Part shown: positions 1-64,000 of the stretch, piece by piece
How positions within the stretch are numbered: position 1 is the first letter of the stretch
Layout of the letters: each line of letters opens with the position of its first letter
Assembly: GCF_000003815.2 (NCBI RefSeq)
Contig: NC_049987.1
Coordinates: 21,999,218 to 22,063,217 of the forward strand
Source of the DNA: Branchiostoma floridae
Lineage: Eukaryota > Chordata > Leptocardii > Amphioxiformes > Branchiostomatidae
DNA: 64,000 bases
Reading direction: 5' to 3'
The notes under the pieces: generated by a model
What the model was told of the DNA's origin: nothing
The model's input: only the letters and a program-made list of their open reading frames with translations
The model's database searches: none
Translations under genes and position numbers: made by a program

Positions 1-154
1 AGTTTTATCTAGCTGTGTTTCTCATCATTGGGTGATCAAAATATTCCAATTGGCCTGGGTTTCTAAACTTTCAATAATTTATTAGCTGTCCTCAAGCAAG
101 TGACTGTGGTGACAACAGGATATTAAGACATTGGAAAGAGGCCTGGGTTCCAGT
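1..154. other. Left-edge intergenic sequence
   Basis: No coding signal seen. It ends in the left 8-bp target-site duplicate (147-154) of the MITE that follows. Confidence 0.5.
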
Positions 155-373
155 TAGTCTCTACCAGGCTCCATAGGTCACTGGGAAAACCATAGAAATG
201 GAACAAATAGAGGTAAGCCTGCCAGAGAAGCACAGCCGGCTAGGGAACAGCTTATGGCCTAACAGAGTGAAGAAATGATTGTTCTGGCCGGCTGACTCCC
301 CTAGTGTACTATGACTCTATTTGTTCAATTTCTACACTTAGAACACAGATCCACGAAGCCTGATAGAGGCTAA
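155..373. mobile_element. hAT-like MITE, TAGTCTCTACCAG family (copy 1)
   Basis: A non-coding element of about 218 bp with imperfect inverted ends: TAGTCTCTACCAGGCTCC at the left and its inverse around GCCTGATAGAGGCTA at the right. A second inner pair, AACAAATAGAG and CTCTATTTGTT, is also inverted. Flanked by an 8-bp direct repeat, GTTCCAGT, at 147-154 and 374-381, as expected for hAT-type insertion. Related copies lie at 22109-22385 and about 23770-23960. Confidence 0.75.
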
Positions 374-483
374 GTTCCAGTATCTGTATGTGTGTGTGGT
401 AGCCTGAGTACCATCCTGTGTAGGTATTGCTGGCGGAATCTTTCTGTGGTTACCATGCAAAAAGATAGAGCTAGCAGTAACTA

Positions 484-940
484 TGGAGGATGATGAACCC
501 TGAAATCTCACCTAGCTGCACAAACTGTGGTGCTGTGGAGACCACCAACCACTTCCTGTACCACTGCCCTCGCTATGAAAAGGAAAGACAACACATGCTG
601 CTAGAAGTGGAGAATATATATGAGACATACAACACAACAGAGGACAGCAGAGACACAGACATCACTACGCTTGCTGGAATGAGAGAAGACCTTTCAGAAG
701 GAATCAACAAACAGATGTACATGGCCTTCTCCCAGTACATTGAGAGTACACACCGTTTCGACGTACTCTCCTAGAAACTCCTCCAGCAACTCTCAAGCAC
801 AAGGAACCAAGAGTTAAATACCAAGAGAGACTATTGACTCAAATGCAAACCATGTGTTACTCAGCACCAAGAGGCCACGTCTAGCGAAATAATAGACGTT
901 AAACGAGGACAACAACAACAACAACAAATGATACGCAGAC
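484..940 (+). mobile_element. 3' end of a non-LTR retrotransposon (LINE)
   Basis: Frame 490-774 encodes a short C-terminal piece with the zinc-knuckle-like pattern C-x2-C-x8-H-x4-C (CTNCGAVETTNHFLYHCPRY). This pattern is typical of the segment that follows reverse transcriptase in many LINEs (zf-RVT). After the stop come about 110 nt of 3' UTR, a small hairpin near 880-900 and an (ACA)n tail at about 907-928. No reverse transcriptase core is present, so this is a severely 5'-truncated dead copy. The clade cannot be told from this piece. Confidence 0.7.
490..774 (+). pseudogene. LINE ORF2 C-terminal fragment (zf-RVT knuckle)
   Basis: A 94-residue open frame with no upstream catalytic domain. 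The Cys/His knuckle sits at about residues 10-29, followed by an acidic, helical tail. It is a relic of a longer ORF2, not an independent gene. Confidence 0.65.
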
Positions 941-1415
941 TACGTGAGTGGACTTGGGGGGTATGACTTGGGCACAAGGGTTTGAATCCAGCTGTCAAAT
1001 TACGAGTCCGTCTTTGCTTGTCTTGTCCTATCCAGCTGAGTTGTAAAGGTAGCGGGCCAGTTCTACATTATGAGAATCATGCGTAACTTACTCCCTGGGT
1101 AAAGATAGTCTGGTTTGTGACAGGACACAAATTAAGGAGGGTAACCCTGAAGTCACTTTGAATTTGGAAAGACATTGAGATTTTGGAACACTTGATTTTA
1201 TACTATTCCAATTGGTATATTAACATCATGTGCTATAACTGAATGTGCAGCAATCCTTAGCCCTATCATAAACACGATAAAAGACATTTTAGAAGCTTCT
1301 AAAAGAATAGATCAAATTTTAATGTACCTCAAAGGGACTTCTCTCTACATAATGGTATCATCAAAATATCTCTACCAAAAATAATAGAATTTCGGGCTTT
1401 TAAATCACTGCTGTC
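941..1415. other. Intergenic, no feature recognised
   Basis: AT-rich unique-looking sequence without long open frames, RNA genes or clear repeats. Confidence 0.5.
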
Positions 1416-1417
1416 TT

Positions 1418-1606
1418 TCCAAATAACGTTAGTTCACCTTTATCCGTTGGGTAACCTATATCTGTTGTTTTTAAAATTTAGGGATATCAAGTCGACGGAA
1501 GGTGCTTTCAAATCTGCAATATTTTAAGTATCTTTTTTTACATATTGGAAATATTAAAACCGACGCCTGTTAGTCGACTTGATATCCCTTTAGAAGTGTC
1601 CTGTAC
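1418..1606. mobile_element. Palindromic MITE, GTTCACCTTTATCC family (copy 1)
   Basis: Starts with TTAGTTCACCTTTATCCG and contains the internal inverted pair GATATCAAGTCGAC (about 1481-1496) and GTCGACTTGATATC (about 1573-1588). Related copies lie at 53905-54118 and 60781-60945; the 54 kb copy shows both ends, TAGTTCACCTTTAT and ATAAAGGTGAACTA. The right end is missing here. Confidence 0.6.
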
Positions 1607-1929
1607 TAGTTGCATTGGGGGGGGGGGGATTTCCCCTTGGGCACATGGTATCACGTACCACAACAAAATACTCAGACGCAAACATTCTCAATCATGTTCA
1701 CAGTGATATTTTTATTCCGCCCCGTCCCAGATCGCCTTACCGTCCGGGAGCGGACGCCTCTATATTAACGCTGGTCTCAACCAAAACGGCGACAAACGAA
1801 ATGCGACAGCTGTCCGCTCTCCGATGTCAGCGCAGAATTTGGCGACGAAAATGTGGCCACGCCTTTGGTGTGGTGAGGGGCTAAGTGAATGCCAGCCATG
1901 CCCCACACATGGTCGGTATGTCTGGAGTC

Positions 1930-2845
1930 TGTGGCATGTGGATTGACGTGCGCGGAACACAAACTGAGAGGGTAACACTCACCAAGGATATCATCACCTC
2001 TAACTATGTAATACAGCAAGTATCGGGTGATAAAGAGGAAACCAACAACTGAGAGACAACTGTGAAGTCGGGGAAACAGTCTTCTCAGTCAATACTCAGA
2101 GAACATGTAACACTTTTACTTTGCATTTTCAAACTGAGAGGCTAACACTTACCAAGGATATCATCACCTCTAACTAATGTTACAGCAAGTATTGGGTGAT
2201 AAAGAGGAAACCAACAACTGAGAAGTCTGGAAACAGTCAAACACTTTTACTCAGAGAATACACAATAATTTTACTTCCCAATTTCAAATTTGGAAATTTT
2301 TCACACAAATCATTTTTCACACATCAACTATATTACAGCAAGTGGCGATAAAGAGTGAACCAACAACTTTGAAGTCAGGGAAACAGTCAACGCTTTTACT
2401 CAGAGAACATATGATATTTGAACATTGCTATTTCAAATTTGGAAAGATATTTTTCACACATCATGCGGATTGACGTGTGTGGAACACAAACTGAGAGGCT
2501 GACACTCACCAAGGATATCATCACCTCTAACTATGTAACAGCAAGTGGCTGGCGATAAAGAGTAAACCAACAACTGAGAGACAACTGCGAAGTCGGGATA
2601 ACAGTCAACACTTTTACTCAGAGAATACATTACAATCTTACTTCGCAATTTCAAATTTGGAAATTTTTCACACAATTCATTTTTCACACATCACCTCTAA
2701 CTATTATAGTGGCGATAAAGAGAAAACCAATAACTGAGAGACAACTGTGAAGTCGGGGAAACAATCAACACTTTTACTCAGAGAACACAGAAACATTTGT
2801 ACATTGCAATTTCAAATTTGGGAAGACATTTTTCATACATGTACA
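1930..2845. repeat. Five-unit degenerate tandem repeat, about 160-205 bp per unit
   Basis: The marker GATAAAGAG recurs at about 2030, 2190, 2346, 2552 and 2712. Each unit also carries ACTGAGAG, GGATATCATCACCTCTAACTA and ACACTTTTACTCAGAGAA in the same order. Units differ by substitutions and small indels. The short open frames that cross it differ from unit to unit, so it is not coding. Confidence 0.75.
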
Positions 2846-3652
2846 TCAAGGTCACCCTGTTCAACATTTCAACTTGTGACCAGAACATGTTATTTAAAAG
2901 CAACAACATCTGAAATATTCGTGTGCTCTGACATAATTTAAGTGATCAAACAACGTAGTGCTTTGTCATACAAATACACAGTTAAGTACCACTTCTTTGC
3001 TTACATTATTATAAGTTACTACAAATATTGTCTTTTGAAGACTTTCATTGATTCAATGTTTCTTAACAATAATTATCCTTAACAGACTGCTAAAATGAAG
3101 ATATGTCAATCTCTCTGCACTGGTAACATTTCGTTCTAATGTTTATAACAGGTTGATGAGCGAAACAGAGGTAGGGAAGTGAGCTGCAGTCCTTTTCACA
3201 ACGAAGCAACATATACATACAGGTCAGTAGCATTCATAATACTTAACTGCATTAAAAATGTGTAACTTGCGGTAACATTAAATACTTTCTTCTGCATTTT
3301 GCATAAATTTTATCCAACTGAATTTCAAACTGGTAACATAATCAATATAATACTGTTCAATACACCACTTTTCAGGGCCAAAAATGATTTCAAATTTTCA
3401 GTCCCTGAATTTGGGAGAAAGTACTAGTATGTCTGTGTGACAGTATTCCTTTGAGGGTTTGACATGACCTTGGCATTTGACCTTGAAAGTGTCAGTTGCC
3501 ACCACAGATATGAATGTCAATCATCGTACTGACAGGGAAAACTCACACCCTGACAAACTCAGCTGGGGGAAGAGAACCGTTTGGAATGTAGCTTCAACTC
3601 GCAGCCATGCAGCCGGCAGTGTCATTTACGTGTAGATAATAATGCTAGTCAC
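2846..3652. other. Intergenic DNA downstream of the T-box gene
   Basis: AT-rich, with no open frame of note. The 3' end of the Tbx transcript probably falls at or just past its right edge. Confidence 0.45.
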
Positions 3653-3658
3653 TTTATT
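3653..3658 (-). terminator. Candidate poly(A) signal of the T-box gene
   Basis: AATAAA on the minus strand, about 296 nt past the Tbx stop codon. A closer ATTAAA variant lies at about 3935-3940. Chosen on position and consensus only. Confidence 0.4.
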
Positions 3659-3953
3659 TTTCCAATTGCAAAGGCACCAAAGGAAAACCAACATTTACAA
3701 ATACATTTTTTGTGTGTATTACTGGCTGTACACTTGAGAAATATTTTGATTTAATCCGTACTATGGTATCTTTTGACATAACATATGAGTTTTCGATATA
3801 TCTATTTAAAGCCCAACATTTAAAGTTTTCATTCTCTCAAATTTGAAATGACATAGAGCGTAACAGAATTTTCTGGACAAGAATGGCATTGCTTGCCAGC
3901 ATATAATATTTACATTCATTGATTATTGATATTGATTTAATCTGTGATTGTCT

Positions 3954-4681
3954 TTATACTAGTGATGCCTGAGGACTGGGTATTCTGTGCACCGCCAGCC
4001 TGTACTGTCCATGCAGGTAGCTGTAGCCACTGGGGGCAGAGGTCGGCAGGGCAGAGGTCGGGAGGGCAGAGGTCGGAAGGGCGGAGGTCGGGAGGGCAGA
4101 GGTCGGCAGCACCTGCAGGTTGTTGAAGTACGGATGTGGGAAGGTCGCGGAGGTGCAGAAGGTCGGGGAGAGGTGAGAGGTCGTAGGGCAAGAGGAAGTT
4201 CCGGATGTGGAGGGGCTGATGGGAAGGTAGGAGTGGGGGGAAGACCCGGCGCTGCAGTTCCGTGGGGATGGGTAGGGGGCGCCCAGGAGCGGGCTGTGCT
4301 GGGTCGGGCTCAAGGTCGTCTGGGAGAAGTGGGGGCTGCTGGGAAGGTACTGGTAGGGAATGCTGGGAGGCTGCGTGGCCGTCTGTCGGACGTAGTCGTC
4401 GGGATGTGGCAACGCCGGTGATTCCGGCATCAGCGGATGTCTGCACATACTTCCTGTCGCACTGCATTGTGGGTGCGCCAGTCGGGGACTGTCGGAGGGG
4501 AGGTCAGCGGAGAACACGTTCTCCTTGTTGATGGACGTCCGCTGGGACGGCTCGTGGTAGCGCTCGGGCGTGAGGCACGCCTGTCCCTCGCGGCAGCCCA
4601 CATTGAAGGTGTTGGGCGCCAGGTAGAATGCTGTGGGAGGGGAGGGGGGCTGCAGCATCCCCGACATCAGCTTCTCTTCTT
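3954..4681 (-). CDS. Tbx15/18/22: Tbx15/18/22 exon 7 (C-terminal domain and stop)
   Basis: Residues 324-565, rich in Pro, Ser, Tyr and His, a typical low-complexity effector tail. It begins [13 protein letters not shown] and includes five LPTSA pentapeptides encoded by a 15-bp tandem repeat at about 4034-4108. The stop is at 3954-3956. Confidence 0.88.
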
Positions 4682-7600
4682 CTGCAATTAAAAGAAAAAG
4701 TTTGTTAAACAAATGCCAAAATATAGACTTAACTCACAATACCGTTTACCATGCGTATCCATAAAACAAAACTTTTTGCAACAGCCACCGGATCTTCTTC
4801 CATTCAGTAAAAAAAAGCAAATCCATTCAAGAAAATATTTTTCTAGACGTATCAATGTATATTTGCTGCTGTCTTTCGAGATCAGTTTGCTGACGGCAAG
4901 GGAGACTTCAAGAAACTACTTCTTGGAACTGATCAATATCTTAAAGATAGTAGAAGCCAGCTGCTATAAGTACACACATGCTTGAGTGTCAACTTGGCTA
5001 CCCATCTAGAAGTTCAAGGCAGCCATTTTGTCCTTGACCACCTTTAGTTCTGCTAAGGTGGAAGGTCACAGGTGCGGATCAGGGCTTGGATCTGATTGGC
5101 TGATCATTTCAACACTTAGGGGTCAGTTCAAATGAATTCTTTGGTTCTTGCGACAGCTCGGAACAATTTGACCTTGGAAGAACTGTATTTACTGAACGGA
5201 AGAGCGGCCCAAACTGGAGTAAAAACAACTCCTACCTGGCTGAAACCACTCTACTCTACTCTACTTTTTACTAACAACTTGGCGCCTTGAAATCTAGAAT
5301 ACTAAGTTTTGGGTAACCATTGTTTTGTTGTCAATGAGAGAGAGTGACAATGCCCATGAGAGTGAGAGTTTTGTTGTCATTCTACCCGGAGCAAAGAAAA
5401 CTCCTATGTGAGACCATCACGTACCTTGGCTCTTCATGGAGGTGTACTGTCCGTAGGTCAAGGGTCGACCGGCGGGGTTGTGCCAGAGGGCGTAGCTGTC
5501 CATGATGCACTCCAGCCCAGACCTGGAAACACAATAATTGGCACATTAGGGCTGTGGTCAATGACTTGTCAGTTACTAATAAGTCTTAATTAATGATGGA
5601 CATGGCACATTTGATTAGGGCTGTGGGCAATGACTCAGCAGTTAATTACTACTTAGGACAAACGATCTTAATTAATTATGACACACTGGACAGCAACATG
5701 AATTACAATTGTCAATTACTCCACAGGGACAGCTGATAGAAAAAGATGCATATAAGGAAAAGGTCACAGTTTTCCCCTCACAATATCAACCTCTGCTTGG
5801 AGAATAGATTTACAAGTCCTACAGGTAGTTTAGTTTTGACTCATGGACATGTAGGAAAATAGTTACAATGCTTGTGTCAACTTTCTCGCACTTGTAATTC
5901 ATGAAATGACGTTATTTAATGTTTAATATTTTGGTCAACTTTCTTGTGCAGCACAAGCTTTGACTTGGGCTATGACTGAAAAGCATTTCACCTCTCAGCT
6001 TTAAGAGGAACTGGACAGCTCTTATAAATCCTGATATTAAAACATGAAATGTCAGTGATCTGAACTTGAAGAGCGGCCCAAACTGGAAACCAGATTTCAT
6101 ATGTGGCCAAAGACATCTTTTCTATCCTACTTTTAATCAAAGTCTACAGAAGTTTTATCAATTTTTCCTTCTCAGAAAAACTTGTGTGTCTAAAGAACCG
6201 AGGAGACACCAAATGAAGAATTCTGCATTTGCTAGAGCCTAGAACCGTGCAATAACTTGTTTCAGTCGACCACATGCCTCTGCTGAGGTCCCAGTGTGGA
6301 CAAGAGGAGGGGCCAAATGAAGTCATCAAGGTGCACCATGAAATCTGAGGCAGGCCCCAGGGGTCAAAAGGTCACCCAAGCTTCCCTCCCACTGATATCT
6401 CCATCCAAAATGGTGGAAGACTGAGACAAGGTCACGAAGATGTTCTATTCAACTTTACTTTCACCTTCCAATGATTTTATTCCGAACAAGGTGTTCTGTC
6501 CCTAAATTGAGCAACCATTTGTACTAATGAATGTTATTCTAAAAGCAGGGAGAAAAAGGTATTAATATTATCATAGACCAAGGAGGTTATATAACCTCCT
6601 TGCATAGACTTTTGAAAGACTAGTAGAGGTGAGTAGAAACAGTCTCCTAGCTCATGGGATTTGAACCTGGACCTGCCAGCTTTCCAATTCAATGCCTATT
6701 TTGCTAGGCCAAAAGGTCCAGGCGGCGTTGGACTGGTCAGTTGGCGCTTGAACCCAGCTGTTACACTCTTGCTGACAACTAGCTGTTGGAGGTTCACAGC
6801 ATATACTCAAGTTCACAGCATATACTCAAGGTGACTGACTTAGAATTGCTACGGCACCCTCTCCTATATTTGCAGAGACTCCAAGAGAGCACAAAAGAGA
6901 CTTCACAGCTATGATAGTTTTGGATACCGACTACCCTTTACAAACATGCTCCAAGCCAACACACATGATATTTTAGGACAACTCAAATGATTTAATGCTG
7001 AGAATCAAAAGTGTCTCCATAGGCGATTTTTCCGGCTGGGCTAGAATATCAACCAGAGGCACACCTTCCAGGTAGGGGTTCCGGGATAGAACAAGTTCAA
7101 CAGGAGGACAGGAGAGTTTAACTCGAAGGAACAAACACATTCGGTCGTTTCTGATGGCGTTCAGATGGTTGCCATTGTTTGTTCATGCTGAATTATAATC
7201 AGGGGGAGGAGGGAACAGTTTATCATCAACCACAGCTCAAAACTGCTGCTGGGAAAAACCATCACTGCAGATGTGCCATGTGGAAAAGACGTGCCAAATT
7301 TGTTCCCTGTTTCCTACAATTTTGTAATCATACGTTTTGAAAATTGTGAAATGGAAACAGCTGTCAGCAAATGCCTAATAGATTGTGTAAAGGCCTTTTC
7401 AGTGGTTATGGAAATTGTCAAAGAGATCAGAAAAGAGAAAGGAACCAAAAATAGCTCAGCACTTAGACAACTGAGTACAATTCCTACCAGACAGGCAACT
7501 ACAAGTTTACACAGGGGCTTTGCCTTTAAATCTGAATCACTTTAAATCTAGATGTTAGGGTTAGGATTAGTTTCACTTAAATTTTTGCATCTGAAAAAAA

Positions 7601-10600
7601 GGAGAATATCCCTAACATATTTTGTCAGTCACGTTTATCAGATGTATTTGTTGAGACAGAACTGCTGTAAAGATACAGTTTCAGAAGAAAACAAGTGTCT
7701 CTTGTCAGAGGTTGCTGAAACACATGGTACCACTTAACGGTGTACCTTAATTGGTGAACAACTTGCCAGGCTTAAGAGATGTCTAAGTTGTTGAACCAAA
7801 CATCTTAAGCCTTCTTAGCTGATTGCTATCTCAAGAAGGCAGCTTCTGTAATGTTGAGCTCTTTAAGTCTCCCTTCTGGTAGGCTGAGTTACAGTGTAGG
7901 GAGATAAGGTAAGACAGACTGACAGGGTGGAGTAGGAGTGGGTATGCCACAGTCTCCATCAGCCCACTATGTGGGCTAAAATATTGTAGAATTTGCAGGA
8001 AAAAAGGGCACTATTTTGTCAGAGGAATTGACTTGCTTTGGAGTGTAGCTAAACTCTCTTTGGGGTGTGGCTAAGCTCTTCTTGCAAATTGTTCTTCCTT
8101 TTAGACCAACGTTTACTATTTTTTCAGTCAGTGCAAGGCCTAGGGTATGCCAGAGACTAGGTATTAAGTCACAGGAAAGAGCAAACTCTCTTTATCAGGT
8201 GCTTTGTGGGCCATCTGTTTTAACAGACATTTATAAGCTTTGTATTTCTGTACATGATGACATAAAAAGGACTCCAGGAAGAATGGTATGCACATTTTAT
8301 ATTACCAATGGAGGGTGCTCATAAACAAGCAACCAGAGATTGAGTTTGGAAAGGGTGCTAGAAATTTGATTTTCTAAGACAGGTGTCTCCAAAATTTAAT
8401 TCCTTATGACATGCTCTTTCAAAGAGCATGTCAAACTAAATGGTAACATCACATCATCTCAAAGTGACCATGTGAAGCAACATTGGATAATAAAGACAGA
8501 AAAGTGTCTCACCTGTTTCTGCCGGAGTCTCGGAAGCCCTTTGCAAACGGATTCCTGTCAATCTTCAGTCTGGTGATCTGGAGGAAATGAGGGGAAACTT
8601 TGGATCAGTGACTGCGGTGATAGAGGAGATTAGAACCAATGTTTAACAATCCATATTTAGTGTGGCATGCTTGTATACTAGTATCCTACCCATGGATCAA
8701 GATCTTCTTCGAATCCAGGGTGTGTTGCTCACCCAACTGACACGCCACTGAAAAGGGTTTCAGTTCTTAAAACCACTGTGTTTGTTACCCTCAGACCCTG
8801 TAAGTACTGTATGTACGTTGAATTTGTCTTCTCTGTCACGACCAGTGGAAGATAAGCTTAACTAGTTTGAGATTGGTAGTACAAAGCTAAACTTTCTTCC
8901 AACACAAAAGTATATACAGATCAAGTTCAAGGACGACTCATCAGTATTGATCCTGAAGAAGTACTTTTTTACACAGACGAGCTTCCAAGATGGTTTGAGA
9001 TTGCTCTCTTTTGTAATACCTTGTACATATTGGGCACTTTGTGGTCATTTTGCAAGGATCTCACCTGTTGGTTCTGGTAGGCGGTGACTGTGGTGAACAC
9101 GGTCTCTGGGAAGGCAAACGTCTGTGCCTTGTCGCCAGGTGAGATGCTGGTCTTGTTGGTGAGGTCCGTGTGTGCTGTCTTCTTGATGATGTGAACTCGG
9201 GGCTGGTACTTGTGCATGGAGTGGAGAATGATCTGTAAGATATGAGAACAAGTTCAAGTTTAGTGTCATTAGAAAGGCGATGGTCACTTGCAATTTTAAG
9301 AAACCCATTTTCACAATTTGTGAAGTTGGCAGTCCTACATTTTCACAATTTGTGAAGTTGGCAGTCCTACATTTTCACATGTAACTAAAACTTAACATCA
9401 TTTTAGACAATGGTACTTATAAAGGTGTGATCTGATCCATGCCTGAAAGAATCAGGCCATTTCGAGAATTTTGTTGCTGTTAATACTTTGCCCCATCTTT
9501 TGTCAGCAAATTAGTCACGACTCCACAACAAGTCCAACAACATGGCATTCGTAGAATACAAATTACAGTGCATTGTTTTTCATATTCTAAATCCCTGCAC
9601 TGGGATTGAATATCCTTGGTAAAATTTGAGCAGGTTATCAAATTGTTGTTCATTGCCGTTAACCAACGATGATGAAGGAGGTTCAGTGCTTTAACGTTTC
9701 TAAATCTTATGCTCTATCAAAATAGGAGATCCGCTATGATGTTATCCATAGAGTAGGATTAATATAGCCTGTCATGTCTTGATTTTCAACACATTTTCCC
9801 AGGGGTGAGCTGATCTGGCTGGTCAGACAAACCCGACACCCCGCTAGGGTCAGGATGTTATGACAAGCTCACGATATTCACTACGCATATAGGACACTTC
9901 TACGTGCACCGAAAATATCAAGAATCGTGAGCATAGAACAACCAAGGAGTGTAGCTTGTCCGAGGATTCAGTGGTTCATTGTAGTTAGTATATATTTGCA
10001 AGGTTCCCTAAACGAAAGACCATTATTTTGAGAAGTGTTTCCAAACTATAAAGTAAGTCAAACTAGGCCAGTAAACTGAGTAATAATAATTCGTCGAACA
10101 AATGATCCCCTAACTACATCTTAAATTTGTCTACTTATGAGCTTCTATGTGTATATACAGTTGATAAAGAGTTTTGTGGGCATAGCTTTTGGTGATACTG
10201 TAGTAGTATTTCATACAGTGACTAGCACTTGTGAAACTTAACCGTACTTGTTTTACTAAGTTCTATTACACAGGACGTCCAGCATGGTGTAGCCTTGAAG
10301 TTGTATAAAACGGCTTCCTAAATTGAAAGCGACCGGCGCTGCATGTTGTTTTATGAGCGGCCGGTTTCGTTTCAGCGCGAACACCCCCTCCCACACGCTC
10401 ACATCTGGGCCGCATCGCCGCAACAAATTTGGGCCTAATGACGCTTTTCCTTTTGCCGCGCCCCACATGAAATGACCTGTTGCATATTAGCGCCGACCCG
10501 GAGCACGACAGGGGAGAGTGGATCGGGAAAAATGGAGACCGTGCCGTACTCTCCAACAACTAGACCTCTAAGCGCAGTTTTCTGATTGTTACCGGGTCGG

Positions 10601-13600
10601 CTCACGGTCGAGATTTCGCTTGGAAAATGATCTTGACAAAGAATCTTTAACAGCTGTCAGGAACCCTATACTTATAACTATCAGAGAACTGTACGTGGTT
10701 GTTGAAAATAAAGAACGGTGGGGGTTGCAACTGAAGTTACTGAACCTATCCAAACGATACTAGTATGTGGTTTTGAAATATTATATTCCATCGTAAGTCA
10801 TTGAAAGAAACATATATATACATATAAGTATACTCTACTTTACTTGTACGTGGAACTAAAAGCGTTACAATTTACGTTTTTAACTTGACGTTTATATTGG
10901 GCTAATGATAAACAAAGAAGTTGTTTGGATAGTAATGATCAAAATAAATAAGTGTCTTTCCTACATTAGGATATTTGCTGCGTTTAGACCGTAGACAAAA
11001 TCATTTTCTCTTGACAACATAGCTGTCGACGTTCATCCCAAGATACAGTCATTGAGTCAAATTGAGTAGTGAGATTTCGGTGCTAGGTTAACGGACGAAA
11101 CCGCTGAAACTTCCCTTTATGCAAACATGTGTCGTTAGGTTCGTGTATCAATTTTCAACAACAACGAATAAACACAAAAACCAAGCCTGTCAACATTGTG
11201 GTTTTGGGGGCGCCGATGTTCATTTCGACCGAGGAACGACAAGTCTAGAGCTAATCCGCTAAAAGATACTGACTGCCAATGCGATTTCCGACACGGAGTC
11301 TCTGCGGTTCAGGTAAATTCAGGTACATTCAGCCAGAAAACCTTGCTCTTCGGAAGTATGCGGTTGATATTTTGCTGGTTACATTGTGCGCATCTTGAGT
11401 TTGGATAATGATATAGAACTCAAAGAGTTTACATCATCATGATCATGCACAAGTCCTGGTAAGCAAAACAAATGTAAAACTTGACAATATATGCCTCTCA
11501 AAATCGCAATTTAGTTGTGCACACAGTGTACTTAGCTATTTAATATATTTGTGGAACACATGCGACACTGACATCTCTGTTACAGGGTCTTACAGGGAGC
11601 GCACACATGTCATGTATATTCATTTTCACGCGAGCCACAAATAAACAAGACGTCAAGCTTATCAGGAGAAAATAATATTTTTCTACGGTGTCGGATTAGC
11701 ACCGTGGACACAAGAGTGTCCGGTGGTGGTTGGTGCATCACTGCGATGTGAAACGTAAATAATTTGTAACCCAAAACTTCCACGGATAATAATTTAGATA
11801 TCGCAGAAGAGTAGAGAGAAGCACAAATAGTGTCCAGTGTTTTTCCGTTGCTCATAATTTTTTCTCACTTTTTCGTTCCTCCGAAAAAAGATACATACGA
11901 GTACTCAGTTCATAAGCAGGCAAGCAAACAAAAATGTGTACAGTACAGCATAAAATCTTGGTTAAATTTAAAATACCATTTCTCTTGGTGATATGGAAGA
12001 AGTCTAAACCATATACAGTACTTGTTGGGGCTAGCTACTTGGCAAGACATACTGGTAGACTAATTTCTTTGTCAAAACAATTAAATAGGCCATATGTGAT
12101 ATAGCTGGTCAGCTATACGCTAGTATCCAGCCAAATTCTCCGATAAATTCCTCACCCTATTTGCCGAATGTCTACCATTTATCTCAGGCTATTCGTCAAA
12201 CTTCATCTGTATAGATTTTTCACCACGCTCACCCAAGAAAGTAGCGTGTTAGATAATTAAATAACTCCATAAATAAGATGAACACCCCGATGACAGCTAC
12301 CGCTTCATTAGCACGTGCGGTATAATTTGCTACAATCAGACACATCCATAAACACCTATGAATAATGTTGTGGTTGGACACATGTGGACTAAACACAAAA
12401 CAGGGGACGCGTTCTATATACAAATGTAATAGACTAGAGTAGACAGATTTTATACTGAAGTTCTACACTATTTGTTTGTTTGTCCCCTTTCATGTTAACT
12501 GCAATTAACCCTCAAGCAAGAATTTGCAATAAACTGTTCCAATCTCTCTACTAGCTTTTTACCTTGTCGCAATGGTTAGCGGACATTTGAGAGTGTGTAC
12601 CAAAATTGAATAGTTCGTCTCTACTCACATTCAACCGTACGAAGATCTAGTCTACATCGGACTTTTTTTTTATGACAAAATGAAAACTTAAAACGTCCTC
12701 GTATTAGCAGAAATCGACCATAGTAGCTACGGTTCGTTATTTTACTAGAGGAAAGTTGAGGAACTAGCCACAGAGACACTTTATCAACCCGGTGACTGAC
12801 ACCGCTTGGCAAGCGCTCGCCCTATTTCGTCAAATTTGCACCATATAGATCAAGCCCGGACCCAAGAGGAGTGAATACTAGTACTGTAAAGTAGAGACTG
12901 TTGAGTTGAATCTCTGGGTGCGGAAAGCTGTTGTCTGTCCGGCCAGCCGGATGATGTATGACNNNNNNNNNNNNNNNNNNNNNNNNNNNNNNNNNNNNNN
13001 NNNNNNNNNNNNNNNNNNNNNNNNNNNNNNNNNNNNNNNNNNNNNNNNNNNNNNNNNNNNNNGAAGAACGCAGCGCCGGACACATGGACACTTGGCTGTG
13101 CGCTGGCGGACAACTGTTCTACTGTTCTACAACTAGTATATACGCTACAAGCAAAGGTTTCGGTCGGGATATACTCTCAAAGCAGAGGTTCGGATCCGGC
13201 TGTGGAAAAGTATAGAATATGTCTACTCTAGTCTATTACATAGAAAGCGTCCCCTGGTTTATGTTTTAGACCACATGTGCCCAACTACAACATTATTCAT
13301 ACTCATAGGTGTTTATGGATGGGTCTGATTGTAGCAAATTATACCACACGTGCTAATGAAGCGGTAGCTGTCATCGGTGTGTTCATCTTATTTATGAGTT
13401 ATTTAATTATCTTACACGCTACATTCTTGGGGGTGCGTCGCGTAAAATTTATACAGATGAAGTTTAACGAATAGTGGTGTCAATACTTACAACTCGAGAG
13501 CTTCAATTTAGACATGACTACAAGTTCCGTTAACTTTTTCATGAGAAAACAGTCGTTTTAAAAAGCGCGGCCCCGTTTTCGGACTGTGTATATTGTTTTA

Positions 13601-16600
13601 ATTAGCCTAGAATAAACATTTCAACACTTACAGCTTGGCTAGTAAAGTAAAATTACCTGAGTTTGTCAAATAATCCGTATGTACTTTTCCGATGTCTATT
13701 GCATTGACTCTATACTTTACGTTGAAAAGTTACGCATTCCTTTTCGTGAACTGCGTGAGTTTGTTGGTATAATAATATAAGATTTTCACACATCCAACGC
13801 AACACAATATCTACCCATCTTAGCGCGAAAATCACAAGTTTTCAGAGTTTTACTTACGTATCCTTGTATGTCGCACTCGTGAATTTGTTCCTATAATATT
13901 TGAAGATCTTCACACATACAATACAATATGTACTTTAATATCTAACTAAGCGCAGGAGGAATATCACAATAGAGTTACTCACGTATCCCTGTTCGTCGTT
14001 CTCGTTGTTGGTGAGCTTGAGTTTGTCGAACGAGACAGTCTGGCGCATCCAGGCCTCTCCGGAGGCCGGCGAATCGGGGTGCACGTACACCCTGGGCGGG
14101 GGAGGGGCGTCCGCGGAGCCGGCACACATCCACTTGGAGCTGTGGTAGACGTAGCGGTACCGCTTGTTGTCCACGGGCACGATATCCATGATGACGATGT
14201 ACTGAGCTTTGGGGTCCAGCCCGGTCACTTTGGTACGGATGGCAGGGAACATGCGTCTGGGGGAAAAGTACAAACAACGTATGGTCAGACAATATGTTTG
14301 GATTATGCTTCCCATACATGACTCAAACTTTCCTTCAGATGTGTTATAATAATAGAGGGCGAAACGTAAAGTCGTCACTTTGGTACGGATGGCAGGGAAC
14401 GTGCGTCTAGGAGAAAGATTACAAACAACGTACGGTCAGATAAATTTGACATTGCGCGATTTCCCTACATTAAAGGTGTTCTACAATGTAGATGGCGGAA
14501 AGCGACGTAAAATCGTCATTTTGGTACGGATATACGTCTGGGAAAGACACAGGGCATGGACTTGAAGAGCGGCCCTAACTTGAAGTCAGACTTTCAACCT
14601 TGATCGAGGAACTCTACTCTACAAACTACAGACTACAGTAGCATAGGCTAAGAATTTTGGTAACGTTATGCAATCCCTACATGGCTGAATTGAAGTTTCA
14701 ATGGTGGTGAACGACATATTTCGATTGCATTCGAAGTTTGTTTTGTGGGGCTTTTGTGGCCTTTTCCTGTGTTTCTACCCTCTGGACTGATGCATTTCCT
14801 TTTTTTCTGTTCCTACATCCTCTGACGTGCGTAGATTTCAGGTTTGAAAATCATAAAGACAAGGAAGCATACTTTTCAGCCGTAACGGTAAGTGTATTCA
14901 GGAACGTCTATCAAAAGTTCCTGCTTGAGAGTAAAACATCGACTTTGTAACGAAAATGTTTGGATAACCACAAAAAAAGCGGACGAAACAAATTTTCTGG
15001 ATCACACGCAGTAGCTAATAAAAAGGAGAAAGTTATATATACGGTGACTTTATTTATCTGTTGAAGTGTGCGAAATTAGATGACCGAGAATTATGTGACG
15101 ACGTGCAAGTACGGCCATCCGACATCCGATACTGTCAACAAGTGCGGCGTTGAATATCAGAAATATGACGAGACAAATTCAACAGCGAGTTTGGGCAACA
15201 TTTTCCGTCCTACCGTTTGCTAATATCGCCTTCAACGTTGTCAAAGTTTTGCTTGAAATGTTCTCCAAGAAATAGGGAATTATGGCAAAGATTTTTACAC
15301 AAATGTGAAGACAATGAATGCGCGAGGAATGTAGCGCTGAAACCTATCCTGTCTCATTCTCAATGTCAAATTTTACTGCGGGTCAAATCCATGCGACAAC
15401 GCCGCAGTCAGCTCGGCTTGGGTCAGCCGGCGGCATAGTTGGAACTAGATACGGCCGTCTGAGAGCTATATTTTATCATATCCGTGCGGAAAGGCGCGGA
15501 AAAAATCACACGAAACCTTGACATTGAAACGGAGACAATGGTGCCGATAATTTGTTCGTAAACTTGTAGACAAACAGAAGGGTTCCAGCGCACAAGTTGC
15601 ACTTTGCAGCACTTTGCAAAAACCCTCGTTTGACACTTTATAACGGTTAAAATGTACAAGCTGACTTTTTATGAGTAGTTTTTGAGCTTGTTTGGAGAAT
15701 ATCATTTTGTGGGCCTGAAATAACGCTGTAATAGATATTTAGTACGGTATAAAATGCAGGAACATCGTCAAACTCAAAGCAAGGCGGGGGCATAATATTT
15801 CCAGTCTCCTAACAACTGGCTGGGAGCAGAGGAAATACTAGGAGTTAGTGAGAAGAGGTTGTTAGAAAAGGCAGTGAGTCTTCTAAAACTTCTTCAAGGT
15901 ATCCTCAAACATTCTAAGACGTTTTGAGCTTTCTTACCTGCCAGCCTTGGTGATGATCATCTCAGTGCCGATGTCGTGAAACCGCGACCACAAGTCCTTC
16001 CCTTGCAGTTCCACACGCACCTGGTCCGGCCCGTCCGGCTGGGGCAGCGGGTAGGCCAGCCGGCTCTGCAGGGCCTGGATCGAGCCCAGCGCCGAGGAGC
16101 TCTGCTCGGGTGCACGGTCCTCCTGTCTACCGTCTGCGGGCGGCGAAAAGCCATGTTGGTCAACGAATTATGTTGTGTACATGAAACCACAAATCCAGGC
16201 AAACAAAACCAAATGAGGCAAAACTAGTTTTACGAAATTATGGAATGAAATGAAATATATATATCGACCCAGATATCTGACAGAAAAAATACTACTGGGC
16301 TAGTTGTCACGGTAGAGACACACGACATGTCAAGTTAGTATATACACGTACCCCTTCTCTTTTCAAGTACACATTATGAAAATGATAGTAGACAATGGCT
16401 GTATCTCAAAGTTTTGGAACATACTCTTGCGATCGTTGAACATGCAAAAAATAAACGAAATCGTTCAACAAATGATTATAACGGAAGATTATAGACCATA
16501 CTGGAACGGAGACGACTAAAGAAGAATCTTGTAGTATTATAAATATTTGCCAAGAAGAGTCAGTGAAGTAGAAAATTGCTTACCGGATGTGCTGAAGTTT

Positions 16601-16752
16601 TCCAGCACGGTGTCCTCCGAGGCATCCTCCCGGGAGCTGTGGAACTGTGCCGTCCGCTGTTTCTTCACTCGGGGCCCGAGCAACGCCTCGACAGAAAAGG
16701 CGTGAGCTCTCGAGCTCAGCGTAACGGGAGCGCTTTTCCTCTTCTCCGCCAT
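3954..16752 (-). CDS. Tbx15/18/22: T-box transcription factor, Tbx15/18/22 subfamily (7 exons)
   Basis: Coding exons in transcription order: 16752-16584, 16133-15938, 14256-13983, 9232-9065, 8577-8513, 5522-5425 and 4681-3954. They join in phase to 565 codons plus stop, a normal length for Tbx15/18. The start is the ATG at 16752 (context GGCATGG) because MAEKR matches the vertebrate Tbx18 N terminus; an upstream in-frame GTG is ignored. Residues about 16-26 ([11 protein letters not shown]) form the eh1-like motif that in Tbx15 and Tbx18 recruits Groucho co-repressors. A basic KKQR follows, a possible nuclear signal. The T-box spans about residues 97-293: [62 protein letters not shown] and [14 protein letters not shown]. 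In vertebrates the subfamily represses transcription in paraxial and limb mesoderm. Exon 3 is flanked by tandem acceptor copies (see findings). Confidence 0.95.
4034..4108 (-). repeat. In-frame 15-bp coding tandem repeat (five LPTSA units)
   Basis: Five near-identical 15-bp units (plus-strand core GGTCGGSAGGGCAGA). The unit length is a multiple of three, so copy-number change keeps the Tbx frame. Confidence 0.85.
5425..5522 (-). CDS. Tbx15/18/22: Tbx15/18/22 exon 6
   Basis: Residues 292-323. It carries the post-T-box block [12 protein letters not shown], which resembles the GLEALVESYAFW stretch of vertebrate Tbx15/18. The donor is G|GTACGT. Confidence 0.85.
5523..8512 (-). other. Tbx intron 5, no gene
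   Basis: About 3 kb. It holds a short palindrome with arms AGGAGGTTATA and TATAACCTCCT at about 6584-6605, a 20-bp direct duplication at about 6790-6829, and AAGAGCGGCCCAAACTGGA at about 6070, which recurs in intron 6 (about 5198) and, diverged, in intron 2 (about 14565). No other feature seen. Confidence 0.6.
8513..8577 (-). CDS. Tbx15/18/22: Tbx15/18/22 exon 5 (end of T-box)
   Basis: Residues 270-291, [20 protein letters not shown]. The acceptor is CTCCAG; the donor AG|GTGAGA splits an arginine codon. Confidence 0.93.
9065..9232 (-). CDS. Tbx15/18/22: Tbx15/18/22 exon 4
   Basis: Residues 214-269, [16 protein letters not shown] through [11 protein letters not shown], a signature T-box stretch. 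Exactly 56 codons, phase 0 at both ends. Confidence 0.93.
9312..9380. repeat. 34-bp tandem duplication in Tbx intron 3
   Basis: Two adjacent copies of a unit beginning TTTCACAATTTGTGAAGTTG. Each unit contains the small palindrome CACAATTTGTG. Confidence 0.75.
10310..10625. promoter_or_regulatory. GC-rich island in Tbx intron 3, candidate enhancer
   Basis: About 300 bp of markedly GC-richer DNA inside an AT-rich intron, without exon signals that fit the gene. It contains CCTAATGACG, the nuclear-receptor half site TGACCT and the octamer-like TTGCATATTA. Regulatory function is inference from base composition and motif content only. Confidence 0.3.
12189..12444. mobile_element. Left arm of a long inverted-repeat element
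   Basis: About 255 bp that match 13218-13474 in inverted orientation. The outer end is CTATTCGTCAAACTTCATCTG, shown here as 12189-12209. The pair encloses the assembly gap and forms a foldback-like element of about 1.29 kb as assembled. No transposase is visible inside. Confidence 0.75.
12963..13062. other. Assembly gap (100 N)
   Basis: Exactly 100 N, the usual placeholder for a gap of unknown size. Open frames that run across it are meaningless. Confidence 0.99.
13218..13474. mobile_element. Right arm of the long inverted-repeat element
   Basis: Inverted partner of 12189-12444. A frame of about 50 hydrophobic residues (core [15 protein letters not shown]) is open in both arms, but nothing is recognised in it. 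Confidence 0.75.
13983..14256 (-). CDS. Tbx15/18/22: Tbx15/18/22 exon 3 (T-box core)
   Basis: Residues 122-213: [29 protein letters not shown], and the dimer/DNA-contact region up to NNENDEQGY. The acceptor is CCCCCAG at 14257-14263. Two degenerate copies of its 5' edge lie in intron 2. Confidence 0.92.
14257..14545 (-). repeat. Tandem copies of the Tbx exon 3 acceptor edge
   Basis: Upstream (in transcription) of the real exon 3 acceptor lie two degenerate copies of about 35 bp of exon 3 with its acceptor. Copy 1 acceptor: CTCCTAG, exon-like from 14406. Copy 2 acceptor: TTCCCAG, exon-like from 14537. The intronic sequence between copies is repeated too (ACAAACAACGTAYGGTCAGA), so the unit is about 150 bp. 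Confidence 0.85.
14546..15937 (-). other. Rest of Tbx intron 2, no gene
   Basis: No coding or RNA signals seen. A repeat fragment, AAGAGCGGCCCTAACTTGAA, lies at about 14564-14583. Confidence 0.5.
15938..16133 (-). CDS. Tbx15/18/22: Tbx15/18/22 exon 2
   Basis: Residues 57-122. A linker leads into the T-box start, [19 protein letters not shown]. The acceptor CCGCAG and donor AG|GTAAGA both keep phase; the arginine codon is split 2+1 with exon 3. Confidence 0.9.
16584..16752 (-). CDS. Tbx15/18/22: Tbx15/18/22 exon 1
   Basis: Codes residues 1-56 plus one base, with the eh1 repressor motif (FSVEALL) and a basic cluster. The donor is GTAAGC after TCCG. Confidence 0.9.
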
Positions 16753-16852
16753 GCCACACAACTTCACAAGTCTTGTCTGTAACGGGGAACGGTCTGGCTG
16801 AACAGATGTCACTGGTTTGTGGAGTAGACAGACCCGCTCTAAATCACGACAC

Positions 16853-16975
16853 GGGGCTGACTGACTGAGCAGCGCTGAAAACGCCTCTAAATAAAATAAT
16901 CTGAGGTGATTAGAATCCTGTCATACCGACTGTCAGCACGGTGCGCTCTCAGCCAATCAGAGCGGCGCAGCGGTA
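16853..16975 (-). promoter_or_regulatory. Candidate core promoter of the T-box gene
   Basis: On the minus strand an NF-Y type CCAAT box (CTGATTGGCTGAGA, inverse of AGCCAATCAG) lies at about 16952-16965. An AT-rich TATA-like TTATTTTATTT follows at about 16888-16900. A start near 16860 would give a 5' UTR of about 110 nt before the ATG at 16752. Position and motifs only. Confidence 0.4.
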
Positions 16976-17900
16976 AGTCGATACCGCCCCCCGCCCATCC
17001 ACCACGTGTGGCCTTGTGGGGAGGGGACTAATCTCGCTTTTCCAGGAATCCAAGCAGATGTTGTGGGAAAATATCGCATTTTTTTAGGCTGTTCTCTTGT
17101 CCTCTTTTATCTCTTGCAGACAAATCAACGGCGCTACTCTCCAAGCAGAGGTTGGATATCCAATATGATTTGCCCTGTTTTCTGTCGACATAGTGGAGTA
17201 CTGTCAAGGGCATAGCATCCAGAGCCAAGTTGGGCTAGAAACTGTCACGGCATCTGCCAAAATCTGCTTTAGAAACGCCAAGATCTCTCATTCTAACACC
17301 TGCTTGATTGACTACGATTCTAGGTTCAAGAATTTGTGACAAAGTCGCCGAAAATCAATCCACACTCGCCGCAATCGCAGAATCGACGGAAATTTGGCAG
17401 ACCACGACGCAAGATAGCAGCATTTTACTTTGGCGAAACACCGGAAATTTGACAAACAAATTTTCAGACTCAGAGTACAAGATATCACAGTGTACTGATA
17501 GAAACGAAACTATTGTGACATAGAATTTCAGCCACCCGTTCACCTTTTATAACGTAACTCTATTAGACATGACATTGTGTCATTGATGATTGAATGATTG
17601 AAAATCTAGTATAGGATATTCTCGTGTCCTTTAATCAAAGCGATGTCGACTGTTATACTGTCGTCAGTGTAAAGTGGGTCTTCATTGATATATGAGGTGC
17701 AGGGCTTTTGGCATGGAATTTAAAATACTAGTACGGACATTTTAAACCCCCAATGTCCTAATTTCCAGGCCGTCACGTAACCGACCATCTGACATGTCAA
17801 TTACGCTTTGACCAATGAGAACCGCGGACAGATATGTGATGAGAGGAGGGAGGGGGGCGTCAGTCCGGAGATGACAGACTCATCACTCAAAGCTCGTCAC
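16976..17900. other. Intergenic DNA upstream of Tbx
   Basis: No gene seen. A lone MITE end, ACTCTCCAAGCAGAGGTT, lies at about 17136-17153. The GC content falls away from the promoter. Confidence 0.5.
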
Positions 17901-18438
17901 TCAAACCTCACACTTCCGCCTTCCCGATAAATGCCGACAGACAGAAGGGAGTGAGTGACAAGGTGCTGATATTCGCGCTTTTTCACCCGGCAACGTGAAA
18001 ATCAGGAAGTGGACGACATTGGTGAAGATTATAGAAAGTTTGTTTGCAAATTCATGCCTGTAGGCAAATTGCAAGTACATGGTAGAAACAAGATAGAGAA
18101 TATGCATGTAACAATGAACTGTGATAAATATTCTTATATATATACACAGACAGAGATTACTCGAATACTATATCTATATAGGTTGGGTTTGACTTTTTTG
18201 GAAGCAGAGGAAGACAAAGAGTCCCACTTTTTCTACAGTTTGTGGGTTTTGTGATTTTCCGCCTTCCCGATAAATGCCGACAGACAGAAGGGAGTGAGTG
18301 ACAAGGTGCTGATGTTCGCGCTTTTTCACCCGGCAACGTGAAAATCAGGAAGTGGACGACATTGGCGGAGATTATAGCACGAGTATTCGAGTAGAATAAT
18401 GTTTGTCACTTGTATATCTCCCATATTTATTCCATTTA

Positions 18439-18600
18439 CGAGGGGCCCTAAAAAAGTTTATGCGACTTGTTTTATAACAGGGTCATTTTTTCATCGATTG
18501 AGTTGAAATTTGGCACAAAGGTACAAGAATATATCCTCTTGGGATTGAGATATCTCAATTCGTTATAAAACAAGTCGCATTACTTTTTGAAGGCCCCTCG
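18439..18600. mobile_element. Mariner/Tc1-type MITE
   Basis: 162 bp flanked by TA on both sides, with terminal inverted repeats of about 40 bp that start CGAGGGGCC and include ATGCGACTTGTTTTATAAC. TA target duplication plus this terminus is typical of Tc1/mariner-derived MITEs. There is no transposase. A diverged internal piece recurs at about 61935-62030. Confidence 0.8.
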
Positions 18601-18825
18601 TACTTGTAATAAGCCTTCGGGCATGGACTTGAAAATAAACTTCTATTGTAGATGCTCACAGCAAGGCGACTTTTGGTAGTATCATGTTTAGAACCTACGT
18701 CACTTTTCCAAACTGGGGCCCGGTCGGGCAGCTTTCGGGAACGAAAAGTATACTATAAAAGACACCGAGCTACACAAGACGTAAAAGAGAATAGTTGTAG
18801 GCAATATCTGTGTGTATATTTTTAC

Positions 18826-18875
18826 GTATACCAAGGAGGTTAAAGTCCTTTTTTAACCTCCTTGCGTATACAGTT
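18826..18875. repeat. Short palindrome of the CAAGGAGGTT family
   Basis: GTATACCAAGGAGGTTAAA and TTTAACCTCCTTGCGTATAC face each other around a loop of about 8 nt. Similar palindromes occur at about 6580, 22259 and 27570. Confidence 0.7.
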
Positions 18876-19032
18876 CTATTTTTCGTCGTTTCCGCAAACA
18901 GCCCATCCGGGCCCCGGTTTGGAAATGTGATTTTGCCTCAGTGTTCAACTTCAAGCAAAAGTCCGCCGCAGAGTCCGCCGTATGTCTACACTCCGACTAC
19001 AGACGACAACGTGCTGTAAAGTGCGAATGGTC

Positions 19033-19168
19033 TACTCTCCAAGCAGAGGTTGAGTCGCGTAGATATAGTACTAGTAGTCGTCGGAAAAATTACACTCAGT
19101 CGAGGAGCGCCGGCGTAATTTTTCCGACTGGTACTATATCTACGCGAACCAACCTCTGCTTGGAGAGT
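19033..19168. mobile_element. Palindromic MITE, CTCTCCAAGCAGAGGTT family (complete copy)
   Basis: 136 bp. The ends TACTCTCCAAGCAGAGGTT and AACCTCTGCTTGGAGAGT are inverse, and the inverted repeat extends almost through the element (GTAGATATAGTA and TACTATATCTAC). Flanked by a 10-bp direct repeat, GCGAATGGTC, at 19023-19032 and 19069+100 (19169-19178). Non-coding. Confidence 0.85.
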
Positions 19169-19649
19169 GCGAATGGTCACGATTTTTCACTCAACGCTGT
19201 TCGGAAGTGGACGACATCGGTGGAGATGATAGACGCTATCACAGACTGTTGATAACGACAAGAGAAATTTATTTTTAGATGTGTTCTTGCAGGGTTTCGT
19301 CAAGGAGGTTCTACCAGGGAGCTTTTCTCATCATAGCATCTACATACGGGAGTGACAAAGTGTCAATGTTTGCGGTTTTTCACTGAACAGTGCGAAAATA
19401 AGGAGGAGAACGACATTACAGTAGATTGTAGACGCTATCACAGCATGACCTTGTTGATAACAGCAAGAGAAATGTATTTTTAGTTGTATTCTAATGAAGT
19501 TCTCCCCCTTTGAGTACCGTATTGACAGACGGGAGTGACAAAAAGTCGATGTTCGCGCTTTTTCACTCAATGCCGCTAAAATAAGGAGGTGGATGACATT
19601 GCAGCAGATTATAGACTATATCACAGCATGGGGGGTTTAAATCTCATTG

Positions 19650-21360
19650 ATGGTAGCGACAGAAATGTACTTTTTGGTTGTACGGAAGCGGGAGTGACAA
19701 GTTGCGGATGTTCTTGCTTTTATTTGACAATACTCATTAATTTTGACAGTTATGAAAGTGAATATCTCTCCTTATAAAGAAAGTAAAAACGCCAATCTGA
19801 AGTTCAAAACTTTGAGTCAAAATTAGCCTGTTATCAAATAAAAATGCTTAAAAAATGTCAAGATCTCCCGTTCTATTAAACATCTATTTGATTACCTACT
19901 AGGTCCAAGAGTTTGACAGGTATGAAAATGAAAAAATCTTCTTATAAAAAGGGGGAAAACGCCAGTCTGGAGTTGACAAATTAAAGTTGAAATCAGATTG
20001 TTGTCAACTAAAAGTACTTGACAGGCGAGTGTAAGTTTAGTCAGGAAGCAATATGGTGTTACAACAGGAACAACAAGTCAACCCGCTGTGTTAGCTGACT
20101 AATCTGTAAACAAAACAACAAACAACAGAAACAACAACAACAGAAAGGAAGGCACCATCTTGCCATGTCTTTACAAGCCGGGTCATGATGGAAAGCCGCA
20201 GTGGCCGAAATTTTTAGTTAAAAAAAACACGGAGTGAACACACACACACATCCGCTTAGTGTACCAAGTGCTCACAACAGTGGATGACGTTCTTCTGTAT
20301 TATAAACTCTTTTTTTATCAGAAGCTACTACTACCGGAGCGTACTAAGCAGAATTAGTAGGCTCCGGCGCGTTTTGGACGTCTTTTTAGGCGTTATCATC
20401 AGACTGTTTTAGTTTTGTCAGGCTTTTTGTCAGTTTTGTCCGCCAACCCAAAATAAAAACTTGCATATTAGAAAGTCGGATAAACTTTACCTACTGAAAC
20501 ACGCGTGCGTCAGAACAACTTGGCCGGCGCGTAACACCTGCTTTAACATAAAGTAGTGCTGTACTAGTACTGCACTAGTCTCTACCAGCCTGACTACTCG
20601 GGCGATCACAGAGAGAACAAAAAATGCACAAGAGGGGGAATGACTCCCCTGGCCAATTTGCCGATTTTTGCCGAATTCTACGATTCCCGGACCTCCATAG
20701 GAAGGCCTGGTTGAGGCTACTAACAAGTACTAATGCCATGAATGTTCCATAGCTAACGTCCTTCCGTAACAGTGATAGCCCAGTCGGGGTGATGTTCTCT
20801 TTCCCGTAAAGTCCTGACAGCTGTATGTTCTCTGCTTCGCGGCATGTCAGACATTTCGTTAGAGCTATCTCTGAGCTCCGCGAATCGGGCATGGTTTATT
20901 GTTCATTTCTGTCCGCCCAAATCCACTTACAGTGGCAATGCACTCGTAAGCACAGCCAGAATGGTCTCATTCAGTTACAATAACAGTAAAGTAGCGACAC
21001 TTAGACCTGAAAATCCCTAAAAACCGTAGTAATACTCCTAAGCCCGTCGCTTATGAGGTAGAATTACGCTTTGCGTTATTGAAACTTTAAGGGCATGTTT
21101 TAGTGATTTTTCTCAGTAAAGTGCGGAAATCTTGCGGAAACTGAGTGGTCTTTTTCCAAATAGTCAACATATACTGGAAGTTCAAATTTCGCTTGTTTCG
21201 ATCTTTTCAATGGTCTATTATGTACTCTTAACATGATACCGTGTACTATACGCCAAACGGGTGGTAATGCTTTACATTACTAGTAAATACAATACTGTTT
21301 ACTATAGTAGTGATCAATTCTAGTTAATCTTCGTCATTTGTTATAGCACTACCATGACAT
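19650..21360. other. Intergenic, no gene recognised
   Basis: AT-rich, with a simple CAACAA-rich patch at about 20110-20150. The inverse short motifs CTACTACTACCGGAGCG and TAGTAGGCTCCGGCGCG lie near 20325-20372. Confidence 0.5.
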
Positions 21361-21537
21361 ATTTGTGTGTGTGCGTGTAACTGTGTTTGTGCTTATGTGT
21401 TTGTGCGCACGTGTGCTTAAACGTGTCTATAAAAGACGTGTGCGTGCGTATGCGTGTACATGCGTATATGTGCGTGCGCGCGTGAATGTGTGCGTGTGTG
21501 CGTGCGTGTGTCAGTGTGTGTGTGTCTGTGTGTGCAT
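21361..21537. repeat. GT/GC-rich microsatellite
   Basis: About 175 bp of imperfect (TG)n with CG interruptions. Frames on both strands are open only because the sequence is low in complexity. Confidence 0.9.
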
Positions 21538-21879
21538 GACACGAAATTGTAGCTTCCATGGCAGACTACGTGTCTTTTTTCGCCATTGCTAATCACTTTT
21601 CTGATTCTTTTTCTGACAACCGTTTGGAGTTTTCTACCGGGTGAATTCTGAGTGCGTATTTTCTAACCTCCTCTGTGTGAAGGGCACCTTTCAGTGAGTT
21701 TTAGTCGGCCGGAAATCTAACGAAGACCAGGTAGCGCTTTTCGACTTAGTGCGTGTGTCCCGCCAAATTGAAGTTTAAAAGTCGCTAAAGTGCGAATTTA
21801 CAAGGACCGCGACTCCAAGTCAAAACACGACTGAAAGACAAAGCGACTTTAAGAAATGTAAAGCGTGTTTTAAGGAAGT

Positions 21880-22100
21880 TAAATCACCGGGGCGGCTCAA
21901 CTTGGCCCCGAGCCACCAAGGGGAGGGATTTGGTGACAGGAGCGTCCAATTACGCCTCTTGCTAAAGCCCGGATAGTTAGCCGATGATAACCCGTCCTAA
22001 TTGAATAATAACCTGGAGAAATGCCGGATTAATTGACCCCTGCGCGGCGGGGAGTAAGCCGCCCGGCCCCGCGGGAGGGCGGGGGTTTGAGCGGTGGCTG
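21880..22100. promoter_or_regulatory. Candidate regulatory block with homeodomain-type sites
   Basis: GC-rich ends surround an AT core with TAATTGAATAATAACC and GGATTAATTGACCCC, closely spaced homeodomain-type sites. It looks unlike the surrounding repeats. Calling it an enhancer is inference. Confidence 0.25.
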
Positions 22101-22108
22101 TAGTCGCC

Positions 22109-22385
22109 TAGTCTCCACCAGACTCCGAGTCGCTGGAAAAATCGTAGGAATGGTACAAACAGAGGAGTATGCCGGCCAGAGGAATATAGCCGGCTAGGCA
22201 ACAGTAACGCGACCGAGGGATGTAAGAACAACAACGCGCCTATACAATATAATCTCCAACCAAGGAGGTTTATTTTAATCTCCTTGCTCCGACAAAAAAA
22301 GCGAGCTGTTCCCTGGCCGGTTATATTCCTCTCTATTTGTTCCATTTCTACGATTTTCCAGCGATCCGGAGTCTGGTAGAGACTA
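22109..22385. mobile_element. hAT-like MITE, TAGTCTCTACCAG family (copy 2)
   Basis: The ends are TAGTCTCCACCAGACTCC and its inverse GGAGTCTGGTAGAGACTA. It is flanked by GTAGTCGCC on both sides (22100-22108 and 22386-22394). The inside pair CTGGAAAAATCGTAGGAATG and CATTTCTACGATTTTCCAG is also inverted. A CAAGGAGGTT palindrome sits inside at about 22262-22288. Confidence 0.82.
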
Positions 22386-22394
22386 GTAGTCGCC

Positions 22395-22480
22395 AAGCAG
22401 ATGTGTCAGCTGGATGACAAAAGTGAAGGATTTGGCCAAATAGCGACAAATAAGTTGGTATGGGAGTCTGGGCGATACGC
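22395..22480. mobile_element. Fragment of the CAGCTGACATGTCTGCTTGG MITE family
   Basis: AAGCAGATGTGTCAGCTGGA followed by the family's GACAAATAAGTT motif. The neighbouring MITE inserted at its end and separated it from its terminus. Confidence 0.6.
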
Positions 22481-23230
22481 CACTGATCTCTGAGCAAATG
22501 TAGAAGAGTAGAAAGGCAATAAAACCGTTACGTTTCTCAATCTCCCGTTTCCCGAAGCACTGCCTTTCCTACGTAGATATACGAATGAGACCTTGATGTA
22601 TGCTTTTATTTTTCGTTCGTGCAAACAACCCGGCTGGAAAATTAGTAGAAATTTGCCAAAATTATAGTAGAAATTTGCCAAAAATTACAGTAGAAATTTG
22701 CCAAAATTATAGTAGAAATTTGCCAAAATGGGAAAAATTTGTTTATTAATCAGTGAATGTCCATGTGTCAGTTTTCTCCTCGATTTGACCAATTTCTGTT
22801 ATTTTCTCTTTCAAAATATCATACAACTGGTGGTATCCTTTTTTTAATTGGTAAATAATTAACTCGGAAGAGTTGGCCGGTTAGTAAATTAAAAGGTCCA
22901 TCTGGGTTTGACAACTTTGTGTTGTTTTTCCATCACTGTCATGTGGAGATACGCACGAGCCCGACAACGTTTCGCACATTCCTCCGAACCGCCCCCTGCC
23001 AACCCCCGTGCAGCCCCCCGTGCAGCCCCCTGCTGGTCTCTACCAGACTCCCGCCTGGCCTAATAGCAATAGGGGTACTTTGGCCAAGTTTGATAGGACT
23101 AAAATCCTAGTAGACCGTCGCAAACTGTACTCCTCGGCCATCTAACTCGTCTGGCGTGTTTTTGTCTCATTTGGCAATTTCTACTATTTTCCCAGCAACC
23201 TGTGGAGCCTGGTAGAGGCTACATCCTGCT

Positions 23231-23460
23231 AGTATCTACCAGACTCCCGCCTGGCCGAATAGTAACAGGGGACTTTGGCCAAGCTTAGTAGGAATAAAAG
23301 TCTAGTAAGTGTAGTAGTGAACTTCCCGGTCAACGGATAGCTGGATAGACTGCAAAAGAATGAACTAAATCCCATAGCAACTTATTTCTCCCTATTTGAT
23401 AGCCAAATTCTTCTCTTCTTCCATCCAGCTGACACGTCTGCTTGGCCAATTGGAGACTAG
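23231..23460. mobile_element. hAT-like MITE, CTACCAGACTCCCGCCTGGCC family (copy 1)
   Basis: It runs from TATCTACCAGACTCCCGCC to CTGACACGTCTGCTTGG and GGAGACTAG. It shares the terminus and internal motifs (TAGACTGCAAAAGA, AATCCCATAGCAACTTAT) with copies at 24688-24906 (inverted) and 51011-51213. Confidence 0.75.
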
Positions 23461-23769
23461 CCCCCTGCTAGCGGGCGGGGTGAATCGCCCCACGCTGCTC
23501 TTGAGCGAGCCCGACGCACCTTGCTCGAGCATTAATGCGTGGTGGGAACGGCGTTACCGACAAAGGGAACAAAATAAACTTTATGTATTTAGACAGAATG
23601 ACGCTGTATTACAAAACAGATGTGTGGTTAGGACTTGTTTTGTGAATCTTTTGCAACCCTTTTTAGTCTCTACCATAAAATCTATACGGGAGAATACATT
23701 GTGTGGCAGTTCTAAAGGGAAAACGTCCCTTCCCGTGGAATGGCTCTACTGGCTAATTCTACTGTCCAC

Positions 23770-23960
23770 TCGAGCTTCTACCAGGCTTCTAATGTCGCTG
23801 GAAAAATAGTAGAAATTGGCCAAATGGACAGCTAACATGCCAGAGAAGTTTATAGCACGAAAGTACAGTTGGTGACCGTGTATGCAATGTTATCTGTCTA
23901 TTTCGCTAGTTCTACTGTTTTTCCAGCGGCATGTGGAGCCTGGTAAAGGCTATATATCCG
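23770..23960. mobile_element. hAT-like MITE, TAGTCTCTACCAG family (copy 3, diverged)
   Basis: CTTCTACCAGGCTTC and the inverted GAGCCTGGTAAAGGCT form the ends. GCTGGAAAAATAGTAGAAATT has its inverse near the right end. No clear target duplication. Confidence 0.6.
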
Positions 23961-24189
23961 TTCCGTACCCCCACAGGAAGGCCTGGTGGAGGCAGTGTGG
24001 GAACGACTTTGCCGACAAAGGGGAACAAAATATACTTTATGCATACAAAATGGTGCTATAAACCGATGACCGTCTATAAACTGCTACTCGCTTTAGAAAA
24101 GGAAAACAAAACAAAACATGAATAACCTAAAACAATTTACCTGTGACTTGGCGAATTCACACGGGCCACTTTTGGGGCTAAATAAACAT

Positions 24190-24687
24190 GTAGTGGAAAT
24201 TTGTCCAAATTTTGCTAATAATCTTTGTCCGATTAGGAAAGGATCCTCAAGTTTAATTAAGGATAGTTTAACCTATTTTTGGTCTATTTTTTGCCGTCTC
24301 TATAATTTTTCTTCTAATATGATTGTTCGTCGTATCGTTTGCACGTGGACTCTAGCATATAGTCTATTCAACAAGTATTCTAATCCAATCTTATCGTCTT
24401 TTTCAATCGATGATCACCGCTGAAAGAAGAAGAGAAAGAAACCTTTATTGGCGCCAATTGTCTCGTTCTCAGACACAAAACGCGACAACCTGTCTGTAGA
24501 TGACACAGACATGTCAGGCCCTTCACAGGTACGACGTGTTGAAATCCTCACAAAACGCCCATAATCGTCGAATAATTGACCTGAATGTCAAACTAATTGA
24601 CACACGTGCAGGAAATGTCGCACTAACACGAAAAAACTCTTGTATAAACAGAGACAGACGTCTTTTTGCCAGCTTGCCCGTGACAGT
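24190..24687. mobile_element. Outer left arm of a nested inverted-repeat complex
   Basis: About 500 bp inverted relative to 26420-26895. Shared anchors are ATTCTAATCCAATC, GATCACCGCTGAAAGAAG, CGACAATTGTCTC-type sequence and CTTGTATAAACAGAGACAG. A second, shorter direct copy of its inner half follows at 24907-25100. Confidence 0.75.
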
Positions 24688-24906
24688 TAGTCTTCAAGCA
24701 GATGTGTCAGCTGGAGGCCAACAAAGACAATTTTGGCCAAGTAGGGACAAATAAGTTTCCATGGGATGTCAGTCAGTCTTTTGCAGTCTACCCAGCTATC
24801 ACCGCTGGACGGCCAGTTCACTCCTAGGCCGATTACTAGACATTTATTCCTAACTTGGCCAACTAACTTGGCCTATTCGGGCCAGGCCCGAGTCTGGTAG
24901 AGGCTA
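24688..24906. mobile_element. hAT-like MITE (copy 2) inserted in the inverted-repeat complex
   Basis: 219 bp, from TAGTCTTCAAGCAGATG to GTCTGGTAGAGGCTA, flanked by an exact 8-bp repeat, GTGACAGT, at 24680-24687 and 24907-24914. It interrupts the host repeat cleanly and so is younger than the complex. Confidence 0.88.
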
Positions 24907-25171
24907 GTGACAGTGACGGTTTGACGTAACACAGACCGGGTGTTGAAGTCCTCAAAAAACGCCCATAATCGTCGAATAATCGACCTGAATGTCAAACTAA
25001 TTGGCACAGGTACAGGAAATGTCGCACTAACACGAAAAACTCTTGTATAAACAGAGACAGGCGACGTTGCCAGCTTGCCCGTGACAGTCACGGACGGTGT
25101 AATCAAGGAGATTTTGTTTGACAGACCAACAGCTATCGTCTGTTTTGATATTACGCTCTAGCTACATAAGG

Positions 25172-25395
25172 CGTGTGTCAGGGCGTGGCTGTCATAGCAA
25201 CGGTTGGGCGTACATCTAAACGGTCCAAACGGCTATTTACACTTTTCAAATTTGATCCAGATTTTCGGGAAGTTGTTTGGGATAAAAGAGAGAAAACCTC
25301 CCCCGATGAAATAGACTTTCCTCTCGTTGTAAATAAACGCCCCCAAACATCCAATCCAACTTGCCGAAAGAAAAACACAAATTCCCCCTAATAAA
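25172..25395. mobile_element. Inner left arm of the inverted-repeat complex
   Basis: About 220 bp inverted relative to 25858-26080. Shared anchors include GGCGTGGCTGTCATAGCAAC, CAAATTTGATCCAGA and CGAAAGAAAAACACAAATT. A minus-strand frame of 66 codons (25178-25378) is open. Confidence 0.8.
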
Positions 25396-25857
25396 AAAAT
25401 CTAAATCTCTTGTATAAACAGAGGCAGACGACGTTGTCAGCTTGCCTGTGACAGACGGTTTGACGTAACGCAGACCGGGTGCTGATGTCATCACGATACG
25501 CCCATGATTATCGAATAATGATTGATAATGATCGATGACTGACCTGACTGCCGAGCTAGTTGGCAAAGCTACGAAAGATTTTCTACTGGTAATGTGGTAT
25601 GTGAAAGTGTTACATAAACAAAACTATCCAACTGGTTGCAGCTTGCACGTGGACCGTTATAATATAGGACCTCAGAAGTTCTTATTCTATCTTATATTTA
25701 TATCTATATTTCCACTTTTTCACGACTAGCTAGCTTCCTTTTTATTTTCTGATTGTATTTTACGATCAGTACTTTTGTAGCCCCACTGATCTACTTTTCT
25801 TGTGCGGAGACTTTTCTAATGTGTAGATGGTCTTTGAAATGTTTTTTTTTAAATGTT

Positions 25858-26080
25858 TTTATTAGGGGAAATTTGTGTTTTTCTTTCGGCAACTTGGATT
25901 GGATGGTTGGGGGCGTTCGTTTACAACGAGGGAAATTTATTTCATTGGCGAGGGTGTCTCTCTTTTATCCCGGCCAACTTTCCGAAACTCTGGATCAAAT
26001 TTGAAAAGTGTAAATAGCCGTTTGGGCCGTTTAGATGTGCGCTCAACCGTTGCTATGACAGCCACGCCCTGACACCCGCT
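25858..26080. mobile_element. Inner right arm of the inverted-repeat complex
   Basis: Inverse of 25172-25395. A plus-strand frame of 65 codons (25875-26072) is the counterpart of the frame in the left arm. Confidence 0.8.
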
Positions 26081-26419
26081 CTTGAGGGCGTAATTATGTC
26101 AAAGCAGATGTTAGGAAGGCGATTTCTTTTCGGTCCGTTTTGGTATTTCCAAGGACTTTCATCACTTGACAAGCTTTATTGAAATGACAAAAAAGGTACA
26201 GTGACTTTTGGATGGTCAACTACTAGTATAAACATACAAAGAAAGGGAATACAGAATGGAACTTAAAATTCTACAAATTGAACAAAATACGATAATAAAA
26301 TTCTACAAATTTATCAATATAGGATAATAAGGAACCTCCATACAATAAGGTGTCAATATATTTCCTAATTACACAGCAATCTTTTATGTATTTGGCCTTA
26401 CGTCAAATCGTCACTCAAT

Positions 26420-27245
26420 CACTGTCACGGGCAAGCTGGCAAAGACGTCTGTCCCTGTTTATACAAGAGTTTTTCGTGTTAGTGCGACATTTCCTGAACC
26501 TGTGTCAATTAGTTTGACATTCAGGTCAATTATTCGGCGATTATGGGCGTTTTGTGAGGACTTCAACACGTCGGACCTGTGAAGGGGCTGACATGTCTGT
26601 GTCATCTACCAACAGATTGTCGCGTTTTGTGTCTGAGAACGAGACAATTGTCGCTGATAAAGCTTTCTTTCTCTTCTTCTTTCAGCGGTGATGACCGATT
26701 AAAATAGACAATATGATTGGATTAGAATACATGTTGAATAGACCCTTTGTTAGAATCGACGCAGAAATGATACAACGAACAGTTGAATTACAGAAAAATT
26801 AGAGCGACGGCAAAATAGGTTAAACTTGACATGAACACTTTTCTGATCGGATAAAAATTACTTTAAAAAATTTGACAGATTTTGGACAATTTTTTGTGAG
26901 GATTTCAACACGTCGGACCTGTGAAGGGCCTGACATGTCTGTGTCATCTACAAACAGATTGTCGCGTTTTGTGTCTGAGAACGAGACAATTGTCGCCAAT
27001 AAAGGTTTCTTTCTCTTCTTCTTTCAGCGGTGATCATCGATTGAAAAAGACGATAAGATTGGATTAGAATACATGTTGAATAGACTCTTTGTTAGAATCG
27101 ACGCGCAAATGATACAACGAACAGTAAATTAAAGAAAAATTAGAACGGCGGCAAAAATAGGTTAAAGTTGACATGAACACTTTTTTGATCGGATAAAAAC
27201 TATTCACCAAATTTTGGACTAATTTTTGTGATGATTTCAACACTT
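26420..27245. mobile_element. Outer right arm, present as two direct copies
   Basis: 26420-26895 is the inverse of the outer left arm. 26880-27245 repeats its distal half in direct orientation, with anchors TTTCAACACGTCGGACCTG, TTGTCGCGTTTTGTGTCTG and ATTGGATTAGAATACATG in both. There is no coding capacity. Confidence 0.75.
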
Positions 27246-27519
27246 CGGACTACTAGACTTTTTTTATTCCTATTACACTTGGCCAAAATATTCGGTCAGG
27301 TCGGAGTCTGACATAGAGTAGCCCGACGACGCCTGCTGAGTGGGTTTATCACACATTAAGTGATGACGCGCCGCCTACATGTGTAGGATGGGCGGCGAAC
27401 CCTTTTGAAGTCTGTTTATGGTGTTTGTTGTTCTTTTGTTGTGAAAGTGTTAGGAGAGACAAGAACAACAGCGCCTTTTGTGTTTTCTTTTGTCAGCTTG
27501 CAGCAATGTGGGAGTGAGC

Positions 27520-27615
27520 GATGTAATGACAACAACGCGCCGATATAATAGTCTCCAACCAACATGACCAAGGAGGTTTATTTTAACCTCCTTGCTCCGA
27601 CCAAAAAAGCGATTT
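27520..27615. repeat. Repeat with CAAGGAGGTT palindrome
   Basis: Shares GACAACAACGCGCC, AGTCTCCAACCAA-type sequence and the palindrome CAAGGAGGTTTATTTTAACC with 22225-22320 inside another MITE. Confidence 0.6.
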
Positions 27616-27765
27616 GTGTTTTTCGTTGTTGTTTTTCTAAGACACAATTAGTCGTACTTTAATATTGCTTACTTGCTTACTTGCTTTTTCACTTCACTTT
27701 GATACCCCCCCCCCCAAAAAAAAAGAACCGAGAAGTTCAGAACGCAGCTCAGCTTAATAAATGTA

Positions 27766-27830
27766 ATGTATGTATCCTTTTTTAGTCCTTGTAAATGCGA
27801 ATTGACTAGTCAAAAAGGATACATACATAT
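27766..27830. repeat. Hairpin with ATGTATGTATCC arms
   Basis: ATGTATGTATCCTTTTT and AAAAAGGATACATACAT face each other around about 30 nt. Confidence 0.75.
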
Positions 27831-28680
27831 TGTCTCAGTAAGTAATTAGTGCAAAAGAATTAAATTGATCGACGTAGTTACAGAAAATTATGGACTTTTA
27901 TGGTACGCCAAATAGCAGTTATACTCAAGCAACTGGATATGAATTTGAAGACGCGTCGACGGTCAGACGTTTCAGGTAGCATCCACTAGATAACGAATGA
28001 ATGAAGACACATTTTTGCCCCACTGGGCTAAGTACAGGTCACACGGTAAGAATCACATATATGTAACAATGGAAACAATCATACACATCTATATATGCAG
28101 ATGTGCGTCTAATCTATTCTATGACATTCGACTTCCTCTCGCTTCTTGGTAATTTGATAACATTCGTCAGTGACGCTTTCGTGGATGGACTTTATAATGT
28201 TGAGGATCCTAGGAATCAGTAAGTACATGTAATTACTCTTCATTGCGAAGTTCCTAAAACTATCATGTCAAACTGTAATTGAGACCGCGATAATCTTGTT
28301 AATCTGCGGATACTGGGGTCGGCGTAAATGGCCGACAAGTTGCTAATCCGTTGTTGTTCTTTACTCTCTGTGCATTTAGCGTCGAGAGGATGCCGCCAGA
28401 ACCATTGTTGCAGTTTATCACATGTCCGCTAGAGGCGCTACTCTACGGACAACTTGTCTGAAAGCCCACAAAAAAACCATGGCTCCACTGGTGGAACATA
28501 TTTGATTAGCTGGAAAAAAGGATCCATAGGAAAGAATCTGATTGAAGCCTTAAAATCTGTGAAAATTATGATTTCTTTTTGTCAGGAAGAGTAAGACAGC
28601 AAATTTCAAAAGCCCCCATTACTAATGAAAAATGAAGGACGTTCTTCGGGAAAATAACATCCATTAAATGTGAAAGAAGA
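27831..28680. other. Intergenic, no gene recognised
   Basis: GACGTTTCAGGTAGCATCCA-like words here resemble tails of retroelements, but no coding core is present. Confidence 0.4.
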
Positions 28681-28686
28681 ATCTTT

Positions 28687-28803
28687 TACTTTCCAAGCAG
28701 ATTTTTTTAATAGGCATTTCTTTCGGGCTTTCTATTTCGTACCATTTTCTTAATGTCTCGCGACCAAAAAACAGCCAGAGCCTAACCTCTGCTTGGAGAG
28801 TAA
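28687..28803. mobile_element. MITE, CTCTCCAAGCAGAGGTT family (diverged copy)
   Basis: The left end is TACTTTCCAAGCAGA and the right end AACCTCTGCTTGGAGAGTA. Between them the inner words GGGCTTTCTATTT and ACAGCCAGAGCC match the 33.6 and 52.5 kb copies. Confidence 0.65.
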
Positions 28804-29212
28804 AATATTGTGGGAGGCAGTAGGGAAAGGGGGTTTAGCTACATAAAGGGGTTAGAGAAGGGAAGGGGAGGGGGGTGGTAGAAAATAACAAGATACACAG
28901 AACTCCAAGCAGCATATTTAATGCAAAATTTCAGTAACATTCAATGTTTGCATTGTTCACATATTGTATAAGGAACAATAATTTTTCTCCATCTAAATTT
29001 TTCACCCTGGCTGAAACATTACTTGTTCAAACCAAGTTTCTTGCAAAGTTCCTAAAGGGGTCGAGTCTTATTTTCACAATCTATTGTAACAGCTATGCTG
29101 GAAAACACCCCCATGAAGACATTTCGAACATCTTAAGTTCAAAAACTCAAGACAACATTTTGTTCAAATCTTAACCCCTGATGCTACAATATAAAATCCC
29201 CCTTTATAAGTG

Positions 29213-29334
29213 TAATCTCCAAGCAGATCCTATGATGCCATAAGACAGTACTAAGCTGGCCAATAAGGCCGGCTTCACTCCTCTGCCAGCTTGTGATACT
29301 ATCTTATGCTACCATAGGATCTGCTTGAAGATTA
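29213..29334. mobile_element. hAT-like MITE with 8-bp target duplication
   Basis: 122 bp. The ends TAATCTCCAAGCAGATCCTA and, inverted, TAATCTTCAAGCAGATCCTA differ at one base. Flanked by TATAAGTG at 29205-29212 and 29335-29342. The inner GCTGGCC and GGCCGGC are also inverse. Confidence 0.9.
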
Positions 29335-29342
29335 TATAAGTG

Positions 29343-30395
29343 CAACTTTTCAGGGGCTGAGACTGAATTTATAGGCAGCAAACAACAACAGCTAGCATAA
29401 TTGAATTCATAGTTGGCATTTTGCTGTACATAAGACACAAACATATATATACATATATATATATTACACATGTACAGGTATAATGTGCATGGTAAATATA
29501 TGAACAATGACAATCACTTTCTGTGTACCAAATTTGTTTTGGCCACAGCAAAAGCAGAAGTCTTCCTACCACAAGAAACTAATTTAACCAAGAAGAGTTT
29601 TCACCTAGCTTACATTTCGGTGGCCATCACTGATGCAAATGTTAGCTATTGTTAGGTATAAACACTTTGCTTGTGTGTATTACTAAAGAATTTTGTTATC
29701 CAAAAGTCATTTTATGTTCTTATTTTCCTACCACAAAAAGTCTACTGGGTGGAAGGCACATTCAAACCAACCTTCCATTTGAAGCAACTTTACATCACAA
29801 TTTACTCACAGCTTCTGCATTCTCAACTTTCCACATAAATTGCTAGCTCTGAGTCTGACATAAAACCTACATTCGAAAACAAGGACTGGTATGAAATGCC
29901 TGGTATGATCAGAGTACTAGACAGAACATTTAAGTCTCAGATGTCATTTGAATGAGTATGAAAAGATATCAAGTTACAGAGAAAAAATATGGCTTAAAAT
30001 ATTTGTTAGAGAATCCTGATTTCTGGCAACATTGCAATTTTTAAAAAGTTAACAGTACTGGTATACATGTATATGGAGTACACTCAAAAACATTTCATGC
30101 AAGTAGTCTTTGTCTACTACTGCACTTTTGATGAATCATCAAACTGTCAAAGATTTGATGATTTCCTATAATCTTGAATGCATTGTTACTTTGCATCTGT
30201 GTAAAACAAACTACAGGGCTTCATGTACAGGCCTGACCTGTGGAAAGGCTGCTAGAGGCGTGATTTAGTCAGGTTATATTTCAGAAATGCTGTCAGAATT
30301 GTTTGAGAGATTTCCTAAAAGAGTAGGTATATACAATGGTGCAGCATTAGAGTCTGTACTACAGTACTGAGTATTCCACTGAAGACAGGTTGAAC
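29343..30395. other. Probable DCAF6 3' flank or 3' UTR
   Basis: AT-rich, no open frame. No clear AATAAA on the minus strand was seen close to the DCAF6 stop, so the transcript end is not placed. Confidence 0.35.
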
Positions 30396-31290
30396 AGTAT
30401 TAAAACACTCCTTTTTCTTTCTCTCACAAAATCGAATCCCTGTGAACAGTTCCCCTTGTGCAGTGGTTACCAAGATGGTAATATTGGTAAGTTGTATAGG
30501 ATGCTATATCTTGAAGGAGAAATATGTTTTTAAACTTATGCTTTGTGAAAAAACTAGCAGACATAGAAATAGTGTGAGCTGGGAGGATGTAACTTAGAGA
30601 AGCACTGAACAAGTTCCACTCAGTCTTCGCTGGGTCTCCTCTCTTCCCCCGCCGGTTGCGAATCCGTTTGCTCAGAGCGAATGTGGTTCAGCGACGCCAG
30701 CATGCGCAACATAAACGACGCGGGGACCGTGATGGTGTCCCGCGTTTCCTCGAGCATGGCCTCGTTCCGGTGCATGATTTCGTGTGCCTCCTCGGGAAAG
30801 CTCGCCTCCTCCGCCATGGCCATCCACAGTTTCACATCGTAGTCGATCCCGCTCGTGGCGAGGACTGGGTACCTCGGGTGTGGCTGGACATGGACCAATT
30901 CAAAAGAAGACAAGTTGAACAGCATCTTAACTTAACGCTATCATGTACAATGTGCAGCAAAAGGGGAAATGTTTGCAGTGGTTTTGCTTTGCATGGCAGT
31001 TTCCACTACAAACTTTAAAAAACACCACAAACACTCCATTTTCTTCCTACCATAGAATCAAATTCCTGTGATTCATTTTTACCTTTTGCAGTGGTTACCA
31101 AGCTGGTGATATTGTTACAAGGAAGCTATATCTTGAAGGAGGAACATGTTGTAAACTTAATTTTGTAAAAAATTAGCAGAAACAGAATCAATCTGAGTAG
31201 GGTGGATGTAACTTGGAGAAGTACATTGTGTACCTTGTAGCAAGGTCAGGGTACCTTGGGTGTGGCTGGACACGGACCAATTGGAAAGAA
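30396..31290 (-). repeat. 640-bp tandem duplication around DCAF6 exon 13
   Basis: 30396-30616 (downstream of the stop) and 31025-31245 (in intron 12) are diverged copies, with anchors GCAGTGGTTACCAAG, GCTATATCTTGAAGGA and GATGTAACTTRGAGAAG. The upstream copy keeps only the first bases of an exon 13-like piece (about 31247-31275, GGTGTGGCTGGACA); the rest of that exon copy is gone. Confidence 0.8.
30620..30883 (-). CDS. DCAF6: DCAF6 exon 13 and stop
   Basis: [20 protein letters not shown], then [20 protein letters not shown], ending in an acidic tail EERRPSED. It matches the C terminus of the family. Confidence 0.95.
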   Translation of the reverse strand, partial: PHPRYPVLATSGIDYDVKLWMAMAEEASFPEEAHEIMHRNEAMLEETRDTITVPASFMLRMLASLNHIRSEQTDSQPAGEERRPSED

Positions 31291-34200
31291 TTATTATTAT
31301 CATTATTATTACTGGGTGGGCTGACTACTCTCTCTTCGCAGCCAGGGGCTGAATTGCGAGGAGCTTAAAATAGGTGGGGCTAAATTGTAAGGGTCTGGAG
31401 CGAGCTGCCATTCGGCACCACTCAGTTGACCTCAATACCTAAACATGTCACACAGGTGACAATAATTGTAGTGCAGTCGACAAAAACCCACATACACCTG
31501 ATACCTAGTATACATGGTTAGTCCAGGTAGGTACAAGTAGACATCAGAAATACAGGCTTATAAGACTCATTAGGACTTTAAACTGTATCTCTGTTACATA
31601 CGTTGTCTGACCCTTGCCTCTTCCCTCATTTTTTTTAAAGCTTTATTGAAAAATCATAATAATCACACACATTGTGAAATTTACATTTATAGCTTCATGA
31701 CTACATCTCCGACTACAGCAGATACATAACTATAAAGCTTTACAATTGGCTCTCTAATTGGCCTCTTCCCTCATGACCTCAATGAAAAGCGGCATGCAGG
31801 CCAATTTGAGCTTTTATGAATAAACAGTGGTTCAAACAAAACAAAACAAACAAATAAATACCTGCACACAGTTCACTACGTGCTTGTCCGCCTCGAAGAG
31901 CGTCACGAGCCTCCCGGTGTAACGATCCCAGATGAAGACGTGACCGCAGTCCGACCCACTGATGACGTATCTGAGGGATCATAGGGAAAATTAGACATCT
32001 TCTAGCTCAGAGAACATTTATAACTATATATATCAGCCTTATTTACCCATGTGGGACCGCGTGGCACGATTGGCAGCGCGTTGGTCTCAGGCCCAAGAGG
32101 TCCCGGGTTCGAATCCGCTTGCTGTGTCACCGATCTTGTGCCCTTGGGAAAGGCACTTTACACGACTTTCCTCACCTAACTCAGGTGTAAATGAGTACAT
32201 AGCTGCGGCTAGTGGCAGTGACAGGCCTTTGTTGTGGTGACAGGCCATAGGGGCATGTTCGGGCATGACGCACCCGCCATGACACATGAGTCAGGGGAAC
32301 CCCTTGCATCCTTGGTCGGAAGTCCTCCTAGGAGACGGAAACGCCAAACAACAAACCTGCATCTGCTGGGGCCGTCTTACACGTTGCATACAGTTGCCCC
32401 TGTAGGACTTAGTGCGCCAGTGAACGAGAGGGTGGAGAAGGACGTGCACACCCCTCCTTCACCTTAAAAACCCAAGTGCAGGCCAGGCAGACGGTTCGCC
32501 TTAAACCTGTCTGCCTACCATTGTCTTCCGAGACAGACGGATGCCAACAACAACATTTACCCATATCTCATTTATTGTTAGTAATATTGTTGGCGGAAAT
32601 GCCTACAAAACGTCTCTTGACTCCTTATTAATCTTACAAAAAAATTTCTTACGCATTGCCAATGGTTCCAATTTCCACGCCCATTCTTAACCACAAAATA
32701 AATAAACAAACAAACAAACAAACGTTTGGGGAAATGCCTATATGTCACGTCCTGATTCATAGTCCATTTGCATTTCTGGTTCATAGTTAGCCTCTTAACA
32801 AGTCTCATTTGCTTGCTTAATCATTTAAATTAAGGATTTATTGTTACCATGTTTCCTCGTTGTATTTCTTTATTTCATATTTTCTACATTTGTATATAGG
32901 TTAATGTTTAATTGGTGGAGGGCACTGTACAAGACAGCTAGGCTTCATCCCTCCTCCAGCACCTTTATTCAATTTTCTCACATTAGACTGAGGCCAGCAG
33001 AGGCTGTCATAAAAAAAATCATAAGGTATTCATGGACAAAACAAAGAAGTAATACATGTACTAGAAAAGTCTTGCAAGCAAATATATAATGTTTACCTTC
33101 ACATGTTCTAGTCTAATACTGACTACTGTTATGTTTATTACTGTTAATCTAGTGAACTGAGCCCCTCCAGCTATGTGCTGAGCCACTTTCCATACTTTAT
33201 TGGTTTTTTATGTGCAAAATACACAAACAAACAAACAAACGTACTGGGATCCGAAGAAGTTGGACTCCTTGATCATGGTCCTGGCGTTGCGGTGGCCCTT
33301 GTAGATCATCTTGTGCGGCGGGCATGGAAGCTGACTCAACTCTGTCTCTTCTTTCTCTCTCTGCTCGCGTCGCATCTTCATCAGCGCCTGGAGACGGGCG
33401 TACATCGGACGTCCCGATCTCTCCGCCTGTCAGGGAAAAATAAGTCAGTCATATATACGTATGGGGTGGTGCCTATTTCCATTTCTGTAGCCCTTTAGCC
33501 ACATAGTTGTATGGGGCTGGTCCACTAGAGAGGACAAAAAGGCTGTTATTCCCTTTCTTCTTCTCTCCAAGCAGAGGTTCAGCTCCATATTGCTTTCACG
33601 TGATTCTGGGCATTTTTGAAGAGATTTCTATTTTGTATCATTTTCTTCAAGTTACTGGCAAGACTTAATGAGAGCGGTACAAAAGAGAAAGCCCAACAAA
33701 AATGCCCCAAAACATATAAAAACAGCCAGAGCCAAACCTTTGCTTGGACAGTACCTTTCTTCACCTTTTTTTTCCACTTGTTTCATGTACTCATGCCAAC
33801 TTCCTCAATCATCCCTTCATTCATTATGAGGGCTGCAAGGATGCCATCTATAAAATCATGGCCCAAAGAAACGCATACCTAACTATAGACCCTAGTACTT
33901 ATATCTAAAATCTGTAATTTGATGGAAATGTTCTCACCATTGATGTGTCTTCTTCTTCATCATCATCGCTATCTCCTGACGGGACTGGCTCATCCGACTG
34001 AGGGGTGGGCGGGGTTGTCTCACTCGTCGGTGGGGAGGATTGTCTGCTGTCACTCCCTACTGTAGGTTTCTTGGGCCGTACCACATCGTCTTGAGAAACA
34101 ACGCTCAAGTCCTTTAAGTCACTGTCTGTTCCTTCTTCACTCCCTCCGACTGCACCAGGTTCTAAGGAACTCTCCTGTTGACCTTCAGTAGAATCGACCT

Positions 34201-37200
34201 TCAAACTAGGCGATTCTCCACTTTTCTCTTTGCTATCACCTTTAGAATCTTTTCTCAACATTTCTGTTTTCTTGGCACCGTCTTTAGGTTTTGAGTGATC
34301 ATCTACTGTCTTGGGCACAGCTCCAGTTCGAGTTTCAGTACTAGATTCTGTGGTTAATACACTAGTATCCACAACTTTGATCTCACAAACTGGACTTGTC
34401 TCTTGTGCAGTGTCCGCTCTTAAGACATTTGTTTCTGTGTCTTTTCTTTCCTTCCTTTCCTTGCTGTTTTTCTTAGTTGATGTCTCAGACTTGTTCCTAT
34501 CTACAGTTTTACTTTCAGTTTTCACTTTCTTTTCCTCCTCCTCAGCCTTGGCTGTAACTTCCTTCTTAGGACTTGCATCTTTAGTCTTATGCGACGGTTT
34601 CAGTTTGCAAGAATTCTTGCCAGAGTTGTTTTCCGTTGTTTCTGTGCTCTTTGTATCTTCGCGTTCTACATTTCCACCAATGGCACCTGATTTGGCTGCA
34701 GTACCTGTCCCTGCAACAGGGGGCTCTCCTGAACCAGTTTCTGAACCTGATGAAGGTGCAACTGCAGTACTTGTGTCTGCAGCAGGGGGCTCTCCTGCAG
34801 CAGTTTCTGCAGTGACAGTCTCTGCAGTTGGTGCGTCTCCTGCAGGAGTTTCTGTAGCACCTGATACAGCTGTAGCATCTGGTACACCTGTAGCACCTGA
34901 TACAGCTGTTGCACCTGTCACTTCAGCAGGTGTCTCTCCCTCAGGTGTCTGATTTGGCTGGCTGCCCTGCTCTGTGCTCTGCCGCCATGAAAAATAGAAG
35001 TCAAATATGCAAGAGTCATTTGTAAGAAACATGTTACACTGAAAATGTGTTTTGCAGTACAGAAAAGCTTAAGAAAAAATTCTAAAGGTAAGTTTTAAAG
35101 GTAAACAAAAATAGCTACAGCTTTTATTTTCTGTGGGATATTTCTCCATACTCTTTTCTTCAAGTATAGTAAACAGTAGGCCATGGCCTTTGGTCACAAC
35201 CGTTGCTTTATTTCTACCAACGTTTCAGTGACCGTCTGTCACTTTCATCAGAGGGCAACTCTGACTGGTTCAGATCGCTCTGTGGCTATAGGTAGAGATG
35301 GAGATTGGAGTCCCTACCTTGACATATGTAACTAACAGTTTTCATCTACACAAATTTGCAGTCTACACACAAACCTGTCTGTCTGCTGCTCCAGCCTCTG
35401 CTGTTCCCACCACCTCTGTTCTAGAAGGCGAGGGTGTTCCGGCGGTGTCTGGTCTGGAAGGTGAGGGCGTTCCGGCCGTGGTTTGAGAAGTGGAAGAGTC
35501 GGATGACGGGGAGGAGTCCGCCCCCTGGCCCTGGGGCGGCTGCATCGACTGTCGGAAGCTGGCCGGGTCCTCAAGCCATCGCTGCAGCATGTCAGTCATG
35601 CGTTGCATCAGGGAACGCTGTGGACTTTCGCTCTCGTCTGCCACTGAAGGAAACAAAAATATGAATATTCAGTGCTCAAAATAAAGGCAGGTTGCACCAT
35701 CAACAAGTTTAATCAAGGGTTCCTTACCCCATCTCAGCTAGAAGAAAGCCAACCCGTAACCCCAACAGTGCTGTAATACACCGTATGACTATGACTAACT
35801 GACTGCTTACTCCCTGCCTCAAAATCATCATATCATGAAGTACTTTGACTATGGCCTGGTGTTGACCAGTCTCCTTTCAAGAAACAAACAAACCAAAAAG
35901 GGGAAAAAACGCCAGTAGCATATACATCAAATACATCAAATCCTTGTTACAGGGGCTCAGCAGTATGGGAAGAAGAAGAACACATGACTCACCAGCTGCT
36001 GACGTAGCCCTGGTGTCACGTTCGCTCTCCGGCCGTGACTGCGGACCAGTGTCTGACCAGTCTCCGCGTAACCGCAGCCTCTTCACTGGAGGGTCTTTGG
36101 ACGACTTATCCGGACATTTCTGTTGGTGCACAGATAAAAAACATTGTCACAAAAGGCTAATCTGTGTAACACAAACTCTGCTGTCCAGGCCTGTAACTTA
36201 CCCCTCTGTCAGATGTTGGGCGGGTTGCTATAAGCGAGATTTAATCAGACTAACAAAAGGCTACACCAATTCATTTCCTTGGGTGTTGGTACATAACTGT
36301 CTTACCTGTACCTGTAATGGGAGGGGTATCAAGAAGCTAGAGAGGTAATGATACATTATAAAACCCCAACCTACACTGTAGCCATTGCTGGTGCTGTGAG
36401 AGTCCTCATACTTGACACCCCCCTTTCCATCAGAAGTCAGGTGTTGCGGACTGAACAGGTAGATGTAGTGGGAGGAGTACCATAAGCTATAGAGAGTTAA
36501 TTGTGTATAAAACTCAGACTTACACTGTATCCATTGCTGGTGCTGTGAGAGTCCTCATACTTGAAGCCCCCATGTCCATCAGGAGTCAGGTGTTGGGGGC
36601 TGAACACCTGGATGTCTAACCTTCATTGACATATAGAGAGGTAACTGTATAAAGCCCAACCTACACTGTAGCCATTGCTGGTGCTGTGAGGGTCCTCATC
36701 CTTGACAGTCCCTAACACCTGACTCCAGACAGACACGGGGGGTGTCTGTCTGGAGTCAGGTGTTAGGGACTGAACACCTGGATGTCTAACCTTCATTGAC
36801 ATAGAGGTAGCTGTATAAAGCCCAACCTACACTGTAACCATTGCTGGTGCTGTGAGAGTCCTCATACTTGACGCCCCCATGTCCGTCAGGAGTCAGGTGT
36901 TGGGGACTGAACAGGTAGATGTAGTGGGAGGAGTACCATAAGCTATAGAGAGTGTATAAAACTCAGACTTACACTGTAACCATTGCTGGTGCTGTGAGAG
37001 TCCTCATACTTGACGCCTCCATGTCCGTCAGGAGTCAGGTGTTGGGGACTGAACAGGTAGATGTAGTCGGAGGAGTACCATTAAGAGAGATAACTATATG
37101 TATATATATAAGACCCCAACTTACACTGTAGCCATTGCTGGTGCTGTGAGAGTCCTCATACTTGACGCCTCCATGTCCGTCAGGAGTCAGGTGTTGGGGG

Positions 37201-40200
37201 CTGAACAGGTAGATGTAGTCCGAGGAGTAACATTTTCCCCGTCTATCTTTACATTAGATTGGTAACTGTTTGGGGCTGTCTCCAGTTTTGAATTTTTTCT
37301 GCTCCATTCATTTATTTGGGAGCCCATCTTTATACGTTTTGTTTGACAATTCTGTCTCTCTGAGATTTCAATTTTTTCATGGATGACGTGAAACTCCTGC
37401 CGTCCTATAAGTGAATTTTAGTTACAGGATAGAAGAAAAGGTGCTGGAGACAGCCCTAGCAAATGTTAAGAAACCCCAACTTACACTGTAACCATTGCTG
37501 GTGCTGTGAGAGTCCTCATACTTGACACCCCCATGTCCGTCAGGAGTCAGGTGTTGGGGGCTGAACAGGTAGATGTAGTCAGAGGAGTAGCTGACTAGTA
37601 AGTCCTGGCCGTCACTGCTGTACTTCAGGGACGTCACGCGGCACGATTTGTTGCTCAGCGGCGGCGGGCAGAAACGACAGAACACGCCGAGTGTACCCTT
37701 CCCACATACACCACCTACAGAAAGCATATGTATCAATCCAAAAGGCTCATATTCTGTACACTATAGCTCAAAATAAGCTCACTTCAGCATAACACACCAC
37801 CTAGCCTTGCTAGTATGTACCATATACACAGGCCAAGCGCTCAAGATACCCACTTGTAACCTGAACGGTTCAGAAAAAATTGCTGGTAAAATGAATGCAA
37901 GTTGCAAATTTGCAGCTAAATAACATACCGGGTAAGAATCTGCATCTACTGCTATCTGTCAACTTACTAAAACTAGAATCACTGTCGGCTTGTGAAAGTT
38001 TGTGATTGACCATTCTTGATGTATTTCAATGTAGTGTGTAATAAGAACGTCATACTATTTGACAGTTTATGCTATTCTGCAGCAAAACTAATAGATAAGG
38101 GAGTTAAATACAGAAACCAAGCCTTACCACTCCCTTTAGTTCCCAGCATTCTGCGATCAAACAGTCGTACAGAGCTGTCGGAACAGCCGACCGCGAGGTG
38201 GTATGGCGTGTGGGGGTTGGCAGCAATGGCTGTTACAGCACGGTGGGCTTTTATCAGAATATCCTACATAGAGAGACAAGAAAATAGATAACATTCATTA
38301 GAGTCACTAAAGGCAAAAAAAAAAAAGTTCAAGTAGTAGAATAATAACAGGTATTGTATACTAGTATCATGTTTACATAAAATATATGTGACTGTGAAAA
38401 ACAAAGTAGAGATGCACAATCATCTGATCAAGCATGTGTTCTTCATGAATAATCAATTCAATTGTCGTTTAAGAATTGTAGAGTAAAATTCAGACCAAGC
38501 AGACAGAATTTTCACTATACATCCTCTATGTCTTGTACATACATCTTTTCAGCCAAATTCACGCTTGCGTATCTAAGCATATAGGAAAATAGGTCCATGA
38601 AACAATGAAGAAAATTCAACAGTGAAACTTACATCTTTGCAGTTGTCTTTTGTACAGGTGGTCTTGAGACGGATGTCGAACCACCGAACTGTCCCATCCT
38701 CCCCGCAGGATAGAAACGTGTTGGGGTCGCTGTCCAGTGTGAGCAGCTAGAGAGTGAGGGGGGAGCAATAACAAACATGGTTACACAGGCTCCATTACAG
38801 AGTTAGGTCCACAGAAACAGTTTTGGGGTGCACAAGATACAACCAGGAGTTTCAAAACCCAAGACCACGTGGTAGGCCTCCTAAGCAATTTGGAAGGACC
38901 AGATCACAAAAGACACATATCCTGACACAAATATCTAGGTGTGCTAGTGCACCCAGTCACCAATAAGATGCACAGCTCCAATTTTGAGTGCACAAAAGTG
39001 CATTTTTTAAGAGCTCTAGCACACCGCTATAAAGCATGAAGTATTTTATACCATGCACTCATGTGCCAAAATATAGAGGGATCCTTGCTTATTTCTACAT
39101 AAATGATAATAAAGATAAGCTATTTCTAACCTCAGAAGCGGTGCCATAGTGACAATTGAAGACATTGGAGCCCCAGGCCAGGTGTAACAAAAACTCTGCT
39201 GTCCAGGGCTGTAACTGGCCCCTCCCAATAAAGTTAAGCTTCTAGGAGGTTAGGCTGACTGCTATAAGCGAGATTTAATCAGGCTACAAACCTCATAAGC
39301 GGTGCCATAGTGACAGTTGAAGACGTTGGAGCCCCAGGTATTTTCCCTCTCTACATCTGTGTAGTACAGGATTCCGTCCCCAGAACACGACACCACGCGC
39401 CCGAGCCCAGAGTGCGGCATGAACTTGGCGCTGAAAATGTTCGCCCGATGGCCCGATCTGATGGAGGTAACAATCTGAAACCCAAGATAAAAGTTAAATT
39501 GAGCGATACATCCAACTTCAGTTGATTTGTTTCATAAATTTACCTTCGCCAAGAAGGTTATATTTTCAATAGCATCTGTGGGTGTGTTTGCAGAAGACGA
39601 CCATAACTCGAGAACGCCTGAATGGATTGTATTGATATTTGGTATGTGAGTAGGTCTTGATGAGACCTGGAAATGATTAGATTTTGGGCCCCCTAGCAGC
39701 CTGTTACATTACACGACACCACACGCCTGAGCCCCGAGTGCGGCATGAACTTGGCGCTGAAGATGTTTGCCCAGTGGCCAGACCTGATGGAGGTTACAAT
39801 CTGGAACCCAAGAGAAAAGTTACGCGTATGTTTATTTGAAATTTTGTCGTTAGTACATCCAATTTCAGTTGATTTGTTTCATATATTTTTTGTTGTATAC
39901 ATGGATAAAAAGGTATGAGGTGTGGCAGCAGCTGGTTACACAGGTATTATGCTGAACAACCTGTCATGCCTAACCTTCGCACCCCTGACTGCAAAAGTTG
40001 TAATAATCATTCCTTTTTTCTCATTCTTGCATCAGATTTGGTTTCTCTAGGGGATGCCTAGAGAATAGAGAAACTTTACTTAATCAGACTTTACTTTATC
40101 AGACTTTACCTGCTGCACCTCAAAATAGAGGATGAATAATGATGATGATGATGATGAGGGGATGCCTGCAGCCATAAAATTAAATTAAACATTACAGGTT

Positions 40201-42644
40201 GAAAACTGTTACCTTCCCAGTCCAAGCATTGGTGATGCAGAGGTTGGTGTCGTCACTGCCGGATAAAATGTGTTCTCCGTCGTCCGACCACCAGATACTG
40301 TTCACCTTAACAAACAAACAAACAGCAGGTCATTCACCCCGGACTAACTTCACAAGGTACTGTAAATGCAGAAATGTTCGCGGTGGATTAATGTTCGCGG
40401 TTTTCGCGGCGACCACTTTACCGCGAACTTAAATCCACCGCGAACATTTTTCTATTAAGGTATTACACTGCAGTCGATGGTGTTACCGCGAAATTAAATC
40501 CACCGCGAAAAGTCACTTTTCCCACTACCGCGAAATTAAATCCGCGCGAACTTAAATGCATTTACAGTAATAAGCTCAATATATGCTAACTTCTGAAAAT
40601 GTAAGCATCCCCATACGTATTAACACCTAAAACATCTGACTCTATGCCTGTGTTTATAAAAGTACTGGCAATGGTAACATTAGGTACAGGTACTGCTACA
40701 GAGGTTTGAATACGAGTTGGACCTGTACCTGGGTATAAGTAAATCTGGTCTTTAAAGATGACAGAAACATGAATAAACAGTTGATAGAATGTTCGATTAG
40801 ACTACCATATATATATATACTTATCTTATGCAGGGAAAACATGCCTGAGTGTGAGAATCGAATCAAGGATGGCACTGATTTTAATGTTTTAATCTTTTCC
40901 CCCATTCTCAGTGTTGTCACTATTCTTGGGATCCTGGAAAAAAATCCTTGATAGGGAAGGAGATCAATAAACACACAAACAAACAAACAAACAAACAGAT
41001 ACTCACACATCCTGTGTGTACTGGCAATTTACTGTGCAGCTGCAGTCTCTGGATGAAACTGGTATAACCTGGAAAATACAGAATGATATACCTGTTATCA
41101 TATGGCAGTTAAGGTTGGTTATCATTATCATCAGTCATTGGGTCCTGCATCTATAGTCTGGAAAGTCCTATACCTGCTGTTATACATAAATTGTACATGA
41201 CTTTGTCGCGTTGATACAATCCTCTCTCAAACCCTTGATCTTGGAAGCAACGTGCAGTCGGGTCAGTACTTGGATGGGAGACCACATTTGATATGACCCA
41301 GCTACAACATTCAGTCTTCCTTTGGTCACCAGGGAAGACTGGGTGCTATAGCCGGGTCATACCAAAGACTCTTCCTTAAAAATGGTACATATACTTATGG
41401 AAGAGTGTGGAAGCTTAACACACGACACTACCAGTGGACTAGCCCCCTGCTGTAGTGCTTGCACTTATGTGTGGCCCAGGGCTTAGAAGCGGAGATGGGC
41501 GCCGGGCCTGATGCATCTTCTGATCAGGGACGTTTACCCCCTTGTTCTGATCAACTTTAACCTCTTATGATATGACATACTACTAAATACAAAATGAATG
41601 TCATCACTGATGATCACACTGATGTAATAGAAACTGTGAATGATACAATACACATAATTCGAGATGTAAACATGTTTTCTCCAACAGTAAACTCATGACC
41701 ATCCACCAAGAGTTTGATACTATAACGAGATGATTGAATAATGGTTTTAATGTGAAATGACTGGGATCTGTAAAATGAGAATGACAATTTGTTGGCTAAC
41801 GGTAGATATAACATTTACTGTAAATGTTTCAAGTGTTCATGGCGGTTTTATGTCTGCAAACCTCCTTTCTTCTAGCCTGGATACCAGACTCCAGCCAGAT
41901 CTCAAAAATATCTATCGTGCGATAGATATTTTTGAGATCGGGCTGGGGTCTGGTATCCAGACTACTTTTCTACGGGTGCTGCTACAAACCCAAAGTACTG
42001 TACTCTATCAAAGGTCCTGAGGGGATCACTATTAAGTGACTGTTGACTGTGCTGCACATGTTATTCATATATCTCTGAAATATGTACATTTCCTAGCCTT
42101 GGGGCGAGTCGCTCTGCAACTATGTTCAACCATAAAGAGATTTTCATTTAATAAGTCTGGCACCAAAAGGCAAAACATATAATCTTGCAGGTAGAGCTAT
42201 ACATGTATAACAAATTATATGTCAGATTTTGCACCACTCTACTTATCCATCCAAATCAACAAACTATAGGCAACTAAATTCTACATCTGACCTGTATTTT
42301 CAGTTTTAGAACAGTATGTTTGGATGGATGTTTGACAGTACCGCCCCCCTCCCCCTTACAATTATTATACCGCCCCTCCCCCTTCTACCACAACACAACA
42401 GTATGATCCCCCTCTATCTGCTTTCAGATTACGCCATCTTCTTATGTTTCCCACGACAAATGTACTTAAATACATCCCAACATTACGTAACAGTTTATGA
42501 CAATTCTAAGGCACAAACATAACGGACGAAAATGACTTGTAACTTGCCGGTCGTAGAGACGACAAAGTCTCTGGGATGGAGTAAGCCGATTGTCCGGCAC
42601 CCCAAGTCCCTGACGATGTTACTCCTGTGGATCCCCTCCGCCAT
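30620..42644 (-). CDS. DCAF6: DDB1- and CUL4-associated factor 6 (13 exons)
   Basis: Coding exons in order: 42644-42548, 41068-41007, 40305-40213, 39474-39292, 38746-38633, 38263-38128, 37714-37485, 36119-35993, 35643-35375, 34978-33938, 33426-33245, 31970-31862 and 30883-30620. They total 2907 nt, an exact multiple of three (968 aa; human DCAF6 is about 860). DCAF6 (also NRIP/IQWD1) is a WD40 receptor that presents substrates to the CUL4-DDB1 ubiquitin ligase and also acts as a nuclear-receptor cofactor. Five N-terminal WD repeats are seen ([55 protein letters not shown]), then [15 protein letters not shown], a long acidic/Ala-Thr linker, a weak IQ-like helix, and two C-terminal WD repeats ([23 protein letters not shown]). 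It ends in the conserved [19 protein letters not shown]. Confidence 0.95.
31630..31760 (-). mobile_element. Short retroposed insert with poly(A) and target duplication
   Basis: Flanked by an exact 14-bp direct repeat, GCCTCTTCCCTCAT, at 31616-31629 and 31761-31774. On the minus strand the insert ends AATAAAGCTTTAAAAAAAA, a poly(A) signal plus tail. This is the mark of LINE-driven retroposition of a 3' transcript end; the source is not recognised. Confidence 0.82.
31862..31970 (-). CDS. DCAF6: DCAF6 exon 12
   Basis: WD repeat: [20 protein letters not shown], then [12 protein letters not shown]. The acceptor is CCTCAG, the donor CAG|GTATTT. Confidence 0.93.
32051..32554 (+). mobile_element. 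tRNA-derived SINE with 10-bp target duplication
   Basis: About 504 bp. The 5' head has Pol III box A (GTGGCACGATTGGCAGCGC) and box B (GGGTTCGAATCC). A body with CTTGTGCCCTTGGGAAAGGC follows, and the 3' end is a small hairpin plus CAACAACAAC. Flanked by ATTTACCCAT at 32041-32050 and 32555-32564. It lies in DCAF6 intron 11 in antisense orientation. It is not a tRNA gene; the acceptor stem does not close. Confidence 0.9.
33228..33240. repeat. (ACAA)n microsatellite next to a DCAF6 donor
   Basis: Short ACAAAC repeats directly downstream (in transcription) of exon 11. Similar runs lie at 32700-32721 and 40974-40997. Confidence 0.7.
33245..33426 (-). CDS. DCAF6: DCAF6 exon 11
   Basis: Degenerate IQ-like helix ([18 protein letters not shown]), then [20 protein letters not shown], a DCAF6 hallmark. 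The donor CA|GTACGT is preferred over TAC|GTTTGT because only it keeps phase with exon 12. Confidence 0.9.
33561..33753. mobile_element. MITE, CTCTCCAAGCAGAGGTT family (DCAF6 intron 10)
   Basis: The ends are CTCTCCAAGCAGAGGTT and AACCTTTGCTTGGACAG. The arms are partly inverse (ACAGCCAGAGCC). Non-coding. Confidence 0.72.
33938..34978 (-). CDS. DCAF6: DCAF6 exon 10 (long disordered linker)
   Basis: 347 codons, phase 0 at both ends. Low complexity: Ala/Thr/Gly repeats ([20 protein letters not shown]), then Lys/Glu-rich, then an acidic end ([12 protein letters not shown]). It is the divergent middle of the family and accounts for the greater length than human. The antisense strand is also open but is a shadow. 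Confidence 0.88.
35375..35643 (-). CDS. DCAF6: DCAF6 exon 9
   Basis: [17 protein letters not shown] matches the human SLMQRMSDMLSRWFEE, followed by a Ser/Pro/Thr-rich linker with a duplicated GTPSPSR. Confidence 0.92.
35993..36119 (-). CDS. DCAF6: DCAF6 exon 8
   Basis: [20 protein letters not shown], nearly identical to human DCAF6, then [14 protein letters not shown]. The acceptor is AACAG, the donor G|GTGAGT. Confidence 0.94.
36365..37235 (-). repeat. Six tandem copies of the DCAF6 exon 7 3' edge and donor
   Basis: Exon-like copies end in donors at about 37135, 36975, 36834, 36666, 36524 and 36379. Each carries roughly 100 bp of the exon ([19 protein letters not shown] in the best copies) plus AGT|GTARGT and some intron. 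All are in intron 7, downstream of the true exon. The copy at 36659-36790 contains a large palindrome. Confidence 0.92.
36707..36771. repeat. Perfect palindrome with 30-bp arms
   Basis: The left arm 36707-36736 and right arm 36742-36771 are exact inverse copies around GGGGG. The right arm is the normal exon 7-copy sequence; the left arm replaces the expected one. Confidence 0.93.
37485..37714 (-). CDS. DCAF6: DCAF6 exon 7
   Basis: [20 protein letters not shown] and [10 protein letters not shown], the fifth WD repeat, then [16 protein letters not shown]. The donor AGT|GTAAGT is the first of seven nearly identical donor contexts. Confidence 0.9.
38128..38263 (-). CDS. DCAF6: DCAF6 exon 6
   Basis: [17 protein letters not shown], then [20 protein letters not shown], a near-invariant DCAF6 stretch. 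Ends with one base of a split glycine codon. Confidence 0.93.
38633..38746 (-). CDS. DCAF6: DCAF6 exon 5
   Basis: 38 codons. WD repeat with [17 protein letters not shown], then [10 protein letters not shown]. Phase 0 at both ends, donor GTAAGT. Confidence 0.93.
39131..39177 (-). repeat. Partial copy of the DCAF6 exon 4 3' edge with donor
   Basis: Encodes [10 protein letters not shown] and ends GAG|GTTAGA. About 47 bp, in intron 4, roughly 160 bp past the true donor. Confidence 0.8.
39292..39474 (-). CDS. DCAF6: DCAF6 exon 4
   Basis: 61 codons: [19 protein letters not shown] repeat 2, CHYGTAYE. Partial tandem copies of its two ends flank it. Confidence 0.92.
39705..39890 (-). repeat. Partial copy of the DCAF6 exon 4 5' edge with acceptor
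   Basis: Exon-like from 39800 after TTCCAG, encoding [20 protein letters not shown], then diverging into an in-frame TAG. Intron sequence ACATCCAAYTTCAGTTGATT is copied too, so the duplicated unit is about 330 bp. Confidence 0.85.
40213..40305 (-). CDS. DCAF6: DCAF6 exon 3
   Basis: 31 codons, phase 0. WD repeat 1 with [20 protein letters not shown]. The donor is AAG|GTAACA. Confidence 0.92.
40358..40569. mobile_element. MITE with TACTGTAAATGCA ends (copy 1)
   Basis: Terminal TACTGTAAATGCA and TGCATTTACAGTA are inverse. The inside is built of repeated ACCGCGAA, TTAAATCCACCGCG and inverse words. Copy 2 is at about 52688-52900; a fragment lies at 41815-41860. Confidence 0.82.
41007..41068 (-). 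CDS. DCAF6: DCAF6 exon 2
   Basis: [20 protein letters not shown] matches the human FIQRLKLEATLNVHDGC. The acceptor is TTCCAG, the donor GTGAGT. Confidence 0.9.
41205..41575 (+). mobile_element. 5S-rRNA-derived SINE (SINE3 type)
   Basis: 41234-41283 closely follows the 5S rRNA internal promoter: TTGATCTTGGAAGCAA (A-box region) and GTCAGTACTTGGATGGGAGA (C box). A tail with GACTGGGTGCTATAGCC resembles the 5S 3' stem after an insertion of about 50 nt. The downstream body is of unknown origin. It lies in DCAF6 intron 1. It cannot be a functional 5S gene; the 5' half is diverged and the stems do not pair. Confidence 0.75.
41874..41963. mobile_element. Full-length palindromic MITE
   Basis: Two arms of about 45 nt, AGCCTGGATACCAGACTCCA with its inverse, meet at GATAGATATTTTTGAGAT and its inverse. 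A single near-perfect hairpin without interior. Confidence 0.88.
42548..42644 (-). CDS. DCAF6: DCAF6 exon 1
   Basis: ATG at 42644 (ATCATGG). Codes 32 residues plus one base; [17 protein letters not shown] aligns with the human WDVRKRSLGLEDPSRL stretch. The donor that keeps phase is G|GCAAGT, a GC donor. Confidence 0.75.
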
Positions 42645-43835
42645 GATTCTGCAGTTGGATCCGCATCAAAAATTCGGGGCCGAGGATATATTTTTATCCC
42701 GGCTTCTTGTTGACACCAGAGTCATCATCTTTAAACAGACACGTCAGCCGGTTTGCGGCAGGTTGGCTTTTACGACAGCGACGATCTCTTTTACGACACG
42801 CCTGTGGATGTTGACATTGACGTTTTGTGGCAAATTAGCAGTTCACGTTTTGTTTTGTTGGTAAACATATCACAGTACAGGGCAGCTGACCATTTATTTG
42901 TTTTGGCAGTATTATGCGACTCACAGGGCAGTGATGTTTTCTTTCCTTCATTTACACTGAAACAGACTGAGAGAAAGGGGGAGCAAGAGAAAGAGATCTG
43001 ATGAGACACATTGAGAGACTTCTTTAACCTCCTTGGTGAGACAGAACGAGAGAGACAGACAGAAAGAGACAACTGTGAAAGAGACAGGGCCAGAGAGAAA
43101 GAAAAACACAAAGGTACTAGTACTACCAAACAGACAGAGAGAAAGTGACATATTATGTAAAATGTTTTATTCACATCACATTCACATCACTTGCAGATTG
43201 TGAATAATGGACAGCCACTCCATTGGAGTATGGTGAGTCTACATGTGCAGGTTCAGCGTCCTTTGTTGACGGGATGAATATAACACATGTAACGCCTTGG
43301 GTTATTGACATGGTGATCATGTCAATAGAGGAAAAATTTGCACTATTGACAGCACTATTGACAGGATCATCCTGTCAATAGTGCATAGGGTAGAGATCGG
43401 AGAGTGTCTGCAGTTCATCCTGCTGAAAACAGAATATTTCCACTAAATGAAAGGATTATCATATCAATAGGACACACATTTCTGTTTCTGTATTGACATT
43501 GATAGCAAACCATTAGCCACTTCCAAGAAAAAAAGTCTAGTGTATTGCTTTTTTTTCATCCTGGAGAATATATTATATGAAAGAACTTTATCACACGACA
43601 TTTGTACATGGTAAAATTTAAGGCAACAGTGATAGATCAATTTATACGATGACCCCACATACATGTACTAACATGCATTACGGAGAGGAAAGGACAAAAG
43701 TAGAGGTTTGTGTAGTTCTTACATCAGCCGCCAGGAGGCGTTGCTGTAGATTGCGTCTGTGCTGTCGGCGATCAAAGCCGGTCGCCTGGGGCGACCACCC
43801 GGGGCGAGATATCTTTACCAGATAGTCTAAACAAC
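42645..43835. other. DCAF6 5' flank, no other gene
   Basis: Holds a GA-rich low-complexity tract (about 42955-43145) and a small inverted cluster of CACTATTGACA and TGTCAATAGTG at about 43348-43384. No TATA box was convincingly placed. Confidence 0.5.
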
Positions 43836-43842
43836 AGACGCA

Positions 43843-44380
43843 GGCAGGCGTTTTTAGTACCATTTTTAATCACCAGATAACTGTAGCAATCAATCACAAA
43901 ACTGTGCGTTTTCGTAGGATAAAGTTAAGGTGAAAAGGGAAGTGTATATGCGAAAATATAACGTTGAAGATAAAAAAAAGAGAGAAAACTCATCTAGGGT
44001 CAGGGAGGCGTTTTTAGTACCATTTTTAATCACCAGATAACGGTAGTAATCAATCACAGAACATTCGAAGAAATCAATGACAAATAGATGTACATGTGGA
44101 GAAAAAAATGTTGCTTTGATAGAAAAATAGAACCAAGGTTTTTTTTAATACAATCTTTAATTTTTATCTAATCACCAAAGATCGGTAGCCAATCTGTTTG
44201 TTTGCTTATTTTGAATCAATCAGAAATAGTGCGTTTTCATTGAGAAAACTGAGGGCAAGAAAGAAAGAGATTAAGTATGGACAGAAAGAGAACTTACTTT
44301 GATAGACTTGCAGAAGGTTTTGAGTTCAGAATTGTGTATTTTCATTGGAGAAAACTGAACGTAGAAAAGAGAAAGAAATC
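43843..44380. repeat. Degenerate tandem repeat, about 150-170 bp units
   Basis: GGCGTTTTTAGTACCATTTT with TTAATCACCAGATAACKGTA occurs at about 43848 and 44007. Weaker units with AATCAATCA and TGCGTTTTC or TGTATTTTCATTG words follow at about 44160 and 44320. Confidence 0.65.
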
Positions 44381-46280
44381 AAGCACGAATATGACTGTAT
44401 ACAGAGGAAAAACTTTGATAGAACCTCCTTAGTCCTTGATGTTGATTTATTTGTATCCGTATGAGATCGCATGATACTCCGACTCCAAGCAAAGGTTAGG
44501 CTAACGCTTGCTTCTGAAGTCCTTGTACATTTATGCGTTTTTATGCGGCTTTCTGTTTTGTCATGCTTTCTCTTTATGCATGCGTCAGCCTATAAATTAG
44601 AATTTGTCATGATATGTTATGAGGCAGAAGCCTATAGTAACGTTATATCTTCCGTGTGTCACATATTAATTTGATACTAAAAAGTAAAATGAAGACTAGA
44701 ATGTAGTAAAAAGAAAGATGTTGTCACGTCATTCAACACTACAGTCCTCCTGGATCCCAAGAACAAAGCAACAGAATGTAAAACAAAATAAAGGGGTCCC
44801 TAGTGCTACATCCAAGCTAATCCGAGTGATTAGAGAGATGAGTGATTATTAGAAGGTTGACTAATCCTCTCTCTGAATCTGACACCGATTTGAATTAAAA
44901 GATTAATTTTAGATGCCCAGAAATCGCTTTATTATATGATCGTCGCTGCTATAGTCTTCGCTATGAAGTTCAAGACTCATTTAAGGGCTGAGTAAATAGA
45001 AAGGTTTAGGAAGGGCACAACTGTGGGAATAATTTGTCACAGGCCAGAAGATGTCCAGGTGGCATGTCTATTTTGGCCAATTTCTACTATTTATTCAGCG
45101 TTAGCAGAAATCTTGTGGGGAGTACCTCCCGCGGGTAGGTATAATTCCTGCGCAAAGTTTTCTGCCCATTGAGCAAGGTGCAAAACAAAAACAATAGGGA
45201 AATTGGGCTGTCGCGCTGATAAAAATCTTCTCCCCCTTTTCAGTCGAACCGGGCCGTGCAAGAGAATCCTTTTGTCGTTTGAGTTTCAGTTTATTTCGAT
45301 CCATAATTACCTCGGAAATTAAAGCTGTCCTTCCTGTGTTTTCCACACATCGCCCTTTTGTGGCCGCCGCCTTCAGCCGACAAGAACATTTCAATTTCAA
45401 AAGACAATGACGGATCATGGCGTCGCCGGGGGACCCCCGTTGAGAATGTGTAAATTATCGCAAGAAAAGAAAGAAAGGCGAAAGAATGATCGATGCCCTT
45501 GGCAGGAAAAGGACTGTGTCAAAATAAAATGGCCAAACAATGCTGGCAAGAAACCCTACAATTGCAAATTGTGACAGCTGTTAGCGATTTGAACAAATGG
45601 AGTTGTGTAGGAAGTCATGCCATGTGTCCTTGATCGAGACAGGGCCTGCGCCCGGAAACCATCAAAATTGCGGGGAAGTTTGATGTGCAGAAACCGCATC
45701 ACAAGCCGCGTGGAACTATTCCAGATTCCGCTGGGGGGCAAGAATTCCAGAAAAACAAGAAAATTAGACATTCCTTTTCGGATCAATTTGCTTCTCTGGC
45801 AAACCATTAGCCCAATTTGGGCAATTTCTACCAGTTATCCTATCCGAAACACGATCTTGTGGTTGGAGACAATTATAGACCTATGATCTACAAATTAGTA
45901 CAATGCAACCGCACCTTTCCTTCAGGCATTGGTCAGGCCACTTGGGCATATGCAAAGTAATCTCCAACCTCAGACTTCCTTCAGCAACAAAAATGTACTA
46001 AAACTGCATTTCTAGTAAAAAAAAAAGGTAATTTTCTGAACCATAGATAACATTCTAACATGAAATCATGGGACAAAAGTTGGTTATTTCTCTTACATGT
46101 AAATACATTTACATTACACCGTTGAGTCCTTGTTGAGAAAACTACGGCCAGAAGCCTGGAGTTCCGAACTAACAGACTGTCACGTTGTAAACAAAAGGCC
46201 CCCTACCGATCCGACCGATCCTCGTCCGCCTGTAGAAAATAGTCCACTACGCAACTTTCGAGATCTTTTACAATCTTTTG
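44381..46280. other. Intergenic between DCAF6 and Frizzled, possible regulatory DNA
   Basis: No gene. Stretches at about 45280-45420 and 45540-45740 look more complex and GC-balanced than the flanking repeats and lack repeat relatives in the window. They are candidates for Frizzled cis-regulation by position only. Confidence 0.3.
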
Positions 46281-46281
46281 A

Positions 46282-46289
46282 TATAAAAT
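46282..46289 (+). promoter_or_regulatory. Candidate TATA box of Frizzled
   Basis: TATAAAAT, 258 nt before the start codon. A start site near 46315 would give a 5' UTR of about 230 nt. Other starts are possible. Confidence 0.3.
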
Positions 46290-46546
46290 ATGTGCACGAA
46301 AATTATTGCATTAAGATATGTAAGATATTACGTGATACTTAAAGTGAAAAACTTGACGATATCGGGATAAGTTGTGGTATTTTGTTTGCTGCGCGGATGG
46401 ATCTCGCTCGAGTGTCGGTGGTGCGGGCGGTGCAGCGGCCAGTTGGATCAGTTGGCTGCTGACGGTACGGAACTGTTTATAAACCTGGCAGTGTGCTCTC
46501 GCTACAACACCCTTTCTTCCGCCCTGGAACCCTCTCAGGCCGAGTC

Positions 46547-48241
46547 ATGGGGTTCCTTAGCTCGTCTCCTGTCCTCTTCTTACTCCTTGGAGGCTGTCTG
46601 GGCTTCGATTTCAACAAGAACTCGGGCAGCTGCGAAAGGATCACCATTCCGATGTGTATCGGGATCGGCTACAACATGACTCGGATGCCCAACCGTTTGG
46701 GACACACTTCTCAGACCGAAGCCGCCATAAAAGTCCACGAGTGGTCGTCCCTGGTGCAGTACGATTGTTCTGTGAACTTGAGGTTCTTTCTGTGCTCCCT
46801 GTACGCGCCTATGTGCACCGAGCAGGTACCGGACATTCCCATCCCAGCCTGCCGGCCGATGTGCGAGGAGGTCCGAGACGCCTGCTCGCCCATCATGGAG
46901 CAGTTCTCGTTCTCGTGGCCGGAGAATCTCAACTGCGACACCCTTCCCGAGGAGAACGACCGCGAGAACTTGTGCATGCTCGCCCCCAACACGTCGGATT
47001 CCAAAGACTACAAACAACCCGAGGGAGACGGAGTGCTAGCCCCGCCACCCGCCGAGCGAAGCACGCCGAGCCCCCGGCAGAAGTGCCCGAACCCCGCCAA
47101 GTTTCTGTTCGTCGAAAAATCGGGCGTCTGTGCCCCGAGGTGTAACGCATCCATCGACGTGTTCTTCAGTCGCCAGGACAAGGAATTCGTCGAGATCTGG
47201 ATGGGGATATGGTCCGTGGTCTGCGTGATTTCCACTTCTGTCGTCATCTTGACTTTCATGATTGACTCTCGAAGATTCAGGTACCCCGAAAGACCCATTA
47301 TCTTCATGGCTGTGTGCTACTTCTTCTACTCCATCGGGTTTATCCTGCGCCTTGGACTTGGCCGAGAAACCATCTCCTGCGACATGGACCGAGGAGAGCC
47401 GTACTTGATCCAGGAGGGGCTAGAAAGCACGGGCTGCACGATTGTGTTCCTGATCCTGTACTTTTTCGGCATGGCCAGCTCCCTGTGGTGGGTCATCCTC
47501 ACCATGACATGGTTCCTGGCAGCAGGGCTGAAGTGGGGACAGGAGGCCATCGAGGCACACAGCAGCTACTTCCACCTCGCAGCCTGGGCCGTGCCTGCGG
47601 TCAAGACCATCGTGGTCTTGACGTTGAGACGCGTGGACGGCGACGAACTGACCGGACTCTGCTACGTCGGGAACCAGGACCAAACTGCGTTGACCTGGTT
47701 CGTGCTCGCGCCGCTTTTCACCTACCTGCTCTTGGGAACGTGTTTCATCCTGGCTGGGTTCGTGAATCTATTCCGGATAAGGAAAGTGATGCGGCACGGC
47801 GGTAACAGTACGGAGAGACTAGAGAAACTCATGAGTCGAATCGGGATCTTCTCTGTGTTCTACACTGTCCCAGCCACCTGCGTGGTCGCGTGTTACTTCT
47901 ACGAACAGCAAAACATGTCCACATGGACCACGGCTGCCCAAGAAATACCGTGTAACAACAACGTAGACTGTAGACTATCCAGTTCCATCCCTCTCGTAGC
48001 CGTGTACTGTGTGAAAATAGCGTTTCTTCTACTCGTGGGATGTTTCGGGACTTCTCTGTGGATTTGCAGCAACAAGACCATGGAGTCGTGGCAGAACTTT
48101 TGCAACCGGAGGTTCGGGGCGAAGAAAAAGTCGAACGTTTTGCTGTACCATCATCCACCTGGTAACGTCTCAGTAAAACATCACGTCAGTCATCACGCGA
48201 GTGGTTCATCTAAAGGAGTGACTGTGCACACCGCAGTGTAA
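46547..48241 (+). CDS. Fz9/10: Frizzled receptor, Fz9/10 class (single exon)
   Basis: 564 aa, intronless like several chordate Frizzleds. It is a Wnt receptor in the plasma membrane, signalling through Dishevelled. The start is the ATG at 46547, which begins a clear signal peptide (MGFLSSSPVLFLLLGGCLGF). The cysteine-rich Wnt-binding domain has all ten cysteines (29, 37, 74, 83, 90, 102, 106, 113, 130, 143) and the N-glycosylation site NMT at 43. FFLCSLYAPMCTEQV and CSPIMEQFSFSWP point to the 9/10 (then 4) branch. After a Pro-rich linker come seven hydrophobic segments (about 217-239, 249-270, 296-322, 341-360, 382-407, 433-452, 479-506). The cytoplasmic KTxxxW motif for Dishevelled is KTMESW (510-515). 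The end, HTAV, fits a class I PDZ ligand. Divergent from DCAF6, convergent with androglobin. Confidence 0.96.
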   Translation: MGFLSSSPVLFLLLGGCLGFDFNKNSGSCERITIPMCIGIGYNMTRMPNRLGHTSQTEAAIKVHEWSSLVQYDCSVNLRFFLCSLYAPMCTEQVPDIPIPACRPMCEEVRDACSPIMEQFSFSWPENLNCDTLPEENDRENLCMLAPNTSDSKDYKQPEGDGVLAPPPAERSTPSPRQKCPNPAKFLFVEKSGVCAPRCNASIDVFFSRQDKEFVEIWMGIWSVVCVISTSVVILTFMIDSRRFRYPERPIIFMAVCYFFYSIGFILRLGLGRETISCDMDRGEPYLIQEGLESTGCTIVFLILYFFGMASSLWWVILTMTWFLAAGLKWGQEAIEAHSSYFHLAAWAVPAVKTIVVLTLRRVDGDELTGLCYVGNQDQTALTWFVLAPLFTYLLLGTCFILAGFVNLFRIRKVMRHGGNSTERLEKLMSRIGIFSVFYTVPATCVVACYFYEQQNMSTWTTAAQEIPCNNNVDCRLSSSIPLVAVYCVKIAFLLLVGCFGTSLWICSNKTMESWQNFCNRRFGAKKKSNVLLYHHPPGNVSVKHHVSHHASGSSKGVTVHTAV

Positions 48242-49650
48242 CATCAAAACCGGACATTATAGACTTGTTGTAAAGAGTAACATCTAAACGGGACGTTACA
48301 GACTTGTCAAAGGGTGTAACATCAAAACAGGGACATTACCCATTTGTTCAAGAGGCAAAATATAAAACTAAAAAGTATTTAAAGTCTATTTTTCGGTGGT
48401 AGCAAACGGGTTATAAGAAGATGTTGGAAGTGTGACAAATGTAAAAAATGAGCCATAGTATGTAACAAAGCTTTGTTAGACTTGTTATGGAAGCAAATTG
48501 TAAAAAGTATAGTATTTTATTGTAAGTTATAAAGTTGTAGCACTCTGCATCTTTGGTGCTATGATGTAAATTATGTTGAGATGTTAGGTAGAAAGAAGTG
48601 CAAAATTGTAAGCCATAAAAAAACAACAAAAAAGCCAGATTAATGTATTGCATGTAGTTACACCAAGGACATTATATAACGTCCTTGGTTACACAGAGAT
48701 AGATCAAGGACGTTGTATAACGTCCTTTGGTAGATTCATTATTCAGATATTCTCATCTACATCTGTTGCTTTCAGAGCTACAACATTTGAAGGCCATTGA
48801 TGTGAACCAATTTATACTGTTAGCAATAACCTGGGAAGTATTGAAGAAATGGAAACCAGTTTTTGTCAAGAGCTTCTGTTCTTTTCTAGATGTGGAAAAT
48901 TTGTTGGAAAGTCATACCAGGATGATCAATGTTTATGTAAACACTTTGCCTATGTTTGTTCATGCTCTTGTGGTGTTGATTTGTTTTGGCACACCACAAG
49001 GCCGGCATTGTTGGAAATGTAAATAATGCAACAAGCGTTTGACTTCAAAAGTTTCACATGGCTCAGTCTGACTACTTTGGCTCTTGCCAAGTGTTTGTTG
49101 TTGTTGTTAAAAGAGCTGTCTTCATAACAATGTTGGGTCGGGCACTCTTAGAACATTAACAGTCATTAACTTCACCCATCATGTGACCTGATAATTCCAC
49201 ACCAGAAATCCTGGGTATATACACACAGAGATATAATGCAGCTTAGAAATGGTTGGGTAGGGCTCAAACATGTGGGCAGTTTTTCTATTCCTGAAAAGTC
49301 ACTTGAAATGAAATTGTTGTTTTGTTTGAAGTAACAAGTTAAAAATGAATGCTCGCTTAGCATTGAATGAGCATGCAGGCGATTTATTCATTCATGCCAA
49401 CATATTTTGAAATGATAGGTGAAGTTAATTGTCATGATTTATTTGTGGACGATTAAACGATGGAACTTCTGTTTTATTTTTTCACAACTAGACCCAGGTG
49501 CTGAGATTATAGTTGAGACTTTTATTACAGAACGTTAGAGTTGTTGAATGAAGCAGTGAAAAACTTAGGTGCACTTACAAACAAAGTTGAGACAGAGGAC
49601 TTGTATGCAACAGTTGTAGAAAAAATAAAAACGTGAAATGTGGGATTAAA
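48242..49650 (+). other. Frizzled 3' UTR and flank
   Basis: AT-rich, no coding. Just past the stop, three short diverged repeats (AACATCAAAACSGGACATTA) lie at 48241-48340. An AATAAA at 49624-49629 is a candidate poly(A) signal. CAAGGAC palindromes lie at 48662-48728. Confidence 0.45.
48662..48728. repeat. Two adjacent short palindromes, CAAGGACRTT...AACGTCCTTG
   Basis: ACCAAGGACATTATATAACG with CGTCCTTGGT, then a second pair ATCAAGGACGTTGTATAACG with CGTCCTTTGG. They resemble the CAAGGAGGTT palindromes elsewhere with a changed core. Confidence 0.7.
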
Positions 49651-51010
49651 ACTTTTGTCAGACTTGACTTTTTGCCACCCCTAGTCCTGTTTTGTATTAG
49701 GTCAAAGAAATGTTCTTCTAATCTACTTGCCTCCCCAAATCGCAACCATGTGGTCCTGCAAAATTAGATTATGCCTAGGTATGTAAATTTTGTATCCTTG
49801 AGCATTGTTTCCCTGGTCGAGGTAAACACATCAGGAGTTAAAGGCCTCAAAGCAAGATTTGCCTGTTCTTTGCCCTTTATGTAATGTAAATTAGGTTAAA
49901 AAACGGTGCCAGTCTGGACGCTAGATTTGTCTAAAGGAAGCCAGTATATGGCTTAAAGGCCCCGTGACGTAGGCTATCCCTTTGACAATGTTGCGACTCT
50001 ATCCTTATATCCTTATTTAAGGCTTTAAGCCTCACCCACATCTTTAGAAAGTTGTTTTCTAGCTTACAAAGGCACTAGGTTGGAATAATGGAAGACCCAT
50101 ACTTAACTTCTTACTGTATGTGCAGTAATATTTTACATGTCAGTTGACAAAGCATACTTCCCTCATAAAGATTATAATGCTAGCCTTATATCTGTCATAA
50201 TGCATAATAGATGTTGAGGTGTTCTACTTTAAAATCTCCACTTTCTAGATTAAAAATTTCGAGTGTCCTCATTCGTAGACCAGTGCTCGTTATTTTTTCC
50301 CATTCAGAAATGGAAATCTCAAATTGTTCATTGCGAAACAAACAGCTTAGTGTTCTACATCTGAAGTGAATCAGAGAAAACAAAGGTTTTCCGTCAGGTG
50401 CGAAAGGGAAACGTAATACTTGTAATGGAGCAACCTTTCTTTACAATATGGGAAAAGGCAGCAGCCATGCTTGCTGCTTTGTGTGCCCCCCTCCCCTCTT
50501 TACACTTCACACACCTGTGGCCAGCAGCCTCTTGTTGTTCTGTGACGTCTGACCAAGAAGTTGTTCTTTGTTGCTCAAGCCTGTACTCTAGGTTAAAGGT
50601 GGTCGTCTCAATACTGCAATTCAACTCGGCGGGATCGAATAGAGTTTCAGCACTTGAGCATTTAGAGCAGCCGACCGTGTCCGATTGAACAAGGGGGCCA
50701 TATTAGATATCGCTTTGTGCACTTTGTTTTCCATCCACTGTGAAATTGTGCTGATCATTTAATATGGGGGAAAGTCGATGGTTATTCACTTCAATTCAGG
50801 CGCTTATGCAAGGACCGGTGCAGTGGGTTTTGCTGTGTGCCACAAGACAAAAGATACTGGGGTAAACAGACAAAACAAATGACTGTTATAGAAAAAAAAT
50901 GGGACATCTGTTTTTTTGCTACTTTAGAGTCTAATACTTAAAGAGAACTAGCCAAACCCAGTTTAATACAAGAGTCTTTCTCACTGAAATACATGTATCC
51001 TTGGAATTTT
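49651..51010. other. Intergenic, no feature recognised
   Basis: No gene, RNA or clear repeat was seen between the Frizzled 3' flank and the next MITE. Confidence 0.5.
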
Positions 51011-51213
51011 TAGTCTCTACCTGACTCTGGCCTGGCCATGTTAGGAATAAAAGCCTAGTAGGAGTTGATTGGCCTTGGGGTGCACTGACAGGCCAGCGGA
51101 TAGCTTGATAGACTGCAAAAGACCTGACTGAAATCCCATGGCAACTTATGTGTCCCTATGTGGCAAAATTCTTCCCTTTTTTCATCCAGCTGACATGTCT
51201 GCTTGGACAGTAA
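51011..51213. mobile_element. hAT-like MITE, CTACCAGACTCCCGCCTGGCC family (copy 3)
   Basis: Starts TAGTCTCTACCTGACTC, ends CAGCTGACATGTCTGCTTGG, and shares inner TAGACTGCAAAAGA and AATCCCATGGCAACTTAT with the 23.3 kb copy. Confidence 0.75.
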
Positions 51214-51651
51214 TGAATTTTCACAATACTGAATATTAGGCTACCTTCATTTCTTTCTTTACCATCTGCAAGTATCCCTTGGGAGAAAATTTGCTATAAA
51301 TTATTCATACTATGGTATCTGCACTGTCTTGACTGAAATCAATGCAGAAAGTCATTGAAAATTCAAGACAAAACTCACTTCAGCACAGACCATGCTCTTA
51401 AAAACAAGTAAGTATATAATACCAAGGAGGTAAGAAAGAGCCGTACTTGAAAGTACTTCAAGGGTCGTTGATCTTTGGTTACGTCTTAAGTGTCTTCTGG
51501 TAAACAACTTCAGTAGTTTTCAGACCGAATCTGCTGATAACGTGTTCCTGTATAAATATGTGGACGAATTTGTCATGTCTAATGCCTGTCACAGGCCAAG
51601 CGTTTGGCCGGCGGACATAAAGAAAGAGTGCAAAATAGACAGCCCAATAAA

Positions 51652-51698
51652 AACGACGAAGATAACCACCCATAGCCTAACCTCTGCTTGGAGAGTAT
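51652..51698. mobile_element. MITE end, CTCTCCAAGCAGAGGTT family
   Basis: TAGCCTAACCTCTGCTTGGA with the family end GAGAGTA. The opposite end is absent. Confidence 0.55.
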
Positions 51699-52180
51699 GT
51701 CTTGGCCATAGTTGTTAGAATCATTCTGTAAAAAATAAAGAATATTTCAACTTGGTTACTATCTTTTTCTTTTGTACTCTTATTACGATTCTGACATACC
51801 TGATTAAAGTGCTTGAAACCACAGTTTAAGCTGTTTTTTCAGGCTTATGATATGGATTTTCTATGATTTCTGATGTTGTATGAGTTATATTGCACTCGGT
51901 TTGTTGTGGCCATGCCTTAAGAAACTAAGTGCAATCTAGCTCATATGCCATTAAAGAAAAAGATTGCCTGACTTGAAAAGAGCACAAAGTAGGCTTGACT
52001 AACAGTTGGGAGTTGTCAAAATCATTATTTTGGGAAGTTGCCAAAAAAACACTAGTGAAAATCCTGTTGGAAAGCCACACCCTTCTCACTATTGTTCAGC
52101 GTACCATAATTCCCCTACACCCATTATTACTTAAATCATCTTAGTAAAAAAATCTGACAAGCTTAAAAGGAGCCATGACT

Positions 52181-52396
52181 AGCCTCCATCGCAGGATCTC
52201 TGGGGCCTTTTTTCGGCTCATAATACACTTTTACTGGCCATTTCTTTTTGTACTGGGTCGCTGATTCGTTGCCGCCATTAAGGGGCCAACGAATCAGTGA
52301 CAGCCAACAAATCAGTGACCCAGTACAACAAGAAATGGCCAGCAAAAGTGTATTATGAGCCGAAAAAAGGCCGCAGAGAGCCTGCTACAGAGGCTA
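52181..52396. mobile_element. hAT-like MITE with long inverted arms
   Basis: 216 bp with arms of about 95 bp: CCTTTTTTCGGCTCATAATA with its inverse, AATCAGTGACCCAGTAC with its inverse, and ends AGCCTCCATCGCAGG and CCTGCTACAGAGGCTA. Flanked by CCATGACT at 52173-52180 and 52397-52404. The termini relate it to the TAGTCTCTACCAG elements. Confidence 0.88.
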
Positions 52397-52447
52397 CCAT
52401 GACTGGGATCTGAACTTCCTAGAGAGTGCCAGTAAAGAAGGATATTG

Positions 52448-52671
52448 TACTCTCCAAGCAGAGGTTAGGCTTAGGCTGTTTTGTGATGCTTTTCTAGGCG
52501 TTTTTATCAGGCTTTCTATTTTGCACAATTTTCTTTATGTCTTGCAACCTAAGCGCTAAGAAGTGGCCTAGGCCGTGAGATATAAAGAAAATGGTACAAA
52601 AGGGAAAGCCTGATGAGAATGCTTAAAAAATGGCAAAAAACAACTAGAGCCAAACCTCTGCTTGGAGAGTA
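52448..52671. mobile_element. MITE, CTCTCCAAGCAGAGGTT family (complete copy)
   Basis: The ends TACTCTCCAAGCAGAGGTT and AACCTCTGCTTGGAGAGTA are perfect inverses. The arms continue as inverted copies (GGCTTTCTATTTTG and CAAAAGGGAAAGCC type). Flanked by a 9-bp direct repeat, AGGATATTG (52439-52447 and 52670 onward). Confidence 0.88.
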
Positions 52672-52687
52672 GGATATTGTACAGAGA

Positions 52688-52900
52688 TGCTGTAAATGCA
52701 GAAATGTTCATGGTGGTTTTATGTTTGAAGTTTTAACAGTGGTCACTTTACCGCGAACTTAAAACCAACGCGAACATTTGTCCATGATAGTATGTGACTA
52801 CAGTCTGTGGTGCTACCGTGAACTTAAAACCACCGCGAACACTCCATTTTCTTGCTACCGCGAAAGTTAATCCCCACAAACTTAAATATATTTACTGTAT
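52688..52900. mobile_element. MITE with TGCTGTAAATGCA ends (copy 2)
   Basis: Same architecture as 40358-40569: TGTAAATGCAGAAATGTTC, CTTTACCGCGAACTTAAA, and end TTTACTGTA. Confidence 0.8.
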
Positions 52901-53600
52901 GGGGGCAATGCAGGGCTGTCTCTAGGACCCGTTCCTTTGTCCCATGATGAAAATTTGCTTGTTGGGACAAAAATTTCACCCCCAAAATCTGAACTTCCCG
53001 AGATGAAATTAATGAAAATTCATTCTTGTAACCTTAACATGACATATCTAATGACTAATATTAACATAATATGGGCTTCTAAACAATGAGTGGATGGAAA
53101 AAACGTGGGACAGTGTTCTACTTATATATTGTAGGGAGGCCGGGCAACATAAAGTCTGCAATGTTGACAAAACTCTTTTGATTGAATTGAACAATTCTGA
53201 AATGTGCTATTGTCTGGCTAGACTAGCTACAAGTGATGACTACAATAGGAGTCTGTATTCAGAGTGACACTTTCCCAACAACGAGGTCTGATACTACAAA
53301 AGAACTCACTGTACTGTAAATTGTGCTTTGTTAATCGGTAAAAAATTGAATCATCTTCTCTTCATTTTGCAAAAACGATGCTACATCATACGGTGTAGGT
53401 CTTTTTGAAATTTTAGATTCATTACTAGGTATCCCTCATCTATTTCATGGCTTTAGAAGTAGAATTCTTATGCTGCATTATTGGGAAAGTTACGGTAAGT
53501 CAAAAGTGCCTAAGAGCATAGTTCTACCTCCTCAATGGTTCAGAGACCTATTTTTCACATGGCTGAGTCCACTTGTGTATGCATATTCATGGCATCTGTT
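52901..53600. other. Intergenic, no feature recognised
   Basis: AT-rich, no open frame or repeat identified. Confidence 0.5.
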
Positions 53601-53820
53601 GGCAGAGGTTTGGCTCTGGCTGTTTTTTTGACATTTTTTAGGTGTTTTATAAGGCTTTCTAGATTTTCTTTATTTGCCAGGTAATAACCTTTGGCAGTAG
53701 ATTAAAGCAAACAAGGCTTGACTCCAGGCTATCTAAACATCAAGAAAATAGAAAGTCTGATCAAAAATGCCTACACAAACCATCAAAGAACAGCCAGAGC
53801 CTAAGCTCTGCTTGGAGAGT
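53601..53820. mobile_element. MITE, CTCTCCAAGCAGAGGTT family (left end altered)
   Basis: Inner GCAGAGGTTTGGCTCTGGCT and right CTCTGCTTGGAGAGT are inverse. A diverged direct repeat of about 26 bp (GCATATTCATRRCATSTGTT) flanks both sides, longer than expected for this family. Confidence 0.65.
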
Positions 53821-53904
53821 GCATATTCATAACATGTGTTGGCAGTGCAGTTCAATTTGAGCATGGAGCTTGGATTGAAGAGCCCACTCATATAGATAGT
53901 AATG

Positions 53905-54118
53905 CTAGTTCACCTTTATTCATGGGGTAACCTGTATCCATTGTTGGTATTTGATGATATCAGGTCGATGTAATACTGGTAGTTGAAACCTGCAATATTC
54001 TCAAAATACTGCAGTTTGAACTATGTCTGTCAACTTGATATCACTAAATTACCATGTTTTTCAAAACATTGGATATAGGTTACCCACGGATAAAGGTGAA
54101 CTAGCGTTAAGTAGGCAT
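53905..54118. mobile_element. Palindromic MITE, GTTCACCTTTAT family (copy 2, complete)
   Basis: Ends GCTAGTTCACCTTTATTCAT and the inverse GGATAAAGGTGAACTAGC. GGTAACCTGTATCC and GGATATAGGTTACC are also inverse. Confidence 0.8.
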
Positions 54119-54631
54119 GTAGAAAAATCTGCCGCACACTGCGGCAGAATTCAGATGCTATAAAACTGTGCAAAGCACTGCTTTTATAATATTATCACTC
54201 ATATTCAAGTGTTTGGGCCTTTCAATTTACAGGAAACAACCTATATATGAAGTCTAGGCAGTTTTATCTTGATAAAACTTCCTTTTTTTGGTAAGATGTA
54301 ACACAAGAACATGTAATACTACACGGAAGTCACTTTCCTTGAAAATAAGCTTTTATTGACACTTATGTGCAAGAAACTTGAGAAGGCACACACCAGTCAA
54401 AATATACATTCATCTTTCTTCACAAATTTGAAGTTTTCAGCATAATATACATTTCATATACCAAGAAAATTGCATAGGGAATTATGAACAGTATAGAAAA
54501 TATCCAGTTTTCATACAACCTCCTACCAGAGAAGACAAATTTATTTTCCAACTACAGTGAAACCTGTATAGAACAAACATCGAACTACAGCCCTCAAAGC
54601 TGTACAAAAATAGTCATTTTGAGCTTCGTAG

Positions 54632-54637
54632 TTTATT
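54632..54637 (-). terminator. Candidate poly(A) signal of androglobin
   Basis: AATAAA on the minus strand about 650 nt past the stop; another at 54352-54357. Position only. Confidence 0.3.
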
Positions 54638-55284
54638 TTACAATGTACAAGGTTTTTGTGGAATGTTAATTTTGGAATAGCAGCTTATTGAACTAGCTGT
54701 TAACCCTGATTCCATTGAACTAGTGGAAAATGAACTTAAGACACAGCTAAATGTCATAAACTATATACAGAAAAATTCAGTGCTGAAGGAAATATCAACT
54801 TGTGCTGTGAATAAAACTAAAACAGGTGCCGTGCATAGAGTTACGATTAAACAATCAACATATACCCACATAAGTCTGCCAATTCACATGCACATAGTAT
54901 ATCTGTTACCCTGAAAAATTGCATCTAAAGAGATCTTTAATGCACTACTCAATATCTAACCGTCCATACGTGAGGGTTTCTGCACTGAAAAAATTTAAAT
55001 CATGCTGTTTTTCAAAGTGGCCAATATACTGTAATTCACTTTGTCTTCTCTGTACCAAACTTTCACGGTCTTAGAAAATTTATGTTGTTCTCGGAACTAA
55101 ATGTTCACAGTGAACGAATTATTTGTTATCATCGCCAAGACAAATTATTTGTTATCGGTAGCGATAAGTTCAAATTACAGTTGTCACCGTTAAACTGTGA
55201 ACAGAAAAGTACATTGAAAAAATCAGGAATTACAGTATGTGTATTAACCTGGTGGATAAATATTAATGGAGGTTACAAATTTAA

Positions 55285-55482
55285 TTATTTCTTCCCCTTT
55301 TTGCCAGCGCTCTTCCCTTTCTCGCTCTTGCCCTTCGGAGACGGTGATTTCTCCATCTCTGCCATCTTGGCGGCTTCTGCGGCTTCTTCTGCCTCCCGCT
55401 TTCTCCTCTCGACTTCCAGGAACTTCTGTCGGTAGGCTTCCCGCGGGGTGTTGATGGCGTTACGGGCTCGGTCCAGGGCGGC
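55285..55482 (-). CDS. ADGB: Androglobin last exon and stop
   Basis: AALDRARNAINTPREAYRQK, a helical Glu/Ala/Arg run, then SPSPKGKSEKGKSAGKKGKK and TAA at 55287-55285. Confidence 0.86.
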   Translation of the reverse strand, partial: AALDRARNAINTPREAYRQKFLEVERRKREAEEAAEAAKMAEMEKSPSPKGKSEKGKSAGKKGKK

Positions 55483-58400
55483 CTGAGAAAAATACGAGAA
55501 GCACAGATGTTACAGAAACACCTGTCAGCTACATATAGTCTTGCATAGTCCAGTGGGTCGTGGACTTAGAAGTTGTAAGTTTGAATCCTGTGTCGACTGT
55601 GTTTCTCAACCAACATGGACTATAGAAACTACTTGAAGTCTTTGCAGTCCTTGTGATAGAATGCCGTAATTCACTGTTTCCTTGTACTCATTGAAAAGAC
55701 TAGAGGAATTTTCCTGGTATAAGTAACCTGTAAGACCTGTTCTGAATCACTAGGTTTGTTTTAGCAAAACTGATTCAAAATTACTTTCACTTTGTTTATA
55801 AATGAAAGACGAGGACAAGTTTTATCATTGGGGACAATAAGCTGATCACCCATTAATATCTACATTTTTAAATTGCAGCCCTGCCCCCTGATTGGCTAAG
55901 GAATAGACCAATCACCTGCATCTCCTCGCACTCCTGCAGCTGCCTCTCCTTGAGCCGGTTCCTCTCCAGCCTGTCCGCCTCCCGGCGCTCCAGCACGTCC
56001 TCGCGGAACGCCCGGAACCTCCGGATCTCCTCCATCCGCTCCTGCTGCCTCCGGACCATCTCCTCCTCATCTATCAGCTTGGGAGGTCCGGTCGCTTTTC
56101 TGTGGAAGGAACATTGCAAATGGTACATCAGTTAGTAAACAGAGTCTTTATGTGAGCAAATTCAACTGATATCAGCTTGGGAGGTCCTGTCGCTTTTCTG
56201 TGAGAGAAGCATTACCTTGTGTACATAATCTTTGTCAGTCGCAAAGTTTATATAATGGGACAGGGCTATCTCCAAGTTTAAATTTTTTCCATCTACGTTC
56301 ATTGTTTGGGAGCCCATGTTATCAATTTCCTTTGTTAATTCTATTATTTTAAACCCAGAAAAATATATTTTTTATTGAATTTATGTCATGAAGCTCAATT
56401 CTTTCGATACCCATGGGTAGGTCACAGTGTCTATTTGTTATCGGGTTCATTTTAAGCCAGACTTGAATTCAACCCGGTGCCCAGCCAGGCCCAAAAATAT
56501 CCCGGGAGTCGCAAGGTGTCCCACGGGCCCACGTAGGGGTCACGCCCCAAAGGGCCCATTTTTCCAATTGGGACCTAAGCCTAACTGATTCAACAGGCAA
56601 AGTGCACACGAGAAAATTTTTGAATCTTTAACAAAAACACAAAGGGCAAACAAAGACTTACTTAATGAACGGAGTCCTATCCACTGGTTGGATGGCATCC
56701 TTTGGCGTTGGGGGCCTGGGTGGCTCGACAGAGAAAACCTCGCTGACAACCGGCTGATCAATCTCTGAAGGAACTGGGGTTGTACGGGACTGGGCTGTAA
56801 CTGCACAAAATACACAGGACAGTTTGGTAAAAACATGTATGTTAATCATAGATTAGGTATCAACAAATGTGTGGAAAGGGAATCAAAGATAATAAGTGGA
56901 GGGTCTTCAGTACCAAGGACAGGTATTGGTCAATGAACATAAATGCACTCCAGTATAAACACCACCAAGCAGCTTTGGCAGGCATAGCAAAGCAGTCAGT
57001 TGAGGGTTGAAGGGGCTACTCGGATGTTCTCAAGATGGAATGGAGGAGTTATTGAATGAATGAATGAACGAATGAATACATGAATAAATGAATGAATGAA
57101 ACTTACCTTCACTTGCAGCATCCGTGGTGATGACGCTCCCCGCTGCCTCCTCCTCTGCCACATTCTCCTTATCCGTGGCTCCGCCCGTTTTCCTTCGCTT
57201 GTTGAGGAACTGTAGCCGGGACTGCATGGCTTTCACTGCACGGCCGGGCTCGGCGGCTTCCCAGGCCTGCTTCATGGCTTTGATCTCCTCCTGGCGTTCT
57301 GTGTCCTTCTTTACTTCCAGCTCCTCCTGTGGAACACAGGAAGGAATTTTTGGTTAGTACTTGGGGTGGTTACCGGTACAAAACCGCTATCTATTTTCTT
57401 CTGTGGACTGGTTCAGAAAAAAAAAACGACCTGAAAAAAATCAGTAGATCGGATTTTGGACCGATAAGAAAATGAACCAGCATACTTTGACGTGTTTTGG
57501 GGCTCACTGGCCCACAAGTAACAAGAGTGATGTAGAGGAGAGTTGTTTTGAGGCTATGGTTTTATATTGTATTGCAAACAGGTAATTGTTTTGTACTTAC
57601 AGCAGCCGTGCCGTCACTCACGAGCCTCAGCATCCAGTATGGCTTGTTGGTGTCAAATTGCTGCAGGTGCACAAAAAACATACATAAACAACACGAAGTA
57701 CTTAAGAAAGAGCTACAATACACTAATAAAATAATGTAAAAACCATTATTTAAAATGCTGAATATGATATAACTAGATACATGGTACAATTTTCACATTC
57801 CTCTATGTAATTGTACTCTGTGCAAAACAACACAAAATGATACAAAACCATTCCAGTTTAAGTTGAGTAAGAAAAGTTGATCCATTTGCAGCAAGAAAAA
57901 CAATAAGGAAAAAAATTGTTAGCTGCTTGAAGTAAGGAACTAAAACTAAAGGAAGTTAAAACCATGCTGTATTAAGGAGATCTAATTTTCATGTTACCTA
58001 CCAACACAGATGAGACTTTATGTTAAGGCAATGTTACTTCACTCACACTCACTCATCCTCTTGCACATGGTGCGTAGAGCCGACTGCGTGCAATGTTACT
58101 TCAATAAATAGTATATTGATGACATTTGTGCATGCTTCAATTTTTGCAGTTGCCAAAAAACATTTTTCTACCACAATATAAATTGTAGAAAGCAGCTGAG
58201 AAATGAGCAAAAATGTTGTAGATTTCAAAAAAGATATCGGAAAACTTATGTTATAGAATGCCAAAGTCAGTCCCAAAGTCAAAGAAGAAGGTGTGAAAGA
58301 AGAAAAATGAAGAATCTGAATGACTTGTTTGGTGCAACATTTAGATTTCACAATGAATGCAACTTTTTATTGCCAAAGATTTTTTTTTATTCCCACACTC

Positions 58401-61400
58401 ATACAAACATTTTTAGTTACCAGGGACATTATTCACATTATCAACTCAACATTGCCTAATATTAGTAATAAGGAACTACATGTACTGAGCTATTACCACT
58501 ATGACACTCACCACAGACGGAGGTCTCGATGCTGCCTTCTCGCCCTTGTCTCCCTTCCCCTTGTCCTTGTCCTTCCCCTTCTTCCCTCCAGCCTTGGTTG
58601 CCACCGACTTCTCACTCCGAGGAGGAGACACGGACCTGTCCTTCCCTGGGATAGCGTCTAAGAAACAATCGAGAGTCTTATAAGAAAAACAGTAACTTAA
58701 AGATGTTTGCCATGTTTTCCCATGCTTGGAGGACTTGCATGCAAATAAGCGTTGTATACAGCCATGCATGCCGACCTATTAGAGAGAAAAAGCTGCATCA
58801 GTGATAATGTGTTGAAATAAAATCTTAATTAAGATGTTTGAGAAATGAAACAGATAAGATGGACTTCCTCAAAACATGACACCATTTCACCCTCAACTTT
58901 TTTCGACCTGCTTTAAAACAGGGCTTTAATATGACATTCTGATGGGTAAAATAATATGTAGTGTGCATATGTGCAAATTCCATATGTGCAAAAAGTCCAG
59001 TGGTTGTTGACTATGCCTCTGAACAGGCTGTGTCACTCACCCAACATGCACGCTACCGGAAAGGGTTGTAGTCCTTAGAAGGGAATGTTAAACCATGGTT
59101 CACTGTTATTTGTACTTGTTGAAAAGTGCTAGGGGAATTTTCATGGTACAATGAACCTTTATAAATACTGAATATACCGTCTGTTTTCTCTGTCATAACC
59201 AGTGAAGAGTAGCTCTTCAGTGACATTGATTAGTTCAAGAACCCCGTCTTCTATATTTCACGTAAAGGGATTGCACAGGACAAAACAAGCGAAGTCCATT
59301 CTAAGAGTTTCATTCCTCTTGTATACATCAGTGATGAAAATATATGTTATTGCTTCATGCATTCCATTTGTTGAAGTGCCGATATACACAGCATGCTCAG
59401 ATGATGTGGGGGTTAGAGTGATGTTTTGTGTTAGGCCACACTAGCTTCATCTCATGGATAACATCCCCCTGTATATGCAGTCAATTTGACAAAAAGGAAA
59501 AAGGTGGGCTTGAATGGTAGGCAGCACCTTTCCGCAGTGATGATTTATTACAATTTTGGAACCTCTAACATTTGCCCAAAAGTTGAGTAAAAACGTGAAA
59601 TGTCGTATTGCATGTCTTAATTACAAAGTGAATATGGCAATAGGGGTTATAGTAAAATGCTTCAGAATCTAAAAACGATTGTTTTTGGTTTTCATGTTTT
59701 GCCTTTGTGGTACCACATGTGTCTCGTTGTAATCTGCCATGCCATTCTTGCTAGAAAAATATTACAAAGGAGAGTAAGTTGTTCCAAAATTTTTTGAGTG
59801 TCCATGGGATGTTATCCATCAATGCAAGTTTCTGTGACCTAACTGACGACCTCTATTGGTGGTGCTTGGCGCCCTTTGACCTTTGACCATCTTACCTCTG
59901 CTGGAGGCAGACCTACATGATGACCTGACCTCTGACCTGACCGCTGACTCCAAGTCTGCCGGCTCTGCGGGTTTAGGGTGTAGTTCAAAGTTGAAAGTTC
60001 AAGTGTGACACATGACAACAGGGTTCTTCAGTGGTTACAAACTACAGAAACTAACCAGTCAGAAACAGGAGGTTTTTTTACAGTACAGGGGAACATGCTA
60101 ATACTTCATCCCAGTAAATAAATGTACAATCAGAGGTATTACAAATGTTAATGTACAAGGTAATTGTAGCTATAACTATTAAGGTGCAAGTTATCTTGGG
60201 TAAGGCAGAGTGTTGATGGTGTTCAGCACCAAGGACAGGTGTGTTTACGTTTGTGTGGATGGTGTTCAGTATCCAGGAAAAGTATATGGTGACTGAATGG
60301 TGTTCATTACGAAGGATGTTAGCCTATGTGGAAATGGCAATAAGCACCAGGGACAGGCATATGTACCTAATATGTGTATAGTGTATGGTACGGCACTAAG
60401 GACAAGTGTGTTTGCTTGTGTGTGGATGGCATTCAGCATCAAGGATATGTATGCTTAACTGTGTGTGGATGTTGTTCGGCATCAGTGACCAATGTGTTTG
60501 TGTGTAGATCGTGTGCCTATATGTACATGTATGCATGGATGGTGTTCAGCACCAAGGACAGGGGTAAGACATGACATACTCTTGAGTTCTGTTTTCTCCA
60601 GTTCCTTGAGCTGGTTGACGAAGGCCCACTGACTGGTGGAGAGAGGCCAGCTCTTCCTCAGGACTATGGCCTGCAGAATGTACTTGTGCGGCTGAAAAGA
60701 AAAAAAGAAAACATATACTTTCAAATGTTGCATGTTTATAGCAGACAAAACCCTTTAACTCACTCTGTTGCAACTGGGTGTTACGCTAGTTCACCTTTAT
60801 CTATGGAGTAACCTATTCTGTACTTTTTAAAAACTGCAATATTTTTAAAACATTGTAGTTTGACACTTCCAACAACTTGATATCCCTAAATAATGTTTTG
60901 AATACAATGGATAATAGGTTGCCCCACGGATAAAGAGGAAATTGGATTACAATTGAGTTTTCTATATCTGTGAAAGAGCATGTTGTCCTGCCCTAGCATA
61001 TAATATACTGTGACAGAGACATTTGTAATGATATGGTAGAGTTGATATCTACTAACAAGCTTTATTAACACAAATACAAATTTCACTGTTGTGAGTCTGG
61101 AAATGTAAAAATGCTTCTATTGACCATACCTTTCTGTTTACTTCCGTATCATCTTCACTCCTCACTGGAGACGCATGTCGGCTGCCACGCTGAGGGGAAG
61201 AAACATGGAGGTTGTCATTATCAAGGTCAGTGGGTCTTCGAAGGTCAAATCTGCAAACTTGAATACTAAGAAAATTTTTTCAGGGAATCACAAGCAAACA
61301 TGGGTTTCTCCATAATTGCACAATTCGCACATATACAATTCTAATATGAAAAATAAGACTACAAGAGTGTAGAATAGACAATGTCCTGATTACAGACAAT

Positions 61401-64000
61401 TCAATTTCTACAACTGGGTAGTTTGGTAATTGTCCATATCCAGTTGCTCGAAAAACTGCTTTTTGCCATAGTTGGGTAATATTGTTGAACTGGATGTCTA
61501 ACCTACATCAACATGTTTCTCTGGTATGGCTTTAAAGGTGAAAAGATAATATGGTGACCTGACTTACCGAAGAGCGGCTCCCGGCTGAGCTGGTGCGTTT
61601 CTTCTTGTCCGCTGCCACACTCTCCTTACTGGTGGCCTTCTTCATGGGTCCGGATGGGGCCGCTGCTGTTTGGGCTGAAGGGTGGGAGGGAAACAGCCAA
61701 ATCAATAGGATGAGGACTTGTTCATATGGAATGTAGGTAGTCCCTTAGCCTTTTGTGAGGCTGTAGGGGCAGTAGGTTGTTATCCACTGTGTCTAGGGCA
61801 TAGTATTGGAAAGGGGAGCCCTTCCCGCTCCTTCCACCACCTTTTACCTCCCAACCAGTCAGGTACCCATGTGCGTATGTGGGTATAAACAATCATAAGA
61901 GAGGCCTACATCAAGTAATGCCATTGGTATTCTAGCAGGCTCATTTTTTTTATCAAATGAGTTGAAATATGGCACAAACAAAGGTAAAGTCATATATCCT
62001 CTTGAGATTGAAATATCTCAATTTGTTGTTCAGGTTTTTATGAGTGACTGAGTTGAGTTCAAGATGACAACATGGGAATGCATCCAAATAGTTACATACA
62101 TTGCCTACTGCTCGGCCTGTCCTCGGGCTGCCAGTCCTTCTGGAACACGAAGGCGGGGATGACGGCGTGACCTTTGCCCTGGGTTGACACGACCTCCTCC
62201 TCATGGTCCAGCACCTGCAGCTGGATGTACACGTCAGGTTTGGAGGTCGACAGCTGCAAGGTCACCAGGTGATCAGCCGTCACTTTCACTGCATACCTGT
62301 TGGGAAGCAAAACATTGATGAGGCTTCATCTGAATCTTCTACTTAGAAGACTTAATAAAGAACTTGTGCTGGAGGCAACCATGGTCTAGGATGGGACTAG
62401 GTGAGGTGAGGTGAATAAAGAATGTTACACTAAAACCTTATTCTTCAATTTGAATATAGTCTTTGACTCTAGGAAATTAGCTCCTTGTTTGGCATGGCGT
62501 GTAGACAATTTACCTGAACATTATAGAGTCCTTATTAGGAAATTAGCTCCTTATTTGGCATTACTCACCTGAACATGACTACTGACCTAGTCCTTATTAG
62601 GTAAGTAGGTCCTTATTTGGTATGGAATCAGGTTTCACACCTGACTATGACACTGTCCTTATTAGGAAAGTAGCTCCTTATTTAACATACACCTGAACAT
62701 GATACAGTCCTTATTAGGACAGTAGCTTCTTATATGGCATTACTCACCTGAACATGATACAGTCCTTATTAGGCATGTAGTAATCTCTCAGCTCCTTAAC
62801 TGCGAAGTTTGTCGTCAGGGTCTCCTTCAGTGGAGCGGGCAGTGGACTGGACGAGCCAATCAGGCGCATCCGCCACTTGTTGCCAGGCAACGGTAGGTCT
62901 CCCGCCCGTGCCTCTGCCACAAAGGTATAGCCAGTCTGGAAAAGTCGCAAAAATTACTAACTACTGGTGATTTAATACCAGGAAAGTCACTTTCAAACTT
63001 AGAAGTTGTGGATTTTGAAAATTTCTTTTGTAAGATCTTGGACCCACTGAAACTTTGAGATGATAACTGTCCAGTTCTTCAGAACATCATGTCCTTTTTT
63101 TCCCCAGAAAATAGTTGGGCACTAGCACATGAAAAAATATATGAAACAAAATACTGCTGTTGAGATTTCAAATACAAACATCGGTATTTAACCTTACAAT
63201 TGCTGCCTAACACTGTAACCAATAGGGAACCTGTAACCAAACGGCTACTTGGGCACTAAGGGATAAGGAACATGTAAATGAGGGGATTTAATTTTGGAGA
63301 GGGAAAATGGAGTGTTCATGGTTGTTTTTAGTTTACAGTTAAAACTGGGGGAACAGGCAGGCAGAAGACAGAACAAGCAGTTACGTTCTGCAGTGAAGAT
63401 GACTGCAGAACCCAACATTTACAGTAGGCAGAAGTTGTTACCTTGTTTTTCTTGTAGACGTGTGGTGCGACCCGCTGGAAGACTCTCGGTACATCCTCGC
63501 GAGTGTCGTTATTCACCACCCTCAGCATACAGGTGGTCACTGGGGTGTACAACTTGGGCACCACCAACGATTCCTCATCCACATAGAAAACATCTCTGTA
63601 GGAAGAGGAAAAGATAAGATGTTGGGTTTTAAAACTTAGTAACAGGAACATCATAGCTTTCTTAAGCATAATTCTATGCATATCCCAAACCCAATGCCTT
63701 GCTCTGAATTTCAACCTGTTTTTGTATCATTCTGTATCTTTATATTCAATATAACCGACATTCAGCGTAACACAACAGCTTCACAGGCAAGTGGCTTGGC
63801 AGCAGCTGGTTATATAACACTGAAAGGCCTGTCAAATCTAACAAATCCTGTTGCTCACATACTCCTAGCCCTGGGTACCTAAAGCCCAACATAAAGAACT
63901 GCAAAGGTTCGTCACCACTCTCTCTCACCCCCCCTCATCACCAAAGAGATGGTTTATAAAATGTGTTGCTTGCCATATCAAAAGCAGGTAACCCACCTGA
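55285..64000 (-). CDS. ADGB: Androglobin, C-terminal part (14 exons visible, 5' end outside the window)
   Basis: Exons in order: 64000-63997 (edge), 63595-63442, 62935-62748, 62296-62100, 61674-61568, 61189-61130, 60691-60580, 59964-59896, 58657-58512, 57660-57601, 57326-57107, 56800-56662, 56099-55916 and 55482-55285. The phases close to about 611 codons plus stop. Androglobin is a large chimeric globin (calpain-like domain, permuted globin, IQ motif) linked to cilia and sperm in vertebrates; those N-terminal domains lie beyond 64000. Diagnostic blocks from memory of the family: KWRMRLIGSSSPLPAPLKET, VKELRDYYMPN, STSKPDVYIQLQVLDHEEE, GHAVIPAFVFQKDW, HKYILQAIVLRKSWPL, SQWAFVNQLKELEKTEL, DTNKPYWMLRLVS and KQAWEAAEPGRAVKAMQSRL. 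The tail is a charged coiled coil ending GKKGKK. Family call strong, but not confirmed by search. Confidence 0.85.
55916..56099 (-). CDS. ADGB: Androglobin exon (coiled coil)
   Basis: KATGPPKLIDEEEMVRRQQE, RFRAFREDVLERREADRLER, RLKERQLQECEEMQ, a heptad-like charged helix. The donor is GTGATT. Confidence 0.85.
56160..56215 (-). repeat. Partial copy of an androglobin exon 5' edge with acceptor
   Basis: Exon-like from 56197 after CTCACAG, encoding KATGPPKLI, then diverging. It lies 98 bp upstream (in transcription) of the true acceptor at 56099. Confidence 0.82.
56662..56800 (-). CDS. ADGB: Androglobin exon
   Basis: TAQSRTTPVPSEIDQPVVSE, EPPRPPTPKDAIQPVDRTPF. The acceptor is TGCAG, the donor AA|GTAAGT. 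Confidence 0.82.
57048..57100. repeat. (GAAT)n microsatellite beside an androglobin donor
   Basis: About 50 bp of imperfect TGAA/GAAT repeats starting 7 bp inside intron. Confidence 0.9.
57107..57326 (-). CDS. ADGB: Androglobin exon
   Basis: EELEVKKDTERQEEIKAMKQ, AWEAAEPGRAVKAMQSRLQF, then a charged tail. The donor is G|GTAAGT, directly followed by a (GAAT)n repeat. Confidence 0.88.
57601..57660 (-). CDS. ADGB: Androglobin exon
   Basis: 20 codons, QFDTNKPYWMLRLVSDGTAA, phase 0, donor GTAAGT. Confidence 0.87.
58512..58657 (-). CDS. ADGB: Androglobin exon (Lys-rich)
   Basis: DAIPGKDRSVSPPRSEKS, then a Lys/Gly-rich GKKGKDKDKGKGDKGEK and ASRPPSV. The donor is GTGAGT. Confidence 0.82.
59896..59964 (-). 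CDS. ADGB: Androglobin small exon
   Basis: PADLESAVRSEVRSSCRSAS. It is too short for a long open frame, but the acceptor CCGCAG, donor G|GTAAGA and both split codons fit the neighbours exactly. A GGTCA-rich sequence. Confidence 0.7.
60580..60691 (-). CDS. ADGB: Androglobin exon
   Basis: PHKYILQAIVLRKSWPLSTS and QWAFVNQLKELEKTELK, a highly characteristic block. The donor is A|GTATGT. Confidence 0.88.
60781..60945. mobile_element. Palindromic MITE, GTTCACCTTTAT family (copy 3)
   Basis: CGCTAGTTCACCTTTATC at the left; GGTTGCCCCACGGATAAAG, the diverged inverse, at the right. It lies in an androglobin intron. Confidence 0.72.
61130..61189 (-). CDS. ADGB: Androglobin exon
   Basis: 20 codons, RGSRHASPVRSEDDTEVNRK. 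Phase 0, donor GTATGG. Confidence 0.78.
61568..61674 (-). CDS. ADGB: Androglobin exon
   Basis: Low-complexity linker, QTAAAPSGPMKKATSKES, then KKKRTSSAGSRSS. The acceptor is CTTCAG, the donor TCG|GTAAGT. Confidence 0.78.
61935..62030. mobile_element. Fragment of the mariner-type MITE
   Basis: AGTTGAAATATGGCACAAA, ATATATCCTCTTGAGATTGA and AATATCTCAATTTGTT match the inside of 18439-18600. The termini are lost. Confidence 0.65.
62100..62296 (-). CDS. ADGB: Androglobin exon
   Basis: YAVKVTADHLVTLQLSTSKP, DVYIQLQVLDHEEEVVST, GHAVIPAFVFQKDWQPE. The donor T|GTATGT is chosen by phase. Confidence 0.87.
62510..62747 (-). repeat. Four tandem copies of an androglobin exon 3' edge with donor
   Basis: Exon-like edges end at about 62693, 62640, 62569 and 62514. 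Each has CCTAATAAGGAC, a variant of TGTATCATGTTCAG, and a donor (GTGTAT, GTGTGA, GTGAGT, GTAAAT), then the intron word TAAGGAGCTA. The period is 53-71 bp. Confidence 0.88.
62748..62935 (-). CDS. ADGB: Androglobin exon
   Basis: TGYTFVAEARAGDLP, KWRMRLIGSSSPLP, VKELRDYYMPNKDCIMF. The donor AG|GTGAGT is followed by four degenerate copies of itself. Confidence 0.88.
63442..63595 (-). CDS. ADGB: Androglobin exon
   Basis: 51 codons: DVFYVDEESLVVPKLYTPVT, then VFQRVAPHVYKKNK. The acceptor is CTACAG, the donor AAG|GTAACA. Confidence 0.85.
63997..64000 (-). CDS. ADGB: Androglobin exon edge at the window end
   Basis: TCAG|GTGGGT gives a donor at 63996. Its two-base overhang fits the next exon (AG + A = Arg). 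The remainder is outside. Confidence 0.5.

Follow-up and report, generated by a model that had tools for sequence, protein, structure and literature searches.

Duplicated exon edges in three genes of Branchiostoma floridae as likely by-products of local direct duplication

Pieces of exon, together with their splice sites, recur inside neighboring introns of three multi-exon genes of Branchiostoma floridae, and the question is how such copies arise and whether they have any role in splicing. All three genes are encoded by the minus strand of a 64,000-nucleotide stretch of DNA (NC_049987.1, positions 21,999,218 to 22,063,217; hereafter the window, whose own numbering is used throughout), the plus strand of which carries a Frizzled open frame.

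3957..16776, minus strand, T-box gene with seven mapped exons (Pfam T-box, E 8.3e-79, and exon-edge mapping)
30640..40305, minus strand, DCAF6-like WD40 gene with exons 3-13 mapped (Pfam WD40 and exon-edge mapping)
55290..63595, minus strand, C-terminal exons of an androglobin gene (Pfam Androglobin_IV, E 2e-40; Androglobin_V, E 2e-31)

We take the T-box gene to be Tbx15/18/22-like, and the WD40 gene is presumably DCAF6, judging from its similarity; among the best 60 of 164 matches in a PDB search, the closest solved relative of the latter is DCAF8 (E 8e-28). Fifty-six splice edges were placed in the three genes from open frames, splice consensus, and Pfam matches. Copies of these edges were sought by scanning for direct repeats at offsets of 20-2000 bp that include 8 bp or more on each side of the junction (score at least 25) and by BLAST of each edge, with 100 bp per side, against the window (E ≤0.01). 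An Rfam scan of the window gave no match at gathering scores.

The scan found local, same-orientation copies of the junction at 7 of the 56 edges, with 2, 1, 1, 6, 1, 4, and 1 extra copies, or 16 in total, and edge BLAST added an older copy at an eighth edge, the T-box exon 3 donor, making 17 window copies. Lowering the score cut to at least 20 brings in the D11 donor (33240), a simple TTTG repeat that was excluded from the count. Every copy at the seven edges lies on the intron side in the orientation of the real edge, and no inverted BLAST match crosses a junction at any of the 56 edges (E ≤0.01, within the window). Identity to the real edge ranges from 96% to 67%, and chance similarity is ruled out by E-values down to 2e-49. 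These results bear out a first-pass annotation of the sequence, which had claimed that exon edges with their splice sites are copied into introns of all three genes: the same seven edges are recovered, with the copy numbers it gave (two at the T-box exon 3 acceptor; one each at the DCAF6-like exon 4 acceptor and donor; six at the exon 7 donor; one at the exon 13 acceptor; four at the androglobin donor and one at the androglobin acceptor), and with donor copies downstream and acceptor copies upstream. Its description of the copies as tandem applies to the arrays at three edges, namely the exon 7 donor with seven units, the androglobin donor with five, and the T-box acceptor with three; the others are single copies, often spaced, rather than head-to-tail.

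The features of the T-box gene are as follows.

14224..14292, minus strand, real exon 3 acceptor edge, junction 14257/14256 (edge mapping, scan, BLAST)
14374..14443, minus strand, exon 3 acceptor copy 1, junction 14406, 90% identity (BLAST)
14513..14560, minus strand, exon 3 acceptor copy 2, junction 14537, older and shorter, extent approximate (pattern search)
13760..13880, minus strand, old exon 3 donor copy, copy junction 13857, GT kept (BLAST)
4034..4109, minus strand, exon-internal tandem repeat, unit 15 bp
9306..9379, unstranded, purely intronic tandem repeat, unit 32 bp, a comparison event

The old donor copy matches the real donor edge (junction 13982) at 67% with gaps (E 5e-6), and edge BLAST also located a 31-bp intronic repeat near exon 6. 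If the acceptor copy at 14406 were used, it would add 150 nt (50 codons) in an open frame (14256-14406), and might in this way give rise to a new exon extension; its acceptor score is weak, at 2.8, where real acceptors have a median of 10.0. The one 100-N gap in the window (12963-13062) is flanked on both sides by an inverted repeat of ~270 bp (12189-12456 and 13209-13474, 87% alike), perhaps a mobile element or a hairpin that broke the assembly.

The DCAF6-like gene carries copies at four edges and three repeats within exons.

39385..39541, minus strand, real exon 4 acceptor edge, junction 39474 (scan, BLAST)
39711..39888, minus strand, exon 4 acceptor copy, upstream, junction 39800 (BLAST)
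39289..39338, minus strand, real exon 4 donor edge, junction 39291 (scan, BLAST)
39128..39177, minus strand, exon 4 donor copy, downstream, junction 39130, 94% identity, ~3 shared intronic bases (BLAST)
37471..37589, minus strand, real exon 7 donor edge, junction 37484 (edge mapping, scan)
36357..37233, minus strand, six-copy array of the exon 7 donor edge, junctions 37124, 36972, 36830, 36664, 36523, and 36374
30852..30908, minus strand, real acceptor edge of exon 13, the last exon, junction 30883 (scan, BLAST)
31029..31290, minus strand, collapsed last-exon copy, consisting of the acceptor edge (31234-31290) and a copy of 3' sequence (31029-31221, corresponding to 30403-30602)
34696..34809, minus strand, exon-internal repeat, offset 66 bp
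34852..34917, minus strand, exon-internal tandem repeat, unit 18 bp
35415..35480, minus strand, exon-internal tandem repeat, unit 33 bp

The exon 7 donor is a true array of seven units of ~150 bp with the junction CAGT/GTARGT. The earlier statement that each copy joins a piece of exon to the adjacent intron is generally correct, except that the exon 4 donor copy, with its 3 intronic bases, spans the boundary only barely. The exon 13 acceptor edge is indeed copied, but as part of a larger duplicate of the last exon that has since collapsed and is without the ~250 bp holding most of the coding part. The ~110 bp spacer between the exon 4 donor copies (39182-39290, the first ~110 bases of intron 4, beside the GT) resembles a stretch of intron 7 (36164-36257), and may be a dispersed element or a copied piece of intron.

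Donor and acceptor copies in the androglobin gene, with one comparison event, complete the set.

62720..62780, minus strand, real donor edge, junction 62747 (62747/62748; scan, BLAST)
62512..62719, minus strand, four donor copies, junctions 62692, 62640, 62568, and 62513
56072..56115, minus strand, real acceptor edge, junction 56099 (scan, BLAST)
56170..56213, minus strand, acceptor copy, upstream, junction 56197, 89% identity, 54-bp spacer (BLAST)
60215..60562, unstranded, purely intronic local direct repeats, a comparison event

The five donor units are spaced 52-72 bp apart, and the 54-bp spacer at the acceptor copy lies outside the repeat unit.

Minisatellite-like duplications of exon/intron boundaries are known from amphioxus under the name of mirages (PMC3087553, which cites a first description from 2002), and the window copies are new examples of this phenomenon. 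Both comprise tandem or near-tandem copies that span the boundary on donor and acceptor sides. The published cases include acceptor arrays in Gb6, with 150-160 bp units that are 81-100% alike and number 6 in one haplotype and 3 in another, a donor copy in Gb9, and mirages in Adh3 (PMC3087553); troponin C is also among the published genes, and variation in unit number is reported for other mirage genes of amphioxus. The Gb6 units often keep AG/GT, as the window copies do (PMC3087553). Where the window, taken from one assembly, differs is in its genes, which are new, and in some copies being spaced or collapsed (exon 13 and the exon 4 donor). A search of open-licence literature found neither mirages in these three genes nor a genome-wide mirage survey. 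The lancelet PGBD5 gene has repeats of 60 bp and 108 bp at exons 3 and 4, for which reads were re-examined, and these resemble the window copies in being imperfect, in including splice sites, and in belonging to the same lineage; there, a repeat block is annotated as an extra exon, whereas in the window only the T-box copy at 14406, with its weak acceptor, could extend an exon in frame (PMC3902484).

A cephalochordate genome is the setting in which mirages are known, and the genome sampled here has two neighboring Brachyury genes. On the window's own contig, two T-box genes lie 16 kb apart in opposite orientation and share an identical 88-residue exon peptide that matches Brachyury/T at E 1e-57, versus 4e-26 for the next T-box (PDB search). 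Among deuterostomes, only cephalochordates are stated to have paired Brachyury genes, which lie side by side (PMC5363035). Two T-box loci, L007 on the large contig C2 and L008 on the large contig C4, share one exon peptide with each other, and may represent a recent duplicate or a haplotype copy.

Local direct duplication is common in this genome. In an independent sample of 25 regions of 10 kb picked by coordinate (237.9 kb; one locus, the window itself, was left out), local direct repeats make up 10.6% of the sequence, short-period repeats included. Collapsed source units amount to 4.1% of the window and 3.1% of the sample, so the window is not unusual. It holds 22 clusters of local direct repeats, which are common away from exon edges too. 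Boundary copies occur in three further predicted genes of the sample: one donor copy in L012; two copied donors and an acceptor array with six extra copies in L014; and an acceptor with four extra copies in L031 (predicted exons in each case). In L014 (5372-5990 and 5061-5195) several of the acceptor-edge copies are linked by telomere-like GGGTTAGGGTTAGG (TTAGGG) filler, and a donor copy of that same exon is set apart by similar telomere-like repeats, a hint of break repair with telomeric filler. TTTG repeats lie directly at a splice site, at the start or end of the intron, at 33240 and 40305 in the window and at 6432 in L014. Among 30 scanned window exons, all four arrays of exon-internal repeats have units divisible by 3 (all 9 offsets), for which the chance with four arrays is 1 in 81; of nine offsets at edges or in introns (150, 326, 161, 360, 382, 98, 55, 32, and 167), two are so divisible. 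Repeats that are exclusively in-frame within exons fit duplication as a general process on which selection then acts as a filter.

The duplicated edges are mirages, and we consider it likely that a high rate of local duplication produces them as a tolerated side effect. The genome makes short direct duplications of tens to hundreds of bp, tandem or spaced, in most of the regions sampled, and within exons selection would retain those that are in-frame. A duplication across an edge should be nearly harmless, in that one junction stays joined to the whole exon and the remainder becomes intronic. Arrays would then grow and shrink through unequal exchange, and edge-spanning copies may stay recognizable for longer, the exon half of one copy being frozen by selection. 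The mutational step may be, for example, fill-in repair of staggered breaks, or slippage. In mouse and human cells, where the mechanism was studied, the filling in of overhangs at breaks is an established source of small tandem duplications, which share their size class and their direct, adjacent copies with the window (PMC8355091). The copies themselves would be neutral under such a process. The local duplication process put forward in the first-pass annotation is therefore supported by the copies, by the widespread direct repeats, by the in-frame exon repeats, and by the other genes. Its further suggestion, in which no other layout is tolerated by selection, is unnecessary: direct duplication over a donor yields exon/intron-exon'/intron', so the copy must lie downstream, and over an acceptor the mirror arrangement places it upstream. 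The layout as a product of selection was rejected on these grounds, since geometry alone yields it.

Could the copies instead be products of assembly, or the duplication be aimed at exon edges? An older draft genome contained an aberrant assembly of one published mirage (PMC3087553), PGBD5 unit numbers differ between assemblies (PMC3902484), and the window itself contains the 100-N gap described above. An assembly artefact or merging of haplotypes is nevertheless highly improbable, given the wide range of identity between copies and real edges, similar structures in three unrelated sampled regions, and published loci that were verified by RT-PCR or by re-examined reads. Haplotype merging in particular was rejected on account of arrays of up to seven ordered units of ~150 bp, with their own spacers and single-copy flanks, which merged haplotypes would not be expected to produce. 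Targeting of duplication to exon edges, for example by splicing-associated breaks or R-loops or by some feature of the junction sequence, draws on tests within the window that are post hoc, the window having been chosen for the pattern. The edge rate of 7/56 (12.5%) is about four times the 3.1% background (P 0.0018; against twice the background, P 0.059). A hand-made list of local duplications in the gene spans has 9 non-exonic events, 7 of which cross an edge where about 1.0 is expected (P 3e-6), and allowing for a detection advantage of 2-fold, 5-fold, or 10-fold gives P 1.7e-4, 0.012, and 0.11; with offsets taken as unit length and 11 events, P is 8.6e-4, or 0.016 at 2-fold. The hand-made list omits the TTTG repeat at the D11 donor (33240), a TGAA repeat at 57053, and the exon-internal repeats, as well as the older T-box donor copy and the 31-bp intronic repeat near T-box exon 6, both of which are counted in an automatic BLAST list. 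At E ≤1e-5 the automatic list holds 7 edge-crossing events, 1 mixed event (the exon 4 donor, which narrowly misses the criterion), and 1 intronic event; at E ≤1e-3 it holds 7 edge-crossing, 1 mixed, 3 intronic, and 1 exonic, and misses the tandem repeat at 9306. Because the automatic list agrees, the edge excess in the window is independent of the hand-made one. A coverage test (7/56 versus 8.1% of intronic positions, P 0.16-0.21), the null of which is inflated by the counting of array copies, was dropped as uninformative, and the event and source-unit tests were used instead. Against targeting, 18 of 158 predicted edges in the sample are copied, but 13 of these fall in L014, a gene with repeated exons, and outside it the rate is 5/132, about background, with two of the five belonging to L017 and one to L023, in which the exon as such is repetitive; this is a weak test, the edge predictor at the sample threshold having 48 of its 84 predicted window edges match mapped ones. 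Seven other T-box loci (~3.3 kb) have none of 33 predicted edges copied, also a weak test with flanks of at most 1.5 kb, in which distant copies would be hidden (the 33 edges represent 17 exons with one uncertain edge omitted; the edge-rate test used 26, with the same zero result). The conserved exon half would also give edge-spanning copies an approximately two-fold advantage in detection. The window therefore hints at an edge preference beyond plain local duplication, the independent sample is without a clear excess and fits a modest edge preference as well as none, and targeting seems unlikely.

A separate matter is whether selection maintains the copies as functional decoys or as spare splice sites, the other proposal of the first-pass annotation. 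In favor of this, none of 58 splice dinucleotide sites is changed in 29 copies at 13 edges, compared with 13/103 at intron positions 3-6 and 18/232 at exon positions 3-10, and, by a matrix trained on these edges, 12 of the 17 window copies exceed the 95th percentile of the full set of GT or AG dinucleotides across the gene spans. The retention has P 0.009 with all sites treated as independent at the exon rate, but array copies are not independent, and with one copy per edge (26 sites, 7.8%) P is 0.12. The retention alignments must moreover reach 2 bases beyond the junction, which favors copies retaining the donor GT, and the androglobin A2 copies and the second T3 copy came from patterns requiring GT or AG. 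The retention is suggestive of constraint, and plain neutral decay predicts it less well; it depends too much on shared ancestry inside arrays to carry a claim. Three of the six exon 7 copies carry weakened donors (GTAGGT), splicing at 16 of the 17 window copies would introduce stop codons in each of the three frames, and published mirages are reported to leave splicing undisturbed, with Adh3 data and globin RT-PCR suggesting regular splicing (PMC3087553). Maintenance as decoys or spare sites is thus very unlikely, and the earlier proposal of a functional decoy set is not upheld. Selection could also act on the copy junctions themselves, if units are exchanged so frequently that any of them may become terminal and units without GT/AG are purged, with the others forming a reservoir or decoys; this, too, we regard as rather unlikely. 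Were the copy junctions truly conserved, they would make selection on spare splice sites a testable proposition.

With local duplication as the preferred explanation, the observations suggest that in lancelets a high rate of local duplication generates mirages widely, as a by-product, and that they are not oddities of a few genes. In the Rogers model of intron gain, as described for potato RdRp (PMC4974935), a duplicated segment likewise carries splice signals, and the outcome is a new intron, whereas the window copies stay within existing introns. Mirages constitute a standing source of duplicated splice sites, a proposed raw material for new introns.
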